From assembly GCF_003201105.1 (NCBI RefSeq), contig NZ_QICJ01000010.1, positions 124,001 through 188,000 on the forward strand: a DNA stretch of 64,000 bases, given 5' to 3'. Shown here piece by piece: positions 1-64,000 of the stretch (positions are counted from its first letter, which is position 1; the number at the start of each line of letters is the position of its first letter). Made by a program: the position numbers and the translations under genes. The notes beneath the pieces were generated by a model. It was not told where the DNA came from, made no database searches, and saw only the letters and a list, made by a program, of their open reading frames with translations. Origin of the DNA: Dyella sp. AtDHG13. Its GTDB lineage: Bacteria; Pseudomonadota; Gammaproteobacteria; Xanthomonadales; Rhodanobacteraceae.

Positions 1-1145
1 ATTACCGCATTTACGGGTTGATCGTCGGGGCGGACACCACGGTGGCGCCCGATCTTCGCCTGGGCGTGCATGCGGGCTTTGCAAATTCGCGCACCTCGGT
101 GGACGCGCGTAACGACAAGGTCGACGTCGACCAGTACGCCGTGGGCGTGCATGGCCTGTACGCACCCGCGCAACAGTGGTGGATCGAAGGCGCGGCCTCG
201 TATGGCTGGCAGCGCGCCAGTGGCGATCGGCTGATCCAGGTCGGGCCGCTGTTCGATTCGCGCGCGACCTCGCGCTACGACGGTACGGCGCTCAACGCGG
301 GCGTGGAGGGCGGCTACCGCTTCAACGGCGGGCAGTGGCACATGGAGCCTTTCATCGGCGCCTACTACACCAAGGTGTCCTACGACGGCTTCACCGAGCA
401 CGGTGCCGGCAATGCGGATCTGGATGTGGCTCGCAGCCACGCCAGTAGCATGCAATACGGCGTGGGCGCACGACTGGTCGGCGACTTCGGCCAGCAACCC
501 AATGGCACGCAGTGGCATCCGTTCGCGCTGGTGCGCTACCTGCACAGCACCAACGACAACGGCGTGACCACGACCGCAGCCTTCGCGGGCGTTCCCGATG
601 CCGGCTTCAACGTGAGCAGCATGCCCGGCACGCGCAATCACTGGCAGGCGGGCGCTGGCCTGAGCTACGACATCACGCCCCAGGCGAGTCTCTACGGTTA
701 TTACTCCGCCGACATCGCGCCCCACAGCACCAGCCAGGCAGTGAACCTGGGATTCCGCTGGAGCTTTGGCTTGCCAGCTTCGGCCGTGGCCATGCAGCTG
801 AGCCACCGCGTGAATACCTTGCCCGCCATGCCGATCGCTCCGGTGGTGCTGGACCCGTCCATGCCCGGGCATGGTGATTCGCATAACGCAGGGATGGCAG
901 GTGCCGCAGGAATGGGAGCGGCCGCCGCGGCCGGGGCAGGCGCTGCGCCGGGCAGCGAGCCGTTCTCCCAATGCAAAGGCCACCCGGCGCCTTCCGCATC
1001 GAAAGCCACGACGGTGGCCTCGGTCCATCCGCATCACGCGCGAACCCATCAAGGAGCAGGGAAGGCGGCGACGGCGGCGGTGAAGCCAAAGCCGCGTTCC
1101 ATCGCCATCAAGAAGATTCCCGTGGGAGAACTTTGCGATCTCTGA
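1..1145 (+). CDS. Autotransporter beta-barrel domain protein (5' truncated by window edge)
   Basis: The reading frame is open from the left edge, so the passenger domain and signal peptide lie outside the window. The visible part begins with a run typical of autotransporter barrels (GLIVGADTTVAPDLRLGVHAG), followed by alternating beta strands with many aromatic and glycine residues. The barrel appears to end at NLGFRWSF near position 770, where an outer-membrane protein usually stops with a terminal Phe. Here about 125 further residues follow, rich in Ala/Gly, then His and Lys. Such a tail after the barrel is unusual. The product is expected in the outer membrane. The barrel call is secure; the full protein's role is unknown. 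Confidence 0.8.
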   Translation, partial: YRIYGLIVGADTTVAPDLRLGVHAGFANSRTSVDARNDKVDVDQYAVGVHGLYAPAQQWWIEGAASYGWQRASGDRLIQVGPLFDSRATSRYDGTALNAGVEGGYRFNGGQWHMEPFIGAYYTKVSYDGFTEHGAGNADLDVARSHASSMQYGVGARLVGDFGQQPNGTQWHPFALVRYLHSTNDNGVTTTAAFAGVPDAGFNVSSMPGTRNHWQAGAGLSYDITPQASLYGYYSADIAPHSTSQAVNLGFRWSFGLPASAVAMQLSHRVNTLPAMPIAPVVLDPSMPGHGDSHNAGMAGAAGMGAAAAAGAGAAPGSEPFSQCKGHPAPSASKATTVASVHPHHARTHQGAGKAATAAVKPKPRSIAIKKIPVGELCDL

Positions 1146-1161
1146 GACTGGCTTTGGAAGG

Positions 1162-1206
1162 GCATCCGGGAATCCCCTCGAACACCGGATGCTCTTCGTT
1201 TTTTTG
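1162..1206 (+). terminator. Rho-independent terminator after the autotransporter
   Basis: An 8-bp perfect stem (GCATCCGG at 1162-1169 with CCGGATGC at 1185-1192) is followed by TCTTCG and a run of seven T. It sits 17 bp after the autotransporter stop codon. Confidence 0.75.
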
Positions 1207-1270
1207 CCAGGCGCAAGGCGGCCTGTAAGGGCAAAGGCTGGATCGTCTCGGGCGCTCGCGCAGTGAACGC

Positions 1271-2224
1271 CTAGACGGAGTCGCCCACACCCTCGACAGC
1301 GTCGGCTGCGATAGCCCGCGAGGCATGGCGATACGCTTTGGGCGACTGGCCAGTCATGCGCTTGAAGGCATGGCTGAACGCGCTCTCGGATGCATATCCG
1401 AGCGATTGCGCGATAACTGCCACTGGCGTGCTTCTTTCCCGCAACGTCCGTTCGGCAAGACGCATTCGCCGCTCGGCCAGATACGTCAGCGGTGCGACAC
1501 CCGCACTTTTCTTGAAATGGACGGCGAAGGTCGTGCGAGACATGGCGCAGGCCTCGGCCAACTCGTCGAGACGCCAGGAGCGCACAGGGTCGCCGTGCAT
1601 CAACCGGAGCGCAGGAGCAATGCGCGGATCGCTCAATGCCCGCAGCCATCCCGACACGGGGCCCACTGTTTTCAGATGAGCGCGCAGAATCTGCACGAAA
1701 AGAAGTTGCGCCAGTTGCGCCGAGACAAGCTGCGCGCCAGGCAGACCCGCCGCCCGTTCTTCCACGAGCTGATCCAGCAGCCAGCGGAAGGTCGTTGCCT
1801 GGGGCGATGCAGCCGGGACGTGAATCCACGGCGGCAGCACGTCCAACAGCAGTCGACCGCCGGCAGGATCCAGCAAGACATGTCCACCGACGTGCGCGAA
1901 ATCACGGCCGTCGCCCAGCACGGCCGACGACGTTCCCGCACGGGAAAACACGCTCATCGCATCGACGGGCGCCACAGCAGGATCGCTGGCCAGAACGAAC
2001 GAGCGTTTCGCAGTCAGCAGGCCGACGTCCCCGGTTTCAAAACGGATCGGCTGCGCCTCGCCGTCGATGCAGACCCAGCAGGCGCCTTTCACGACGGCGA
2101 AGAACTTGATCTTGTCCGGGGCAGGAAAACGGATGGCCCATGCACCGCCGGCGGTGAAGCCACCGGTCATCAGCGATTTGGCGTTCGTGATTCTGAGGAT
2201 GTCGGAGAAGGGGTCGGCGCTCAT
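1271..2224 (-). CDS. AraC-family transcriptional regulator with cupin sensor domain
   Basis: About 317 residues. The N-terminal two thirds look like the cupin_6 sensor of AraC-type regulators (PFAPDK..FFAVVKGACWVCIDGE, FETGDVGLL). The C-terminal ~100 residues are a double helix-turn-helix AraC domain (MSRTTFAVHFKKSAGVAP, IAQSLGYASESAFSHAFKR). The start MSADPFSD at 2224 fits the family better than the in-frame ATG at 2263; neither has a strong ribosome site. It is divergently transcribed from the reductase gene at 2365, so it probably controls that gene in response to a small molecule. The ligand cannot be read from sequence. Confidence 0.88.
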   Translation of the reverse strand: MSADPFSDILRITNAKSLMTGGFTAGGAWAIRFPAPDKIKFFAVVKGACWVCIDGEAQPIRFETGDVGLLTAKRSFVLASDPAVAPVDAMSVFSRAGTSSAVLGDGRDFAHVGGHVLLDPAGGRLLLDVLPPWIHVPAASPQATTFRWLLDQLVEERAAGLPGAQLVSAQLAQLLFVQILRAHLKTVGPVSGWLRALSDPRIAPALRLMHGDPVRSWRLDELAEACAMSRTTFAVHFKKSAGVAPLTYLAERRMRLAERTLRERSTPVAVIAQSLGYASESAFSHAFKRMTGQSPKAYRHASRAIAADAVEGVGDSV

Positions 2225-2364
2225 GTTCGTACTATCGCGCAAGCAAGCCGCACTATGAAGCATTACAAATCCGATAGCCCGACTTTAGCCTTCGCCATCT
2301 TCGTCCGCGCCATTGAAGCAATGGCCACGGATACCCACTCGGCGATGCCCTTATGGAAGGCTAC

Positions 2365-3405
2365 ATGAACGACAAAGACGCACTCGTGCTCGTCACCGGC
2401 GGCACCGGATTCATCGCGCAGCACTGCATTTTGGCATTGCTGGCGCGTGGCTATCGTGTACGAACCACCGTTCGTTCACTGGCGAGAGAAGCGGAAGTGC
2501 GCGAGCACCTCAAGGCGGGTGGCGCCGAACCGGGCGATCGCCTGTCATTCGTCGCAGCGGACCTGGGCGCCGACGACGGCTGGGCAGAGGCCGCGGCCGG
2601 TTGCACGTACGTCATGCACGGCGCTTCGCCAACACCCACCGGACATCAAACAAGCGAAGACGATTGGATCAGGCCCGCAGTCGACGGGAACCTGCGCGTG
2701 CTTCGCGCCGCGCGTGACGCAGGGGTCCGGCGCGTGGTGCTGACCTCGGCCTTCGGAGCGATCTGCGCTGGACATGGGCCAATGACGCGTCCCTTCAATG
2801 AAACCGATTGGAGCGACCTGACTAATAAAAATGTCTGGCCGTATCAGAAGTCCAAGACCTTGTCGGAGCGGGCGGCCTGGGACTTCGTTGGCCGCGAGGG
2901 AGCAGGGCTGGAGTTGAGCGCGATCAACCCGGTTGCGGTGTTGGGCCCTGTGCTCGGCGCTGACTATTCCCATTCCATCCGATTGATCAAGAGCCTCATG
3001 GATGGTCAGCCCGGGAACCCCAGGATCAATTGCGGCTTTGTCGACGTGCGGGATGTGGCTGACCTGCACCTGCGCGCCATGACGCACGAAGCAGCCAAGG
3101 GCGAACGCTTCCTGGCCATTGCCGGTGAGAGCATGTGGCTGGCCGATGTTGCCAGGGTCTTGAAAGAACGCATGGGGCCGGTCGCGCGTCGGGTATCGAC
3201 ACGAACGCTGCCCAACTGGCTGGTGCGCCTGGGTGCGTTCAAGGATCCGGCATTGAAAGGATCCGTGCCGTTGCTGGGTTTGAACCTCAACGCCACCAGT
3301 GAAAAAGCCATCCGGCTACTGTGCTGGGCGCCGCGTCCGCGCGAGGAAGCCATCGTTGCCACGGCCGAGAGCCTTGTTCGATTCGGGTTGCTGCGCGGTG
3401 CTTAA
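2365..3405 (+). CDS. NAD(P)-dependent extended SDR oxidoreductase (dihydroflavonol-reductase-like)
   Basis: 346 residues. The nucleotide-binding motif TGGTGFIAQH is at residues ~12-21 and the SDR catalytic YxxxK is in WPYQKSKTLSERAAW, with an upstream TSAFGAI Ser region. The fold is that of dihydroflavonol-4-reductase/epimerase-like enzymes that reduce aldehydes or ketones with NAD(P)H in the cytoplasm. GGAAGG four bases before the ATG at 2365 supports this start over the in-frame ATG at 2353. Its partner is the divergent AraC regulator. The substrate is unknown. Confidence 0.85.
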   Translation: MNDKDALVLVTGGTGFIAQHCILALLARGYRVRTTVRSLAREAEVREHLKAGGAEPGDRLSFVAADLGADDGWAEAAAGCTYVMHGASPTPTGHQTSEDDWIRPAVDGNLRVLRAARDAGVRRVVLTSAFGAICAGHGPMTRPFNETDWSDLTNKNVWPYQKSKTLSERAAWDFVGREGAGLELSAINPVAVLGPVLGADYSHSIRLIKSLMDGQPGNPRINCGFVDVRDVADLHLRAMTHEAAKGERFLAIAGESMWLADVARVLKERMGPVARRVSTRTLPNWLVRLGAFKDPALKGSVPLLGLNLNATSEKAIRLLCWAPRPREEAIVATAESLVRFGLLRGA

Positions 3406-3566
3406 GGTTGGCGATGTCCACTCATTGTCCGCGGTTATTGAACAGCCGTGGTGCCGCGTTGAAATCACGCGGCTAGCGAAATCAGGCAAATTTTCAGGCC
3501 AGCCGTGCCGCTCACGGCCACTCGCCGCTCATTAAGTATGACGATTGGCGAAGTTTGAGTGAGCCG

Positions 3567-4736
3567 TCAGTAGGTAGGTGAGGCATGGCATGGCACCGGC
3601 TGCGCCCGGCACAGTGCCTTCAGGTCAGCCGGGGAAAGCTCGATCTCCACGCGCGGCACACCGGCGCCCGTCAGCACCGTGGCGTGCGCAAGCAGCGTTT
3701 CGTCGATGAATACCGGGATGTCCGGTACGGCGATCGGCGTTACTGAAGTGGGCGGATAGCCCACCCGATCCTGCAGGTCGGACAGCGGGGCCATCTCCAG
3801 TCGCCGGGTGGCGAGCCCGGCCGCGAGTCTGGAGAGATCCACTCGCTTGTCCATGCCGCAGACCACCAGGAAGTGGCGTTCCTCGTCGCGGCTCTTCAGG
3901 AACAGGGTCTTGGTGATGCGGGAGAGGTCATAGCCCAACGCATCGGCGAAGTCTTTCGGCGAGCGAATGGGGCGCTCGAAGTCGTCGTGACGATGCACCT
4001 TGTACGGCGTGCCGGCGGCACCCAGCGCGTCGATGATGCGCGGTGCGGCGTGGGGCAGGTCTTGCGATGGAGTGGTCATGCCATACCGCTGAGCGGCCTC
4101 CTCATAGTGCGAGCGAAAACGTTCGGGTACCGCGTTGCCGTAGATCTTCACATACTCGCTGAACAGATGCGGGCTGTCCTTGAGGAACAGGATGTCGGTC
4201 GGCACCATGTGCCGGATCACCAGCATCGGCACCGGACTGTATAGCGGACGAAACTCCGGATTCCATAATCCCCGTTTATCTGGTGGCCCGGCATGGAACT
4301 CGCCGACCATCAGGCCGTTGGGCACGAAATGCCGTTGCAGGTCGGCCTGCGCGGCCTCGATCAGCTCCGCGACATCGCGTTCGGCGATTCCAGGAAAAAG
4401 CACCATGAGCGATTTGAACTGGGCCTCATTGCCTGACACGGGCTCGAGCTCGATGAAGCGCTCCATCTCTCGCAGCAGGATGGCCTTGATCGCATCGATG
4501 TCAAGGTCGCCCTCTTCGTAGACGGTCGCGAACATGAGCTTCTTCATCAGCGCCCCGGGCACGAACGGACACATGGGCCCATTGCGGCCGAGCTGCGGAT
4601 GTGGCGCGCACAGATAGTCCCGCGCCCAGTGGGCGATGGCTTCGGCGGCGGGATGCCCGGCGGATGCGGCAGCGTGCACGGACAGCAGGGGCGGCGTACC
4701 GCGATCGAGCGTCCTTTCGGTCAAAATCTGAGCCAT
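3567..4736 (-). CDS. Two-domain protein: DUF6875-like N half fused to YbaK/ProX-type aminoacyl-tRNA deacylase
   Basis: 389 residues, last gene of the NRPS operon. Residues ~20-215 form a domain I recognise only from memory as DUF6875-like (CPFVPGALMKK, FPGIAERDVAELIEAA). Residues ~225-385 are an INS/YbaK editing domain: PYKVHRH, the conserved Lys in RITKTLFLK, and PDIPVFIDETLL. YbaK-family proteins hydrolyse mischarged aminoacyl-tRNA. Inside a biosynthetic operon, the protein could clear tRNA charged with a nonproteinogenic precursor, or act on a carrier-bound or activated amino acid; both are inference. The start at 4736 is backed by AAGGA seven bases upstream; an in-frame TTG lies at 4742. 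Confidence 0.7.
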   Translation of the reverse strand: MAQILTERTLDRGTPPLLSVHAAASAGHPAAEAIAHWARDYLCAPHPQLGRNGPMCPFVPGALMKKLMFATVYEEGDLDIDAIKAILLREMERFIELEPVSGNEAQFKSLMVLFPGIAERDVAELIEAAQADLQRHFVPNGLMVGEFHAGPPDKRGLWNPEFRPLYSPVPMLVIRHMVPTDILFLKDSPHLFSEYVKIYGNAVPERFRSHYEEAAQRYGMTTPSQDLPHAAPRIIDALGAAGTPYKVHRHDDFERPIRSPKDFADALGYDLSRITKTLFLKSRDEERHFLVVCGMDKRVDLSRLAAGLATRRLEMAPLSDLQDRVGYPPTSVTPIAVPDIPVFIDETLLAHATVLTGAGVPRVEIELSPADLKALCRAQPVPCHASPTY

Positions 4737-4790
4737 GGTCAATCCTTGCCGATGGTGTGATGGATGCGTCTGAGGTGGGACCGCTGAACG

Positions 4791-5666
4791 TCAGGCGGTG
4801 GCGGCAACCCGCGGATCTGTATACGTACGTGCTTGCTCGCGCGCGAAGGACTGGTAGCGCTGGTGCGCGAGCTCGGTGACGGGGCCGCGCGCGAAGTGGC
4901 GTTCGTCGATGCGGTGTACGGGTAGAACCTTTCCGTAGTTGCCGGTGCTGAACACCTCGTCCGCATCCAGCACATCCGGCAGCGCGATGCGCCGCTCCAC
5001 CACGCCAATGCCTGCTTCGTTCAACAGGCCAATGACCCGTGCACGGGTGATGCCCGCAAGAAAGCTGCCATCGGGCACGGGGGTGTGGACGACGCCGTCC
5101 TTGACGATCATCAGGTTGCTGGTGGAGAACTCCACCACGTCACCGTCTGCGTTGCACATCAGGGCGTTGTCGAAACCCCGTTGCTGCGCGTAACGCAATG
5201 CATGCTGGGTCATGGGGTACAGGCAACTGGCCTTCGCCAGGGTGGGCGCCATGTCGGGGCGCGGTCGGCGGAACGGCGAGGAGCATGCGCTGAATCCCGC
5301 GCGCGATGGCATGGGCGCGCGATGGATGACGATGGCGCATTCGGTGCTGTCGGGTTCGGGAATGATGAAGCCGCGTCGCGCGAAAAACATGGGACGAATG
5401 TAGAGCTCCGCGCCCGGCTCGAAACGCGAAACGCCATCGCGACAGAGCGCCGCCAGCGTAGCCGCATCCAGCGAGGGCTTCATGAGCATGTGCGTGGCCG
5501 AGCGAAGCAGGCGTTCGCAATGCAGGTCCAGGTCCGGGATGACGTTGTCGTAGGCCCGGGCGCCATCGAAGACGCTGTTGCCCATCCAGAAACTGTTGTC
5601 GCTCAGGCCAAGCAAGGGCCGGTGTTCGATGGTCCAGCCATCTCCATGCCAATACAGGGCATCCAT
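4791..5666 (-). CDS. Class IV PLP-dependent aminotransferase (BCAT / aminodeoxychorismate-lyase fold)
   Basis: 291 residues, full length for fold-type IV enzymes. Recognisable are the N-terminal GNSVFDGARAY segment, the PLP-lysine region (LAKASCLYP), EFSTSNLMIVKDG and FLAGITRARVIGL with a phosphate-binding Thr. The enzyme should interconvert an amino acid and a 2-oxo acid, or eliminate pyruvate, in the cytoplasm. GGAGG lies five bases before the ATG. Its place in the NRPS operon suggests it makes or removes the amino group of a building block. An exact substrate cannot be assigned. Confidence 0.83.
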   Translation of the reverse strand: MDALYWHGDGWTIEHRPLLGLSDNSFWMGNSVFDGARAYDNVIPDLDLHCERLLRSATHMLMKPSLDAATLAALCRDGVSRFEPGAELYIRPMFFARRGFIIPEPDSTECAIVIHRAPMPSRAGFSACSSPFRRPRPDMAPTLAKASCLYPMTQHALRYAQQRGFDNALMCNADGDVVEFSTSNLMIVKDGVVHTPVPDGSFLAGITRARVIGLLNEAGIGVVERRIALPDVLDADEVFSTGNYGKVLPVHRIDERHFARGPVTELAHQRYQSFAREQARTYTDPRVAATA

Positions 5667-5722
5667 GGGTGCCTCCAGAATGTCAGTCGACCGCGAACCG
5701 TTCGCGACTGCCGCCTTCGCTC

Positions 5723-6082
5723 TTAGATCGCCGCGCGGAAGAAGTAGGTGGTGCGTTTCCTGATGACCCCGTTCTCCAGCTCATAGGCGTCCGCGAAGCG
5801 CTCGGCGAGCACCTCGCCAGTCTTGGAGCGACCCTGGAAGCGCCCCCAGCAGATGGCGCTGCCGCCTTCGCGCAGGCCGCCATCGAGCGAATGCTTGCCC
5901 TCGGCCACGATGCGAGTGGAGCTGTAGAAAGCGAGCAGGGCGTCGATGCCGTCAATGGGCGGATAGCCCGGGCGTTCGTACACCACGTCGGCGTGGAAGA
6001 ACTGCGGAAGGTCGCTCCATGTGGCGGTGTCGATCACATGGAACAGGTCTTCGAACCAGCTGACCGGCGGTTGCGCGCTCAT
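5723..6082 (-). CDS. SnoaL-like / NTF2-fold protein
   Basis: 119 residues. Pattern of the SnoaL-like cone fold: an N-terminal helix ([22 protein letters not shown]), [19 protein letters not shown], and a C-terminal sheet ([20 protein letters not shown]). Family members are cyclases, isomerases, hydroxylase-like enzymes or simple ligand-binding proteins. The start ATG overlaps the stop of the MbtH gene as ATGA, so the two are translationally coupled. A tailoring or precursor role in the peptide pathway is inferred from position only. Confidence 0.75.
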
Positions 6083-6282
6083 GCGTTCGCCTCCGCGTGG
6101 CGGCGCACGCTGAGCGGGCGCATGTCGGTCCATTCGCGCTCGATATGCGCGAGGCAGTCGGCGCGCGCGCCCTGGAAGCCTTCGGCACGCCATCCCAGGG
6201 GTATGTCGCGCCCGGCGGGCCAGATGGAATACTGCAGCTCGTCATTGAGGACGACGATGAATTGATCTTCGCCAGTTTGCAT
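6079..6282 (-). CDS. MbtH-like protein, NRPS adenylation-domain chaperone
   Basis: 67 residues with the family hallmarks: [15 protein letters not shown], then IPLGWRAEG and a C-terminal WTDMRP. MbtH proteins bind the N-terminal lobe of NRPS adenylation domains and are often needed for their solubility or activity. AGGGAG seven bases upstream fixes the start at 6282. It lies directly after the free-standing A-T gene and overlaps the SnoaL-like gene. Confidence 0.95.
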
Positions 6283-6352
6283 GGGGTGTCTCCCTTGATA
6301 TCCGTTCATCGGAAGGTGGTAGACGCGTCGCCGCAGGAAAGCCCTCGGCAGC

Positions 6353-8224
6353 TCAGGCCGACGCGGCCGATTCGTGATCGATGTGCTTGAGCGCGCGCAC
6401 GCGGGAAAATAGCTCTTCGAGCGAATCCACTTCGAACACGGTGACGAGGGGCACGTCGATGCCGTGCTGTTCGCTCACCGCAGCGCAGAAACGCATGGCG
6501 CTCAGCGAGTCGCCGCCGATATCGAAGAAGTTGTCGCTGGCCTGGATCTGCGGCTGGTCGAGCAACCGGCGCATGCCATCGAGCAAGGCCTGGGCCAATG
6601 CGTCCGTGGCGCCGGCCGAGGGGGCTGCCGCGCCCGGCGCGCCTTTGCCGCGGGCATCGATATGTTCCGCCAGTGCCCGGCGATCGACCTTGCCGTTGAT
6701 GGTCAACGGCAACGCGTCGAGAAAGGCGACGTCCCGCGGCACCATGTAGCCGGGCAGCGAGCCGCGCAGGTGTTGCAGCAGCGAGGCTTCGTCCACCGGG
6801 CCGGCGTCGCCGCGCTTTACCGCGAACGCATGCAGCGACTGAGTGCCAGCGGCCTGCTTCAGGTGGATGACGCAGGCGTCCGCAAGCGCATCGACGGCGC
6901 GCAGGCAGGTTTCGATTTCGCCAAGCTCTACGCGAAAGCCCCGTATCTTCACCTGGGTATCGATACGGCCGAGGTAGTCCAGCCGGCCGTCGGCTGCCTG
7001 GCGTACCAGATCGCCCGTGCGATACATGCGCGAGCCATCCGTAGCGAAGGGATCGGGCAGGAAGCGCTCCGCCGTGAGTGCCGGGTTGCCCAGGTAGCCC
7101 TGAGCCAGTCCGGTGCCTGCTATGAACAGTTCGCCTTCGGCACCGAGCGCTGCGGCCAGCCCGTCGTCGTCCAGCACATAGGCGGCGGTGCCGGGAATTG
7201 GCGTGCCGATGGGAATCGCCGTGTCACCGGGCACCTCGGCGGTCATGACATGGCAATGCGAGAACGTGGTGACTTCGGTGGGGCCATAGCCGTTGACCAG
7301 CGCGAGGCCGCCGCACCGCAGGAATTGGCTGGCCGCGGCGGGCGACATCACGTCGCCTCCGGCCAGAAGCACGCGAACGCTGTGCAAGCGCGACAGGGCT
7401 TCGCCGCCCAATGCGTTGAATACGCCCGTGCTGAGCAGCAGTACGGTGACACCATGCGCGGCGACCAGGTCGCCGATCTCCTTGCCGGAGATGCGCGGGG
7501 GCGCCACGACCAGGGTCCCGCCGGTGAGCAGGGCACCCCAGATCTCGAACGTGGAACCATCGAACGCGATGGACATACCGTGGTAGACGACGTCGTCCGG
7601 CTGGAAGCCGCAGTAGCTTGCGCCGGTGACCAGATCGAGTATCGCCCGATGCGGAATGCACACACCCTTGGCTTCGTTCGTGGAACCGGACGTATAGATG
7701 ACGTAGGCCAGCTCGAGCGGATGAAGGTTGGGCAAGGCGATCAGCGGTGCTGTGCCGACTGATGCAACATCGACAATCACAAGGCTGCCGGTGAACCAGG
7801 CGGGTGCCGCTGCGCCTTCGGCAAGGGCCAGTATCCCGATGCCGGCCGCCGTTGCTTGGGCGGCAAGACGCTGGTCAGGCGCCGCCGGATCGAGCGGCAC
7901 GTACACCGCGCCCACCTTCAGTATCGCGAGCATCGCGACGATGGCTGCGGCAGAACGGTCCATATGCAGGCCGACGCGATCGCCGCGCTGCGTGCCCCGA
8001 TCGATCAGTGCGCGCGCCGTGACGTCGGCCAGCCGGTCGAGTTCACCGTAGCTCAAACGCATTTCGCCATGGATGATGGCGAGCTTGTCCGGCATGGCCC
8101 GCACCACCTGCGCGAATGCCACAGGAAGGGACGGCGCAGGTGGAAAGGGCGCATGGTTGTTGCGCGCCACACTCATGCCCGATGCCTTGGCGGGTATCGC
8201 GCTTGCAAGCATTCGGTCGACCAT
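6353..8224 (-). CDS. Free-standing NRPS adenylation-carrier didomain (A-T)
   Basis: 623 residues from the preferred start. Adenylation domain (residues ~15-500): [37 protein letters not shown] and the A10 lysine in [13 protein letters not shown] carrier domain follows, with its phosphopantetheine Ser near residue 571 ([14 protein letters not shown]). There is no condensation domain. Reading the pocket by eye against GrsA gives roughly D-G-F-L-L-G-G-T-F-K, closest to Val/Ile-type codes (low certainty). The GTG/ATG context matters: GAGGAGG sits six bases before the ATG at 8224, while an upstream ATG at 8326 overlaps the thioesterase stop as ATGA without such a site. Probably the starter module. 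Confidence 0.9.
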
Positions 8225-8322
8225 CCTGATCCTCCTCAGACCTTGCCATGCATGGGTCCGCGCCAGGCGGACCGTATCGTCATTCCTTGCCTCCGCGCCG
8301 CCTGTCGGCCGCGCGGCTGCCC

Positions 8323-9048
8323 TCATACGATGTGCCTGCGCTCGCCGCTGCCGGCCAGATCCGCCACGAGGGCGTCGGCAAGGGCAGTCACATGCTGATG
8401 AACGAACATGTGGCCGCCATCGAACTCGCGCGCCTGGAATGACGCGCTGGTTTCCTTGCGCCAGGCGGCGAACGCTTCGCCCACGCTTGCATCCTGGTTG
8501 CCGTAGTAGGCGTATATCGGGACACGTAGCGGAACACGTGCCCTCTCATGGGTTTCGAACAGCCGCAGGTCCGCCCGCATGGATGGCGCGGAAAGCGTGA
8601 CCAGTTCGGGTGACGCCAGCAGCTCGTCCGGAATGCCGCCCAGGTCGCGCAGGGCTTCGAACATGGCGCGATCATCCATGCGATGCAGCAGTTGCGGGTG
8701 CGCGATGGCGGACGGACCGCGCAATGCACAGACCACCAGTGCGTTCGGCAGGGAAGCGGATGGCGTGTCGTCCGCCGCCAGGCGATGCATCACGTTCAAT
8801 GCGACCAGTGCGCCAAAGCTGTAGCCCAGGAACGCGCAGGGTTCGCGCAGTTGTGGACGGAGTTCGGCAGTGAGCGCGGCCTCCAGCTCAGGCCAGGTGT
8901 CGATGCAGGGCTCCGCGCGCCGGCGGCCGCGACCCGGGAGATCAATCGGTACGACATCCATGCGGCCGCGCAACTGGCCGGCGAGTTGCCGGAAGTTCCA
9001 CGAACTGCCGCCCGCGAAAGGAAAACAGAAGAGTGTGGGCAGGCTCAC
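8323..9048 (-). CDS. Type II thioesterase of the NRPS system
   Basis: 241 residues, alpha/beta hydrolase. LFCFPFAGGSSWNF at the N-terminus, nucleophile elbow GYSFGALVAL (Ser), acidic residue region YAYYGNQDASV, and catalytic His in FDGGHMFVHQH. Stand-alone thioesterases of this type remove wrongly loaded or stalled acyl groups from carrier domains. Its GTG start overlaps the stop of the large NRPS-MFS gene as GTGA. Unlike the integrated TE upstream, this one keeps the usual Ser nucleophile. Confidence 0.93.
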   Translation of the reverse strand: MSLPTLFCFPFAGGSSWNFRQLAGQLRGRMDVVPIDLPGRGRRRAEPCIDTWPELEAALTAELRPQLREPCAFLGYSFGALVALNVMHRLAADDTPSASLPNALVVCALRGPSAIAHPQLLHRMDDRAMFEALRDLGGIPDELLASPELVTLSAPSMRADLRLFETHERARVPLRVPIYAYYGNQDASVGEAFAAWRKETSASFQAREFDGGHMFVHQHVTALADALVADLAGSGERRHIV

Positions 9049-12000
9049 GACAGCGATCCCTCCGCCGTCGATACAGGCTGTGTGGCCTTGGCGAGCGTCT
9101 CGTCGGCCTGCCGTTGGATGGTGTCCTTGTCCAGAATGACTGAGTCGGGAATGGCGTCAGGCAGGCTTTCCTCCAGGCGCCGCAGCGGTGGATAGAGCAG
9201 GCCAAGCGCAGTGAGCATGACGGAGAGCAGGCCAACGATCATGATCATCACCGCCGTGCCGCGCGATGCGCCCGTGCCCACCCAGTGCCTGGCGAAGGAG
9301 GCGATCTGGGCATGGGCAAGCATGGGCTGGAACACCTGGTCGACCATCCATCCGGCCAGCAAGGTGCCCAGCGGCATCAGCGAGCGGGCCAGCATCTGGT
9401 TGGCTGCGATCACCCGCCCTTGCAGTTCCAGACCCACCTTCACCTGCACCAATGAAAGCCAGTGCGCATTGATGAAGGCAGTGCATACGCCGATGCCGAA
9501 CATGCCGATCATGGGATAGATCGCTGCGGGTCGGGCTGCGAGGACTACGGCCGATACGCCGAACAGGGCGACGAAGCCGACCATGCCGACGACACGGCGC
9601 CGCAAGCCGCCCCACAAGCTCATGGCCAGGCTGCCGGCCAGCATCCCTGCGCCGTTCATGGCCATCACCGTACCCAGCGTGGCGGTGGTGGAGAACGCCA
9701 TCACCAGTGGCGTCACCAGGACGAGCACCATGCTGGCCAGGCAGTTGCCCAGCGCGAAGAACACCGCCAGCGCGATCATGCCGTGGCGCTTGAGGATGTA
9801 GCGCCAGCCTTGCGTCACCTCCTTCCAGAACGGCTCTTCTTGCCGGCGGAACAGCGCATAAGGAAAGCGCACGGCGAGCAGCGTGGCGAACGCGATCGCG
9901 TAGCTGGCAATATCCAGCACTAGGATGCGGTCCAGGCCCAGTCGCAGCATCAGCAAACCGCCGAACATCTGCCCGATCAGCAGGCCCGACGCGCCGCCCA
10001 GTTGGACGAAGCCATTGGCGTGACCGAGGTAGCGCTTGGGTGCCAGCTGTGCGATGGCGGCGGTATAGGCCGGTTGCCGGAACGCGCTGGCGATGGCGCT
10101 CAGCGTGGCGACGGCGTAGAGCGTGCTGACGTGGAGTTCCCTCGTCCAGGCCAGCACGGCAGTGGCCGCCACGACCAGCACACCGAGCAGGTCGCAGATC
10201 ATCATGATCTTGCGCCTGTCCCAGCGGTCCGCCACGGCGCCCGCGATGGGCAATACCAGAATGCCGGGCAGGATGCCCATCGCCGACATCATCGCAAAAT
10301 CGGAGACGACGCCTGTCTGCTGATACACCCATACGCCCAGCGCAAAGGTGGACAGGCCGGTGCCGATCACCGATACGAGCTGGCCCAGCGAAACCAGCAA
10401 GAAGGTTGCCAGCGTCGAGGCAGGCACGTGCGCCGACGCCCTGGACGGCGCTGTGGGCCTGGATGTCTGGGTCGTGCCGTGTCGCCAGCGCCGGGCCTGC
10501 CGCGTTCCAAGCTCCGCCAGTTCGCGCGCCTGATGTTTCTGGAAGAAGTGTCCGGCGCCAGGGATGATTTCCAGCGACACGTCACGGCTGAAACGCTGCC
10601 ACTCCAGGTATTCCTCGCCATGGAATTCGGTGGCGCGGTCACGCTCGCCGACTACGCAGACCAGCGGCGCCTTGAGCAGGGCGGCGTCGATCGCGCGATA
10701 GTGGCGCGTATAGAAATCCTCCGCCTGCCGTCCGTCGTGGCGCATGTTGCGCACCAGGAATTCCAGCTCCCTGGGGTCTTCGTCTCCGGAGGCGCCACCG
10801 GTGACCAGCAGCCCATCCAGGATGGAGCGGGTGGAGACCAGGCCATCGGTGGGCAGCACACGGCTGATGGCGTCGAAGATCGTGCCAGGAAGGCGCGGAA
10901 TGGGGAACGATCCGCCTACCATGACGCCGAGCACGTTGTCGGCACCACGTGCTTCCATCTGCTGCGCGATCGCCACGGCCATGCCCGCGCCGAGACAGTG
11001 GCCGTACAGCAATACTGGCCCGTGGATGGTGCGCTGGATTTCCTCCGCGCATTGCCTGGCGACAGCGTCGAAGGGTTGCAGCGGATCGTCGGGCCGCGCG
11101 TAGTCGTGTCCGGGCAGTTCCACGGCGTGCAGCGCGTCGCTTTCCGGCAGGCAGGTCGACAGCGCCAGGTAGGAGATGGCGCTACCGCCGCCGAACGGTA
11201 CGCACACCCAGGTGATGCCATCCTGGCGTGCATCGCGTGGCGTGAGCCGGTGCAGCAAGCCTTCGTGGCTCGATTCGGCCTGGGCGAGATGATCGGCCAG
11301 TTCCGCCACGGTCGGGTGACGAAACAGATCCATCACGCTCAGTCCCCGGCCGATGCCGCGCACGGCGCGGACCGCCTTGAAGGAGTCGCCGCCCAGGTCG
11401 AAGAAATTCTCGTCGATGCCGAAGTCGTCGAAGCCGAGCAGGGCGGCCCATGCTGCGGCGATTTCGTTTTCCAGCGCATTGCGTGGTGCGCGCGCATGGG
11501 CCGCGACCTGGCGTTCGTGGCTGGGCGCGGGAAGGGCGAAGCGGTCTAGTTTGCCATTAGCGTTGAGCGGTAGCCGCTCGATGGGCACAAAGGCAGTGGG
11601 CACCATGTAGTCGGGCAGCGCGGCCCGCAACGAGAGGCGCAGTGCGTCGATGACCTCGCGATCGTGCTCGCGCTGCGTGGCGTCGGCCATCACCAGATAG
11701 GCGACAAGCCGCTTGTCGCCGGGCGTGTCCTCGCGCAGGATGACGCGCGCCTCCTGCACGGCGTCGTGGCGCAACAGTGCTTCGATCTCCGAGGTTTCGA
11801 CGCGGTATCCGCGAATCTTGACCTGATGGTCGATACGCCCCAGGAACTCCACCATGCCGTCGCTGCGCACGCGCGCCAGGTCGCCGGTGCGATAGAGCCT
11901 GCTGCCGGGCGGACCGAACGGATCAGGCACGAAGCGTTCTGCCGTGAGCGCGGGGCGGCCCAGGTAGCCGCGGGTAATGCCGGCGCCACCGATATGCAGC

Positions 12001-14516
12001 TCGCCGGGGATGCCAATGGCGAGCGGTTGCAGCTCGGCATCCAGCACATAGGCCTGTACGTTACCCAGCGGACGCCCCAGCGGCAGGGTGCCGACCCTGG
12101 TCGGTTGCTCCGCGGCAACCGTGTAGGTCAGTGCCGCCACGCTGCTTTCGGTGGGGCCGTAGTGATTCTGTATGTTGAGCGTCGGCCTGGCCGTGCGGAC
12201 ATCGCTCACGGTCTGCCAACTGCAGGCCTCGCCGGCAAAGACCAGGCAACGTTGCGGCAGCAGGTCATGGATCGGCGCCATGGAGCACAGCGTTTCAAAG
12301 TGGCTGGGGACCAGCTTCAGCACGTCGGGGCGGTGCGTGCGCATGTAGTCGGCAAACGCCAGTGGCTCGGTGACGCGCGCATGCGACATGACATGCACGC
12401 AGCCTCCGCTGCTCAGGGCGCCGTACAGCATGGTAGTGCCCAGGTCTGCCGCGAAGGTGGACACCATCGTGAAATGGCTACCCTGCTGTACCGCCAGCCG
12501 ACGCATGACGCCATGCAGGTAGTTCAGATAGTGCCGGTGTTCGACGCCCACACCCTTGGGGCGGCCGGTCGAGCCCGAGGTGAACAGCACATACATCAGG
12601 TTATCGGTACGATGGACTACCGGCACGGCTACATCAGGTTGGGCGGCGATCAGCGCTTCGTCCCGATCCATGCAGATGGCATGAATGCCACCCGTCGCTT
12701 CGAGTGGGGCGACCAAGTGCGATTCGGTCAGGCACAGCGTGGCGCCGACGTCTTCCAGCATGAAGCGAACGCGATCGATCGGATAAGTGGCGTCGATGGG
12801 CACGTAGGCCGCACCCGACTTGAGGATGCCGAGCAGGGCTGCCACCGTCGCGTGCGTACGCTCCATGTACAGGCCCACGCGCTGCTCAGCGCCTGCTCCA
12901 GCCGACCGGAGGAGCGCCGCGATGCGGTTGGACCATGCGTCGAGTTCGCGGTAGCTCAGGCGCGCGTCCTCGTGCATTACCGCTGGCGCGTCCGGAGTGC
13001 GGGCGACGTGGGCCGCGAACCATTCGACGATGTCACGAACCACGGGATAAACGACCGCGCTGTCGTTGAACGCGACCAGCAAGGCATGGCGTTCGTCGCC
13101 ATCAATCCAGTCGAGCAGGGCGAGCGTGTCATCCGGCCGGCGCAGCATGCTCAGCAGAAGGCGATCGAGGTGCCGGGCCATTCGCACCACGGTCTCGCGA
13201 TCGTAAAGATCAGTGTTGTAGGTCACCGAGCCGCTCAGTCCTTCGGCGAGATCGTCGATGGCCCAGCTCAGGTCGAATTTCGCGGTGCCGGTATCGATCG
13301 GCACGTCATGCGCGGCCACGCCATCCAGGTCAAGGCGCGCGCGCGGCATATTGTTGATCGACAGCATGGTCTGGAAGATCGGCGTGTGGCCGAACTGGCG
13401 TTCGGGCGCCACGGCTTCGACGAGCTTATCGAAAGGCAGGGTCTGATGGTCGACCACGGCCATCCACTCTTGCTGGACCTGGCGTATCAGTTCGCGCGCG
13501 CTGCTCGCCCGGCCAGGACGCACGCGCATGGCCAGGGTGTTGACGAAGCAGCCCACCAGGCCTTCCCACTCGGGCGCATCGCGGCCGGCGACCGGCGCAC
13601 CGATCACCAGGTCGCCCTGTCCACTGTAACGGCGGTATAGCGCGCCGAGCGCCGCGAGGAAAATGACGAAGGGCGTGACGCGCTCCTGCAGCGCGAATGC
13701 CTTCAGCGCTTCCTGGGTCGTGGCGTCAAAACGAAACGTGTGGATGGCGCCGGACGTCCCCTGCGTCGCCGGACGTGGGCGGTCTGTGGAGAGCTCGAGC
13801 AACGCGGGTGCGCCGGCCAGTCGCTGTTGCCAGACACCGAGCTGGCGCTCGAGGACCTCGCCGTGCAGCTGCCGTGCCTGCCAGTACGCGAAGTCGGCGT
13901 ATTGCAGGGTTGGCCGGCGCTCCGTTTCTCCGTCGCCCCCCGAGTTGTACGACTTGCCGAGTTCGCGCAATAACACGCCCACCGACCAGCCGTCGGCTGC
14001 GATGTGATGAAGATTGATCAGCAATAGGCTTTCATCTGTGCCCGAACGCCACAGAACGGCACGCACCGGAAGTTCGCGATCCAGCGCAAAAGGCACGCTG
14101 GCCTCCGCCGTCGCAAGAGACGCCAGCTGATCGAGTGCCGTGCTGGCATGGGTATCGATCACACGGAGACTGAGCTCGTGCTCGTCATGGACGACTGCCG
14201 CGGGCTCGCCGCCGTCGTCGCGATAGGTGGTGCGCAATATCTCGTGCCGGCGCGCCACATCCCGCAGCGCCCGCTCCAGTCGAGCGGCATCGACGCGACC
14301 GTGCAAGGCCAGCGCGACCGGCACGTTGTAAGCGGCGCTTCCGGGCTGCCATTGATCCAGGAACCAAAGGCGCCGCTGGATGGACGACAGGGGAATGCCG
14401 GCATCGGCGGGCCGAGGTGTGATGCGTGGCGCTTCCGCTTGGCCGGACTGCGCCTTGCGAAGGCGTTGTTCCAGCAGGCGACGACGGGCATCCATGTCCG
14501 ATCCGAGTGTGCTCAT
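9045..14516 (-). CDS. NRPS module C-A-T-TE fused in one polypeptide to a 12-TM MFS transporter
   Basis: 1823 residues. Condensation domain ~40-470 with HHIAADG (~170). Adenylation domain ~490-1000 (VLFTSGSTGRPKGV, NHYGPTESSV, A10 NANGKLDR). Carrier Ser near 1043 (ENFFDLGGDSFKA). Thioesterase ~1100-1340, whose nucleophile elbow is YGHCLGAG, with Cys1174 (codon TGT at 10997-10995) instead of Ser, and a distal His in GAGHFFQKH. From ~1365 to ~1790 comes a major facilitator domain with many hydrophobic helices and the loop VADRWDRRK, with no stop between. The A pocket reads about D-L-T-K-V-A-H-V-A-K by eye, closest to Asp-type codes. The chain would build and release the product and export it. 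ATGA overlap couples it to the upstream NRPS gene. Confidence 0.93.
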   Translation of the reverse strand: MSTLGSDMDARRRLLEQRLRKAQSGQAEAPRITPRPADAGIPLSSIQRRLWFLDQWQPGSAAYNVPVALALHGRVDAARLERALRDVARRHEILRTTYRDDGGEPAAVVHDEHELSLRVIDTHASTALDQLASLATAEASVPFALDRELPVRAVLWRSGTDESLLLINLHHIAADGWSVGVLLRELGKSYNSGGDGETERRPTLQYADFAYWQARQLHGEVLERQLGVWQQRLAGAPALLELSTDRPRPATQGTSGAIHTFRFDATTQEALKAFALQERVTPFVIFLAALGALYRRYSGQGDLVIGAPVAGRDAPEWEGLVGCFVNTLAMRVRPGRASSARELIRQVQQEWMAVVDHQTLPFDKLVEAVAPERQFGHTPIFQTMLSINNMPRARLDLDGVAAHDVPIDTGTAKFDLSWAIDDLAEGLSGSVTYNTDLYDRETVVRMARHLDRLLLSMLRRPDDTLALLDWIDGDERHALLVAFNDSAVVYPVVRDIVEWFAAHVARTPDAPAVMHEDARLSYRELDAWSNRIAALLRSAGAGAEQRVGLYMERTHATVAALLGILKSGAAYVPIDATYPIDRVRFMLEDVGATLCLTESHLVAPLEATGGIHAICMDRDEALIAAQPDVAVPVVHRTDNLMYVLFTSGSTGRPKGVGVEHRHYLNYLHGVMRRLAVQQGSHFTMVSTFAADLGTTMLYGALSSGGCVHVMSHARVTEPLAFADYMRTHRPDVLKLVPSHFETLCSMAPIHDLLPQRCLVFAGEACSWQTVSDVRTARPTLNIQNHYGPTESSVAALTYTVAAEQPTRVGTLPLGRPLGNVQAYVLDAELQPLAIGIPGELHIGGAGITRGYLGRPALTAERFVPDPFGPPGSRLYRTGDLARVRSDGMVEFLGRIDHQVKIRGYRVETSEIEALLRHDAVQEARVILREDTPGDKRLVAYLVMADATQREHDREVIDALRLSLRAALPDYMVPTAFVPIERLPLNANGKLDRFALPAPSHERQVAAHARAPRNALENEIAAAWAALLGFDDFGIDENFFDLGGDSFKAVRAVRGIGRGLSVMDLFRHPTVAELADHLAQAESSHEGLLHRLTPRDARQDGITWVCVPFGGGSAISYLALSTCLPESDALHAVELPGHDYARPDDPLQPFDAVARQCAEEIQRTIHGPVLLYGHCLGAGMAVAIAQQMEARGADNVLGVMVGGSFPIPRLPGTIFDAISRVLPTDGLVSTRSILDGLLVTGGASGDEDPRELEFLVRNMRHDGRQAEDFYTRHYRAIDAALLKAPLVCVVGERDRATEFHGEEYLEWQRFSRDVSLEIIPGAGHFFQKHQARELAELGTRQARRWRHGTTQTSRPTAPSRASAHVPASTLATFLLVSLGQLVSVIGTGLSTFALGVWVYQQTGVVSDFAMMSAMGILPGILVLPIAGAVADRWDRRKIMMICDLLGVLVVAATAVLAWTRELHVSTLYAVATLSAIASAFRQPAYTAAIAQLAPKRYLGHANGFVQLGGASGLLIGQMFGGLLMLRLGLDRILVLDIASYAIAFATLLAVRFPYALFRRQEEPFWKEVTQGWRYILKRHGMIALAVFFALGNCLASMVLVLVTPLVMAFSTTATLGTVMAMNGAGMLAGSLAMSLWGGLRRRVVGMVGFVALFGVSAVVLAARPAAIYPMIGMFGIGVCTAFINAHWLSLVQVKVGLELQGRVIAANQMLARSLMPLGTLLAGWMVDQVFQPMLAHAQIASFARHWVGTGASRGTAVMIMIVGLLSVMLTALGLLYPPLRRLEESLPDAIPDSVILDKDTIQRQADETLAKATQPVSTAEGSLS

Positions 14517-17500
14517 TCGGTGTTTCCTTGGCCGGCGGACGTGTCCGCCAGTGTTTCGCTGTCGTCCTGGGCCAGCGCCTGGGCCACGTCGGCGGCGTCC
14601 ATCGCCTCGATCTGTGCGATCAGCGCGTCCTCGACGCGCAGTGCCAGCGCGGCGATGGTGGGCGACTCGAACAGGAGCCTCAGCGACAGCGGAACTTCAA
14701 AGCGTTCGCTGGCGCGCGCCATCACCTGCGCGGCAAGAATGGATTGTCCGCCCAGGGTGAAGAAGTCGTCCTCCACGCTGACCCTGTCCAACGAAAGCAC
14801 CTCGCCTACCAGGGCGGCGAGGATTTGTTCCGTCAGCGTGCCCGGTGCGACGTATTCCCGCGTCGCGGCGTGGCCCAACGCCTCTGGCGAGGGCAGGGCG
14901 AGACGGTCGATCTTTCCATTGGCCGTACGGGGGAATTCCGCGAGCGGAATGATGGCCGCCGGAACCATGTGCTCCGGCAGGCGTGTGCGCAGATGCGACG
15001 CAAGCGCCTGATCCTCGATCGCAACCCCGTGCTGCGCGACGACATAGGCCACCAGCTGCTTGCCGCCGATGCTATGCGCCCGAGCGGTCACCACGGCGTC
15101 CTGCACGTGCGGGTGTTGCCGAAGAACGGCCTCGATCTCGCCAAGCTCGATGCGGAAGCCCCGGATCTTGACCTGATCATCGATGCGCTCTACGAAGGCG
15201 ATCGAACCGTCCGGCAGGTATCGGGCGTGGTCGCCGGTGCGATAGAGCCGCGCACCTGCTGGTGCACCCGGGTGTTGCGCGGCGAACGGATCAGGGATAA
15301 ACCGCTCAGCAGTCAGCGCGGGTCGGCCCAAATAACCGCGCGCCACGCCCGCGCCGCCGATATAGAGCTCGCCGGTCACTCCCGGCGGCACTGGCTCCAG
15401 GTTCGCATCCAGCACATAGGCCTGAGCGTGCGGGATCGGCCGGCCAATGGATGGCTTTCCGCCGTGCGGAACACAGCGCGCCATCGTCGTGCAGATGGTG
15501 GCTTCCGTGGGCCCGAAGGCATTGATGAAGCGCCTGCCCTCCGCCCAACGATCCACCAGTTCGGCGGAACAGGCCTCGCCGCCCGCAATCACGGAGGCCA
15601 ACGCCGGCAGCGGTTCCGGCGGTATCGTCGCCAGCACGGATGCCGGCAGGACGATCACGCTCACGCCATGCTCGCGCAATAGTCGCGCCAGCGGCTCCCC
15701 ACCCACGACATCGGCGGGGCGCAGCAAGAGTCGCGCGCCGGCCGCGAGGGTCATGCAGACGTCCGATACGGAAACATCGAAGCCGAACGAAACGAATTGC
15801 AGGACGCAACTGTGTGCGTAGACGCCGAATCCCTCGATCTTCGCCTTGACCAGGTTGAAAAACGCGTCGTGCGTGACCTCGACGCCCTTCGGTTTACCGG
15901 TCGAGCCGGACGTATAGATGATGTACGCCAGGTCGCTCGGCGCAGGCCCTTGGCTTGGTGCGCCTGTCGGCTGGCTTTCGAGCGCCGCGCCATCGGCCTG
16001 CCAATCCCAGACGGCGGACGCACGGGCCCGTGCGGCAAGCAGTGCATCGATGCGTCCCCTGGTGCCTTGGCCGGTCACCACCAGGCCAGGGCGCGCATCC
16101 TCGATCATGAAGGCGATACGCTCGTCGGGATAACCGGGATCCAGTGGCAGGTAGACGCCGCCAGCCTTGAAGATGGCGAGCATCGCGCAGACAAGTTCGG
16201 GACTGCGCTCCAGCAGCACGCCCACGGGAACCTCGGGACGCACGCCCCGTTGACGCAGCGCGTGCGCCAGTTGATTGGCGCGCCGATCGAGTTCGCCGTA
16301 GGTCCATGTCGCATGACCGGAGACAAGGGCGATGGCTTCCGGGTGGCTGCGCGCATGCGCCTCGAAGAGCGTATGCGCCACGCCATCGATCCGGTCCCTG
16401 TCGGTCTCGTTCCAGCGGCGGATGACGCGATCGCGTTCGGTGGCGTCGAGCAGCGGGAGCGCGTTCGCAGGTGTGTCGGGCCGGTCCACGGCCGCCGAAA
16501 GCAGTACGTCGAAATGCGCCAGCATCCGCTGCGCGGTCGATGCGTCGAAAAGATCGATGTTGTATTCCAGCGAGAGGGTGACACCACTTTCGAGCGGATC
16601 GAGCACCAAAGCGATGTCGAAACGTGCGCGGTCGGTCGGCACTTCTCCCGCGTAGCCGATGCTCACATCGGGTGCGATCTGTACGGACGGCCGCACGTTT
16701 TGCACCACTAGCATGGTCTGGAATACCGGCGAGTGGGCGAGCTCCCGTTGGACGCCAAGAGCGCCGACCAGTTCGCCGAATGGGAATTCGCCGTGCGCGT
16801 AAGCGTGGATGCAGCGGGTACGAACGTCGCGAAGAAGCTGGCGAAACGACACCCGGCTATCCACCTTGATGCGCATCGCCACCGTATTGACCAGAAAGCC
16901 GATCAGGTCGCGCGTGTCCTTGTCGGTACGCAACGCGAAGGGCGCGCCGATGACTATGTCCTGCTGGCCGGTGTACCGGCTCAACCAGATCGCATACGCA
17001 GCCAGCAGGTACATGAAGGGCGTAACGCGCTCGCGACGACTGGCTTGCTCGAGTCGTTCCATCCAGGCGGCGGACACGGGCATGGCCAGCGTGGCCCCAC
17101 GGTATGTCTGCACGGCCGGGCGCGGCCGATCCGAGGGCAGAGCAAGCACCGGCAGTTCGCCGGCCAGTTCCGCACTCCAGAATTCGAGCAGGCGCCCGTG
17201 GTGATCGCCCCGGATGCGTAGGCGCTCAGCTGCGGCGACATCATGGCTTTGCAGACGAAGAGCGGGCAGGGGAGAAGGTTGTCCGCTCGACAAGGCTGGG
17301 TAAATGGCCCCCAGCTCTTGCAAGAAGATGTCGATCGACGCACCGTCGAAAATGATGTGGTGAACCGTCAGCACGAGCTGGTGCGCGCCTGCATCGAAAC
17401 GATACAAAGTCGCCCGGAGCAGGGGCGGTAGCGCGAGATCAAATGGACGGTCGAGCGTCGCGCGTTGATGCTCCCGTGCCAAGGCGGCGGCATGTGCCTG

Positions 17501-17785
17501 GCCGCTCAGATCCTCGATGGTCAGCGAAAACGCCTGCAGCGCTGCCTCGATGCGCACGGCTTCGCCTTGCCGGTCCACGAAACCCGTGCGAAGCACGTCG
17601 TGACGACGCATCACTTCAACAATGGACTGCTCCAGCAAGGCGGCGTTCAAGGGGCCGCGCAAGTTGAAAATCATCGAGGCGTTATAGAGCGCCTTGTCGT
17701 CAACCAGTCGATCGATGATCCAGAGACGCTCTTGGGCGAAAGACAGGCCCGGTACCGAGGCTTCAGTCGGCGATCGGTCGGCCAT
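14513..17785 (-). CDS. NRPS elongation module C-A-T
   Basis: 1090 residues. Condensation domain begins at once (LSFAQERLWIIDRL), with HHIIFDG near residue 142. The adenylation domain spans ~460-960 (YIIYTSGSTGKPKGV, NAFGPTEATICTT, LYRTGDHARY, A10 TANGKIDRLAL). Carrier Ser is near 1012 (DDFFTLGGQSILAA). No epimerase domain is present. The pocket reads about D-V-S-V-I-G-A-I-C-K by eye; I do not assign a substrate. As the first large gene of the operon with an N-terminal C domain, it could accept from the separate A-T protein or be acyl-started. The ATG follows the stop of a small ORF by one base. Confidence 0.93.
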   Translation of the reverse strand: MADRSPTEASVPGLSFAQERLWIIDRLVDDKALYNASMIFNLRGPLNAALLEQSIVEVMRRHDVLRTGFVDRQGEAVRIEAALQAFSLTIEDLSGQAHAAALAREHQRATLDRPFDLALPPLLRATLYRFDAGAHQLVLTVHHIIFDGASIDIFLQELGAIYPALSSGQPSPLPALRLQSHDVAAAERLRIRGDHHGRLLEFWSAELAGELPVLALPSDRPRPAVQTYRGATLAMPVSAAWMERLEQASRRERVTPFMYLLAAYAIWLSRYTGQQDIVIGAPFALRTDKDTRDLIGFLVNTVAMRIKVDSRVSFRQLLRDVRTRCIHAYAHGEFPFGELVGALGVQRELAHSPVFQTMLVVQNVRPSVQIAPDVSIGYAGEVPTDRARFDIALVLDPLESGVTLSLEYNIDLFDASTAQRMLAHFDVLLSAAVDRPDTPANALPLLDATERDRVIRRWNETDRDRIDGVAHTLFEAHARSHPEAIALVSGHATWTYGELDRRANQLAHALRQRGVRPEVPVGVLLERSPELVCAMLAIFKAGGVYLPLDPGYPDERIAFMIEDARPGLVVTGQGTRGRIDALLAARARASAVWDWQADGAALESQPTGAPSQGPAPSDLAYIIYTSGSTGKPKGVEVTHDAFFNLVKAKIEGFGVYAHSCVLQFVSFGFDVSVSDVCMTLAAGARLLLRPADVVGGEPLARLLREHGVSVIVLPASVLATIPPEPLPALASVIAGGEACSAELVDRWAEGRRFINAFGPTEATICTTMARCVPHGGKPSIGRPIPHAQAYVLDANLEPVPPGVTGELYIGGAGVARGYLGRPALTAERFIPDPFAAQHPGAPAGARLYRTGDHARYLPDGSIAFVERIDDQVKIRGFRIELGEIEAVLRQHPHVQDAVVTARAHSIGGKQLVAYVVAQHGVAIEDQALASHLRTRLPEHMVPAAIIPLAEFPRTANGKIDRLALPSPEALGHAATREYVAPGTLTEQILAALVGEVLSLDRVSVEDDFFTLGGQSILAAQVMARASERFEVPLSLRLLFESPTIAALALRVEDALIAQIEAMDAADVAQALAQDDSETLADTSAGQGNTE

Positions 17786-17786
17786 A

Positions 17787-17888
17787 TCAGATCAGGCCCG
17801 GCATTTCGATGAGCTTTTCGGAGCCATTGACACGCATCGCGCATGCGGCAGGCAGGTTTCCTTTCGTACGCCAAGACAACGAATCCAC
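17787..17888 (-). CDS. Possible 33-codon leader ORF coupled to the NRPS start
   Basis: A GTG codon at 17888 is preceded at good spacing by GGAGGGGG, a strong ribosome site. The frame runs 33 codons (DSLSWRTKGNLPAACAMRVN, then GSEKLIEMPGLI) and its TGA ends one base before the ATG of the C-A-T gene. An in-frame ATG at 17918 and earlier codons have no comparable site. The NRPS ATG itself lacks an obvious ribosome site, so reinitiation from this ORF is plausible. I do not recognise the peptide. It may be a translated leader rather than a functional protein. Confidence 0.4.
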   Translation of the reverse strand: MDSLSWRTKGNLPAACAMRVNGSEKLIEMPGLI

Positions 17889-18658
17889 GCGATCCCCCTC
17901 CGCAAGCACGGTTTCCATCTGCTGCTCGGTACTACTTCGCGAAATGCGTTCTTCCTTTCCATCGTGTGCGGCGGAAAGCGGCGCGCACGACACCGCGGGA
18001 TGCTCACTCGAGGCGGCGCATCTCCCTCAACCGTGGTTCTACACGGCCTGTTGCGCAACGAAAACCAGATCAACGATGCGCTTCGCCAGACACGCCGATG
18101 GCGACTCCTGGCCCATGCATCTCCTGAACACGCCCGCACACGCAGTGCAGAGGCGCCTCCCCATGTATGTGTTCAGGTCTATTCGATTGAGCAATAAAAA
18201 ATGTTGCGAGTGCAAGCGGCCCTAACAGCGAAAGGCGGCACAGGCGGCACAGCCTGTTCGCGAATCCACTTGAGAGCATGTGCCCAAGATATGAATTTCA
18301 ATCGATACTTAAAAAAGGACTGGCGCATCTCTTGAGAGATATTTCTTACACAAACTGCAGGCTTTCACCTACAAACTATCTGTGGCGCTTGATGCTCAAC
18401 ACCTGCAGAGGCACGAAGCTATTTGGCGCGCAGGACTGGCGGTCTGGCCCAGCGGTACCAGGGGAATTGCATCCACTGGCCGGGCAAGTAATGGGCCGGC
18501 CGGTCGTTGCGGCCTTAAGTTTCATGGCTGCAATTAATCAGCCATGCGAAACGAGACCGGCGCGTTTTAAGATAAATTTCGCGCCGAAGCGGTTGCACAG
18601 AGCGACCGGCTGAAATTCGGGCTTTGGCAGCCGTGCCAGCCATCGATAACTACGCATA
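17889..18658. other. ~770-bp intergenic region upstream of the NRPS operon
   Basis: No convincing gene: the open frames here are short and have no coding look. It should hold the NRPS operon promoter (minus strand). Visible structures are a perfect palindrome ATCTCT-TG-AGAGAT at 18327-18340 and an 8-bp inverted repeat CATGGCTG/CAGCCATG at 18523-18546. It ends at the left half of the dif-like site. Confidence 0.5.
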
Positions 18659-18663
18659 ATGTA
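18649..18663 (+). other. Left half of a dif-like Xer attachment site, interrupted by the transposon
   Basis: ACTACGCATAATGTA here joins TATCTTTGG at 43144 once the transposon and one copy of its ATGTA duplication are removed. The joined sequence contains CGCATAATGTATAT, identical over 14 bases to E. coli dif (XerC arm plus central hexamer). The XerC arm matches 8 of 11 bases. The XerD-side arm beyond it (TCTTTGGCC) is not dif-like, as is described for TLC-phage-type attachment sites. Confidence 0.65.
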
Positions 18664-18700
18664 GAGGGTCGGCCGAGAATCAGAAAAAAAAGCGCACTTT
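18664..18700 (+). repeat. Left terminal inverted repeat of the Tn3-family transposon
   Basis: 37 bp beginning GAGGGTCGGCCGAGAATC and ending GCGCACTTT, preceded directly by target duplication ATGTA at 18659-18663. Confidence 0.93.
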
Positions 18701-18825
18701 GAGTCCTAACTGTCTGTTGGAATTACAGAATCCGATGAAGACGGCCCGGCGAAGCGTTCCTGCGGTGACTTCGCGCCGCCCAACGAGCCTGGCTAGCCTC
18801 CTAGAGATCATGCAGGCGGCCCACT

Positions 18826-21800
18826 TCATGTGCCCTGCTCGATCACAGGATCGCCTACATCCTCAGTCGCTTGCGGCGTCAGAAGCCTCCGGCTTGCGTC
18901 GTGCGGTACTACGGCTCGTGTCAGGTCGACGGTGTAATCGCCAAACCGGTTGATGTGCGCCGTCCGGTATGGCGACAGCCCTGCCAGGACTTCCGGGGTG
19001 ATTTCATGACCTTCGACCTGTAGTTGGCCAATGGCCCGCGTCATGTGCTCGACGTTATGGAGAATGACCATGTTGGCCACCAGATGGTTGTAGCCGATCA
19101 CCTTCTCCTGCTCATGCCGCAGGTTCTCGGCAATGATGCCCTGCCCACCGAAGAAGGCCCACTGGGCGAAGTTATTGAACTCCTCGCTCTTGTTCGTTGC
19201 CGCCGTGATCATCTGTCGAATCTCCGCGCTGTCAATGTAGCGTAGAAGAAACATCGTTCGGATCACGCGACCCAGCTCGCGGAAGGCGAAGTAAAGCTTG
19301 TTCTTTCGGCTCGCTGTACCCAGACGACGAAGAATGGTCGACGCCGTGATCTTCCCTGTTTTGATCGACACAGCCACGCGCTGCATGTCCGGCAGATGGG
19401 TTTGGATCAGATCCCAGTCGATCACGCCATCACCGAACAACGGGTGCAGATGCGGATAGGCGGTGCCTGCATCCGGTCGCGAAAATGACAGGTCCCGGAG
19501 GTTGCGTATGCGAGGCATCAAGTCGATACCCAATAGGTACGCCAGGGCGAACACCGGGAAGCTCTGCGCCTGTGTATCTCCGTGGATGGTCTTGGGCTGG
19601 ATGTCGGAGTCGTTCTGCAGCACGTCCAGAATATAGATTGCTTCGTAGGTGCCGCAGGCAATGAAGCGGCTCAGCAGCGCGATGTATTTGTCCGAAACGT
19701 GGTAGTAGCCAATCCCACCGTAGCCGCCGTAACGAAGGTGGTACTGCGAGAGCGTGTTCTGCTCGTACATGCTCCACTTGGTGCCGTCGGCTGACGCCGA
19801 CTGGCCACTGCCCCAGTAACCGGGTAGCTCGTAACGGTTGTAGACGTTGATGATGTCCTTCGTCGCTCGCTCGAGCACCTCGTCGGTCACGTACTTCAGG
19901 TTCAACCAGCCCGCCTGCTTTCGGCTCAGATCGCGAAGGGACCGCGCGGTTTGCGTGGGCCCAAGATTGCAGCCATAGCAAAATACGGTCGTGACCACGC
20001 GATACAGCAGGTTGTCGACTTGCGCCTCACTGCCGGCGAGCGGTTTGAAGTGACGCTCCATACCGGTCCAGGTCGCGACATCCTGAAGCACGTCCGTGAT
20101 GGTGGTGGGCTCCATGCGCTCAAGCAGCTTGGCATCCAGGATGGCGATGTCCCGCGTGACCTCCGGACGCTGCGGCTTTCGGAGAATCAGTCGACCATCG
20201 ACGAACGAGGCATCGGCATTTGCTGGGAAACGTCGATTGACCGATTCACACCGCTCGCGCATGGCGTGCCGGAGGTTCTGAACGAACTGCTCTGGTTCCA
20301 CGGCAAGACCCGTCGCCTCGCCATACAGCGGCAGTTCCTGCGCCAAGATCGCATCATCCACCAGCGTCTCGCGGTAGTCGTCAAACTTGTTGGCTCCGGG
20401 GACAAAGAGGTCACCCGATTTCAGCTCATCTTTGATATGGAACAGCGCGGCGAGCTCGAAGAAACGGCGACGCACCCAGGCCGGCGGACCGTACCGGTTC
20501 TTGATCATCGCTTCTTTCCGCCACGTCGCCGACATCCAGGTGAAATCGTCGGGCCACTCCAGGCCTAGCTCTGACAGTGCGAGTGAGTCCCGACGGACGT
20601 CACGGCAGTACTCCAAAACCTCCAACAACCGAGCCGTGTTGTCATCGCTGGAGGTCGAGCGCAGCTGCATGATCGCAAGGCAATTAAGCAGCAACGCGCG
20701 TTGGGCGGCATAGGGACGTTCCAGAAACGGAATGAAATGCTGTCCCGCGTACGCCAGATGTTCGTTGCAATCGGCCACGATCAGTGAAACGGCCCGTTCG
20801 AGCGAGCCTTCGATGGCGGTGATGCGTTCCTCCGCGGTGCCTTCCAGCTGGTATGCCTGCAGGGTCTCCTTCAGCTGAGCCACTAGCGCGTCGGTGCGCT
20901 TCATGTGCTCGGCCTGATAGGTCATCAGGTTCTTTTGGGCGACGTTTTCCAGGTTCTGCAGCAGACGGATGAAGAGCTCGGCGGCGTCATCCAGAGTCTT
21001 GTTGTACTGGGAGCGGATAAAGATGACCGCCAATGCGTGACGTTTCGCCGGATGGTACTCGGCTAGTTCCGCGGCGTCCTTGGCGCGCGCCCAGTCGCGA
21101 AAGAACTTCAACTTGGCGATGGGAATATCCACCGGCGGTAATGAATCCGCCAACGTGCGCAAACGCTGCACATGCGCCAGGTAGTAGCGCACCTCTTTGT
21201 TCCCCGGCTTGCGTGGCTCGCGCTTGAGCGCTTGCCAGCCGCTGCTGGTCATACCCGGTGCGACGGTCAGCAGCGACGCGATCGTCTCCTTGGACGCGGA
21301 TGACAGGCTGTCGTCGATCTGCTTGAAGAAGGTTTCGTGGATGTCCTCCCGGGCCTTGCCGGCCATGGCGTCCAGTAACCCGAATGCTGGCAGCTCGTAC
21401 GAATGCCGAATCAATTCCTCCAGCATGACGTTGATGATGTCAGCCAGATAGTGCCGCGTGCGCGCGGCCTCGCGCGCCACGACGGCGAGCAGATCACGGC
21501 CCCGCTCGCCCAAGCGACGAAGTTTCAGATGATCCCGGATGGCACTGACATGCTTGTCGCGCATGCGGGAGCGATCATAGGTATCCAGATCGGCCAGCCG
21601 AAACGCGCGTCGGAAGCCCATGGCGTGGGCGATATGCCGGGCAATGCGTTCGGGCGTCGGTCCAATCGGCGCGAGCCGGCCAAGGTGCTGAGCCGTCTTC
21701 AGTTGCACCATCGCCGTGAACTGCCGGAGCGGCTGGTCGGCGATCGACCGGATAAACGCCAGGTCCGCCGCCGTGGGCGTGAAAAGGCTTTCCAGATCCG

Positions 21801-21855
21801 CAGCCCCCAGGTCCGCAGGAAGGCGCCGGTACGCGGTCTCGTGCTCTTGAGTCAT
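18826..21855 (-). CDS. tnpA: Tn3-family transposase TnpA
   Basis: 1009 residues, usual length for Tn3-family transposases. It starts RRLPADLGAADLESLFTPTA-like, with an N-terminal DNA-binding region. The C-terminal catalytic core shows SASADGTKWSMYEQ (first Asp), AYLLGIDLMPRIRNL (second Asp) and NKSEEFNNFAQWAFFGGQG (Glu). It binds the 37-bp ends and makes cointegrates by replicative transposition. Its stop lies 125 bp inside the left end. The recombinase gene is immediately upstream on the same strand, 30 bp away. Confidence 0.96.
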   Translation of the reverse strand: MTQEHETAYRRLPADLGAADLESLFTPTAADLAFIRSIADQPLRQFTAMVQLKTAQHLGRLAPIGPTPERIARHIAHAMGFRRAFRLADLDTYDRSRMRDKHVSAIRDHLKLRRLGERGRDLLAVVAREAARTRHYLADIINVMLEELIRHSYELPAFGLLDAMAGKAREDIHETFFKQIDDSLSSASKETIASLLTVAPGMTSSGWQALKREPRKPGNKEVRYYLAHVQRLRTLADSLPPVDIPIAKLKFFRDWARAKDAAELAEYHPAKRHALAVIFIRSQYNKTLDDAAELFIRLLQNLENVAQKNLMTYQAEHMKRTDALVAQLKETLQAYQLEGTAEERITAIEGSLERAVSLIVADCNEHLAYAGQHFIPFLERPYAAQRALLLNCLAIMQLRSTSSDDNTARLLEVLEYCRDVRRDSLALSELGLEWPDDFTWMSATWRKEAMIKNRYGPPAWVRRRFFELAALFHIKDELKSGDLFVPGANKFDDYRETLVDDAILAQELPLYGEATGLAVEPEQFVQNLRHAMRERCESVNRRFPANADASFVDGRLILRKPQRPEVTRDIAILDAKLLERMEPTTITDVLQDVATWTGMERHFKPLAGSEAQVDNLLYRVVTTVFCYGCNLGPTQTARSLRDLSRKQAGWLNLKYVTDEVLERATKDIINVYNRYELPGYWGSGQSASADGTKWSMYEQNTLSQYHLRYGGYGGIGYYHVSDKYIALLSRFIACGTYEAIYILDVLQNDSDIQPKTIHGDTQAQSFPVFALAYLLGIDLMPRIRNLRDLSFSRPDAGTAYPHLHPLFGDGVIDWDLIQTHLPDMQRVAVSIKTGKITASTILRRLGTASRKNKLYFAFRELGRVIRTMFLLRYIDSAEIRQMITAATNKSEEFNNFAQWAFFGGQGIIAENLRHEQEKVIGYNHLVANMVILHNVEHMTRAIGQLQVEGHEITPEVLAGLSPYRTAHINRFGDYTVDLTRAVVPHDASRRLLTPQATEDVGDPVIEQGT

Positions 21856-21885
21856 CCGGGTCGTGTTCCCAGGGGCAGAAGATGA

Positions 21886-23205
21886 TTAATCCCATCGGAG
21901 CCTGCCGTCGTCGTGTTGCGCGACCGTGTCGGCAACGGCACCGTGGTTGTCAGCGATGCGATGGATATCTTCCATCAGGGTTGCCATGGTCTCGCTCAAC
22001 GCCAATTCGTCGGTCGCGGCAACGGTGAGCACGTACGCCGTTCGCGCCGCGTCCTGGGCGACGGCAGCGTGCCGCTGCAGGCAGACGAATTCGATGGCGC
22101 GATGGGCCTGCGCCGCGCCGCGCCGCGAACGACTGGCCGCCAGACGCAGGACGAGCGAGACGACGAAGGTGCGATCGGGGGTTGGCTCGGGAACGGCTGA
22201 CGGGGGTGGCAACGCGAGCGACGGGACAGCCGGCGGATGCTGGGCCAGGCCTTGCTCGATTCGCGATTGCCCGAAGGCGTCGGGGGTGTCGACATAGCGC
22301 ATGGCGGACTGGATGTCTTTCCAGCCCACATATTCCATCAGCGCCTTGGCGTCCCATCCGCTTCCGCTCGCCCAGCCCGCGAAGCCCCGGCGTAACGAGT
22401 GCCCGGTGTATTGCGCCGCGCCGGCCAGTCCTGCCCGGGCGAAGGCTCTACGGAGTACGCCAATGAGGCTATTGGCGTGTAAGGCGCCGGCCCTTACCGT
22501 GCCATGGGCATCGATGGCGCGAAAGAGCGGCCCGTCGGTAAGATGCGCGGCTTCGCGCCACGCCTCAACGGCTGTGACCGGACACAACCGGCTGAGCGCC
22601 GGCACGCGGTGCGTGACACCGGCGGCGAGGCGGTCGCCTTTGCTCCGGGGCAGATATATCAGCATGCCCTGAGCCGGAATCACGGTCACCTGGTCGACGC
22701 GAAGCCGCAGCAATTCGTCGCCGCGAAAGCCTTTCCAGAAGCCAAGCAAGATGAGCGCCCGGTCACGGCGCACCCGCAATCCCATGGCGCGATCGCCACA
22801 GCCATCGGCGGCGGCGATCGCATTAGCCATCCAGGCATCGAGCACGGTGAGATCGCGCAGCTGCAGCGGATCGGCCCGACGTTCCTGGACGTTATGAACA
22901 GCGCGGATTCCTTTCAGCGTCTGACGAACGAGCGTATGTCGCGTCGGATCGGCAAAGCCATGGGATTGGTGCCAATGGGCCAAGGCCGCCAGACGGCTAC
23001 GCAAGGTGTTGAGCGACTGGGTCGCGCCATACGCGGCCAGGTATTCGGCAACGCGCTGCGCCGTCGCCGGCAGCAGGCCACCCCAGGTTTCCTCGAAATG
23101 ACGGACGCCGGCTGCATAGCTCTTCTGCGTATTGTCGCGCGTGCCGGCCTCCACGTAGTCGGCCACGCTGCGCACCGGCACCTCGGGCACGGATGGCGAT
23201 GTCAT
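21886..23205 (-). CDS. Tyrosine recombinase, likely cointegrate resolvase (TnpS/TnpI-like)
   Basis: 439 residues. An N-terminal SAM-like core-binding domain (NTQKSYAAGVRHFEETWGG) precedes a catalytic domain with Arg in WKGFRGDELLRL, Lys in RSKGDR, HSLRRGFAGWA (HxxR) and the nucleophile Tyr in QSAMRYVDTPD. Such enzymes resolve Tn3-type cointegrates where no serine resolvase exists. Together with the KfrA-like gene at 41414 it suggests a TnpS/TnpT pair, although in known members these genes are neighbours. About 90 extra residues follow the Tyr. The start overlaps the upstream gene as ATGA. Confidence 0.87.
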   Translation of the reverse strand: MTSPSVPEVPVRSVADYVEAGTRDNTQKSYAAGVRHFEETWGGLLPATAQRVAEYLAAYGATQSLNTLRSRLAALAHWHQSHGFADPTRHTLVRQTLKGIRAVHNVQERRADPLQLRDLTVLDAWMANAIAAADGCGDRAMGLRVRRDRALILLGFWKGFRGDELLRLRVDQVTVIPAQGMLIYLPRSKGDRLAAGVTHRVPALSRLCPVTAVEAWREAAHLTDGPLFRAIDAHGTVRAGALHANSLIGVLRRAFARAGLAGAAQYTGHSLRRGFAGWASGSGWDAKALMEYVGWKDIQSAMRYVDTPDAFGQSRIEQGLAQHPPAVPSLALPPPSAVPEPTPDRTFVVSLVLRLAASRSRRGAAQAHRAIEFVCLQRHAAVAQDAARTAYVLTVAATDELALSETMATLMEDIHRIADNHGAVADTVAQHDDGRLRWD

Positions 23206-23858
23206 ACCGGGTCCGGCCGCGGACGCAGGGCTTCGAGCATGGTCATGAAGGCGTCGGACAGCTCTTCCTGATAGACGATGAGGCTGTCGTTGAGTTGCCA
23301 GCCGATCCCCTGCGGGCCGAGCCCGGGAAGCGGCACCGGGTAGTCATGTTTGGCGTGACGCTGTTCGGGCTCCCGCTTCGCCAGGGGTACCCGCAGGCGT
23401 GAGAACACCCGTTTGGTCGCCGTGATCGCCGCGACCGATGCGTCGGTTGCGAGCGACGGATCGTGGCGCAGGCGTTCGTCCAGCATGCGGATGAATTCGT
23501 ACACGCCGAGCACCCACAGATGGGCCTGGATCATCACGTGATCGCGCAGTGCAATGTCGTTATCGTCGGTCGCCCACTCGCCCTGGGTATCGACCAGGTC
23601 CTCGCGGCGGATGCCGCGCAGCTTGGCATCGGCCAGACCCAGTAGCTGAATGTGGTGTGGCAAGCTACCGTCGCGGGCGGGATCGCGAATCCAGCGAAAG
23701 GATCGCGTCACCCACGTCTCGTATCGCGCCATATCCATGTCGTCGTGGCCCTGGATGCGAGCCCCGATGATATCGCCCTGCGCGCCGCCCGGCACCCTGT
23801 TCCGGACCGTGTCTGCACCGGTACCCTTGGCCAAGCGCGGGACGAGCGTCTGACACAT
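23202..23858 (-). CDS. Uncharacterised transposon protein in the recombinase operon
   Basis: About 218 residues if it starts at 23858; ATGs at 23738 and 23732 (MDMARYETW) are alternatives, and codon usage looks coding throughout. No family recognised; soluble, with ETWVTRSFRWIRDPA, LRGIRREDLVDTQGEW and a Tyr/Glu-rich C-terminus. The stop overlaps the recombinase start (ATGA), so the two are made together and then run into tnpA. This ties it to transposition or resolution more than to the cargo. The palindrome TCCATATATATGGA at 23858-23871 overlaps its longest start and separates it from the divergent arsC. Confidence 0.55.
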   Translation of the reverse strand: MCQTLVPRLAKGTGADTVRNRVPGGAQGDIIGARIQGHDDMDMARYETWVTRSFRWIRDPARDGSLPHHIQLLGLADAKLRGIRREDLVDTQGEWATDDNDIALRDHVMIQAHLWVLGVYEFIRMLDERLRHDPSLATDASVAAITATKRVFSRLRVPLAKREPEQRHAKHDYPVPLPGLGPQGIGWQLNDSLIVYQEELSDAFMTMLEALRPRPDPV

Positions 23859-23871
23859 CCATATATATGGA
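23858..23871. promoter_or_regulatory. Palindrome between the recombinase operon and arsC (candidate promoter/operator)
   Basis: TCCATATATATGGA is a perfect 14-bp palindrome in the gap between two divergent genes, AT-rich in an otherwise GC-rich element. It could hold -10 elements and/or an ArsR operator. Confidence 0.4.
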
Positions 23872-23920
23872 AACGTGGTATTGTCAGACCGCTTTCTCAT
23901 TGGCCTGCCGGAGCCACAAC

Positions 23921-24448
23921 ATGAGTCACCCCGTCCTTAACGTGCTCTTCCTTTGTACCCACAACTCGGCCCGCTCTGTGCTGGCCGAGAGCATTCTGCG
24001 GCAGGAGGGCGCGGGCCGTTTTCGCGCGTTCTCCGCCGGTAGTTCGCCCAAGTCAGCGGTCAACCCGATGGCCGTCCAGGTCCTTGAGGAACTGGGCTAC
24101 CCGACCGCCGAGCTCACGTCCAAGAGCTGGGATGTCTTTGACGCCGAGGGCGCCCCGGTCATGGATATCGTCATCACCGTGTGCGACAACGCGGCCGGCG
24201 AGATGTGCCCGATCTGGCCCGGTCAGCCGGTCACCGCGCACTGGGGCATCGAGGATCCCTCGGCCGTGGAGGGATCGGAACTGGAGCGCAAGCGCGCCTT
24301 CATGACGGCTTTCCGCTACCTTAAAAACCGCATTACGGCCCTGACGGCCTTGCCGGCGGACCGGCTCGATGCCCTGACGATGCGTGAGGAGCTGAAAAAA
24401 ATCGGTCGCGGCGAAGGCGCCTCGTCGTTGGCCAGTCAGGCCGAGTAA
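23921..24448 (+). CDS. arsC: Arsenate reductase, low-molecular-weight phosphatase (thioredoxin-coupled) type
   Basis: 175 residues. The CX5R loop (CTHNSARS) is near the N-terminus, and further Cys residues sit in VITVCDNAAGEMCPIW as in the thioredoxin-linked ArsC family. It reduces As(V) to As(III) in the cytoplasm. GGAG eight bases upstream supports the ATG at 23921 (MSHPVLNVLFLC). The transposon also carries trxB, which would supply the reducing power. One of three arsenate reductases in the element. Confidence 0.9.
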   Translation: MSHPVLNVLFLCTHNSARSVLAESILRQEGAGRFRAFSAGSSPKSAVNPMAVQVLEELGYPTAELTSKSWDVFDAEGAPVMDIVITVCDNAAGEMCPIWPGQPVTAHWGIEDPSAVEGSELERKRAFMTAFRYLKNRITALTALPADRLDALTMREELKKIGRGEGASSLASQAE

Positions 24449-24461
24449 CGCGGAAGGGGCC

Positions 24462-24836
24462 TCAGGACGCTTTGGCGCGTCGCGGCTTGGCTGCCGCGGC
24501 GCGTTTGACCGCGGTCCGCTTGGTCCCCGGCGCCGGCAGGCAGTCGCCGCCGCTGCCGGCGCAGCAGTTCTCGGTGAGGTAGTCGACCAGCCCGTTCATC
24601 GAAGCGATGACCGGCGCGTAATAGATGAACCGGCCGCTCTGGCGGCTGGTGACCAGGCCGGCATGCAGCAATTCTTTCAGGTGGAACGACAAGGTGGCGC
24701 TGGGCAGGCCCAGCCGTTCACCGATGACGCCCACCGGCAGCCCTTCCGGGCCCTGTTCGATAAGCAGCCGGAAGATCGCCAGGCGAGACTCCTGGGCGAG
24801 CGCGGAAAGAACCTTGATGGCGTCAGCGGTTTTCAT
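24462..24836 (-). CDS. arsR: ArsR/SmtB-family As(III)-responsive repressor (copy 1)
   Basis: 124 residues. Winged-helix core with SATLSFHLKELLHAGLV recognition helix, then ENCCAGSGGDC, a C-terminal Cys cluster of the kind that binds As(III) in the CC-type ArsR group. A Lys/Ala/Arg-rich tail follows. It is convergent with arsC (13 bp apart) and lies just downstream of the pst genes on the same strand. Expected to repress the arsenic genes until As(III) is present. Confidence 0.92.
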   Translation of the reverse strand: MKTADAIKVLSALAQESRLAIFRLLIEQGPEGLPVGVIGERLGLPSATLSFHLKELLHAGLVTSRQSGRFIYYAPVIASMNGLVDYLTENCCAGSGGDCLPAPGTKRTAVKRAAAAKPRRAKAS

Positions 24837-24882
24837 AGGCGGCGATACAGCGGGGCTGGCGAGCAGTGTAGCAAACCGACCC

Positions 24883-25677
24883 TCAGCCGAATCGGCCGGT
24901 CACGTAATCGTGGGTGCGGGGGTTGTCCGGCGCGGTGAAGATCCGATCGGTCGGGCCTTGCTCCACCACTTCGCCGCGATACATGAACACGGTCCGCTGG
25001 GAGACCCGGGCCGCCTGATGGAGGTTGTGGGTGACCATGACCACCGTGAAATCGGCACGTAGCTCATCGATCAGTTCCTCGATGCGCGTGGTGGCGATGG
25101 GATCCAGGGCCGAGGTCGGCTCGTCTAAAAGCAGCACCTCCGGTTCGATCGCGATGGCGCGCGCGATGCACAGGCGCTGCTGCTGGCCTCCGGAGAGCGA
25201 CAAGGCGCTGTGCTTGAGTTTGTCCTTCACCTCCTCCCAGAGCGCGGCACGGCGCAGCGCTGCCTCGACACGGTCGCGTAGCTCGGAGGGCGTGAGCGCC
25301 TCGTGGTGGGTCAGCGGCAGCGCCAGGTTGTCGAAGATGCTCATGACAAACGGCGTGGGTGCCTGGAAGACCATGCCGACTTTCAGGCGCAGGGCATTGA
25401 GGTCGTAGGCGGGGTCGAGGATGTTCTGGCCGTCCAGGCTGACCTCGCCGGCGGCGCGCTGGCCGGGATACAGGCTGTAGACGCGATTGAGCACGCGCAA
25501 CAGGGTGGACTTGCCGCAGCCGGAGGGGCCCATGATCGCGGTCACTTCGCCGCGGCGAAAATCGGCCGACACCGCATGCAGGGCCTGCTGGGTGCCGTAG
25601 AAGAAGTCCAGATCACGAACCCGGAGGGCGGGTTTGCTGTTGTCGACGACTAAAGTCATGAGGGTCCTGGCGGTCAT
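24883..25677 (-). CDS. pstB: Phosphate ABC transporter ATPase PstB
   Basis: 264 residues. Walker A GPSGCGKST, Q-loop FQAPTPFVMSIFDN, signature LSGGQQQRLCIARA, Walker B VLLLDEPTSALDP and the switch His in VMVTHNLHQA. It powers high-affinity phosphate import with PstA and PstC. The ATG overlaps the pstA stop (ATGA); an internal ATG at 25659 with AGGA upstream is also possible. No phoU follows, unlike most chromosomal pst operons. Confidence 0.95.
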   Translation of the reverse strand: MTARTLMTLVVDNSKPALRVRDLDFFYGTQQALHAVSADFRRGEVTAIMGPSGCGKSTLLRVLNRVYSLYPGQRAAGEVSLDGQNILDPAYDLNALRLKVGMVFQAPTPFVMSIFDNLALPLTHHEALTPSELRDRVEAALRRAALWEEVKDKLKHSALSLSGGQQQRLCIARAIAIEPEVLLLDEPTSALDPIATTRIEELIDELRADFTVVMVTHNLHQAARVSQRTVFMYRGEVVEQGPTDRIFTAPDNPRTHDYVTGRFG

Positions 25678-26522
25678 GGCCGGTGTTTCTTGGCGCGCCC
25701 GAGCACGGCACGCGAAAGAACAGCCAGCAGGAGGACGAACATCGCCATGACGAAGGCACCGGCCCAGGCGTAGGCATGCCAGTCGTCGTAGGGGCTCATC
25801 GCGTATTGAAAGATCACCACCGGCACGTTGGCCATCGGCCCGTTCGGCGTCGCACTCCAGTACTGGTTGTTAAGCGCCGTGAAAAGCAGCGGCGCGGTTT
25901 CGCCACTGATGCGGGCCAGGCCCAACAGCACGCCCGTGAGGATGCCCGTGCTCGCCGCGCGCTGCAGGACTTTCACGCTCACCTTCCACTTGGGCAGTCC
26001 CAGCGATAGCGCGGCCTCGCGCATCCCACCCGGGACGAGCTGCAGCATCTCATCCGTCGTGCGCACCACGACGGGCAGCAGGATGATCGCCAAGGCCAGC
26101 CCACCGGCCCAGCCGGAGAAGTGCCCTACCTGTCGCACGACGAGCTCATACACGAACAGGCCGATGACGATGGACGGCGCGCTCAGCAGGATGTCGTTGG
26201 TGAAGCGGATCACCGCGCCCATCCGGGTCTTGCGCTGGAACTCGGCCAGGAATGTTCCGGCCAGCACGCCCAGCGGTGTACCGATCACCAGCGCGATCAG
26301 GGTCATCACGAAGCTGCCGTAGAAGGCGTTAAGCAGGCCACCACGCTCCCCGGGTGCGGGCGTCATCTGTGTAAAGAGCTTCAGATCGAGCGCGGACGCG
26401 CCTTGGATGAGCGTGGTGGCCATGATCCACAGCAGCCAGCCCAGGCCGAACGCGGTGGCAGCCAGGGAAGCGGTCATGACCAGCGCGTTGACGAGCTGGC
26501 GACGCACATACAGCGTATTCAT
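25674..26522 (-). CDS. pstA: Phosphate ABC transporter permease PstA
   Basis: 282 residues, about six membrane helices, with the inner-membrane permease loop (EAALSLGLPKWKVSVKVLQRAA) that docks on PstB. The order pstS-pstC-pstA-pstB and tight spacing (10 bp to pstC, overlap with pstB) mark one operon. Confidence 0.94.
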   Translation of the reverse strand: MNTLYVRRQLVNALVMTASLAATAFGLGWLLWIMATTLIQGASALDLKLFTQMTPAPGERGGLLNAFYGSFVMTLIALVIGTPLGVLAGTFLAEFQRKTRMGAVIRFTNDILLSAPSIVIGLFVYELVVRQVGHFSGWAGGLALAIILLPVVVRTTDEMLQLVPGGMREAALSLGLPKWKVSVKVLQRAASTGILTGVLLGLARISGETAPLLFTALNNQYWSATPNGPMANVPVVIFQYAMSPYDDWHAYAWAGAFVMAMFVLLLAVLSRAVLGRAKKHRP

Positions 26523-26531
26523 GGACGTTTC

Positions 26532-27539
26532 CTATGCCTCGCTACCGGCGCGACGCGTCGCCCGTAGCAACAGGCGCGCCAAGGCCAGGATCACGAAGGT
26601 GAGCACGAAAAGGATGAAGCCCAACGCGATCAGCGACGACAGGTAGATATCCGAATCGGCCTCGGTGAATTCGTTGGCGATCGCCGCGGCGATGGAGTTG
26701 CCCGGTTCCATCAGCGACCACTTGAACTCATGGGCATTACCCAGCACGAAGGTCACCGCCATGGTCTCGCCAAGGGCGCGGCCCAGTCCCAGGAAGATCG
26801 CGCCGACCACGGCATTGCGCGAATTGGGTAGGACGATGTCTTTGATCACTTCCCAACGGGTGGCACCCAGGGCGTAGGCGGACTCCTTGAGTACCGAGGG
26901 CGTGGCCAAGAAGACATCCCGCATGACCGCGGTGATGAACGGGATGATCATGATGGCCAGGATGATGCCGGCCGTCAGCATGCCCAGGCCAATCGGCGCG
27001 CCCTCGAACAGCGGTCCGATGACCGGCATGGTGCCCAGGTGGTCAATGAGCCAGGGTTGGATGTGCGCGGCCATGAACGGCACGAAGACAAACAGCCCCC
27101 ACATGCCATATACGATGCTGGGGATCGCCGCGAGCAGTTCGATGGCGGTGCCCACGGGCTGTCGCAGCCACGGCGGTGCCAGCTCGGTGAGGAAGATGCC
27201 GATGCCCAGGCTGACCGGCACCGCGATGACGATGGCGATCAGCGAGGTCACGATCGTTCCCCAGACCGGCACCAGTGCCGAGAACTGGTGGGCGACCGCA
27301 TCCCACTGCGTGGAGGTGAAGAACGACCAGCCGAAGGTCTTGAACGCCAGCCGCCCGCCCCAGGCCATGGACAGGGCTGCGCCGACCAGCACGATCAGCA
27401 CCAGATACGCCGCGCCCCCGGTCAGTCCCAGGAAGAGCCGGTCGGCGGTGCGATCGCTCAGACGCCGGGTACGCGGCGTGCGTACCCGGCGCGGCGGCGA
27501 TGCGGCGGCAGCGGCGGAGATGTCAATAAGGTCACCCAT
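26532..27539 (-). CDS. pstC: Phosphate ABC transporter permease PstC
   Basis: 335 residues. Cytoplasmic N-terminal tail, then DRLFLGLTGGAAYLVLIVLV and further membrane helices; the EAA-type loop is LKESAYALGATRWEVIKDIV. The start is MGDLIDISAAAAA at 27539; the frame stays open further upstream only as a shadow of pstS. Forms the membrane channel with PstA. Confidence 0.93.
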   Translation of the reverse strand: MGDLIDISAAAAASPPRRVRTPRTRRLSDRTADRLFLGLTGGAAYLVLIVLVGAALSMAWGGRLAFKTFGWSFFTSTQWDAVAHQFSALVPVWGTIVTSLIAIVIAVPVSLGIGIFLTELAPPWLRQPVGTAIELLAAIPSIVYGMWGLFVFVPFMAAHIQPWLIDHLGTMPVIGPLFEGAPIGLGMLTAGIILAIMIIPFITAVMRDVFLATPSVLKESAYALGATRWEVIKDIVLPNSRNAVVGAIFLGLGRALGETMAVTFVLGNAHEFKWSLMEPGNSIAAAIANEFTEADSDIYLSSLIALGFILFVLTFVILALARLLLRATRRAGSEA

Positions 27540-27622
27540 GGGGATCCCCGAAGCGGACGGAAGAAGACGTGCGTGCGGTGGCGCGGCCGGGCTGGGGAAA
27601 GGTCCCCGCCCGGCACGCACGG

Positions 27623-28651
27623 TTACTTGAAGTTCGCGCCCCAATACGCCTCGATCTGCTTGACCAGATCCGCCGGCAGCGGGACGTAGTCCAGCGCATT
27701 GGCCTGCGACTGGCCGCTCTCGAGCGACCAGCGGAAGAACTCGCGGGCGGCCTTGCTGCGGGCGGCGTCCTTGGGCTGCTTGTACATGATGATGAACGTG
27801 GTGGCGGTCACCGGGTAGGCCTTCTCGCCCGGCGCATCGGTCATGACCAGATCGAAGTCCTCCGCGTGCGACCAGTCGGCGGTCGCGGCCGCGGCCTGGA
27901 AGCTTTCCGCGTTCGGCTCGACGAACTTGCCCGCCTTGTTCTGGACCAGGCCGTAATTCATCTTGCTCTGCTTGACGTAGGCGTACTCGACGTAACCCAG
28001 CGAGTACGGCACCTGCTTGACGTAGGCGGCCACGCCTTCGTTGCCCTTGCCACCCAGGCCGGTGGGCCAGGACACCGAGGTGCCTTCGCCGACCTTGCTT
28101 TTCCACTCGGGGCTGACCTTGGAGAGGTAGTTGACCCAGTTGAAGGTGGTGCCCGAGCCGTCGGAGCGATGCACGACGGTGATGCGCGAGTCGGGCAGCT
28201 TGACGCCCGGGTTGATCGCCACAAGGGCCGGGTCGTTCCAGCGGGTGATCTTGCCCAGGAAGATGTTGGCGAGCACCGGCCCGGTGAATTTGAGCGTGCC
28301 CGGGGCAATGCCCGGCAGGTTCGCCACCGGTACCACGCCGCCAATCACCGAGGGAAACTGGCCCATCCCCAGCGCATGCAGGTCGGCTGCCTTCATGGGC
28401 ATGTCGCTGGCCCCGAAGTCGACCGTCGCGGCCTTGATCTGGGCGATACCGCCGCCGGACCCGATCGACTGGTAGTTCACCTTGGTGCCGGTCTTCTGGC
28501 TGTAGTCCGACGACCACTTGGACAGGATGGGATAGACGAAGGTGGATCCGGCCCCCGTGACTTCGGTGGCCGCCTGTGCGGTACCCATGAGGCCGGCGCC
28601 CAGAGCCAGGCCCAGGACGGTGAGACGAAGGCGGTGCGTCATGCGTTTCAT
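27623..28651 (-). CDS. pstS: Periplasmic phosphate-binding protein PstS
   Basis: 342 residues with a signal peptide (MKRMTHRLRLTVLGLALG, cleavage after AQA). Phosphate-binding signatures: GAGSTFVYPILSKW, IGSGGGIAQI, GASDMP and HRSDGSGTTFNW. PstS proteins discriminate phosphate from arsenate very strongly, so an extra copy helps cells under arsenate to take up phosphate. First gene of pstSCAB; CTCTAGAGATAT lies in its upstream region. Confidence 0.94.
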   Translation of the reverse strand: MKRMTHRLRLTVLGLALGAGLMGTAQAATEVTGAGSTFVYPILSKWSSDYSQKTGTKVNYQSIGSGGGIAQIKAATVDFGASDMPMKAADLHALGMGQFPSVIGGVVPVANLPGIAPGTLKFTGPVLANIFLGKITRWNDPALVAINPGVKLPDSRITVVHRSDGSGTTFNWVNYLSKVSPEWKSKVGEGTSVSWPTGLGGKGNEGVAAYVKQVPYSLGYVEYAYVKQSKMNYGLVQNKAGKFVEPNAESFQAAAATADWSHAEDFDLVMTDAPGEKAYPVTATTFIIMYKQPKDAARSKAAREFFRWSLESGQSQANALDYVPLPADLVKQIEAYWGANFK

Positions 28652-28684
28652 GCGGAAGCTCCAGTGAGTGACTTCGGTTTATAC

Positions 28685-28696
28685 CTCTAGAGATAT
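28685..28696. promoter_or_regulatory. Candidate operator CTCTAGAGATAT upstream of pstS
   Basis: Twelve bases identical, in the same orientation, to 37282-37293 upstream of the DUF4880-domain gene; the core CTCTAGAG is palindromic. Position between pstS start (28651) and the end of arsB fits a repressor site, plausibly for ArsR (inference). Confidence 0.4.
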
Positions 28697-28800
28697 GGAA
28701 GCATGTAGCGTATGACCGTTTGATGACAAGCGACGCAGTCGATGACAGTGAGACGTCGTCTGGCGTGGCGCGCCGTGCGACGCGCCCTGCCCGGGCCGCT

Positions 28801-30087
28801 TCAGCCGATCGAAAGACGCAACGCGAGGGCCGCCAGCGTGATCGCCAGGACAGGCAGGGTCAGGACGACGCCCACCTTGAAGTAGTAGCCCCAGGTGATC
28901 GTCATGCCCTTGCGGGCGAGCACATGCAGCCACAGCAGCGTTGCCAGGGAACCGATCGGAGTGATCTTGGGACCCAGGTCGCTACCGATGACATTGGCGT
29001 AGACCATCGCTTCCTTGACCACACCGGTGGCCGTGGTGCCGTCGATCGACAGCGCGCCGATGAGGACCGTGGGCATGTTGTTCATGATCGAGGACAGGAT
29101 GGCGCTGAGGAACCCGGTACCCAGGGCCGCACCCCACACCCCGTAGTCGGCGAAGCGGTTGAGCAGCGCGGAGAGGTAGTCGGTCAGGCCGGCGTTACGC
29201 AGGCCGTAGACCACCAGGTACATGCCCAGGGAGAACAGCACGATCTGCCAGGGCGCCTCGCGCAGCACCTTGCGCGTGTTGATGTGGTGGCCGCGGGCGG
29301 CGACCGCGAGCAGCACGATGGCACCGACCGCGGCGACGGCGCTGACGGGCACGCCCAGCGGCTCGAGCCCGAAGAAGCCAAGCAGCAGAAGCACGAGCAC
29401 GCCCCAACCGACATTGAACGTGGCGCGATCACGGATGGCGGCGGCGGGGCTCTTCAGCAGACCGACGTCGTAGGTACGCGGGATGTCGCGACGGTAGTAC
29501 ACCAGTAGCACCCCGAGCGTGGCGGCGACGGCCACCAGGGTCACCGGCACCATGACGGCGGCGTATTCGTTGAAACCGATCTTGAAGAAGTCCGCCGAGA
29601 CGATGTTGACCAGGTTAGACACGACCAGGGGCAGGCTCGCCATGTCGGCGATGAAGCCCGCGGCCATGACGAAGGCCAATGTCGCCGCTGGCCCGAAACC
29701 CAAGGCCATCAGCATGGCCATGACGATCGGGGTCAGGATCAGCGCCGCGCCATCGTTGGCGAAAAGGGCCGCCACTGCGGCGCCCAGGAGCACGATGAGG
29801 GCGAACAGATAGCGCCCGCGGCCGCCGCCCCACCGCGCGACATGCAGGGCGGCCCATTCGAAGAACCCGGCCTCGTCCAGCAAAAGGCTGATGATGATCA
29901 CCGCGATGAACGTGGCGGTCGCATTCCAGACGATGTGCCACACCACCGGGATGTCGCTGAGGTGGACCACGCCCAGGCACAACGCGACCACGGCGCCGGC
30001 CAGCGCGCTCCAGCCGATACCGAGCCCGCGGGGCTGCCAGATCACCAGGATCAGCGTGAGAATGAAAAGTACGAGTGCGATAGTCAT
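28801..30087 (-). CDS. arsB: Arsenite efflux permease ArsB
   Basis: 428 residues, strongly hydrophobic with about 12 membrane helices. Hallmarks of ArsB/NhaD-type exporters: [34 protein letters not shown] and [15 protein letters not shown], with [22 protein letters not shown]. It pumps As(III)/Sb(III) out using the membrane potential. The ATG at 30087 has GAAGG upstream; an in-frame TTG at 30102 is less likely. Third gene of arsR-arsC-arsB. Confidence 0.95.
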
Positions 30088-30144
30088 GAAAGCCTTCGGC
30101 AACAGGAAATGGAAAAGGAGGAAAGCAAGTGCCGCTGTGCGGGC

Positions 30145-30660
30145 CTAGTCGTCGTCGGCCAGGTCGTCCGCAAAGTGGTCGCCGATCGCCGTCAGAGCCG
30201 CCACGAGCGCGTCCCGGGGCATCGTTGCCACCGGCAGCCGGATGAGCGCGAGGACGCGATAGGTGGCCCGGGCCAGCGCCTGGCGATAAGCCGCCGCGCG
30301 CGCGACGACCGAGCCTGATGCGGCGCGCGGATGGGCGACCGGCCACTGCACGCACACGGGTGGACCGGCGAAGTCAGGACAGTCCTCTTCCGCGGATGGA
30401 CCGCAGACGCGGATCACGATGTCGAACACGGGCGCGCCGGGACCGGTAAAACGGTGCCAGGATTTGGGTGCCAGATCAGCGGTCGCCAGGCCCGCGTCGC
30501 GCAAGGCGTCGAGCGCGTCGGGGTCAGCGTGCGCGGCGGGACGCCGGCCCGCGCTGTAGGCGACGAATCGCCCCGTGCCCTCATGGCCAAGTACCGCTTC
30601 GTGCATGAGGCTGCGGCTGCTGTTGTGGTCGCACAGGAAGAGGACGCGGCAGGGGTTCAT
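30145..30660 (-). CDS. arsC: Arsenate reductase / low-molecular-weight phosphatase family (copy 2)
   Basis: 171 residues. CX5R loop CDHNSSRS, PKSWHRFTGPGAPVFDIVIRVC, and CVQWPVAHP. Distinct from the copy at 23921. The start ATG overlaps the arsR stop as ATGA, so it is made from the arsR-arsC-arsB operon. The enzyme should reduce As(V); members of this branch can also be phosphatases. Confidence 0.85.
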   Translation of the reverse strand: MNPCRVLFLCDHNSSRSLMHEAVLGHEGTGRFVAYSAGRRPAAHADPDALDALRDAGLATADLAPKSWHRFTGPGAPVFDIVIRVCGPSAEEDCPDFAGPPVCVQWPVAHPRAASGSVVARAAAYRQALARATYRVLALIRLPVATMPRDALVAALTAIGDHFADDLADDD

Positions 30661-31004
30661 GCGCGGGTACCGCCTTTGGGCGTGCGGGGTGTCTTGGCAG
30701 CGATCGCGCATCGGCCAGGATCATCCTCACAGCAATGCTCGGTGAGATAGCGGATCAGGCCATCCATCGCGGCAAAGTTGGCGTGGTAGCGCACGAAGCG
30801 TCCCTCGGCCGTCGCGCTGGCCAGGCCGGCGTGAACCAGCCCCTTCAGGTGGAACGACAACGTGGAGCCGCTAAACCCCACCGACTCGGCGATTTCCTGG
30901 ACGACGGCGCCCACGGTCCCGCGCGTGACGAGGTAGCGGAAGATGCTCAGCCGATGATCCTGGGCCAGGCCAGAGAGTGATTGCAGGGCGGATTTGGTTT
31001 CCAT
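30657..31004 (-). CDS. arsR: ArsR/SmtB-family repressor (copy 2)
   Basis: 115 residues: winged helix with GSTLSFHLKGLVHAGLA, then TEHCCEDDPGRC, matching the C-terminal Cys pattern of copy 1. It leads the arsR-arsC-arsB operon and faces the divergent arsH gene. The site TTCTAGAA/TGCTAGAA at 31007-31022 lies between them and is the natural operator candidate for both directions. Confidence 0.92.
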   Translation of the reverse strand: METKSALQSLSGLAQDHRLSIFRYLVTRGTVGAVVQEIAESVGFSGSTLSFHLKGLVHAGLASATAEGRFVRYHANFAAMDGLIRYLTEHCCEDDPGRCAIAAKTPRTPKGGTRA

Positions 31005-31006
31005 GT

Positions 31007-31022
31007 TTCTAGAATGCTAGAA
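31007..31022. promoter_or_regulatory. Candidate ArsR operator between arsR2 and arsH
   Basis: Two CTAGAA units (TTCTAGAA then TGCTAGAA) in a 50-bp gap between divergent genes. Confidence 0.5.
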
Positions 31023-31053
31023 TCGTCGTCAGCAAGCAACCACTGGAGGAACC

Positions 31054-31839
31054 GTGACCCCCAACGACCTGCCGCACCTGACGCATGAGCTACCGCACCC
31101 GGCGTGGGAGCGCCTGACCGTCGCCGATGACGCCGGCCATCCGCCGCGCATCCTGATCCTCTATGGCTCGCTGCGGCCACAGTCGTTCAGCCGCAAACTC
31201 GCCCTCGAGGCCGAGCGGATCCTTCGTCATCTGGGCGCGGAGACGCGCGTGTTCGACCCAGCCGATTTACCCGTGCTGGACAGCGTGCCCAACGATCATC
31301 CGAAGGTGCAGGAGTTGCGTGCCCTGTCGCTGTGGTCCGAAGGGCATGTCTGGGTCAGCCCCGAACGGCACGGCACGATGACCGGCGTGTTCAAGAACCA
31401 GATCGACTGGTTGCCTCTGGAGGACGGCGGCGTGCGCCCGACGCAGGGACGCACGCTGGCCGTGATGCAGGTGTGCGGCGGCTCGCAGTCATTTAACGTG
31501 GTCAACGCGCTTCGCGTCCTCGGCCGCTGGATGCGCATGGTCACGATCCCCAACCAGTCCTCGGTCGCCAAGGCCTGGTCGGAGTTCGACGACGACGGAC
31601 GCATGAAGCCCTCGCCGTTCTACGACCGGGTGGTCGACGTGATGGAAGAGCTCATGAAATTCACCCTTCTGGTCCGCGGGCGAAGCGACTACCTGGTCGA
31701 TCGTTACAGCGAGCGCAAGGGCGCGGCCGAAGCGCGTGCGCTGGCGGCCGCGGCGGCGGTGGTCGAACCGGTGGCGACGGCGAATCGATCGGCGTGCGCA
31801 CCGCAGTCCGCCTGCTGCGCACCGACGGCGAAGGCGTGA
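31054..31839 (+). CDS. arsH: ArsH NADPH-dependent FMN oxidoreductase
   Basis: 261 residues, GTG start with GGAGG upstream. FMN-binding [16 protein letters not shown] and the family stretches [38 protein letters not shown] and [18 protein letters not shown]. ArsH oxidises trivalent organoarsenicals and helps against oxidative stress. The C-terminal ~30 residues carry an extra Cys cluster ([16 protein letters not shown]). Confidence 0.95.
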
Positions 31840-31841
31840 GC

Positions 31842-32240
31842 ATGCGCGCGACCATCTACCACAATCCCGACTGCGGTACCTCGCGCAACACGCTGGCGAT
31901 CCTTCGCCACGCCGGCATCGAGGCCACGGTCATCGAATACCTGAAAACGCCACCGGACCGTGCGACGCTCAAGCGCCTGCTGCACGACACCGGCCTGTCG
32001 CCCCTGCAGGCAGTGCGCAAGAAAGGCACGCCGTACTTCGAACTGGGCCTGGATGACCTGCTGATCACGCCCCGGCAAATCTTCGATGCGATGATCGCCC
32101 ATCCGATCCTCATCAACCGCCCGTTCGTGGTGACCGAGATCGGCACGCGGCTGTGCCGACCCTCGGAGGTGGTGCTGCAAATCATTCCGCCGCTGCGCAC
32201 GCCCTTCACCAAAGAGGATGGCGAGGTGGTCTTCCGGTGA
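31842..32240 (+). CDS. arsC: Arsenate reductase, glutaredoxin-coupled type (copy 3)
   Basis: 132 residues. TIYHNPDCGTSRNTLAIL holds the catalytic Cys; the Arg triad of the family is present (RNTLA, plus NRPFVVTEIGTRLCRPSE). It reduces As(V) using glutathione/glutaredoxin. It starts two bases after the arsH stop and its own stop overlaps the next gene. It is mechanistically different from the two phosphatase-type reductases in the same transposon. Confidence 0.94.
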   Translation: MRATIYHNPDCGTSRNTLAILRHAGIEATVIEYLKTPPDRATLKRLLHDTGLSPLQAVRKKGTPYFELGLDDLLITPRQIFDAMIAHPILINRPFVVTEIGTRLCRPSEVVLQIIPPLRTPFTKEDGEVVFR

Positions 32241-33301
32241 GCGAGCCCTGGCCCACGCAGGTGGCGGTCATCGGGGGTGGCCAGACCGGTCTTTCCGTGG
32301 GCTATTTCCTGAGACGGCGCAAGATCGACTTCATGATCTTCGACGGCGAGACCGCCGCCGGCGGCGCGTGGAAGCACGCGTGGCCATCCTTGCGCCTGTT
32401 CTCGCCGGCGTCTTACAGCTCCATCCCCGGGTGGCCGATGCCGGCCGGCGACGGGCAGGACCATCCCTCGCGCGACGCCGTGGTGGCTTACCTGCGAGCG
32501 TACGAGGTCCGCTACCAGTTGCCGGTGTGCCGTCCCTGTCCGGTGCAGTCGCTCGCCGTCGAGCACGACCGGTTCCACGTGCGCACCGACCGCGGCACCT
32601 GGACGGCCCGCGCGGTGATCATGGCGACCGGCACGTGGGGCCAGCCGCATGTGCCCGACTACCCGGGTCGGGATCGATTCGGGGGCACCCAGGTCCATTC
32701 GGCCCACTACGCGGGACCGGACGCCTACCGAGGCAAACGCGTGATCGTCGTCGGCGGCGGCAACTCAGGCGCGCAGATTATGGCCGAGCTGTCCGAGGTG
32801 GCCACGGCCACCTGGGTGACGCCCGAACCGCCGCAGTTCCTTCCCGACAATGTCGATGGCCGCGCCTTGTTCGACCGTGCCACCGCCCGTTGGCGAGCGC
32901 AGCAGGCCGGCGAGCCGGTCCCGCCCGCGCCGAGTTTGGGCGATATCGTGATGGTGCCGTCCGTCAAGGCCGCACGAGAGCGCGGCGCCCTCACGGCTCG
33001 TCGCCCGTTCGTCGCGATCGAAAAGGATGGCGTGACCTGGCCCGACGGCTCGTTCGAACGTGCCGACGCGATCCTCTGGTGCACGGGCTTTCGACCGGCA
33101 ACGCAACTCTTGGAGCCGCTGGGCGTGGTCCTGACCGACGGGCGCGTGCGCGTCGACGAGGGTCAGGCAGCCGACCTCCCGGGACTTTGGTTGGCGGGGT
33201 ACGGCGACTGGACCGGGCCGGCATCGGCAACGCTGATGGGCATCACCCGCTACGCGCGGGCGACCGTCGACGCAGTGGCGGGATACCTCGCCGCCTCCTG
33301 A
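32237..33301 (+). CDS. arsO: ArsO-like FAD/NAD(P)H flavin monooxygenase
   Basis: 354 residues. FAD motif AVIGGGQTGLSVGYFL, NADPH motif IVVGGGNSGAQIMAELSE, with ATGTWGQP and WCTGFRPA between and after, as in group-B flavin monooxygenases. ArsO genes recur in ars operons. Activity on organoarsenicals or As(III) is proposed for the family and not evident from sequence. GTG start overlaps the arsC stop (GTGA), so arsH-arsC-arsO is one operon. Confidence 0.82.
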   Translation: MSEPWPTQVAVIGGGQTGLSVGYFLRRRKIDFMIFDGETAAGGAWKHAWPSLRLFSPASYSSIPGWPMPAGDGQDHPSRDAVVAYLRAYEVRYQLPVCRPCPVQSLAVEHDRFHVRTDRGTWTARAVIMATGTWGQPHVPDYPGRDRFGGTQVHSAHYAGPDAYRGKRVIVVGGGNSGAQIMAELSEVATATWVTPEPPQFLPDNVDGRALFDRATARWRAQQAGEPVPPAPSLGDIVMVPSVKAARERGALTARRPFVAIEKDGVTWPDGSFERADAILWCTGFRPATQLLEPLGVVLTDGRVRVDEGQAADLPGLWLAGYGDWTGPASATLMGITRYARATVDAVAGYLAAS

Positions 33302-33365
33302 CGACGCAGGGCCTTCACCGCACGCGCCTTGCCCCTGGCGTGACTGCGGCGCGGGACCGCGCCAC

Positions 33366-34517
33366 TCACTCCCGATGGGCAATCACACCCAACGCGGCGG
33401 CGCCCGCCACAAGCAGGCCCGCCGTGCCCAGCAGCGCCTCCGAGCCGACCACCGACATCAACGTGGCAAAGGCGAACGGTGCCAGGGCCTGGGCGGCGCG
33501 CGCGGGCAACGCCAACCAGCCTTGGCGACGGCTGTACCCGTCGGCGCCGAACAGGGCCAAGGGCACGGTTCCCGTCGCGATGGTCAGGATGCCGTTACCC
33601 GCGCCATGCAGGATGGCGAACGCAGCGGCGGGTGCGCCGGCGAAGAGAAACAACGCCACGCCCAGGGGATGCAGCAGGCACGCCGCCATCGCCGAGGTGA
33701 GCGAACCGGCACGCCGCAACACCATCATCTCCGCCATGCGTGCCGCAACCTGGGCCGGCCCCACCAGTGACGCGGCTGCAACAGCGGCGGAGAGGGTCAT
33801 GCCCGTGCCCACGAACAGCGTGGGCAGGTGCGCGGCCAACGCGGTCGAGACAAACCAGTTGGCGGCGAACACGTACGCGAGCAGCGTCAGGACGTCGCGC
33901 GTCGGCACCAAGGTGCCCGCCGATGGCGCTGTGGCGACCGTACTTACCGGGGTCGTCGGGGTGGTCGCCTTGGGAAGCGACAGGTTCAACGGCAGCGCAA
34001 CGCACAGATGCAGCGCGGCCCACGCCACGCACGCCAGGCGCCATCCGAGTACCTGATCCATCCACGCGGTGACTGGCCAGCCGACGGTGCTGGCGAAACC
34101 GGCGACGAGGGCGACCACCGTGATGGGTTCCTTGGCGGCGGCGCCGTAGAGACGGGTCAGCACGGAGAAGGCGGCGTCGTAGAGACCCATCGCCATGGCC
34201 ACGCCCAGCAGTCCCCACGCACCTACCATCCCCCACGAGGTCTTTGCGGTCGACAGGATAAGCAGTCCGGACGCGAAGACGCCGTTGGACGCCGCCAGGA
34301 CGCGTCGGCCATCGAGGTGCTCGATGGCGCGGCCCACGACGGGCGCGAGTAACGCGGAAAGCAGGAGCGCGCCACTGAGACCGAGAAACACCTCGGCAGG
34401 CGCGATGCCCACGCTGTGCGAGAGGGGGCCGGCCATCACCGCCGGCAGGTAGTAGCTCGAGGCCCAGGCAATCATCTGAGCCACCCCCAAACGTGCCCCG
34501 GTAAGGCGCGCGCTCAT
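33366..34517 (-). CDS. MFS transporter of the arsenic island
   Basis: 383 residues with about 12 hydrophobic helices starting RLGVAQMIAWASSYYLPAVM. It lies between arsO and trxB, convergent with arsO. Likely an efflux protein for arsenic species or organoarsenicals (in the way ArsJ/ArsK-type MFS proteins serve), but the exact family was not identified. The start MSARLTGARL at 34517 fits the membrane topology; no clear ribosome site. Confidence 0.8.
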   Translation of the reverse strand: MSARLTGARLGVAQMIAWASSYYLPAVMAGPLSHSVGIAPAEVFLGLSGALLLSALLAPVVGRAIEHLDGRRVLAASNGVFASGLLILSTAKTSWGMVGAWGLLGVAMAMGLYDAAFSVLTRLYGAAAKEPITVVALVAGFASTVGWPVTAWMDQVLGWRLACVAWAALHLCVALPLNLSLPKATTPTTPVSTVATAPSAGTLVPTRDVLTLLAYVFAANWFVSTALAAHLPTLFVGTGMTLSAAVAAASLVGPAQVAARMAEMMVLRRAGSLTSAMAACLLHPLGVALFLFAGAPAAAFAILHGAGNGILTIATGTVPLALFGADGYSRRQGWLALPARAAQALAPFAFATLMSVVGSEALLGTAGLLVAGAAALGVIAHRE

Positions 34518-34609
34518 GCGCGTCCGGGTCGGCCGACGTCGGAGGCAGGCGACGGACGTGCGGGCGCCAGGGGCATGCGGAAGGCTCGCTTGAAGAGAAG
34601 GATATATAA

Positions 34610-35623
<1,014 letters not shown>

Positions 35624-35713
35624 GCCGCATGGCCCGGTCCGTGAGCCTCGATGCCCGTGAACACGGACCGGGCGTGAAACGACATCCCCGTGCCCCTGAT
35701 TCGGAGCCTTGCC

Positions 35714-37081
35714 ATGCACCTGCTTATCATCGGCGGTAGCGACGCCGGCATCAGTGCGGCGCTGCGTGCCCACGAGATCGATCCGGCCGCCGACATCACG
35801 CTGCTGCTCGCCGACGATTACCCGAATTTCAGCATTTGCGGGCTGCCGTATTTCCTGAGTGGCCAGACGCCGCACTGGCAGCAGCTGGCCCATCGCACCG
35901 ATTTCCCCGGCATCCGAGTGCTTCGTGGCCACATCGCACGTTCGATCGATGCCGTGGCCAGGAGGGTGCATGTCGAGCACGCCGGCGCATTACGGCCGAT
36001 CCCCTATGACCGCCTGATCGTCGCCACGGGTGCCACGCCGGTGCGGCCATCGATCACCGGCGGCACGCTGGAGGGGGTCTACACCCTGCATACGATGGAC
36101 GAGAGCTTCGCCATCGACCGGCACATCACGGAGCGATCGCCACGCTCGGCGGTGATCGTGGGCGCCGGCTACATCGGCTTGGAGATGGCTGATGCGCTGA
36201 CCCGGCGCGGCTTGCAGGTCACCCTCCTGAGCCGTTCAACCGACGTGCTTCCCACCGTCGACGCGGCGTTGGCGAGGCGGGTGGTCGACGAGTTGCACCA
36301 CCATGGCGTGCGGGTGGTATCGGGCGTGAGCGCGCAGCGGATCGATGCGGCCGGCGCAGGTGGCACGGCCTTCGCCCTGCGGGTGGCCGATTCAGAAGGC
36401 GGACGCCACGGTGCCGACCTGGTGATCCTCGCCGTGGGCGTGCGGCCGTCCAGCGAGCTCGCAGAACGTGCCGGTGCGGCTCTGGGCGTGCATGGCGCGA
36501 TTGCCGTGACGCGGCAGATGCAGACGAACCTGCCGGATGTACTCGCCGCCGGCGACTGCGCGACGACGTACCACCGCCTGCTCGACGCGCCCACCTACCT
36601 GTCGCTGGGCACCATCGCCCACAAGCAAGGTCGCGTCGCCGGGGAACGCGCGGTCGGTGGAGCGTGCGAATTCGCCGGCACCGTCGGCTCGCAGAGCCTG
36701 AAGGTGTTTGACCTGGCCATCGCCCGCACCGGCCTGCTCGGGCACGAAGCGCGCGACGCCGGATTCGATCCGCTGACCGTGGCGATCCAGGCCGACGATC
36801 ACAAGTCGTACTTTCCAGGGGCGGTGCCGCTGCAGCTTCGGATCACCGGGGACCGGCGCAGCGGTCGGCTGCTCGGCGCGCAAATCCTCGGCGATCGCCG
36901 CGCGGAGGTGTCCAAGCGGATCGACATCGTGGCCGCGGCGCTCTATCAGGGGGCAAGCGTGGAGCAGCTCAACGAACTGGACCTCACCTACACACCGCCA
37001 TTCAGTAGTCCTTGGGACCCGGTACAGCTCGCGGCACAGGCGTGGCAGGCCCAGCGTGCGGCGCGCGGCCGCTCCGTGTAA
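35714..37081 (+). CDS. FAD-dependent pyridine nucleotide-disulfide oxidoreductase (CoA-disulfide reductase-like)
   Basis: 455 residues. LLIIGGSDAGISAALRA (FAD), the single redox Cys in NFSICGLPYFLSG, SAVIVGAGYIGLEMADAL (NADH), DVLAAGDCATTYHR and a C-terminal dimerisation domain (LQLRITGDRRSGRLLGAQIL). The single-Cys architecture matches CoA-disulfide reductases and NADH oxidases. Relatives are frequent in arsenic islands, where they may handle thiol or persulfide stress. The exact substrate is not assigned. Confidence 0.85.
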   Translation: MHLLIIGGSDAGISAALRAHEIDPAADITLLLADDYPNFSICGLPYFLSGQTPHWQQLAHRTDFPGIRVLRGHIARSIDAVARRVHVEHAGALRPIPYDRLIVATGATPVRPSITGGTLEGVYTLHTMDESFAIDRHITERSPRSAVIVGAGYIGLEMADALTRRGLQVTLLSRSTDVLPTVDAALARRVVDELHHHGVRVVSGVSAQRIDAAGAGGTAFALRVADSEGGRHGADLVILAVGVRPSSELAERAGAALGVHGAIAVTRQMQTNLPDVLAAGDCATTYHRLLDAPTYLSLGTIAHKQGRVAGERAVGGACEFAGTVGSQSLKVFDLAIARTGLLGHEARDAGFDPLTVAIQADDHKSYFPGAVPLQLRITGDRRSGRLLGAQILGDRRAEVSKRIDIVAAALYQGASVEQLNELDLTYTPPFSSPWDPVQLAAQAWQAQRAARGRSV

Positions 37082-37108
37082 TCCCGTGTGCAGGCGCTCG
37101 CGGACGGG

Positions 37109-37192
37109 TTCGCAGCCGGCGACGTCGCCGACCACGTCTACCGCCAGGCCATGACCTCGGCCGGTTTCGGCTGCATGGCGGCGCGAGAGGCG
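37109..37192 (+). pseudogene. trxB 3'-end fragment (duplicated remnant)
   Basis: About 80 bp nearly identical to trxB positions ~35498-35581, encoding [20 protein letters not shown]. There is no start or rest of the gene. It marks a past duplication or recombination in the cargo, between the oxidoreductase gene and the DUF4880-domain gene. Confidence 0.8.
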
Positions 37193-37281
37193 GGACTAAC
37201 GCCACACCGTGGGATGACGGCGACCCCTTGGCCGGGCTTGTGCCTATCACGGTTGATTGTCGCCACGTCGTAGTACAACTA

Positions 37282-37293
37282 CTCTAGAGATAT
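37282..37293. promoter_or_regulatory. Candidate operator CTCTAGAGATAT upstream of the DUF4880-domain gene
   Basis: Identical 12-mer to the one before pstS; followed by AT-rich DNA and GGAGG four bases before the next ATG. Confidence 0.4.
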
Positions 37294-37314
37294 AGATATT
37301 TTAACGGAGGCCAT

Positions 37315-37686
37315 ATGCCGCGTGCCACTGCCCGGGGGAACATCACGCTTCGCCAGTCTCGGCCAGCATCGATCGGCACAGGCGTGACGGTTTCACTCAG
37401 TGCCATGTGCTTGTGGGCGGTGCATGGCATCGAGCGGCTGCGCCGCCGCCGCGCGGAACGTCAGGCGCGTGCCTGGCTGCTGCAGCTGACCTCCGGTCGC
37501 GCCACCACCGACGATGCGCGGGCATTCCGCCAGTGGTGTCATCAGGCGACGAGGCACAGGATCGCTTTTGCCCGCACGCGTGACCAGTGGATGCGCCTCA
37601 ACGCCGCCGCAGGGTCCCGCTTGACCGTCCCGCCGCACACGGTTAGTCATGACGACCGGTGTCCGCCCGCTGACGCCGACTGCTAA
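37315..37686 (+). CDS. Small protein with FecR N-terminal (DUF4880-like) domain
   Basis: 123 residues. RQARAWLLQLTSGRATTDDARAFRQWCHQATRHRIAFARTRDQWMRL matches in pattern the short N-terminal domain of FecR-type sigma-factor regulators. The periplasmic FecR part and any membrane helix are absent, and no ECF sigma gene is nearby. It is either a domain-only regulator or a remnant. It has a good ribosome site (GGAGG) and the shared operator-like 12-mer upstream. Confidence 0.55.
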   Translation: MPRATARGNITLRQSRPASIGTGVTVSLSAMCLWAVHGIERLRRRRAERQARAWLLQLTSGRATTDDARAFRQWCHQATRHRIAFARTRDQWMRLNAAAGSRLTVPPHTVSHDDRCPPADADC

Positions 37687-37702
37687 CCACTTCCCGGCGA
37701 CG

Positions 37703-38053
37703 TCATGACGAGGGGAACGCGCCATCGCCATCGAGCCATCGACCGAGCGCGTCCAGGTCGCCGCTATCCTCCGGCGCAGGCAATGGCGCGCTGAGATACT
37801 TGGCGAGAGCCGCATCAATGCGATCCACCATGCCCCAGTGACACGCCAGTATCGGCGTCAGCTCCGTCACCGGGTCGATCCGGCCGAATTCGAACCATAT
37901 GCGAGCTGTCCAGGCGTCGGCAAAGACGGGGGCGACGCGGAGAAAGACGCGCGCGGCGGCAGACGAATAGCCCACAGCCGGGCTCGAGGACATCGTCGCG
38001 GGCGGGCGCTGCATGTGCCAGAGGAGTGCATTGACGTAGCTCACCTCGTCCAT
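37703..38053 (-). CDS. Hypothetical protein, third gene of the XRE-SseB operon
   Basis: 116 residues, no family recognised. Starts MDEVSYVNALLWHMQRPP and contains FADAWTARIWFEFGRIDPVTELTP. No signal peptide or clear membrane helix. It begins 12 bp after the SseB-like gene on the same strand, so probably co-transcribed with it and with the XRE regulator. Confidence 0.55.
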   Translation of the reverse strand: MDEVSYVNALLWHMQRPPATMSSSPAVGYSSAAARVFLRVAPVFADAWTARIWFEFGRIDPVTELTPILACHWGMVDRIDAALAKYLSAPLPAPEDSGDLDALGRWLDGDGAFPSS

Positions 38054-38065
38054 CGCACCTATCCG

Positions 38066-38821
38066 CTAGTGCGGCGCTGACGCTGCGCGGCTGCTCAGCA
38101 CCGGGGCGATACCCATCCTTGTCAGTGCCTCAACGACCTCATCGCCGGCACGGAGGAAACACACGTCCACGGGCAGCCTCCCCAGGTACGCTTCCGAAAC
38201 AATGGCACCGATGTCCTGGGCGATTGTGACGTCGTATGGGCTAACGACACCCACAGCCAGCGAATGGATCGAGCCATGGGCCTCGGGGCGGTGAAGGTCG
38301 TAGATGAAGATGGTTGGCGCGGTGGCTTGCCGGTCGAAATGGCTCTGAAGCGCCGCGATAAGCGCGCGCGGGTCCTCGGTCGCGGTGCCGATCGAAATAT
38401 CGGCACCTTGTGGGATCGCGCTGGCTTGCGCACCGGCGTGAATCGTCCCGTCCTTCAACAGCATCGCAATGGTGTCCGGCGGAAGATCCAACGCCACCGG
38501 CCCGGCGGGATTGAGTCGAAAGTGTCCGCGTGGCATCGCTTCGATAAGGCGCTTGAGCGAGTCCGACACGATCTCGACCGAGGCCGGTTGTCCGGCGGGG
38601 ATGCGTGCCGCGTCCGAGAAGATCGGGACGAAGGTGACCTGGTCCTTGGGATCCCGCCAGCCCACCACGACACGGACTTCAGATCGGCCGTTGGCAGCCG
38701 GCACACGGGAGACCGGGACCAGCACCGTGCTGTCGGCGAGCAGCCGGTAAAACTCAGGCATCAGGCCCGGATCGGCGGCGGCAAGCTGCAGTCGTTCGCC
38801 GAGGATATCTTTGCTGCTCAA
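38066..38821 (-). CDS. SseB-family protein (copy 1)
   Basis: 251 residues. N-terminal SseB domain: VLVPV, VTFVPIFSDAARI and the typical LNPAGPVALDLPPDTIAMLLKDG. C-terminal SseB_C-like half: IFIYDLHRPEAHGSI to LRAGDEVVEALTRMGIAPVL. TTG start with GGGAG six bases upstream. SseB proteins are linked to serine sensitivity and toxin-secretion loci; biochemical role unclear. A second SseB-like gene lies at 52184 beside the same kind of XRE/small-protein pair. Confidence 0.78.
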   Translation of the reverse strand: MSSKDILGERLQLAAADPGLMPEFYRLLADSTVLVPVSRVPAANGRSEVRVVVGWRDPKDQVTFVPIFSDAARIPAGQPASVEIVSDSLKRLIEAMPRGHFRLNPAGPVALDLPPDTIAMLLKDGTIHAGAQASAIPQGADISIGTATEDPRALIAALQSHFDRQATAPTIFIYDLHRPEAHGSIHSLAVGVVSPYDVTIAQDIGAIVSEAYLGRLPVDVCFLRAGDEVVEALTRMGIAPVLSSRAASAPH

Positions 38822-38850
38822 CGGATCTCCCTGGCGCGTTCGTCACGCCG

Positions 38851-39168
38851 CTACGTGCCCTCAACGGTTTTTAGCAGACGCTCCTTGTCGGCGACCGACA
38901 TCTGGTCGAACGCCAGGATCATCCGCGCCAGGCGCTCGTCGCCGGCGAACAGATAGGCCGTCGGTACCGACAAGGCGCTCGCCAGACGCTCAGCCGTGGC
39001 CATGTCCGGCTGATGGACGCCTAGCTCATACCGGTTGATGCGCGTACTGGCCACAAAGGGATCCAAGCCTGCCCGAATACCGAGTTCTTTCTGCGAAAGT
39101 TGAAGCTGTTCCCGGGCCGCTTTGAGGCGGTGCTGGAAAACCAGCCGAATGTCCTGCTGACGCGCCAT
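38851..39168 (-). CDS. XRE-family HTH regulator (copy 1)
   Basis: 105 residues. Helix-turn-helix of the Cro/CI type: LQLSQKELGIRAGLDPFVAS, RINRYELGVHQPD, LASALSVPTAYLF. The C-terminal helix is MILAFDQMSVADKERLLKTV. Roughly three quarters identical to the protein at 51346. It faces a divergent small gene across a 126-bp gap with two TACGA-N3-TCGTA operators, so autoregulation and control of the partner are likely. Confidence 0.92.
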   Translation of the reverse strand: MARQQDIRLVFQHRLKAAREQLQLSQKELGIRAGLDPFVASTRINRYELGVHQPDMATAERLASALSVPTAYLFAGDERLARMILAFDQMSVADKERLLKTVEGT

Positions 39169-39192
39169 AGTCCGAACCCGGTAGGAGGGACC

Positions 39193-39243
39193 TACGAGAT
39201 TCGTAACTTCGCCTTGCGCTGGATACTACGAGTTTCGTAGTAT
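39193..39243. promoter_or_regulatory. Twin operators for XRE copy 1
   Basis: Site A TACGAGATTCGTA (39193-39205) and site B TACGAGTTTCGTA (39227-39239), start-to-start spacing 34 bp. Site B extends to perfect 9-bp arms ATACTACGA / TCGTAGTAT (39223-39243). The same pair with the same spacing occurs at 51688-51738 beside the related XRE gene. Confidence 0.8.
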
Positions 39244-39294
39244 CGGCTGCAACCGTACGCCTTTCATGTGTTTAGGCTTTCTCGGTGCATAGCC

Positions 39295-39642
39295 ATGCAG
39301 CTCATGCTCGACGATGAATCCGGCATTCCCATCCCCATGGACGACTTCGTCCGCGAGGCCTGGGCGGTCCAATTCGGCCGTGCCGCTGCGAATCAGGCCG
39401 TTGAGCAGCTGTGCGAGCGCCTGGCCGAGTGCTTCGCCTCCAGCCTGGCCGAATGTCTCGATGCCGACCTGCAACTGCCCACCGAGGCCCAGGTCCGCTA
39501 TGCAACCGACATTTCCCGGCATCTGGGCGTCTCGCTGCCTGCTGAGGCGCTGCGGTTTCGTGGGGCGATGTACGACTTCCTCGACCGTTTTGCCGAGTCC
39601 CACCGTCTCCGCCGTCGTGTGCCACGGGAAGACATCACCTGA
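39295..39642 (+). CDS. Small conserved partner protein of the XRE module (copy 1)
   Basis: 115 residues. MQLMLDDESGIPIPMDDFVREAW, then a Cys/Leu-rich helix (ASSLAECLDADLQLPTEAQV) and RYATDISRHLGVSLPAEALR. Closely similar to the protein at 51781. No function known to me. Divergent from the XRE gene across twin operators; ends six bases before the convergent cyclase gene. Confidence 0.7.
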   Translation: MQLMLDDESGIPIPMDDFVREAWAVQFGRAAANQAVEQLCERLAECFASSLAECLDADLQLPTEAQVRYATDISRHLGVSLPAEALRFRGAMYDFLDRFAESHRLRRRVPREDIT

Positions 39643-39647
39643 GTCGA

Positions 39648-40400
39648 TTACACCAGGCCACGCAGTAGCGACCCGGTCGGGGGGCGCAGCATCCAGCGGG
39701 ATCGCAAGATGAAGTGGGTGTCGGGCGTCGGCGCGTCCGGCCAGGGGACGACTTCCCATAGCGACTGCCCGTCCACGGCATAGACCAGCGTCGCCGGATC
39801 GAAGAGGCCGCCGAAGACCGTGCCGGTGATGTGGGTGCCGTATGGATCGGTGCGTATGGCGGAGAGCTTGGCCGCGACATTCGGCGCACGGCCGATCCAG
39901 ACCAGGTCGTTGCTACGTCGGATTCCCGCTCGCGTTGCCATCACGTCGCTTCGGTCGATGCCGACACCGTGACTCATCAGGTAGCCCGCCTGACGCAAAC
40001 CGGGCACGTGCCGATCGAGCGCCGGACGCATCAGCTCGTGGACGGCATAGAAAATATGCATCGCTGCGCTGACTGCGCGCTGCTCTTGGTTGGGCCCGAC
40101 AAAAACCCCCATGACGCGATCGCCGTCAAAGCTTCGGATGTGTCCCTGGTGATAGCGGATGATGTCGCAGGTCGGCCCAAGGAAGAGCTTGATGACCATC
40201 GCGGCAACGCGTGGATCAAAGCGAGTCGCCAGCAACGTCGAATCGGCCAGATCGGCATAGAGCATCGTCGCTGACATCGTCACCCCGCCGCCGGCAAGAG
40301 CCACATCATCGGACTTCGGCACCACCAGGCCAGCGCGGGTGCTCCAGCGCTCGGTCGTGATCGACTCGATCCGTGCGGCGAGATCGTGGTAGAGCGCCAT
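39648..40400 (-). CDS. Pycsar-type nucleotide cyclase (PycC-like, class III cyclase fold)
   Basis: 250 residues. Metal-binding Asp in MLYADLADST and in SFDGDRVMGVF, with the transition-state Asn region LVWIGRAPNVAAKLS. Short N-terminal part ERWSTRAGLVVP as in PycC proteins. In Pycsar defence, such enzymes make cCMP or cUMP upon phage infection and the nucleotide switches on a membrane or TIR effector. The adjoining gene (1-bp TAATG overlap, upstream) encodes a membrane effector of the matching kind. Whether it makes cC, cU or cAMP is not readable. Confidence 0.8.
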   Translation of the reverse strand: MALYHDLAARIESITTERWSTRAGLVVPKSDDVALAGGGVTMSATMLYADLADSTLLATRFDPRVAAMVIKLFLGPTCDIIRYHQGHIRSFDGDRVMGVFVGPNQEQRAVSAAMHIFYAVHELMRPALDRHVPGLRQAGYLMSHGVGIDRSDVMATRAGIRRSNDLVWIGRAPNVAAKLSAIRTDPYGTHITGTVFGGLFDPATLVYAVDGQSLWEVVPWPDAPTPDTHFILRSRWMLRPPTGSLLRGLV

Positions 40401-41146
40401 TAGCGAGACACCGACAAGGCCAATACCGCCAAGGCGACCAGCCAGGGCGCGACGCTCAGCCCCATCCAGAAGTAGGCTCGCTTCAGGCGATCAAATTTGA
40501 CCGTCAAAATCTTCGCGTTGATCCACGCCTGGTCGATGATGTCATCTGTATGGGCACCGAGGTTGCGCTGGCTGAATCGTGTTCGGTAGTCGGCTTCGTC
40601 CAGTTGGGCAACGGTCCGAAAGTAGATCAGCGAGCGCTCGCCATCGGTCAGGTGAGGAAACGAGCCGCGGTACAGCAGGATGAGGCTCGCAACCTGCATG
40701 ACAGCAAAGAGCGCAATCGCGCCGATCACGGAAGGTGAGACGTCGCTAACGGGCAGGACTTTGGCAAAAGCGATACTGATCATCGCCAGGTCCACCGCCA
40801 GAACCACAGATAGCTTGGTCTCGACCCGCGCGAAGAAGGACAGCACCAGGGCCAGTTGGTCTTTTGCCCGGCCGGCGAGCTCCTCGTTCATGCCTGGGTC
40901 CGGCGAGGACGTCACCGTTGACCGGGTCGGTTCGGTACCCACCAAGGCCAGGTCGACAGCAGCCGTCGCGGCTCGAACGGCGGCTGTCGCCTGTGCGGCG
41001 ACTTGTTCTAACGCCGGGTCGTCCACCGCGTCCGTCACGGTGAGAGCCTGGCCGTCGTGCCAGCCTGCCGCCTCCACGACCGTGTCCGCCACGGCCAAAA
41101 CCCACTGCGTGCCTGCCTGGCGAAGAACCGCGCGAACCTCTGTCAT
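40400..41146 (-). CDS. Pycsar-type membrane effector (PycTM-like) with an extra N-terminal domain
   Basis: 248 residues. C-terminal ~160 residues: two hydrophobic helices (LSVVLAVDLAMISIAFAKVL; VIGAIALFAVMQVASLILLY), a linker with DDIIDQAWINAKILTVKFDR, and a last helix (GLSVAPWLVALAVLAL), the PycTM/DUF5706-type layout. Residues 1-45 (VRAVLRQAGTQWVLAVADTV, then VEAAGWHDGQALTV) resemble an AbrB/MazE-like hairpin domain. GGAGG before the ATG fixes the start. It would permeabilise the membrane when the cyclic nucleotide appears. Here the effector precedes the cyclase. Confidence 0.75.
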   Translation of the reverse strand: MTEVRAVLRQAGTQWVLAVADTVVEAAGWHDGQALTVTDAVDDPALEQVAAQATAAVRAATAAVDLALVGTEPTRSTVTSSPDPGMNEELAGRAKDQLALVLSFFARVETKLSVVLAVDLAMISIAFAKVLPVSDVSPSVIGAIALFAVMQVASLILLYRGSFPHLTDGERSLIYFRTVAQLDEADYRTRFSQRNLGAHTDDIIDQAWINAKILTVKFDRLKRAYFWMGLSVAPWLVALAVLALSVSR

Positions 41147-41292
41147 GAGCTCCTCCTTACGTGGGGCAGGAGCGTACCGGCACAGGCGCCTGATTGGCAG
41201 GCCTGAAAAGGGCCTCTGCGCTCGTTTCAAACGACGACCGCACGCCCGTTCTGTACCGCTTCGGAGGCGGAGGGAGGCACGACAACGCCATG

Positions 41293-41321
41293 AGGCGGGA
41301 TAACTTTTGATTATCCCGCCT
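41293..41321. other. 11-bp inverted repeat with 7-bp spacer; candidate recombination core site
   Basis: AGGCGGGATAA (41293-41303), spacer CTTTTGA, TTATCCCGCCT (41311-41321): perfect arms in the layout of tyrosine-recombinase core sites. It lies between two genes that diverge from it, so a terminator role is unlikely. It is 93 bp before the TnpT-like gene. Confidence 0.45.
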
Positions 41322-41363
41322 TCAATTTCGTGCCGATCAACCGCTTGACGGCATGCGTTGTAG

Positions 41364-41388
41364 TACGTATATACGTAGTATGTACTAC
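41364..41388. promoter_or_regulatory. Palindromes upstream of the TnpT/KfrA-like gene
   Basis: Perfect palindrome TACGTATATACGTA (41364-41377) overlapping GTAGTA-TG-TACTAC (41375-41388). KfrA-type proteins bind such repeats upstream of their own gene; may also belong to the resolution site. Confidence 0.5.
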
Positions 41389-41413
41389 GGTACGATAAAC
41401 AGAGGGGCCGATC

Positions 41414-42442
41414 ATGGCACGTGGCAGAGTCTATAAATCCGAGGTCAAGACGGCTCGGGACGCGCTTCTGCGGCAGGGCACGAATCCTTCGCTGGATGCT
41501 GTTCGCATCGCCTTGGGCAATACCGGCTCCAAAACGACGATCCATCGCCTGATGAGGGAACTGGAGGCCGAAGAGGCCGAGGCGACCCCGCGGAACGGCG
41601 AAGCGGTGAGCGACGCATTGCAAGGCTTAGTGAGCCAATTGGCAGCCCAGCTCCGCGAGGAAGCCGATTCGATCGTCGCCGCCGGTCAGGCCGAGGCGGC
41701 GGCAAAAGTGGCGGCTGCTCGCGAGGATGTCGCCCGGCTCACCCAGCAAGGGCAAGATGCCAGCGCGCAGATCCAGCGCCTGCAGACCACGTTGGATGAG
41801 GTACACCAGGCGCTGACCACCACCGAACGAGCCGCACGCGATCGGGACACGACGATCGTCGGTCTGAACGAGCGCATCGCCGGCCTTGAGCGTCAACTCG
41901 GCGAGCGCGAGGCTCACCTAATGTCGGCAGAGACCAAACACCAGCAGGCGCGCGATGCCCTGGAGCACTTCAGACAAGCATCCCGGGAGCAACGGGACAC
42001 CGAGGCGCGTCAGCATGAACAGGCTGTGCAAGCCCTCCAGGTCGAACTCCGTCGCGCGACGGACGCGGTGGCATCGAAGAACGACGAACTGCTGAGCCTC
42101 AACAGGGCCAACGCCCGATACACCGAGCAAGTGGGCCAACTCGACAAGGAACTGCGGGACACCCGTCGGACGTTACAGACGGCCCAGACGCGCGTCGCGG
42201 AGGCCGAAGGCCTGCGCCAGGCCAATCAGGCGCTCGAGCAACGCGTCAGTCAGTTAACCGTCGACATCGAGGCCATGCGCCGCGAACAGACGACAGCGCA
42301 CATGCAATGGGATGGCGAACGCGCTGCACTGGCCGATGCCTTGCGAGAGGCCAGAGCCCAGGGCGAGCGGTGGGGGACGATCGAGGCCATGCTATCCAAT
42401 CTTCAGCCAACTTCACCAGCGATCGATGGATCGTCGAGCTGA
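41414..42442 (+). CDS. KfrA-like coiled-coil DNA-binding protein, probable TnpT resolution factor
   Basis: 342 residues. The N-terminal ~60 residues are a KfrA_N-type DNA-binding domain (MARGRVYKSEVKTARDALL, TGSKTTIHRLMRELEAEE). From ~70 to ~330 it is one long coiled coil rich in Glu/Gln/Ala/Arg heptads. In Tn4651-type transposons TnpT has this build and assists the tyrosine recombinase TnpS at the rst site. Here the two genes are 18 kb apart, with the cargo between. Palindromes directly upstream fit autoregulation. Confidence 0.8.
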   Translation: MARGRVYKSEVKTARDALLRQGTNPSLDAVRIALGNTGSKTTIHRLMRELEAEEAEATPRNGEAVSDALQGLVSQLAAQLREEADSIVAAGQAEAAAKVAAAREDVARLTQQGQDASAQIQRLQTTLDEVHQALTTTERAARDRDTTIVGLNERIAGLERQLGEREAHLMSAETKHQQARDALEHFRQASREQRDTEARQHEQAVQALQVELRRATDAVASKNDELLSLNRANARYTEQVGQLDKELRDTRRTLQTAQTRVAEAEGLRQANQALEQRVSQLTVDIEAMRREQTTAHMQWDGERAALADALREARAQGERWGTIEAMLSNLQPTSPAIDGSSS

Positions 42443-42497
42443 TGCGCTCCACGGTACGATCGCATTCGTTACGTTCTCAATGAGGAAGGACAACGGC

Positions 42498-42929
42498 ATG
42501 GCGATGGAACAGGGAGAAAAGATGGCAACGGACGATGAGCTGCTGATCCACGTACGGCTCATGGGCGGCTGCGATCACCCAGACTTCATTTTCAAAACAG
42601 AGAAGGATTGGGGACATCAGTTCGAATACGCCGCATGCACCCGTTGCAATGCGAAGGCTCATCTTTTTCGAGGGCTGGGCGGCACGCCGGATCCCTTGCG
42701 CGAACTCAAACGCCTCATACCACGACACTGCCAAGACATGATTGCCGTCAACAAGGTGCTTCGGCATCTGGAAAGCCAGGGCTGGCATTGGACCGTGCAG
42801 CGGCGGAATGGCTCGCACCAATTCGTTCTCGCAAATGGATCGCTACGAGTGGAGGGAGCTCCTCACGCGGACGAGACGGCAGCCGCCGCCTCAACACTAA
42901 TTCGGTTGGCGAATTCCGCCTCGGCTTGA
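42498..42929 (+). CDS. Hypothetical protein downstream of the TnpT-like gene
   Basis: 143 residues from the ATG at 42498 (AGGAAGGA upstream); ATGs at 42480 and 42522 are alternatives. Contains GGCDHPDFIF, YAACTRCNAKAHLFRGLGG (paired Cys, possible metal site) and LRHLESQGWHWTVQRRNGSH. No family recognised. About 55 bp after the TnpT-like gene on the same strand and last gene before the right terminal repeat. Confidence 0.6.
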   Translation: MAMEQGEKMATDDELLIHVRLMGGCDHPDFIFKTEKDWGHQFEYAACTRCNAKAHLFRGLGGTPDPLRELKRLIPRHCQDMIAVNKVLRHLESQGWHWTVQRRNGSHQFVLANGSLRVEGAPHADETAAAASTLIRLANSASA

Positions 42930-43101
42930 TCGTAAAGTCTGGATTTACCGCTCCCACAAGGCCATTTCTTCTTCACGTCGGTAATGCGCGCTCGCTAGCG
43001 GGCTAGACGCGCCCGACATCCGACTGACGACGCCGGCTGGCATCGCAGAGCGAGGGGGCGATGAGAACATAAAGCCTCGGCGTTTCAGCGCCTTATGACG
43101 G

Positions 43102-43138
43102 AAAGTGCGCTTTTTTTGGGGATTCTCGGCCGACCCTC
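43102..43138 (-). repeat. Right terminal inverted repeat of the Tn3-family transposon
   Basis: Reverse complement matches the left repeat at 34 of 37 positions; followed directly by ATGTA at 43139-43143, the second copy of the target duplication. Confidence 0.93.
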
Positions 43139-43143
43139 ATGTA

Positions 43144-43160
43144 TATCTTTGGCCGGCTTA
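43144..43160 (+). other. Right half of the interrupted dif-like site
   Basis: TATCTTTGGCCGG continues CGCATAATGTA from the left flank of the transposon. The arm on this side lacks XerD-site similarity (dif has TTATGTTAAAT). Confidence 0.6.
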
Positions 43161-43451
43161 TCAGGCATTTTCCACCCCACGCGAGGTGGTATTATCGACG
43201 GCATTTTCTCCGGGTGGCAAACCGTTCAAATGCGGGCCCAAAAAAGCACGCTTGCCACGGCATTTTCTCGCCGCCGCCGACAAAATCGATTCACGCTCAT
43301 CAATCCGGTCCAGGATGTAATCCTTGACGCTGCCGTAGGCTTCCAAATCCTCCTGGCTATCACTGGTCGGACCGATGTCCAGCAACGCATGCAACATGCG
43401 TTTCCACACGCCCAGCAGCTGCTCATGCTGCCGCCTCTCTACCGCTTTCAT
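43161..43451 (-). CDS. Hypothetical protein next to the dif-like site
   Basis: 96 residues from ATG at 43451 (MKAVERRQHEQLLGVWKRML). Helical and charged, with LEAYGSVKDYILDRIDERES. A TTG at 43493 would add 14 residues. No family recognised. It ends within 20 bp of the attachment site and follows the RHH/SEC-C gene on the same strand. Confidence 0.5.
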   Translation of the reverse strand: MKAVERRQHEQLLGVWKRMLHALLDIGPTSDSQEDLEAYGSVKDYILDRIDERESILSAAARKCRGKRAFLGPHLNGLPPGENAVDNTTSRGVENA

Positions 43452-43548
43452 GCGATCATCCCTTGGGGCGTCGCCCCGGTTGGTCTCTACCAATCGCCGC
43501 CCGGGTCAGGCCGTCAAACTCGGCCCGGGCGGCACCTTTCGCGAAGCG

Positions 43549-43851
43549 TCACGGCTTACCGTGACACCGCTTGTACTTCTGACCACTCCCGCACGGGCAG
43601 GGCTGATTCGCCCCCACCTTCGCCACCTGGACAACCCGCGAGGCGGCCGCCTGTGGAGCCGGAGCAGGATCCGCAGGACCCTTCATCGTGCGGTGATACT
43701 TGACCAGCTTTTCCGCCTGGAAGCCCGTCCAGTTCCTCACGGCCTGGACCACGAAGGCGTTCAAGCTGAGCCCCATCATTTCCGCCACCGCCGACGCTTC
43801 TTCCTTCAAGTCGGGCGGCAAACGCAGGTTCAATTTCACCGTCTCGGACAT
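43549..43851 (-). CDS. Ribbon-helix-helix protein with C-terminal SEC-C zinc motif
   Basis: 100 residues. N-terminal RHH/Arc-like segment ([35 protein letters not shown]) and C-terminal SEC-C motif ([17 protein letters not shown]). GGAG six bases upstream of the ATG. RHH proteins repress by binding tandem direct repeats; three TGGCCCCAT repeats stand right before this gene. SEC-C binds zinc and proteins. Overlaps the tail of the XafT-like reading frame in another frame. Confidence 0.82.
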
Positions 43852-44506
43852 GGAAAACTCCGCTCAAAATGTGGCCCCATTCTGGCCCCATAATGGCCCC
43901 ATGTCCATCCGGCGCAAACCGCGCCACTAAGCCATTCGTCCCGAATGGCATGTCCCTTGTTGCATTAAAGACAAGCCCCAGGTCACACCCCTCGCGCTGC
44001 GCGCGAGGGGTGTGACCCTCGGCCCCTGCAGGTAACCAAGAAAGATTGGTCAGCTGAAGCAGGGCGATGACTGGCATCACCTGCTCAACTTTGATCACCG
44101 GTTCCGCCTGTACGGCTTCGGGTTGGAGCGAGACGGCCTCCGGCCTCGCAGGGGCGACAGCCCCTGCACCCCGGGCCGCGCGCTGGGCAAAGTCCTGACG
44201 CCAGAAACGGGCCTGCTCGCAGAGCAGGGGCCACGCCTCAAGCTTGCCCGGCAGGAAGCTGTAGCCGTTCGGACTGACCAACTCGGCGGTGCGCTCATTG
44301 AGCACCCAGCCGGCCCAACGATCGTTGAGCGCGCCCATGTCACCGCGCCGGCGCAAGCGAAGCAACCGAACCACAGACCACGGCACGCGGCGCTGGCCAT
44401 CGTCCCAGTAACGAACCGTGCGCATCGACACGCCGAGGAACTCGGCGCAGGCTTTGCGGCTCAGAAAGCAGCTGTGGCGAAGGGCCCGAAAGCCATCTGG
44501 TGCCAA
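43556..44506 (-). CDS. VC1465/XafT-family Xer recombination activation factor-like protein
   Basis: 316 residues if the TTG at 44506 is used (start uncertain). Residues ~1-110 match the family from memory: [80 protein letters not shown]. XafT proteins make XerD act first so that elements such as TLC phage and the gonococcal island move at dif. The frame stays open far beyond the conserved part, through a 16-bp hairpin and across the RHH gene, so the tail may be spurious or the natural stop lost. Confidence 0.65.
43873..43904. repeat. Three tandem 11-bp direct repeats containing TGGCCCCAT
   Basis: TGGCCCCAT occurs three times at 11-bp steps (separated by TC and AA) about 20 bp upstream of the RHH/SEC-C start. 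Regular spacing near one helical turn suits cooperative RHH binding. Confidence 0.7.
43931..43949. repeat. 8-bp inverted repeat
   Basis: GCCATTCG-TCC-CGAATGGC, perfect arms with a 3-nt spacer, between the direct repeats and the large hairpin. Confidence 0.6.
43981..44017. repeat. 16-bp perfect inverted repeat (large hairpin)
   Basis: GGTCACACCCCTCGCG (43981-43996), loop CTGCG, and its exact complement (44002-44017). No T-run follows. It lies within the XafT-like frame, downstream of its recognisable part. Candidate origin, packaging or regulatory structure of the Xer-exploiting element. Confidence 0.75.
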
Positions 44507-44637
44507 ATGCCATGGCCGGCGATATGGCCGGCGACGGCTGTTCTCGGCGCTTAAACTCCAACAAGCTAAGCCATTGATTTGACTAGTGGGCGTGATGGCT
44601 TGTCGACTCGACTGCGCAATGACCGCTTCATAGAAAC

Positions 44638-44664
44638 CTCTGCAGTGAAGGATCCACTGCAGAG
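44638..44664 (-). terminator. Probable terminator of the tns operon
   Basis: 10-bp perfect arms CTCTGCAGTG / CACTGCAGAG with a 7-nt loop, 86 bp after the tniQ stop on the minus strand, followed in that direction by GTTTCT. Confidence 0.5.
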
Positions 44665-44749
44665 ATCCATACGCATACGGAAATGCAACGCGCACAAACT
44701 TTGGCAACGAAGAACGTATGCGAAGGAAGGCTTGAACTCGAGGCCCCGA

Positions 44750-46096
44750 TCACGGAAGCCTGCTTCGCTTCGCCCAGACTATTTTGATGCGATCCAGTTG
44801 ATGTCCCTCCTTCCGGACAAGGATCCATGGTTCCGTGAGGCGCGGGCGGTCTCGCTTCGAGTCAAACAGGGCTGGGATGTAGCGGGAAAGCACGATACGC
44901 ATACCCTCGGCGTAAGCGCGCTTTAGGATGCTAGCCAACGCGCGCAGCAAGAGTTGGAGGCTCGCCTCCGCTTGGGGATCAGGCGGCATGAATTGGCCCA
45001 CAATGACGGCAAGCAGCTGCTCGGCCGACCGCGAGGCAGTCTTGCTAAGCGTGCTTCGGTGGATGACTCGTGTCTGGCCGATGAGCAGTGGCGGGAGGAA
45101 ACGGATTTCCGCCAGTGGTGAGCGCCTCGCAGGCTTGAACGTCCGATTCGGCTGACACGCTAGCCCGTGAAAGAACAGCGACATTTCTGCATCGGTCAGG
45201 CTCTCAGGAGGTAGGCGATTGGCGAGCTGGCAACCAATGTTGAGGAAGCCAGGAGATATTTGCGGAGGCAGTTCCAAGCCCGCCACCTCATCACGTAACG
45301 AGGTCAGTTTGGCGAGAGCAGATGGAAGATCATGGACTGTATTCGCCCTCATCGCTTGTCGCTTCAACGTGCGCGTGTGGCTCGTGGACAGTATCCATTC
45401 CGGCCCTCGGCAGGAGTCACGCAGAGCCTGTGGAAGCACAACGGCGTTCCGCATAGCATCGAACGACGTTGTCGCGCCTTCTGGAGGGATGAGAAGGGTG
45501 TATGCCCGTTCCTTTTCGGCCCAGGTCAGATAGCGATCTATGAACGCGGCTGCGCTTTCTGCCTGATCAAACGGGTAGGCGCAACTGACCATCTCACTGA
45601 AGATGTCGTGGCCGTTCCGACAGGCGAGCAGTTGATGGCCGGGGTCCCCGCGTAGAGTAAGTGAGCTGTCGCATACTGCACATTTCGTCAGCAATCGCAT
45701 TCGGTGCCAAGGACAACGACGCACCCAGGGGAGTTGGTGCAATAAGGTGTGAAACCCTTGGCGTAGACAAGCAGGACAGTAGCGAAACGCCCAACTCGTC
45801 TCCAAAATGTTTGAGCCGCCCCGAAAGGGAAGCCATAAGGCCGCATCCAGTGTGGCTGCTGATTTCAGTGACAGTGCTTCCGCCACCTTGCTGCGACTCG
45901 CTTCACTGAAAGTCAGGCGAAGGGAAAGATCATCGTTACCGCGGTTTCGTATCCCGAACGCAGAAAAATAGCTTTTGTGACTGATGTGATTGAGCCTGAC
46001 TACACGGCTGAAGGCACCGAAAACGGAGATCCCTGGAAGGCTTGAGAAATCCGCGCCAACAAAGCGCGCGCCTCCGAAGTCAGCGATGTGTGTCAT
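44750..46096 (-). CDS. tniQ: TniQ/TnsD-family target-selection protein
   Basis: 448 residues. Zinc-binding signature RYCPACLRQGFH...RRCPWHRMRLLTKCAVC, typical of TniQ/TnsD. The family recognises the target site and recruits the TnsC/TniB ATPase. The ATG at 46096 overlaps the end of the ATPase gene; another ATG lies at 46111. Last gene of a tnsA-tnsB-tnsC-tniQ operon. The target it recognises is unknown. Confidence 0.82.
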   Translation of the reverse strand: MTHIADFGGARFVGADFSSLPGISVFGAFSRVVRLNHISHKSYFSAFGIRNRGNDDLSLRLTFSEASRSKVAEALSLKSAATLDAALWLPFRGGSNILETSWAFRYCPACLRQGFHTLLHQLPWVRRCPWHRMRLLTKCAVCDSSLTLRGDPGHQLLACRNGHDIFSEMVSCAYPFDQAESAAAFIDRYLTWAEKERAYTLLIPPEGATTSFDAMRNAVVLPQALRDSCRGPEWILSTSHTRTLKRQAMRANTVHDLPSALAKLTSLRDEVAGLELPPQISPGFLNIGCQLANRLPPESLTDAEMSLFFHGLACQPNRTFKPARRSPLAEIRFLPPLLIGQTRVIHRSTLSKTASRSAEQLLAVIVGQFMPPDPQAEASLQLLLRALASILKRAYAEGMRIVLSRYIPALFDSKRDRPRLTEPWILVRKEGHQLDRIKIVWAKRSRLP

Positions 46097-47099
46097 CGGG
46101 CACCACCGCATGCTTGGACAGCTCTAGTTCGATGTAGCCCGCCCAGAGGAGTGCCTTGAGGGCTTGCTCTCGGTTGAACTGGCGAAAATTCGGATCTTCG
46201 CCAGCTATACGGACCAAAAGAAAGTAAACGAAGCGCTCGAAAGATTGCATCGGAAAGGGAGCTATTGCGGGCAGGTGATTTTTTACTCGAAGGTCCTCCA
46301 CGACCTCGCGAAATAGCCCTACTTGCGAGGTTAGGCGATAACCATTCATGTACGCATTGCGGGCGAAGTAGGCTGTGCAGGGAACGCCCGTTTCGTCATC
46401 AGGAAAAATCACCCCTTCGTCGTATTCGTTGAAAGCCATCGTGACATCGCAACCTTGAAAGTCTATAGCGTTAGCGTTCCCCCAAAGTAGTCCAGTGAAT
46501 TGATGGGCCATCGAGTAGAAGCGTCCGGTGACCTGCGTTGGCGGGCGGTGATCAATGGCTTGCTGGCCGCCCCATTCCGCGTCGTTTTGATAGATCAAGA
46601 TAAAGAAAGCGCGCTTTTTGCGGCGTTCGAGGAGGTTGTCGAGGGTGACAAGATGATCGTGCTCAAACGAGGTGAATCGGTTTGCCTCATTTATTACTAC
46701 TGCTATAGCTTCTTGGCATAGGTCCCTAGTTCTCTCCATCAGAAGGTTGCATGCACGCATCATGCTTTCTGCGCCTGTGGCATGTCGGATTGTCCTCATG
46801 CCGGCGGTTTCGAGGAACGTTGCGGAGAAGTAATTCTCCGTTGCTTTTTCGGGTTTCCCGTAATCCATGAAGAAGAACGCGACGGGGAAGGGTTGCCAGG
46901 AGGCGTTCATTGCAAGGCACTCGACGCCCCATGTTTTTCCGTCTCGGCCGTTTCCGTGAATTGGTATGCCTCTGTCGCCACGCTCAAGGGCGGTCGCGCA
47001 AGCGGCGCCCATACGGTTGATTGGGCCTGTCACAATGATGGGCCTCCTCGGACGGAGCATGGGGTGAATAGGAGGGGCAGGGGGAGCCCAGATCGCCAT
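46080..47099 (-). CDS. tnsC: TnsC/TniB-like transposition ATPase
   Basis: 339 residues. Walker A in IPIHGNGRDGKTWGVE. The Walker B strand reads AIAVVINEANRF, with Asn where Asp normally precedes Glu. These AAA+ proteins link the target selector to the transposase. GGAGG eight bases upstream favours ATG 47099; a GTG at 47102 is adjacent. The stop of the transposase gene overlaps this start. Confidence 0.8.
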   Translation of the reverse strand: MAIWAPPAPPIHPMLRPRRPIIVTGPINRMGAACATALERGDRGIPIHGNGRDGKTWGVECLAMNASWQPFPVAFFFMDYGKPEKATENYFSATFLETAGMRTIRHATGAESMMRACNLLMERTRDLCQEAIAVVINEANRFTSFEHDHLVTLDNLLERRKKRAFFILIYQNDAEWGGQQAIDHRPPTQVTGRFYSMAHQFTGLLWGNANAIDFQGCDVTMAFNEYDEGVIFPDDETGVPCTAYFARNAYMNGYRLTSQVGLFREVVEDLRVKNHLPAIAPFPMQSFERFVYFLLVRIAGEDPNFRQFNREQALKALLWAGYIELELSKHAVVPDDTHR

Positions 47100-48973
47100 C
47101 ACGACTTCCTCCGCTGCCGAAGATCCACTTGACCAGCGCGTGGGGTGAGATCAGAGAGTGAGTTGAGCTGGTCGAGAAGGGAGGGCTTGGCCTTCCTAAA
47201 TACAGGCTGGGTTTGTTTGAGGCCTTCTTTCAGATATTCATCTGTCGCCCATTGGAGCTCAGATGCTTTGGCGCGAACGAACTCATGGTAAGCAGCCAGC
47301 GCATCGTCGGTACCCTCAATGTGGAGGATTCCGCGCTGGACGCATTTGAGAACGGCGCTGCGCTGCTGAAGGCTGTGCGGTACACCCCAGGGACGCAGGG
47401 CCTGCAGAACGACGAGCAAGTTCCCATCCTCGTCCCAGATCGACATCTGATGGGCGGAATGGCTATGGATGCTCGCCCAAAAAGTCCGACCCACCAGATC
47501 GTAGCGATTGTTCAATTTCTTCGATCGATATTTTGCATGCTGATATTTGACGTATGGCAGCACGCCCTTGCGCTTGTTCCCACGGATGGTCACCGATTTA
47601 TGAAGGACGAGTAATTGCTCGGTGTCTTCCGCCGTAAGGAAGGACTGCGTGGTCCACATGCCGTCGTGGATATGAGACTCGAACACTTCTCGGGGTGTTC
47701 GATGCTGTAACGCCGGGTGAGGGGTTATGTTGTAGGCACTGATCTCAACGTCGATCAGGTCCCGTAGAGCTTCCGCATTGACCGGGTAGTTCTTGGAAGA
47801 CTTGGTTGATACGAATTGCTTCTTGCCGCTTTGTTCATTTGGAGGCCGGTAGCCACCGGCCAACTGCCGAAGTACCGCGTCTTCCAGGCGCTTGAAAAAC
47901 GCCTCGATGTTGGGACGTCCTTCTGGCACGTGGGGGAATCCCAGGTTGACTACACCCAGCTGATGGTCACCAATGTTCTCCGTTGTGATCTTGGCTTTGT
48001 GAGCGAGAAAATTGTCAATGGCAGTGCTCGCCGGGCGATGCACGTCGCCAGCGACACAACTCATGGTGGGCATCCATGCATCGGGGGCGTACCGGAGATT
48101 GGGGACAATGAGTTTTCGCGGCTCCCAAGGGCGCAGGGTGTTTGCGAAGGTCTCTAGAACGTCATATCGGTCGTAAGAAGGGCCGACGACCAGCGTGCAT
48201 GGAAAAGCGGCCAGTGAAACAACGTCGATGGCTGCCAATACCCAGATGGCGCTGACGAGTTCGGTCGTCCACTTGCCGTCCTTTGTGGGGACTTGAGCGT
48301 GCCAATCGCAGTCAGTTCTATGGCCGTCCAGCTCGACGCGATCGAGGGGCTGCAATGTTAGTAGTTGGTCGAGTCGTGTCAGGGTGTAAGCAGCGTCCTC
48401 GTTATCTCCCATTTGGAGGTCGCGCACTCCCTTTCGCTCCCGCTTGATCCAGTTTTGGAGGGCTCGGCGGCCCCGATCCGAACTGTTTAAGGGGTAGTAG
48501 CATTCAAGTTCCTTACCTTTGAGATAGGCGACGAACTTCCGGAAGAACACCTCGAACTTGGAGCTGGGTTCATTATGTGCGGGCAACTTTCCTTTGTAGC
48601 TGAGTACGAGCTCCTTGAGGTCGGGTAGTGCTGCAAGCAGACGAGCGAACGCACCGGGGCCGGATGCAAGAGGAACCTCGACCCGAGTGACCACCGATTC
48701 AGCGACTCGGTACCACGGTATGCAGACTCGATAGCCGAACGGTTTCCCATCGGGAGCAAGAGTGGAGGCAGCTTCGGTCATGCTGGTTAATGTGCTGCGG
48801 TCGACTCCGTAGGTGCGTGCAGCTTGCTGTATGGAAGCGCCATCCAGTACAGCGCTTAAGGCGAGTACACGTTGGTCGAATTTCGCCAAGTGCTTTTTTT
48901 TGACGAAATCACGGCCCGGCATGGGGTAGTTCGCACTGACGCAAAAGGGTGGTACGGCGATGTCCTTCTTCAT
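47099..48973 (-). CDS. tnsB: TnsB/TniA-like DDE transposase
   Basis: 624 residues. N-terminal helix-turn-helix (IQQAARTYGVDRSTLTSM). Catalytic core with Asp in DRVELDGHRTD, a candidate second Asp in VAGDVHRPAS and Glu in GRPNIEAFFKRLE. A C-terminal beta domain follows (RTFWASIHSHSAHQMSIWD). It joins the 3' ends of the element to the target. ATGA overlap with the tnsA stop couples translation. Confidence 0.85.
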   Translation of the reverse strand: MKKDIAVPPFCVSANYPMPGRDFVKKKHLAKFDQRVLALSAVLDGASIQQAARTYGVDRSTLTSMTEAASTLAPDGKPFGYRVCIPWYRVAESVVTRVEVPLASGPGAFARLLAALPDLKELVLSYKGKLPAHNEPSSKFEVFFRKFVAYLKGKELECYYPLNSSDRGRRALQNWIKRERKGVRDLQMGDNEDAAYTLTRLDQLLTLQPLDRVELDGHRTDCDWHAQVPTKDGKWTTELVSAIWVLAAIDVVSLAAFPCTLVVGPSYDRYDVLETFANTLRPWEPRKLIVPNLRYAPDAWMPTMSCVAGDVHRPASTAIDNFLAHKAKITTENIGDHQLGVVNLGFPHVPEGRPNIEAFFKRLEDAVLRQLAGGYRPPNEQSGKKQFVSTKSSKNYPVNAEALRDLIDVEISAYNITPHPALQHRTPREVFESHIHDGMWTTQSFLTAEDTEQLLVLHKSVTIRGNKRKGVLPYVKYQHAKYRSKKLNNRYDLVGRTFWASIHSHSAHQMSIWDEDGNLLVVLQALRPWGVPHSLQQRSAVLKCVQRGILHIEGTDDALAAYHEFVRAKASELQWATDEYLKEGLKQTQPVFRKAKPSLLDQLNSLSDLTPRAGQVDLRQRRKS

Positions 48974-49665
48974 GGGCGCCTCACTTGGCAAACTGAGTGC
49001 GCGGTCAAAGGAAACTTCGGGTCGATTGATAGACGGCCGGCGTGGATCAGGTCGCAGATCACGCAGCGAACGTCTCCAGGTGGGAACCCGTCAAGCGCAT
49101 CGACGATTTGAGATATCCGCAATCGATCAAAGCGACCGGCGATGTCTAGAACTCGTGCGCGAAGATCGAATCGGTGCCTGAAACGAGACGCCAGCTGCAC
49201 GCCGGGCAACATTCGTAGCCATGAAGCGAATGCGGTAGCGCTTTGGAGAAGGTCAGCCTCGAATTCGAACTTGAGTGGCAACTGGGCGCGCTCAGCGGCC
49301 TCCAGGAGTTGCCGCTCTTTACGGTGTCGCCGGCGCGCCGGGGCGGAAGGCTCGGACGAACCGACAGGTACTAGAAGGGGCAGGTATTCGCGCCCCGATG
49401 TAGTGCGGTACCAGAAGGAAAACTCGTAAGTCTCAGCGTCGCAGATGAGTCGCCGTGGGCGCTCGACGTAGCTCTCCACTTCCGGATCAAACTCAAGTTG
49501 GAGCGCAAGGAATAGGTTCGGCAGCATCGCGACACGCGTACGCCTGGCACCCATCTTAGGCGAGTTGAAGGTATAGATATCCTCATCTCGCACCTCTTTG
49601 GGGCTAAGTTCGCGTGCGGTGTATGGGAGAGTACGGCTCCTAGCGAGCGTGTCAGGCAAGTTCAT
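48970..49665 (-). CDS. tnsA: TnsA-like endonuclease-family protein, active site looks degenerate
   Basis: 231 residues. N-terminal TnsA-type pattern: YTFNSPKMGARRTRVAMLPN, LQLEFDPEVESYVERPRRL. The position plus this pattern support a TnsA relative. The usual Y-x-P-D-F and V-K catalytic stretches are replaced (TYEFSFWYRTTSGREYLPLL), so nuclease activity is doubtful. AAGGAGAT upstream fixes ATG 49665. A structured stretch lies immediately upstream. Confidence 0.7.
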   Translation of the reverse strand: MNLPDTLARSRTLPYTARELSPKEVRDEDIYTFNSPKMGARRTRVAMLPNLFLALQLEFDPEVESYVERPRRLICDAETYEFSFWYRTTSGREYLPLLVPVGSSEPSAPARRRHRKERQLLEAAERAQLPLKFEFEADLLQSATAFASWLRMLPGVQLASRFRHRFDLRARVLDIAGRFDRLRISQIVDALDGFPPGDVRCVICDLIHAGRLSIDPKFPLTAHSVCQVRRP

Positions 49666-49677
49666 AGCGATCTCCTT

Positions 49678-49815
49678 CTTGGGGCAAAAGCCGCCCGTCG
49701 CGCACCCTTGACGAGTGTGCGAAAGGACTTGACCTGGAAAGAAGAAGATGGGAGCCTGCGAAGGCGATAAGCCGTAAGCCCCAAGTCCCCGCCTGCCAGC
49801 GGGGATTTCTTTTTC
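49678..49815 (+). ncRNA. Possible structured RNA (or tnsA leader) next to tnsA
   Basis: On the plus strand, CTTGGGGC (49678-49685) pairs with GCCCCAAG (49778-49785), enclosing CGCAC/GTGCG and GCCT-GCGA-AGGC (GNRA-type loop) hairpins. A terminator-like hairpin CCCCGC/GCGGGG and ATTTCTTTTT follow at 49787-49813. No gene runs into it from the left on this strand. On the minus strand the same pairing would sit directly before the tnsA ribosome site, so a regulatory leader is the alternative. Confidence 0.4.
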
Positions 49816-49838
49816 CAAGACAGAAATTGTTAGCAGGC

Positions 49839-49865
49839 TGCTCTAGGGATTGAACCGCTAGAGCA
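49839..49865. repeat. 8-bp inverted repeat TGCTCTAG / CTAGAGCA
   Basis: Perfect arms around an 11-nt loop, in the gap between tnsA and the small HTH gene. Could be a terminator for the HTH gene (minus strand) or part of a transposon end; not resolved. Confidence 0.45.
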
Positions 49866-49899
49866 CCGCAAGCCTACTTTTGGGCTGCTATCTTGTGAG

Positions 49900-50151
49900 C
49901 TAGTCCTTCCGTTGGACTTGGTGTCCTCCACTTTCAAGTAGGCACAACAGTTCTGCGACGGCACTTGCTGTCGCGAACCATCCGCGCCTTGGTGGCATCC
50001 GTAGGAGGGCGATTGGCAACTGACCTCGGGACCGCGCTTTCCGAATTGCGCCGACTGACGGGTACCTCAGCACGATCGCAAGATCGGACAGTGTCAGCAG
50101 GTCACCAAATTGCTGGCGAAGCGCAGCTTCACGTTCGGCTCTGGTCTTCAT
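49900..50151 (-). CDS. Small HTH/excisionase-like DNA-binding protein
   Basis: 83 residues (MKTRAEREAALRQQFGDLLT). LTLSDLAIVLRYPSVGAIRKARSRGQLPI resembles the winged HTH of excisionase/AlpA-like proteins. An upstream ATG at 50238 would add 29 residues that look non-coding. It sits upstream of tnsA on the same strand; role unknown. Confidence 0.55.
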   Translation of the reverse strand: MKTRAEREAALRQQFGDLLTLSDLAIVLRYPSVGAIRKARSRGQLPIALLRMPPRRGWFATASAVAELLCLLESGGHQVQRKD

Positions 50152-50286
50152 CTCGTCGCCAGTCCTCGTCTGTCTCCCTTGGTTGCCGACCTTGGAGGGT
50201 GCTCCCCTGCGTCGCAAGAGCATGGTTTGACAAGGCAACGTACATATCGAATCTATGAGCTAGCTTTATCGGCGTGTTTGTGTTAG

Positions 50287-51183
50287 ATGGGCGCCATGTC
50301 GAGCGCCGCGCGAATCCTTGGAACCAGGCTCTGGTTGAGGCTCGTCTTGGCGATGTTGGGAATCACTAAGGCATCAAAGCTCGTCGATGAGCTCGACAAA
50401 CCATATTCTCAGCTGAACTTCGCCTACGGCATTGACAGGCGTGGGCCGGAGTCTTGGGAGAAAGGTAAGGCAGCAGTATGGACGCGAACCGCTCATCGGG
50501 TGGAGAGCCGGGTACCCAATACCGAATACGTCCTCGGGATTTACAGGCTACTTTCCCCCGGTGCATTGAGCGCTCCAGCTGCTCTACGAGCAGTTCAAGG
50601 CCTGTACCGTCAGCAAATCGACGGCGAAAAAAGTTGGGCACTGCCGCCCCCCGGCTTCTTCCGGCCGCCTTCCGTGGAAGTTGTGTTCTACGCATGGGAG
50701 GATTCTGCTTCACTCGCGAGGCGCGGTGACCTTCTCGGCTTCCTTGCAATCCTGGCGCTACTCAGGACCGCTGTCGCCCGCAGCGAATTTCAGAGGAGCG
50801 CGGAGCTCGCAATTCACATGTATACGGCGCTCCCAAGCGTCTGCCGACTAGCCTGGGTGAGGCCGGACATCGACCTTTTGCTTCAATGCATAGAGGACAT
50901 GATGGGCGTTGGCGGCATCCGCTGGTTCTTCACACGGATCCTCATTGACTGGGAGGCGTTCAGGGCTGAAGTATTGATGCCCACCGCATGGCAGGGAACA
51001 CCTCCGTGGATCCTTTCAAGAGATGTAGCTGAAGGCCGCCCCGCTTCTCCTCGTCCCGTTCCACTTCTTGAAGATGTTGTGCCTCTGCACCATTGGGTTC
51101 GCCGGCCAGCAGAGCCGGGGCACGAGAAGGTAAGGCGGGGGAAGCGGCGCCTCCCTTTCTTCTTTCCCAAGGCAGACTCATGA
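50287..51183 (+). CDS. Hypothetical island protein
   Basis: 298 residues; no family recognised. Starts MGAMSSAARILGTRLWLRLV; contains PYSQLNFAYGIDRRGPESWE, two Trp/Tyr-rich helical stretches and a basic C-terminus (RRGKRRLPFFFP). No signal peptide or membrane helix stands out. Gene on its own strand between the tns genes and the XRE module. Confidence 0.55.
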   Translation: MGAMSSAARILGTRLWLRLVLAMLGITKASKLVDELDKPYSQLNFAYGIDRRGPESWEKGKAAVWTRTAHRVESRVPNTEYVLGIYRLLSPGALSAPAALRAVQGLYRQQIDGEKSWALPPPGFFRPPSVEVVFYAWEDSASLARRGDLLGFLAILALLRTAVARSEFQRSAELAIHMYTALPSVCRLAWVRPDIDLLLQCIEDMMGVGGIRWFFTRILIDWEAFRAEVLMPTAWQGTPPWILSRDVAEGRPASPRPVPLLEDVVPLHHWVRRPAEPGHEKVRRGKRRLPFFFPKADS

Positions 51184-51345
51184 GGGGATCATGCGAACAG
51201 CTGGGATAGAAATCTTGCTGTTCGAGTGAGGGGCAAGGCATGCCCTTCTTCCAGAAGCGCAGGCGGTGTGCTGGTCTTCTGGATCGTCGACTTCCTCGCT
51301 CAACCGATGCTTTCTTGAGCATCCATCGTTAGGTATCGAAGTGGG

Positions 51346-51663
51346 CTAGGAGGATTCAGCCGCCTTTAGCAGACGATCTTTCTCCGATGCAGGAAGTTGA
51401 TCAAACGCCAGGATCATGCGTGCCAAGCGCTCATCATCAGCGAACAAATAGGCGGTGGGGACGGACAGCGCAGCAGCTAAGCGCTCAATTGTCGCCATGT
51501 CCGGCTCGTGGACCCCAAGTTCGTAGCGGTTGATGCGCGTACTGGCCACAAACGGGTCCAAGCCTGCCTGAATGCCGAGTTGTTTTTGCGAAAGCTCACG
51601 CAGTGCACGCGCCTGCTTAAGGCGTTGCTGGAAGACCAGCCGAATGTCCGTTCGTCGGGGCAT
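51346..51663 (-). CDS. XRE-family HTH regulator (copy 2)
   Basis: 105 residues, same length as the transposon copy and roughly three quarters identical: LGIQAGLDPFVASTRINRYE, LSVPTAYLFADDERLARMIL. Divergent from the small gene at 51781 across twin operators identical in core and spacing to copy 1. Confidence 0.92.
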   Translation of the reverse strand: MPRRTDIRLVFQQRLKQARALRELSQKQLGIQAGLDPFVASTRINRYELGVHEPDMATIERLAAALSVPTAYLFADDERLARMILAFDQLPASEKDRLLKAAESS

Positions 51664-51687
51664 GAAACGAATCTGCGGAGGAGGTCC

Positions 51688-51738
51688 TACGAGATTCGTA
51701 ACTTTGCCTTGCGCCCGATACTACGAGTTTCGTAGCAT
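51688..51738. promoter_or_regulatory. Twin operators for XRE copy 2
   Basis: TACGAGATTCGTA (51688-51700) and TACGAGTTTCGTA (51722-51734), spacing 34 bp as in copy 1. The outer arms of site B differ by one base from perfect symmetry (ATACTACGA / TCGTAGCAT). Confidence 0.8.
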
Positions 51739-51780
51739 CACGCGCAAGCGACACCCCTCAAGCACCGGTTTGCTTCCCTT

Positions 51781-52134
51781 ATGCGGCTCGTACTCGACGA
51801 CGACAGCGGCATCTCTCTCCCCCTCAATGACGTTGTCCGGGAGGCTTGGCTGCTGCAATACAACCGGGCAGCACACACGGGAGCTATCGACGGATTCCGG
51901 GAGCGCTTAGCTTCCTGCTTCGCGACGAGCTTGGCCGAATGTTTGGACACCGACCTCAAACCCCCAACCGACGCCCAGATCCAGTACGCCACTAGCATCG
52001 CACGAGAGCTTGGCATCGCTCTGCCATCGGAGGCGCTGCGCTTTCGTGGGCCCATGGGGGAATTCATTGATCGGTTTGCTGAGGCGCTGCGGCAAAAGCG
52101 TCGAGGCTATTTGAAGGACGAGCAGGGCACATGA
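51781..52134 (+). CDS. Small conserved partner protein of the XRE module (copy 2)
   Basis: 117 residues: MRLVLDDDSGISLPLNDVVR, FATSLAECLDTDLKPPTDAQ, YATSIARELGIALPSEALRF. Aligns along its whole length with the protein at 39295. Function unknown. Followed 49 bp later by an SseB-family gene on the same strand. Confidence 0.7.
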   Translation: MRLVLDDDSGISLPLNDVVREAWLLQYNRAAHTGAIDGFRERLASCFATSLAECLDTDLKPPTDAQIQYATSIARELGIALPSEALRFRGPMGEFIDRFAEALRQKRRGYLKDEQGT

Positions 52135-52183
52135 TCGTCCGGCGAGAGGGCTTCGTGCGAGATGATCCAAGAGAGGTTGTCTA

Positions 52184-52945
52184 GTGGAGACTTCGAGCGT
52201 GGCAACAGTGACCAAGAAGAAGTTCGACGTGCTGTTGGAGGCTGCGAGGGCGGCAGCAAACCCCGCAGAGGCCATAGCGTCGGAAGATGCGGTCTTCAGG
52301 GCTCTTTTGGAGCTAACGGTGTACGCGCATGTTCCCGCTGAACACGTTCCGCCTGATCGGATCCGCTTCATCCAATTTGTTCGTCCCGATAACGCTCAGA
52401 CTGTCCTACCGTTCTTCAGCGATCGCGAGCAGGCGGAAGAGGTCGCTGCTGTGAGACAAGTCGGCATCGTCGCGATGACTGGTCGCCGCCTCCTCGAGCT
52501 GACCCGGGGCGCGACGTTGATGCTGAACCCCAATAGAGATCGTGTCGCCCTGTATCCCCCGGAGGTGACCGCCTTGTTGGACGGGCGTTCCCTCGGCCAC
52601 TTTTTTCATGAGATTTGCGATCAGGAAGAACAAGTTGGGTTCTGCCCACCTTCAGTTCCTACCGCGGCTTTGGTGCAAGTTCTCCAAGCGTTGTTTGCAC
52701 GCGAGGCGGCGGTGCGGGCGGCTTATCTGGTGGAAATGCATCGCGGCGCTGATCTATCGGACGTCTCTTTGCTGTTGACTTTGGTGGTGACCCTCGGAAG
52801 TGAAGAGCGCATCGTCCAACTGACCTCGTTGGAGCTGAATTCGCTGTCCCCTGTTCCGCGGTTGGCCGTCACTCTGTCCTGCAAGTCGCCCGATGAACTG
52901 CTGCCAGAGCATTGCCGGCACGGTATTCAGTTCTATGGAACCTGA
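52184..52945 (+). CDS. SseB-family protein (copy 2)
   Basis: 253 residues, GTG start. RFIQFVRPDNAQTVLPFFSD and LMLNPNRDRVALYPPEVTAL are typical SseB segments; the C-terminal half (LVEMHRGADLSDVSLLLTLV) corresponds to SseB_C. More distant from copy 1 than the XRE and small proteins are from theirs, and placed on the other side of the operator. Confidence 0.75.
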   Translation: METSSVATVTKKKFDVLLEAARAAANPAEAIASEDAVFRALLELTVYAHVPAEHVPPDRIRFIQFVRPDNAQTVLPFFSDREQAEEVAAVRQVGIVAMTGRRLLELTRGATLMLNPNRDRVALYPPEVTALLDGRSLGHFFHEICDQEEQVGFCPPSVPTAALVQVLQALFAREAAVRAAYLVEMHRGADLSDVSLLLTLVVTLGSEERIVQLTSLELNSLSPVPRLAVTLSCKSPDELLPEHCRHGIQFYGT

Positions 52946-53158
52946 GAGAGAGACTTTCCGCGTCGCCGAGCACGTGCATATGCGGACACGGAAGCGATGT
53001 GGAGTGTGCTACGCATGATGTAGTGATGAGCCGTAATAGTTGGGACGTGGGCGAACCGAGGCCGTCCCTCGCTCCGAAGAACCTCGGGCGGCCAGGTTCA
53101 AGCCATGCGACACCGTTTCCACATCCTCATTATTCCTTTCCTTCCGAAGATCCAGACC

Positions 53159-53467
53159 ATGACGACTCCGAGCGAACGAGCACGATCCTTGGTGTGGGCC
53201 GGCGCGTTTTTGGTCGAGTTGAACAAGGACCAGAGCCTGCCACTCGGTATCCGTAGAACTGCGGCAGTCATCGCACGGCACTTCCCAACGACGCTGGACA
53301 TCAAGCGCATGGCATCAGCGCCATTCCCTGATGTGGAGATGGGCTCTTCAGCGGAACTCGCCGACTGGCTGAAGGAGTACCCGGAAGGCCCGCTGCTCGA
53401 CTCCACGCGGTTGAGATTTCCGGAGGAGCAGCCACTGCCAAAGAGCAAGCGCAAACGTGAGTACTGA
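53159..53467 (+). CDS. BPSL0761-family protein
   Basis: 102 residues. TTPSERARSLVWAGAFLVEL, QSLPLGIRRTAAVIARHFPT, then a Pro/Lys-rich end. Matches the BPSL0761 family as I know it (function unknown, often in accessory DNA). An in-frame ATG at 53105 would add 18 residues. Confidence 0.65.
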   Translation: MTTPSERARSLVWAGAFLVELNKDQSLPLGIRRTAAVIARHFPTTLDIKRMASAPFPDVEMGSSAELADWLKEYPEGPLLDSTRLRFPEEQPLPKSKRKREY

Positions 53468-53669
53468 CTCGGCTTGCGCTTGGTCGAACCCTGGTCCCGC
53501 CGCCACCTGTATGGTCAAGCACGTGTCCGGCTCGTCGAGTTTTGCAGCACGGCACGGACTCGCAGGCCAAAGCTTCTGAGACGACGTCTGGACGGCGATA
53601 ACGTGATTAGGGAGCATTATCGCGGGTGGGTACCCGCGGGGCTGCCCGTCCGATAGATGTGTCGTGAAC

Positions 53670-54848
53670 TCACTGGGCACCATCGCAACGGACGGGCTTC
53701 GGCGGAGGCGGAAGCAGAGAGGGGTTTTGCGCCGCGCAGAAGCTGACCGTTTCCTCGCTGTAGTCCGGGCCTCGGGTGCGCTGCAGCGCGGCTTCGTCGA
53801 GCTCGCGGAAGGCAAAGGTGACCTTGCCATGCTTGTCGACGTGGCCGAGTAGATAGCCGTACACATGCTGGCGGGCATTCGGACCGGGCTTCACCCCCTG
53901 CGGCAGCGGATAGCGCTGGGCGCCGGAGGTGCCGACTACCCAGCCGGGAACTACCGCGCCACCGTGCTTGCGGTTTCGCCAATACGCTGTGTCGTAGACG
54001 TTTGCCAGATAGTAGTGCTCGTGGCTGGCAATCACGTAGACGGGCTTGCGGCGCTGGGCAGCGGCGAGCCGCCGGTAGATATGTTCGCCGCTGCGAATGC
54101 CCGGCACGCTCTGGCACATGCTGTGGTCATCGGAGAGGCTGTGCGGAAGCGGCTCGTGCAGTCCCACGACGATGCTGTGGATCGAGTCGTCCTTGAGGTC
54201 GGCATCCAACAGGGCGTCGAACCAGGCGAGCTGCTCGTCGTCGATCGAGTGATCTTCGGTGTTGTCCAGGTTGATGAAGTCCACGCCACGCAGGTTCCAG
54301 TGGTTGTAGGTCGCGTCGGCTGGCGTCGTCGGAATGCCCGCGTGATGCTGGGCGTCCCGCGTGCGCTGGGCGCGAAGCTCGGGGCGATCCAGCAGTCCGG
54401 CAAACTCGATGCGGAACTGCGTGCGTGACTTGGGTGGAATCACTTCGTGATTGCCGATGCCGATGAAGAACGGCGTGTCGCCGAACGGCGCGACCTCGTG
54501 CTGCGTGAAGTCCGCCCAGGCCGTGTGCAGATAGTCCGAGATGCTGGGCGGGTACGGGAAGTTCTTGAAGCGGCGCTCGGCCGCATAGTCCTCGTCCACC
54601 TTGTAGATCGCACGCAGGTCACCCAGGTGCCAGTAGAAGCTGGCGCCGTCGGCCTTGGCGCCGGCGGCGATTGCGGGCATCACGACGTTGCCGCAATTGC
54701 GCGAATCGCCGGACACTGCAAAGGTCCAGGAGCCGTCGTCAGCAGCCACTTTGCCGGCATCCTGCGCATGCGCGTTCGCGCCACACGCGATGAGCGCAAC
54801 GGCGAGGCAGTGCAGTGGCAGATGGCGCAGGATCGGTGAGTTCTTCAT
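53670..54848 (-). CDS. Secreted metallophosphoesterase
   Basis: 392 residues with a signal peptide (HLPLHCLAVALIACGANAHAQ). Metallophosphatase motifs: VSGDSRNCG, WHLGDLR, GNHEVIPP, GLHEPLPHS and SHEHYYLANV for two metal ions. Periplasmic hydrolysis of phosphate esters expected. It starts 51 bp after the PAP2 gene and is probably the third gene of the riboswitch-controlled operon. Confidence 0.85.
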   Translation of the reverse strand: MKNSPILRHLPLHCLAVALIACGANAHAQDAGKVAADDGSWTFAVSGDSRNCGNVVMPAIAAGAKADGASFYWHLGDLRAIYKVDEDYAAERRFKNFPYPPSISDYLHTAWADFTQHEVAPFGDTPFFIGIGNHEVIPPKSRTQFRIEFAGLLDRPELRAQRTRDAQHHAGIPTTPADATYNHWNLRGVDFINLDNTEDHSIDDEQLAWFDALLDADLKDDSIHSIVVGLHEPLPHSLSDDHSMCQSVPGIRSGEHIYRRLAAAQRRKPVYVIASHEHYYLANVYDTAYWRNRKHGGAVVPGWVVGTSGAQRYPLPQGVKPGPNARQHVYGYLLGHVDKHGKVTFAFRELDEAALQRTRGPDYSEETVSFCAAQNPSLLPPPPKPVRCDGAQ

Positions 54849-54899
54849 GGTGGCAATGTCCCTGTCAGATAGGTAAGTGAAATCGGATTGAGGTGAATA

Positions 54900-55490
54900 T
54901 CAGCTCGAACGGACCGGGTCTGCCACAACGTGGCCGACCGCCCAGCCGATCGACGCGCAGACCACTGCACTGAGCGCGGCGCCAAGCATGTCGGCAGGCC
55001 AGTGGATGCCCACGTAGATCCGGGCCCACGCGAGGATGGCGCCAAGGACGAGCAGGATGGTTCCCTCGGCGCGGCCACTGCGTGCAAAGAGCACCAGCGC
55101 CGCCACCCACGTCAGGGTTACATGGGTGCTGGGCATCGAGTTGTTCGCCGCATGCACCATCCAGGCGTGCCCCATGCCGGCGGCGAAGGGGCGGGGGTGG
55201 AACGCCCATCGGCTGATCGCCGCCTCGATCACCAAGGCGAGAACTGCCGCACTTGCCAGTTGCAGTGCGCCCCGACGGTCGCGTGTACGCAGCAGCGTCC
55301 ACGCTGCCAGGGCCAGTGCCGCATACAGCGGCGCTTCGGCAAGCACGGCGGCCGAAGCGATGAGCCAGCGAGGGGATGCATCGCTCGCGTGGAGGTATTC
55401 GAACAGCGCGACATTCCAGCCCGTCGCGACCAGGTTCATGTGGGTGGGCAGGCCGATGATGCCGGCAGCGAACGCGGGGAACACGGACAT
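54900..55490 (-). CDS. PAP2-family membrane phosphatase
   Basis: 196 residues, about five to six membrane helices. PAP2 signatures: FHPRPFAAGMGHAW, NNSMPSTHVTLTW and RIYVGIHWPADMLGA. Relatives dephosphorylate undecaprenyl pyrophosphate or phosphatidic-acid-type lipids on the periplasmic face. Four bases separate it from the MFS gene upstream. Confidence 0.88.
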   Translation of the reverse strand: MSVFPAFAAGIIGLPTHMNLVATGWNVALFEYLHASDASPRWLIASAAVLAEAPLYAALALAAWTLLRTRDRRGALQLASAAVLALVIEAAISRWAFHPRPFAAGMGHAWMVHAANNSMPSTHVTLTWVAALVLFARSGRAEGTILLVLGAILAWARIYVGIHWPADMLGAALSAVVCASIGWAVGHVVADPVRSS

Positions 55491-55494
55491 GGCG

Positions 55495-56718
55495 CTATCG
55501 GCCCCTTTCCGCAGGTTGATGCCGCCCGACCCAGACGAAGACAGGCACCGCAGCCAATTGGGTCACCATGCAGAACGCCACCGTCCATGCCACCGAGTGA
55601 TCGTAGAGATAACCGATCGCCGCACTGCCCAGGAACCAGAACATGCCGTACCCCGCGGTGAACAGGCCAAACGCCGAGGCGCGCCGCTCGGAGGGCACCA
55701 TCGGTGCCACAGCGGCCGGGATGATGGATTCGTGCACCCCCATACCCATGCCCCACAGCGCCGCGCCGACCAGCGCCAGCGTGAAGCCGCCAAGGAACAC
55801 CAGCGGTGCGAACAGCGAAGTGACCACGGTCAGCGCGATCAACACCCGAAAGCCGTAGCGGTCGAACAAGCGCCCCAGGACCAGAGACACCGTGCCGCTC
55901 ACCGCCATGGCCACCGCGTAGAAGCCGGCGATCCATTCGGTGCTGATCGCATCGCTGCGGGCCAGGTGGTATGCGACCAGCGGGTAGTCGGCAAAGCCGA
56001 TGGCGACCAGTGCCGCTCCCGACAGGTAAACCCAGTAGCGCCTTGGAAATCCATCGCTGCCCGCCTTGCGCGTCCCTGCCGGTTCGAGATCCTCCGGCTT
56101 GGGATACAGCCAGCGCGCCGTCATCACGAGCGTGACGTTGAGCAGCGCGGGGATCAGCAGCACGGCAAACGCTTCGTGGTAGCTGCCGTGCCTGGACAGG
56201 ACAAAGGCCACCACCAGCGGACCGAGCATCGCACCGAACTGGTCGAAGGCCTCGTGGATGCCAAAGGTCCATCCGTAACCGCCCAGGTGGCGTGCCGCAT
56301 GGGACAGCATGACGTCGCGCGGCGGGTTGCGGATGGCGCGTCCGACACGCTCAAGCACGATCAGGATCGCCGCAGCCATCCAGCTGTGCGTAAGTGCGAG
56401 CGCGGGTACCGAGCTCATCTGGATAACGTAACCGGTGATCGCGATGGGCCAGAACCGTCGGGTGCTATCGGCCAGACGGCCGGAGAACAGACGCAGCGCA
56501 TAACCGAGGAACTCGCCCAGACCGGTAATCACGCCGACGGCGAATGCGGTGGCGCCGAGCGAGCCCAGATAGGGCCCGAGCATGCTGCGTGAGCCTTCGT
56601 GCGTGAAATCCGCGAACAGGCTGAGTACGCCCACCAGCAACACGAAGCGGGCTGCTAGGCGGCTGCGATCCGTCGTGCCCGGGCGTAGAGATGGCCGGCT
56701 CACGGTGAACGATTCCAT
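55495..56718 (-). CDS. MFS transporter, first gene of a fluoride-riboswitch operon
   Basis: 407 residues, ~12 membrane helices (FVLLVGVLSLFADFTHEGSR at the start; GRLADSTRRFWPIAITGYVI). The start MESFTVSR at 56718 precedes the hydrophobic core at the right distance; the frame is open further upstream through the riboswitch platform. Substrate unknown. A fluoride aptamer lies 190-255 bp upstream, so fluoride should induce it. Confidence 0.85.
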   Translation of the reverse strand: MESFTVSRPSLRPGTTDRSRLAARFVLLVGVLSLFADFTHEGSRSMLGPYLGSLGATAFAVGVITGLGEFLGYALRLFSGRLADSTRRFWPIAITGYVIQMSSVPALALTHSWMAAAILIVLERVGRAIRNPPRDVMLSHAARHLGGYGWTFGIHEAFDQFGAMLGPLVVAFVLSRHGSYHEAFAVLLIPALLNVTLVMTARWLYPKPEDLEPAGTRKAGSDGFPRRYWVYLSGAALVAIGFADYPLVAYHLARSDAISTEWIAGFYAVAMAVSGTVSLVLGRLFDRYGFRVLIALTVVTSLFAPLVFLGGFTLALVGAALWGMGMGVHESIIPAAVAPMVPSERRASAFGLFTAGYGMFWFLGSAAIGYLYDHSVAWTVAFCMVTQLAAVPVFVWVGRHQPAERGR

Positions 56719-56868
56719 GCGATCCCGAGCGGGTGGTGTGGGCCCGCAGAAGGCAGACGCGCGATCGCCTCGAACGGGTCGGGCGACCCACAGCACATCG
56801 GTGGCCGCAACGGATCGATGCGGTGAACGGAGGGCAGGGCAGCTTGATGCATGCGAAGAAACTCCCTT

Positions 56869-56899
56869 GGCCAACGTCCAGCAAGACAGGACGTTGGCC
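56869..56899 (-). terminator. Expression-platform hairpin of the first fluoride riboswitch
   Basis: GGCCAACGTCC (56869-56879) and GGACGTTGGCC (56889-56899), 11-bp perfect stem just downstream of the aptamer on the minus strand, followed by AAGGGAGTTTCTTC. Confidence 0.65.
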
Positions 56900-56910
56900 G
56901 GTGGAAAAGG

Positions 56911-56973
56911 GAGGCATCATCAGCCGGGTCGGCGGTTCGCCCTGCCAGCAGGGCCTGGAGGCATGCCATCTCC
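56911..56973 (-). promoter_or_regulatory. Fluoride riboswitch (crcB motif) before MFS-PAP2-phosphoesterase
   Basis: Read on the minus strand: GGAGATGGCATGCCTCC, then a short extra stem CCCTG/CAGGG, GAACCGCC and GGCTGATGATGCC, the conserved blocks of the fluoride aptamer in order. The second copy in the window (61101-61152) matches it block by block. Confidence 0.88.
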
Positions 56974-57072
56974 AGTCAGCGATATTAATTCAGTCGCGAC
57001 ATGGGCGAGCCCGTGTGGCGATGGTCCGTGTCAGGGACTGCCCCATCCCGCGGCTGTGGCAAAGCCGGCAAC

Positions 57073-59184
57073 TCATTCCACCGGGGTACTGTCGTCCGGT
57101 CGCCGTGCCAGTTCGCCATGTTTGAACAGGTTGGCAGCCACTTGATAGTAGGCCGTGGCCTCGTCGACCAGTGGGTGCGTGAGCGGTTTCACCGCGTCGG
57201 CATCGCCTGTCTGGGTGTTGGGTATCTGTTGCTCCACTCGCCGCCCCGGCTCGAGGATGGTCATGAGGCCGTTGTGGAAATAGCCGAGCTTTTCGTACGT
57301 GGCCGGGAAGGCTCGTTCGCGACCATGCTCAAGCTGGAACACGTCGTAGCCGAAGAAGCGGCTGCGATAGCTGAAGTGCAGCAGCCCTAACAGGGTCGGC
57401 GGGATGTCGATCTGTGCGGTAAGCCTCTCGACCCTCCGCGGTGCGATGTGCGCCGGCGCGTAGATCCACAGTGGGATGTGGTAGCGGTTGATCGGGATGC
57501 TGGCCTTGCCTGCACTGGCGGCATCGTGGTCGGCGGTGATCACGAACACCGTGTCCTTGAAGTACGGCTTGTCCTTGGCGCGCTTGAGAAAGTCGCCGAT
57601 CGCCCAGTCGGTGTACGCCACCGCGCCGGCACGCGAGCCCTGCGGATAAGGCACGCGATCGGCCGGGAAGGTGAACGGCCGATGGTTGGAGGTGGTCATC
57701 ACGTGCACGAAGAACGGCTTGCCCTCGGCGTTCACCTGGTCCATATGGTGCAAGGCCAACGTGAAAAGATCTTCGTCGGCCACGCCCCACACATTCTCAT
57801 GGTGGATCGTGGCGTCCTTGGGGATGTCCTTGCGGTCCACCGCCAGGTAGCCGTTGTGGCTGAAGAAGTAGTTCATGTTGTCGAAGTAGCCGTAGCCACC
57901 GTAGACGAACTCCGACACGTAGCCGCGATCGTTGAAGATGTCCGCCAGCGAGAACAGGTTCTCGTTGCCCTTCATCTTGATCACCGAGTCGCCCGGCGTC
58001 GGCGGGATCGACAGCGACAGCGCCTCCAGTCCGCGCACCGTACGCGTGCCGTTGGCGTAGACGTTCTCGAAGAACAGGCTGTTGCTGGCCAGTGCATCCA
58101 GCTGCGGCGTGAGCTTTTCCTTGTTGCCGAACACGCCCAGGTAGTCGGCCGAGAGGCTTTCCACGCTGATCAGCACCACGTTGAGGTGCTGCTCCGGGCC
58201 AGTGTTGCGGATGGCGCGGGTGAGGTCGTGCGGATTATCGCTGAGGTAGGTGGCCTCGGGCGTCTTCAGCAGTTCGCGCACACGGGCATAAGCTTCGTCC
58301 TGCGGCAGGGTACGGTAGAACTTGGCGTAGTCGAGGTGGCTGGAGCGGAACGCGGCGAAGAACTGGAAGATGCCGTTGCCGGCCAGTTCGTTGACGTAGT
58401 TGTTGTCGGTGCGGTCCTTCATGTCGGCGGTGAACGAAGCGGTCACCAGCACGGTCAGGCCCAGCCACACGGCGGCCAGCATGCTGCGCTGGCCGAACCG
58501 GCTGCCATCGTCGTTGCGGTAAACGCGGCGGCGGCTCAGCCACAGCACCGCCATGGCGGCCAGCGCCAGCAGCGCGAGCCAGGTGCCGATCGGATACGAC
58601 TCGCGGATGTTGCCGATCACCTCGGTGGTGTAGACGAGATAGTCCACCGCGATGAAGTTGAAGCGCACGCCGAACTCCTGCCAGAACACCAGCTCGGAAG
58701 CAGCCACGAACAGCAGCCCGAACAGCAGCGCCAGGCACAGCCCGTACAGGTAGCCGCGGCCACTGCGACGGTTGTATGCCAGCGCGGGCAGGGGCAGCAG
58801 GTATAGCGCCAGGATCGCCAGCGGCCACACCTGCTGAAAGCTCGCGCGCCAGAGCCAGTGCAGCACGCCCCAGCACAGCGCGAAGCCGCCCAATAGCGCA
58901 CCGATCCAGGCCAGCCAGCGCCCCACGTTCCGCACGGCGGCCCGGTCGCTGGGCGCGATCCACAGGAACAGCACCAGCGGCCAGGCCACGTAGACGTAGG
59001 TCGCCAGGTCGGCCAGCGCACCCACGCCGAAGGCGTAGAGATAGTTCAGCGGGTTCGGGCTCACGCCCTTGCCAGTCATCACCAGCAGGGCGATCCGTGT
59101 GACCACGCCGATGGCCAGATAGGCTGCGGCGAGCCAGCCGAGCGGGCGCAGCCTCTGACGCCTGAGATCGATGAGGGAATACAT
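57073..59184 (-). CDS. LTA-synthase-family membrane sulfatase/phosphotransferase
   Basis: 703 residues. Five or more N-terminal membrane helices (residues ~10-260), then a periplasmic alkaline-phosphatase-fold domain: NVVLISVESLSADYLG, the nucleophile Thr in YANGTRTVRGLEALS, and VFVITADHDAASAG. In Gram-negative bacteria the family adds phosphoglycerol or phosphoethanolamine-like groups to envelope glycans or lipids. Apparently a single gene; the flanking fluoride operons may be coincidence. Confidence 0.87.
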   Translation of the reverse strand: MYSLIDLRRQRLRPLGWLAAAYLAIGVVTRIALLVMTGKGVSPNPLNYLYAFGVGALADLATYVYVAWPLVLFLWIAPSDRAAVRNVGRWLAWIGALLGGFALCWGVLHWLWRASFQQVWPLAILALYLLPLPALAYNRRSGRGYLYGLCLALLFGLLFVAASELVFWQEFGVRFNFIAVDYLVYTTEVIGNIRESYPIGTWLALLALAAMAVLWLSRRRVYRNDDGSRFGQRSMLAAVWLGLTVLVTASFTADMKDRTDNNYVNELAGNGIFQFFAAFRSSHLDYAKFYRTLPQDEAYARVRELLKTPEATYLSDNPHDLTRAIRNTGPEQHLNVVLISVESLSADYLGVFGNKEKLTPQLDALASNSLFFENVYANGTRTVRGLEALSLSIPPTPGDSVIKMKGNENLFSLADIFNDRGYVSEFVYGGYGYFDNMNYFFSHNGYLAVDRKDIPKDATIHHENVWGVADEDLFTLALHHMDQVNAEGKPFFVHVMTTSNHRPFTFPADRVPYPQGSRAGAVAYTDWAIGDFLKRAKDKPYFKDTVFVITADHDAASAGKASIPINRYHIPLWIYAPAHIAPRRVERLTAQIDIPPTLLGLLHFSYRSRFFGYDVFQLEHGRERAFPATYEKLGYFHNGLMTILEPGRRVEQQIPNTQTGDADAVKPLTHPLVDEATAYYQVAANLFKHGELARRPDDSTPVE

Positions 59185-59337
59185 GGAAGGTCCTGCGCAA
59201 CTGCGGTCAAAAAGGATATTTCGGGGAGCTTTTGGCCGGCTTAGGGCTCCCCACCGGCATGCCGCGGCTCAAGTCGGGCATGCCCGCCGTCAAGCGAACG
59301 GATGCCCTTAGGCGGGCATCCCGTGGTGCTGGCAACG

Positions 59338-59688
59338 TCAGGATGCGTCCGCCGATGCCGCCTCGCACGGCATAAATAGCGCCCGTACCTCTTTCAGCGG
59401 CGTGCCGTGGCTCTCCCAGAAATGGCGCAACTTGCTCTCCAGGTCGACCAGTTCAATGCAATGGGGCAAGCGCGGATGAGTGGCTTCCATGTGCCGGACA
59501 CGGGGTTTGTCACCCGCCAGATAGCCACTCTGCACGTGGTGCACCAGTACCTGCTCGATCCCCTCACGGTGGGCAGTCTTGAGCACGTGGTCGGCAAGCG
59601 ACCGGGCATTGAGGCGATCCCACACCGAGCGAGGCTCAAGCTTGGCGGAGTGATGGAAGTACAAGCGAAGGGCGGCGAGTTTGTTCAT
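59338..59688 (-). CDS. DUF190-like (PII-like) protein downstream of the fluoride antiporter
   Basis: 116 residues. LRLYFHHSAKLEPRSVWDRL, HREGIEQVLVHHVQSGYLAG, CIELVDLESKLRHFWESHG resemble DUF190 proteins, PII-fold proteins often found beside fluoride exporters (crcB). It starts 18 bp after the CLC stop, so it shares that operon and riboswitch. A sensing or channel-modulating role is inference. Confidence 0.6.
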   Translation of the reverse strand: MNKLAALRLYFHHSAKLEPRSVWDRLNARSLADHVLKTAHREGIEQVLVHHVQSGYLAGDKPRVRHMEATHPRLPHCIELVDLESKLRHFWESHGTPLKEVRALFMPCEAASADAS

Positions 59689-59706
59689 GGATATCTCTCG
59701 AACGGA

Positions 59707-61014
59707 TCAGGATGCGGAATCGGAAGCAGCGGCCAGCTTGGCGCGCCGAAGAGCGGGGATGTCGGACAGGCGGATGCCTTCGGGCCACGGCAGATGCTTG
59801 GGCTGACCGACACGCTGGGAGCGATAGATGCCGGTGTGACCGGAGAACAGATAGGCCACCACACAGGCCAGCGCGGCGTAGCAGCCCACCCCCGGCCCGA
59901 ACAGCTCGATCGCCATCACCGTGGATGCGATCGGTGTATTGGCCGCGCCCGCAAACACGCCCACGAATCCCAGTCCGGCGAGCAGGTAGAACGGCAACGG
60001 CAGCACGTGGCCCAGCGCATTGCCCAGCGTGGCACCGATGAAAAACAGCGGCGTCACTTCGCCCCCTTTGAAGCCCGAGGCCAAGGTCACCGCGGTGAAC
60101 CCGAACTTGCCGGCGAAGTCATAGGGCGGAAGGGGATGCAGGAATGCCGCCTGGATCGTGGGGATGCCCAGGCCGAGGTATTGCCGGCCACCCAGCAAGA
60201 AGACGACACCGGCAACCATCGCTCCACCCACAAACAGGCGCAGAGGCGGGTACTTGATCAGCCGCTTGAACAGTGCCGAGAGCGCGTGCGTGGCGTCGGC
60301 GAACAGCATGCCGACCAGGCCGAAGCAGATTCCCGCGCAAACGGTGGCCAGCAAGCCAAGCGTGCTGATGGCCGGCACCGCACCCATCACATAGGCCGCG
60401 TGATGCGTGCCCAGAAGCAGGGCCACCTGATCGGCGATGACGGCCGAGAGGACGCAAGGCAGCAGCGCGTCGTAGCGAATCTTGCCGATCGCCAGTATCT
60501 CAAGGCCGAAGATGGCGCCCGCCAAGGGGGTGCCGAACACCGATGCGAAACCGGCGCTGATACCCGCCATCAGAAGGATGCGGCGATCGTCTTTCCCGAG
60601 TCCCAGGCGATGGGTGACCTGATCGGCCAGCGTCCCACCCATCTGTACCGCCGTACCCTCACGCCCGGCCGAGCCACCAAACAGATGAGTCACCACCGTG
60701 CCGGCGAACACCATGAAGGCCATTCTCTTGGGCACGATCTTCTTGGGGTCGTGGATTTCGTCGAGCAACAGGTTGTTGCCTCCCTCCACGTCCTTGCCGA
60801 TGCGGTGGTAGACCCAGCCGACGGCGAAGCCCGCGATGGGAAGGAGCGCGAGCATGTAGGCGTGCGAGGTTTGCACGCCGGTGGCCCAGTCAAGGGACCG
60901 CAAAAACAGTGCAGACGCCACGCCGACCAGCACGCCGACAATGGCTGAAAGCAGCAGCCATCTGCCGAGCAGGGGCACCATGGCCACCTGCTCGGGAGCA
61001 GAGAAGCGTTTCAT
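59707..61014 (-). CDS. CLC-type fluoride/proton antiporter (EriC-F)
   Basis: 435 residues, CLC fold with many membrane helices. GSAGREGTAVQMGGTLADQV is the gating-Glu motif in its fluoride-type form (GREGT rather than GREGP). GGNNLLLDEIHDP replaces the chloride-type GSGIP region. Together with the riboswitch upstream this identifies a CLC-F exporter that expels fluoride in exchange for protons. Followed by the DUF190-like gene. Confidence 0.92.
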   Translation of the reverse strand: MKRFSAPEQVAMVPLLGRWLLLSAIVGVLVGVASALFLRSLDWATGVQTSHAYMLALLPIAGFAVGWVYHRIGKDVEGGNNLLLDEIHDPKKIVPKRMAFMVFAGTVVTHLFGGSAGREGTAVQMGGTLADQVTHRLGLGKDDRRILLMAGISAGFASVFGTPLAGAIFGLEILAIGKIRYDALLPCVLSAVIADQVALLLGTHHAAYVMGAVPAISTLGLLATVCAGICFGLVGMLFADATHALSALFKRLIKYPPLRLFVGGAMVAGVVFLLGGRQYLGLGIPTIQAAFLHPLPPYDFAGKFGFTAVTLASGFKGGEVTPLFFIGATLGNALGHVLPLPFYLLAGLGFVGVFAGAANTPIASTVMAIELFGPGVGCYAALACVVAYLFSGHTGIYRSQRVGQPKHLPWPEGIRLSDIPALRRAKLAAASDSAS

Positions 61015-61048
61015 TTGGGGGTGTTCCAGATTCGAGGTTGCTCAAAAT

Positions 61049-61094
61049 CTGGACAGGTCGATGCCTAGGCGCACGCCTACGCTGCCCTGTCCAG
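61049..61094 (-). terminator. Riboswitch-controlled terminator before the CLC-F gene
   Basis: CTGGACAGG and CCTGTCCAG arms (61049-61057 and 61086-61094) with an inner stem; followed on the minus strand by ATTTTGAG. Lies directly between the aptamer and the gene. Confidence 0.7.
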
Positions 61095-61100
61095 GGGTGC

Positions 61101-61152
61101 GTAGGCATCATCAGCCGTGGGGAGCGGCGGTTCGCGGAGGAATGCCATCTCC
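61101..61152 (-). promoter_or_regulatory. Fluoride riboswitch (crcB motif) before CLC-F
   Basis: Minus strand reads GGAGATGGCATTCCTCC, GAACCGCC, then GGCTGATGATGCCTAC: a textbook fluoride aptamer, 87 bp before the antiporter start. Confidence 0.93.
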
Positions 61153-61312
61153 GAAGGGCGCGAACTATAGCGGACGATTTGCGGATGACAAGCCCTTGCA
61201 CAATTGCAGTTTTCGATGCAGGCAAATGCATGCATCGAAAGCGAGTCATGGCTCGTCGTGCCTTGCTACCGGTCAGGTGCGAGGCGATCCAAGTCGCACC
61301 GAGCCAAGCTCG

Positions 61313-63079
61313 TCATCCGTGGAGTCGGGTTACCGATCCGATGTTCTGCATCCGATGAAAGGCGGCGTACTGCCCACCGCGCTCGAGCAGTTGATCGTGA
61401 GTTCCTTGCTCGACGATGCGCCCTTCGTCGATCAGCACGATGTGCTGGGCATGTTGAATGCTCGATAGATGGTGCGCGATCACCAACGTCGTGCGGTTTG
61501 CCATGAGGCGCCGCAGCGCATCACGGATCAGAGTCTCCGATTCCGCGTCGAGTGCCGCCGTGGCTTCGTCGAGAATGAGGATGGGCGCATCCTTGAGCAC
61601 GGCACGCGCGATGGCGACGCGCTGGCGCTGCCCACCGGACAGCTGGACGCCGCCGCTGCCGAGCGGCGTGTGCAGGCCCAAGGGCAGCGCGCAGATGAAA
61701 TCCCATGCGTTCGCCGCACGGGCCGCGTCGATGATCGCGCGTTCGCTGGCACCGGCCAGCTCGCCGTAGGCGATGTTCTCGGCAACGGTACCGTCGAACA
61801 GGGAGACCTGCTGCCCCACCCACGCCACCTGCCGGCGCAACGAGGCCAAGGTGTATTCGCGCAGGTCGTGTCCGTCCAGCAGCACCTGGCCTGATTGAGG
61901 ATCGAACACTCGCGGCACCAGGCTCGCCAGCGTGCTCTTGCCACTGCCGGAGCGGCCCACCAGCGCGGTCACGGTACCCGGCCTGCACGTGATCGTGATG
62001 TCATTGAGGACAGCCGCGCGCGACTCGGGATAACCGAAGCGGACGTGGCGAAACGCGAGGTGGCCTTCGACCCGATCGGCGATGATTGTGCCGCTGTCAG
62101 CCTCGGAGGGTGCATCGATCACGGCGAAGAGATCTTCGGCAGCCACCATGCCGCGCTGGATACTGGCTTGGACCGAGGTCAGCCGCTTGAGCGAGGGAAG
62201 AATGCCGCCCATCGCCATGAGCACCGCGAAGAACGTGCCGGGCGACATGCGGGTCAGCACGGCGGGCCGGGTGGCGATCACGATGATCAGCGCCAGCGCG
62301 AGCGCGGCCACGAACTGGATCAGGGCGCTGGACAGTGCGCTGGTCGATGCGGCCTTGAGGTTGAGCTTGCGGGTGTGCCGCGTGATGTCCTTGAAGCGCC
62401 GACGCTCGCTCGACTGCCCCCCGTAGATGCGCAGGTCGCGATTGCTGCCAACCATGTCGCCCAGGCTGCCGGTGACCGCGCCCATGGCATCCTGCACGCG
62501 GCGTCCCACCTTGCGGTAGGAGCGGCCCACGCGCGCCGCGATGTATGCCACCGCGGGCACCATCACCAGCAGGGCCAGGGTCAGGACGGGGCTGTAGTAG
62601 AGCATCACGCCCACCAGGCCGATGACCGTGAAGCCGTCGACCAGCAGCGTCTTGACCGCATCGGTGGAGGCCTGCGCCACCTGCTCGCAGGTGTAGGTGA
62701 TGCGCGCGACATGGGTGCCGGACGATTGCCGCGAGAAGTCGATGATCGGCATCCGCAGGTAGGCGTCGAACACGTCCTCGCGCATCGCCTGCACAACGCC
62801 TCGCCCGACCCGGGCCATGCCGTAGTCGCCCACGTAGGACGCCAGGCCGCGCAGGCCGAAGATGCCGATGATCCACCACGGCATCCAGAAGATGGTCGAC
62901 GGGTCCTTGTAGATGAACAGCCGGTCGAGCATCGGTTTGATGAGTTTGGCAAACAGCGTGGTGCAGCCGGCGTCGGCCGCCATGCCGACAGCCGCCAGTG
63001 CGAACGTGCGCCAGTGCCCGGCCGTATAGCCGAGCAGGCGCCGGTAGGTGCTCCAGGGCGAGAGTCGGGGTGTACTCAA
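61313..63079 (-). CDS. MsbA-like ABC exporter (TM domain fused to ATPase)
   Basis: 588 residues. Six-helix transmembrane domain to ~residue 330, then ATPase: Walker A GRSGSGKSTLASL, signature LSGGQRQRVAIARA, Walker B ILILDEATAALD, switch His in VIAHHLSSIQH. TTG start at 63079 chosen for GAGGAA seven bases upstream. It begins 40 bp after the enolase stop and may be co-transcribed. MsbA-type proteins flip lipids or export drugs; the cargo is not readable. Confidence 0.87.
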   Translation of the reverse strand: MSTPRLSPWSTYRRLLGYTAGHWRTFALAAVGMAADAGCTTLFAKLIKPMLDRLFIYKDPSTIFWMPWWIIGIFGLRGLASYVGDYGMARVGRGVVQAMREDVFDAYLRMPIIDFSRQSSGTHVARITYTCEQVAQASTDAVKTLLVDGFTVIGLVGVMLYYSPVLTLALLVMVPAVAYIAARVGRSYRKVGRRVQDAMGAVTGSLGDMVGSNRDLRIYGGQSSERRRFKDITRHTRKLNLKAASTSALSSALIQFVAALALALIIVIATRPAVLTRMSPGTFFAVLMAMGGILPSLKRLTSVQASIQRGMVAAEDLFAVIDAPSEADSGTIIADRVEGHLAFRHVRFGYPESRAAVLNDITITCRPGTVTALVGRSGSGKSTLASLVPRVFDPQSGQVLLDGHDLREYTLASLRRQVAWVGQQVSLFDGTVAENIAYGELAGASERAIIDAARAANAWDFICALPLGLHTPLGSGGVQLSGGQRQRVAIARAVLKDAPILILDEATAALDAESETLIRDALRRLMANRTTLVIAHHLSSIQHAQHIVLIDEGRIVEQGTHDQLLERGGQYAAFHRMQNIGSVTRLHG

Positions 63080-63119
63080 TGGCTGTTCCTCGCCCGGGTT
63101 ACCGGCGCCGCTGGGCCGG

Positions 63120-64000
63120 TCAGCGCACGAAGGCGCTGCGGCCGGCGAAGCGGGCGCGGGTGCCCAGCTCGTGCTCGATGCGCAACAGTCGGTTGAACTT
63201 CGCGGTGCGCTCACCACGGCAGCCCGAACCGGTCTTGATGTGGCCGCAGCCGGTGCCGACCACCAGGTCGGCGATGAAGGTGTCCTCGGTCTCGCCCGAG
63301 CGGTGCGAGACATAGCAGCCGTAGCCGGCGGACTTGGCCAGCTCGATGCAGTCCAGCGTTTCGGTGACCGTGCCGATCTGGTTGGGCTTGATCAGCACCG
63401 AGTTGGCGACGCCCTCGCGGATGCCACGGCGCAGCAGGTCCGGATTGGTGCAGAAGATGTCGTCGCCGACCAGTTCGACGCGACCGCCGAGCCGGCGGGT
63501 GATCTCCGCCCAGCCGTCCCAGTCGTGCTCGGACAGCGGGTCTTCCATCAGCACGATCGGATAGCGGTCGAACCAGTCCGACCACAGCGCGATCATCGCG
63601 TCGCTGTCCACTTCCTTCTGGTTCGATTTGAAGAAGCGGTAGCGGCCGTGGTGCCACATTTCGCTGGTGGCAGGGTCCAGTGCCAGCGAAACATCCGTGC
63701 CGGGCGTATAGCCGGCCTTGGCGATCGCTTCGAGGATCAACTCGATCGCCTGCTCGTTGCTGTGCAGGTTGGGTGCGAAGCCGCCTTCGTCACCCACCCC
63801 GGTGGACAGGCCGCGCGCGTGGAGCAGGGCCTTGAGCGCATGGAAGACTTCCTCGCCCATGCGGATCGCCTCGGCAAAGTTCGGCGCGTGGTGGGGGACG
63901 ATCTTGAACTCCTGGAAGTCCACCGTGTTGTCCGCGTGCCGGCCGCCGTTGATGACATTCAGGCAGGGCACGGGCAGCAGATCGGCGTCGGTGCCGCCCA
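63120..64000 (-). CDS. eno: Enolase, divergent type (N-terminal part beyond the window)
   Basis: C-terminal ~293 codons, cut by the right edge. Enolase signatures: [30 protein letters not shown], metal ligands in [23 protein letters not shown] and [10 protein letters not shown], catalytic Lys in LIKPNQIGT and [15 protein letters not shown]. It departs from usual bacterial enolase in [20 protein letters not shown] and in the DP after the ligand Asp. It converts 2-phosphoglycerate to phosphoenolpyruvate. Enolase is inhibited by fluoride with phosphate, and this copy lies in a fluoride-response region. Confidence 0.92.

Follow-up and report, generated by a model that had tools for sequence, protein, structure and literature searches.

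Three mobile elements, probably including a dif-homing Tn7-like transposon, on one arm of a dif hotspot in Dyella sp. AtDHG13

A Tn3-family transposon within an Xer half-site

The window analysed is a 64,000-nucleotide stretch of the Dyella sp. AtDHG13 genome (contig NZ_QICJ01000010.1, positions 124,001 to 188,000), and all unprefixed coordinates refer to it. A Tn3-family transposon of 24,475 bp lies at 18664..43138, bounded by inverted repeats (18664-18709 and 43093-43138) identical at 40/46 bp and by the target-site duplication ATGTA at 18659-18663 and 43139-43143. It encodes the transposase TnpA (1009 aa; 18826..21855, minus strand; DDE_Tnp_Tn3, E 2.9e-142) and a tyrosine recombinase (439 aa; 21886..23205, minus strand; Phage_integrase, E 4.4e-12). 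All the hallmarks of the family are present, namely a Tn3-type DDE transposase, terminal inverted repeats and a 5-bp duplication. The transposon carries arsenic-type and Pycsar genes as cargo.

The insertion splits a dif-like site. Its left part, CGCATAATGTA, comprises the XerC arm and the start of the central region (18653..18663, plus strand) and its right part, beginning ATGTATATCTTTGG, continues without a XerD arm (43139..43158, plus strand). Rejoining the flanks across the insertion gives CGCATAATGTATATCTTTGG, in which the site reads CGCATAATGTATAT followed by CTTTGG, the XerC arm and centre of dif lacking the XerD arm. Elsewhere the 5.1-Mb genome has the exact 14-mer CGCATAATGTATAT only once, within the dif of a different contig (C27). 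A related genome without the transposon, G055, carries CGCATAATGTATATCTTTGG unsplit at L104:8441, 1,560 bp from its own dif. This uninterrupted copy provides the strongest argument against a chance origin of the half-site. The original prediction of a Tn3-family transposon inside a dif-like site was thus confirmed by the transposon ends, the duplication, the rejoined flanks and the G055 copy.

To the right of the transposon lies a XafT module of only about 1.4 kb (43139-44538). Between the half-site and xafT it has a conserved small-ORF region, orfx (43263..43616, minus strand), which resembles L104 in its DNA and L045:10399-10830 in its translation (37% over 123 aa, E 4e-10). The adjoining xafT-like ORF (43556..44707 as listed, minus strand) has its HMM match at 44171-44491. 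It scored 75.1 bits against NF040522 (VC1465), above the curated NCBI cut-off of 70 that marks XafT-type IMEX of the TLC class, and matched DUF3653 at E 8.5e-10, so the VC1465/XafT-like gene predicted here is real. Its true start is probably near 44500, since the listed start falls within the end of the neighbouring Tn7-like transposon. XafT is named in passages of PMC9765430.

In G055 the order is half-site, small ORF, xafT and true dif, with DNA similar to the window's orfx and xafT between the two sites. Comparable half-site/xafT/dif modules span 1,560 bp in G055, 1,651 bp in G202 and 1,558 bp in G136. An outer attachment site that has the XerC arm and centre but lacks the XerD arm, with true dif at the opposite end, is intact in L104, L146 and L052. 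The att site of TLC reportedly takes this same form (Midonet 2019). An attachment site without a XerD arm, as originally predicted, is therefore borne out by both the split site and its intact counterparts at dif. The far dif of the window's own module is on C27, and the placement of the window near the replication terminus rests on dif itself.

The region had been read as an Xer-exploiting element whose end was split, and perhaps locked in place, by the Tn3 transposon. The Xer character and the split end hold, given xafT, the XerD-armless site and the G055 counterpart at dif, but the extent does not: the module is small, and the region right of xafT is a separate Tn7-like transposon. Locking is plausible because the insertion parts the XerC arm from the remainder of the half-site.

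Pieces of kfrA and recombinase genes on C27 were considered as copies of the window's Tn3 transposon and rejected, as blastn of C27 against the window gave no match. Of the 18 dif stretches searched in the genus, 6 hold DNA similar to these pieces close to dif, two of the matches being partial.

A Tn7-like transposon beside xafT

Right of xafT is a Tn7-like transposon with TnsA-, TnsB-, TnsC- and TniQ-like genes, all on the minus strand. The first encodes a TniQ/TnsD-like protein of 453 aa (44750..46111), the likely target selector. It matched the PDB profile TniQ.1 at E 7.9e-5 and Pfam TniQ at E 4.7e-4, below the cut-off, and the top matches of its structure model were TnsD (E 0.003) and ShTniQ (0.02-0.04). 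The TnsC-like ATPase (340 aa; 46080..47102) was assigned from its position and a Walker A-like GNGRDGKT seen by eye; in the profile search ShTnsC (E 0.086) ranked after ORC5 (0.011), both weak matches. The TnsB-like DDE transposase (630 aa; 47099..48991) retains the invariant acidic residues, and its AlphaFold model (pLDDT 76.7) matched ShCAST TnsB at E 3.8e-16, Tn7 TnsB at 1.2e-11 and MuA at 2.8e-11. The TnsA-like protein (48970..49818) was assigned by position and by a relative beside tnsB in 16/22 other loci; it had no TnsA match in Pfam, NCBIfam or PDB profile searches. Searches of the PDB by single sequence gave no useful match. No named TnsB relatives were found in the genome contigs at first; a 4-row sub-alignment returned four named loci. 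Further along are an accessory ORF (50287-51183, plus strand) resembling one in L045 by eye, and an HTH gene (51346-51663, minus strand) and an SseB-like gene (52184-52945, plus strand) that both share DNA with L033.

The tniQ-side end of this transposon (TGTTCTCGGC...; 44539..44748) matches an end at C27:3288 in 18/20 bp. It abuts the 5-bp target duplication ACGGC (44534..44538), whose second copy flanks the matching end on C27; from that end to the XerC arm of the genome's dif is 63 bp. The element combines a TnsB-type transposase and a TniQ/TnsD protein with paired ends and a 5-bp duplication at a fixed target. The window's contig, C10, ends in sequence resembling the beginning of an IS transposase and has no overlap with C27. 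Because the two contigs are not physically joined, we infer the composite from the ends, the duplication and homology; on this basis the Tn7-like transposon appears to sit between xafT and dif.

Relatives of the transposon and their position at dif

Ends were tested in 23 elements (G636, G370, G808, G655, G358, G395, G820 and G741 stood outside this test), with distance and end-match cut-offs chosen after the data were seen. End and dif region from the same genome gave a match of at least 14/20 with an exact duplication on the XerC side in 9/23 cases, against 0/506 mismatched pairs. These nine verified insertions lie 52-115 bp from the XerC arm. A single mismatched pair reached 13/20, as did the G746 pair, which is on the XerD side. 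Thirteen of the 23 elements scored below 13 at dif, failing even this looser cut-off; among them are G101, G166 and G152, in which ends matching at 17-19/20 stand 58-75 bp from dif but the duplications do not agree. The distant relatives G636, G370, G808 and G655 had no convincing end at dif. Within the core clade, operons are directed away from dif in 17/17 cases and lie on its XerC side in 14/17; the XerD side accounts for 3/17 core and 5/15 distant relatives. A plasmid search matched 61 records, and none of four plasmid relatives had a dif-like site within the stretches examined.

Our preferred reading, which we consider probable, is that a widespread Tn7-like clade uses dif as its attachment site and inserts on the XerC side through TniQ/TnsD, next to which an inactivated Xer-like recombinase may lie in some members, so that the dif region is a stacking site for Xer-integrated XafT and dif-homing Tn7-like elements. 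A variant, possible but doubtful, is that the cue is something beside or bound to dif, such as XerCD, FtsK or a termination structure reached by a TnsE-like route. The varying spacing between end and dif would suit it, as would the idea of Harmer et al., in passages of PMC10132070, that the transposase of a dif-targeting IS may contact bound XerC; against it, only dif looks conserved, by eye, between the ends and dif, and no TnsE-like gene was seen in passing.

Dif homing was also set against a single large Xer-mobile island, in which the tns genes would be cargo of the XafT element moved by XerCD and closeness to dif would follow from Xer integration. In two genera (the window's genome and G152) xafT directly adjoins the Tn7-like end, and both carry a dif half-site on the side of xafT. 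However, a XafT-domain match was found in only 1/18 stretches around TnsB relatives (L045), some of which end at contig ends, and two short L033 matches concern the stretch upstream of that domain. The G207 element, closely related to that of G152 (88% DNA), is not at dif, adjoins an ordinary gene 138 kb away and lacks xafT; the xafT module and the Tn7-like element are therefore separable. Since Xer recombination makes no target duplications, the nine elements with TnsB-type ends and exact 5-bp duplications near dif largely refute the whole right flank as one Xer island, and we rejected this reading as very unlikely.

In 32/32 tabulated same-contig genomes, dif and the TnsB relative are no more than 138 kb apart. 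The table leaves aside G827, a 33rd same-contig case that wraps the record start; G000, G054, G063, G152, G166, G201, G202, G711, G745, G782 and G814, with TnsB and dif on different contigs; and G020, G023, G082, G208, G210, G225, G229, G761 and G823, where no dif was found. In genomes of one or two contigs the count was 10/10, compared with 9/57 rve-type transposases in the same ten genomes (Fisher 3.7e-7, with the distance cut-off set post hoc). A general gathering of mobile elements round dif, with no fixed target for the TnsB family, would account for those nine rve-type transposases and for G207, G076 and G802, which are near dif yet have no end beside it, but is the least likely reading in view of the 10/10 count, the single orientation of the core operons and the nine genomes with ends 52-115 bp from dif.

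Proposed order of events and known systems

Taken together, we hold with good confidence that three elements share one arm of a dif hotspot and that a dif-homing Tn7-like family is among them. In the proposed sequence, a XafT element of 1.4-1.6 kb (half-site, orfx and xafT) would first have entered dif via host XerCD, leaving an outer site of XerC arm and centre only, with true dif at the opposite end. This arrangement is seen in intact relatives; we infer the XafT/Xer mechanism. The Tn7-like transposon would then have entered the interval from xafT to dif at a point 63 bp away from the XerC arm, and duplicated ACGGC. TniQ/TnsD may mark dif, alone or through XerCD, with TnsC assembling next to dif on the XerC side and TnsB joining the ends about 50-115 bp away, the tniQ-distal end facing dif. 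The third element, the Tn3-family transposon, inserted into the outer half-site at its AT-rich centre.

Bacteria use dif to part chromosomes that have become joined, and the homing targets known for Tn7-like transposons are genes. Dif occurs exactly once per genome in 20/20 genomes of this genus and is conserved across species, and is thus a safe and constant landing site. If true, such homing would join two well-studied machines, offer a new natural target selector for study and perhaps partly explain the accumulation of islands at the terminus. How dimer resolution copes with insertions of tens of kilobases close by would then become a further question.

The XafT module resembles TLC satellite phages and XafT-bearing IMEX in its VC1465/XafT family gene, its XerD-armless site of XerC arm and centre and its integration at dif, but at about 1.6 kb leaves little room besides xafT and orfx. 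The neighbouring transposon shares with Tn7 and Tn7-like elements described in parts of PMC10293859 a TnsA-B-C-TniQ set (TnsA and TnsC putative here), a TnsB-type fold, a 5-bp duplication and a fixed site and orientation, whereas its target appears to be dif rather than glmS, comM or a tRNA gene. The whole word 'dif' has no occurrence in the main text of that paper, and the literature matches listed, a limited negative, include no TnsABC-TniQ element targeting dif. A tyrosine-recombinase-like, catalytically altered-looking protein beside tniQ in L045 and L046 (by eye) recalls TnsF of Tn6022, whose target, in the same parts of PMC10293859, is comM; the window's element has no such protein after tniQ.

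As precedent, ISAjo2/IS1202 comes closest, a dif-targeting IS with a single gene. As described in passages of PMC10132070, it is a 1.5-kb IS with one transposase of 441-457 aa, inserted 5 bp from the XerC site. It likewise has a TnsB-like DDE transposase, TGT...ACA ends, a 5-bp duplication and a fixed orientation next to the XerC site, both at pdif and at dif of the chromosome. The element described here differs from it in its tns-like operon, with a 630-aa TnsB and TnsA-, TnsC- and TniQ-like partners, in its cargo and in its distance of 63 bp, the verified insertions of the family lying 52-115 bp away.

Transposon insertion at the end of a XafT element

The Tn3-family transposon occupies 18664-43138, with inverted repeats identical at 40 of 46 bp and the target-site duplication (TSD) ATGTA. 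The identity of its TnpA is certain. Read across the insertion, the split site is CGCATAATGTATATCTTTGG. The exact 14-mer of this site has one further copy in the 5.1-Mb genome, within CGCATAATGTATATTATGTCAAAT on the 5,007-bp contig C27, and exactly one such dif was found per genome in 20/20 genus genomes searched, including this one. These results confirm the original observation of a transposon inside a dif-like site. As AT-rich targets are usual for the Tn3 family, its insertion into the half-site (XerC arm and centre only) is probably incidental.

NCBIfam's model of the VC1465 Xer activation factor matched the xafT-like ORF (43556-44707) above its cut-off, and the ORF also carries DUF3653. 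XafT is common in the family, with matches in 60 of 233 genomes at E<=1e-5, 21 of them above the cut-off. One genome, G055, has an uninterrupted module of 1,560 bp from half-site to dif, consisting of a half-site with the same CTTTGG flank (L104:8441), the small conserved orfx, xafT and dif (10001). Modules in G202 and G136 measure 1,651 and 1,558 bp, their half-site having one change, and a full dif was present in 11 of 17 scanned short stretches drawn from 30 XafT loci. Taken together, the XafT gene, these modules and the dif-bearing loci indicate that the region was rightly read as an Xer-exploiting element, with the split site as its transposon-broken end.

Within the transposon, a Pycsar cyclase (PycC, E 6e-74) and 2TM/PycTM effector are encoded at 39648-41623 (minus strand), and this anti-phage system travels with an ArsB gene (28801-30102). 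Non-ribosomal peptide synthetase genes (6353-17785, minus strand) lie immediately left of the split half-site. A 733-bp stretch of 70% identity is common to the transposon cargo (38870-39597) and the neighbouring Tn7-like element (51365-52083).

Ends of the Tn7-like element beside dif

The Tn7-like element is separate from xafT. It shares DNA up to ~44539 with L033, a relative (73% TnsB) without xafT, and in the related loci L045 and L046 88% identical DNA breaks off right at xafT, which only L045 has. The ends of these two loci contain repeats spaced mostly 30-31 bp apart. C27 carries an end that matches the element's own at 18/20 bp and stands 63 bp away from the dif XerC arm; ACGGC is present beside both the window end and the C27 end.

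Ends were tested systematically: in each pair one end had to fall 40-200 bp from dif and its partner 2,200-4,200 bp after tnsB, with an exact 5-bp TSD. At a score of at least 14/20, 9/23 own-genome pairs were recovered versus 0/506 mismatched pairs, with end-dif distances of 63 (G000, this genome), 70 (G777), 52 (G826), 59 (G151), 52 (G163), 115 (G124), 80 (G735), 86 (G821) and 59 bp (G772). At 13 or more, own-genome pairs rose to 10/23 (adding G063, 138 bp) versus 1/506 mismatched, and the XerD side gave 1/23. What the data show directly is paired ends, TSDs, orientation and spacing beside dif.

Thirteen of the 23 elements failed this test, and nothing convincing was seen at dif in four distant relatives. 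In G101, G166 and G152, ends that match stand 58-75 bp away from dif but with differing TSDs, a pattern to be expected of related elements stacked at this site, as may be the case here. The G207 element adjoins an ordinary gene, and those of G076 and G802 are on the XerD side, with no element end seen. Plasmid relatives (61 records) are mostly from Burkholderiales; since the four stretches fetched contained no dif-like site, the wider clade may have other targets.

By eye, further end-like repeats lie between element and dif in G201 and G124 (L145, L139, left of dif) as two stacked sets, perhaps because a single hotspot was hit more than once. A small TniQ-like ORF (L003:2236-3084, Pfam E 0.009) to the XerD side of the C27 dif may be left over from a further Tn7-like element. 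This dif is also flanked by diverged inverted copies (76%) of a KfrA-like gene and tyrosine-recombinase start (L003:1-1236 and 3775-5007), and similar DNA lies near dif in 6/18 genus stretches.

Family-wide proximity to dif

TnsB relatives were found in 25/233 family, 46/397 order and 6/370 class genomes (own included; the sets overlap). TnsB lay within 138 kb of dif (median 48) in all 32 tabulated genomes with both on one contig. In one- or two-contig genomes it was this near in 10/10 cases, versus 9/57 for rve-type transposases of the same genomes. That the latter, too, are somewhat frequent near dif counts against homing. The tns operons of the core clade point away from dif (17/17), mostly on its XerC side (14/17). 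Among the 15 distant relatives the arrangement varies: 11 operons point toward dif, and 10 are found on the XerC side.

Genes, target selection and known systems

Profiles, models and position identified TniQ-, TnsC-, TnsB- and TnsA-like genes at 44750-49818 (minus strand), most of which Pfam by itself did not detect. A TnsB model from 17 aligned TnsBs best matched ShCAST TnsB in the PDB (3.8e-16), followed by Tn7 TnsB and MuA. The TniQ-like protein matched solved TniQ by profile (7.9e-5); TnsD and ShTniQ ranked first for its model (pLDDT 83), but at E of just 0.003-0.04. The TnsC-like assignment is weak and the TnsA-like one rests on position. Because no obvious gene lies between tniQ and the element end in the window or L033, TniQ/TnsD would be the likely target selector.

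After tniQ, L045 (8197-9117) and L046 (5947-6867) encode a tyrosine-recombinase-like protein whose catalytic residues look altered or dead by eye. In this it resembles TnsF as described in PMC10293859, and it is possibly a TnsF-like selector. ISAjo2-type insertion sequences are known to target dif with a TnsB-like enzyme (PMC10132070), and no complete TnsABC-TniQ element targeting dif was among the literature matches listed. What is apparently new, judged by those matches, is a complete TnsABC-TniQ element that would do so.
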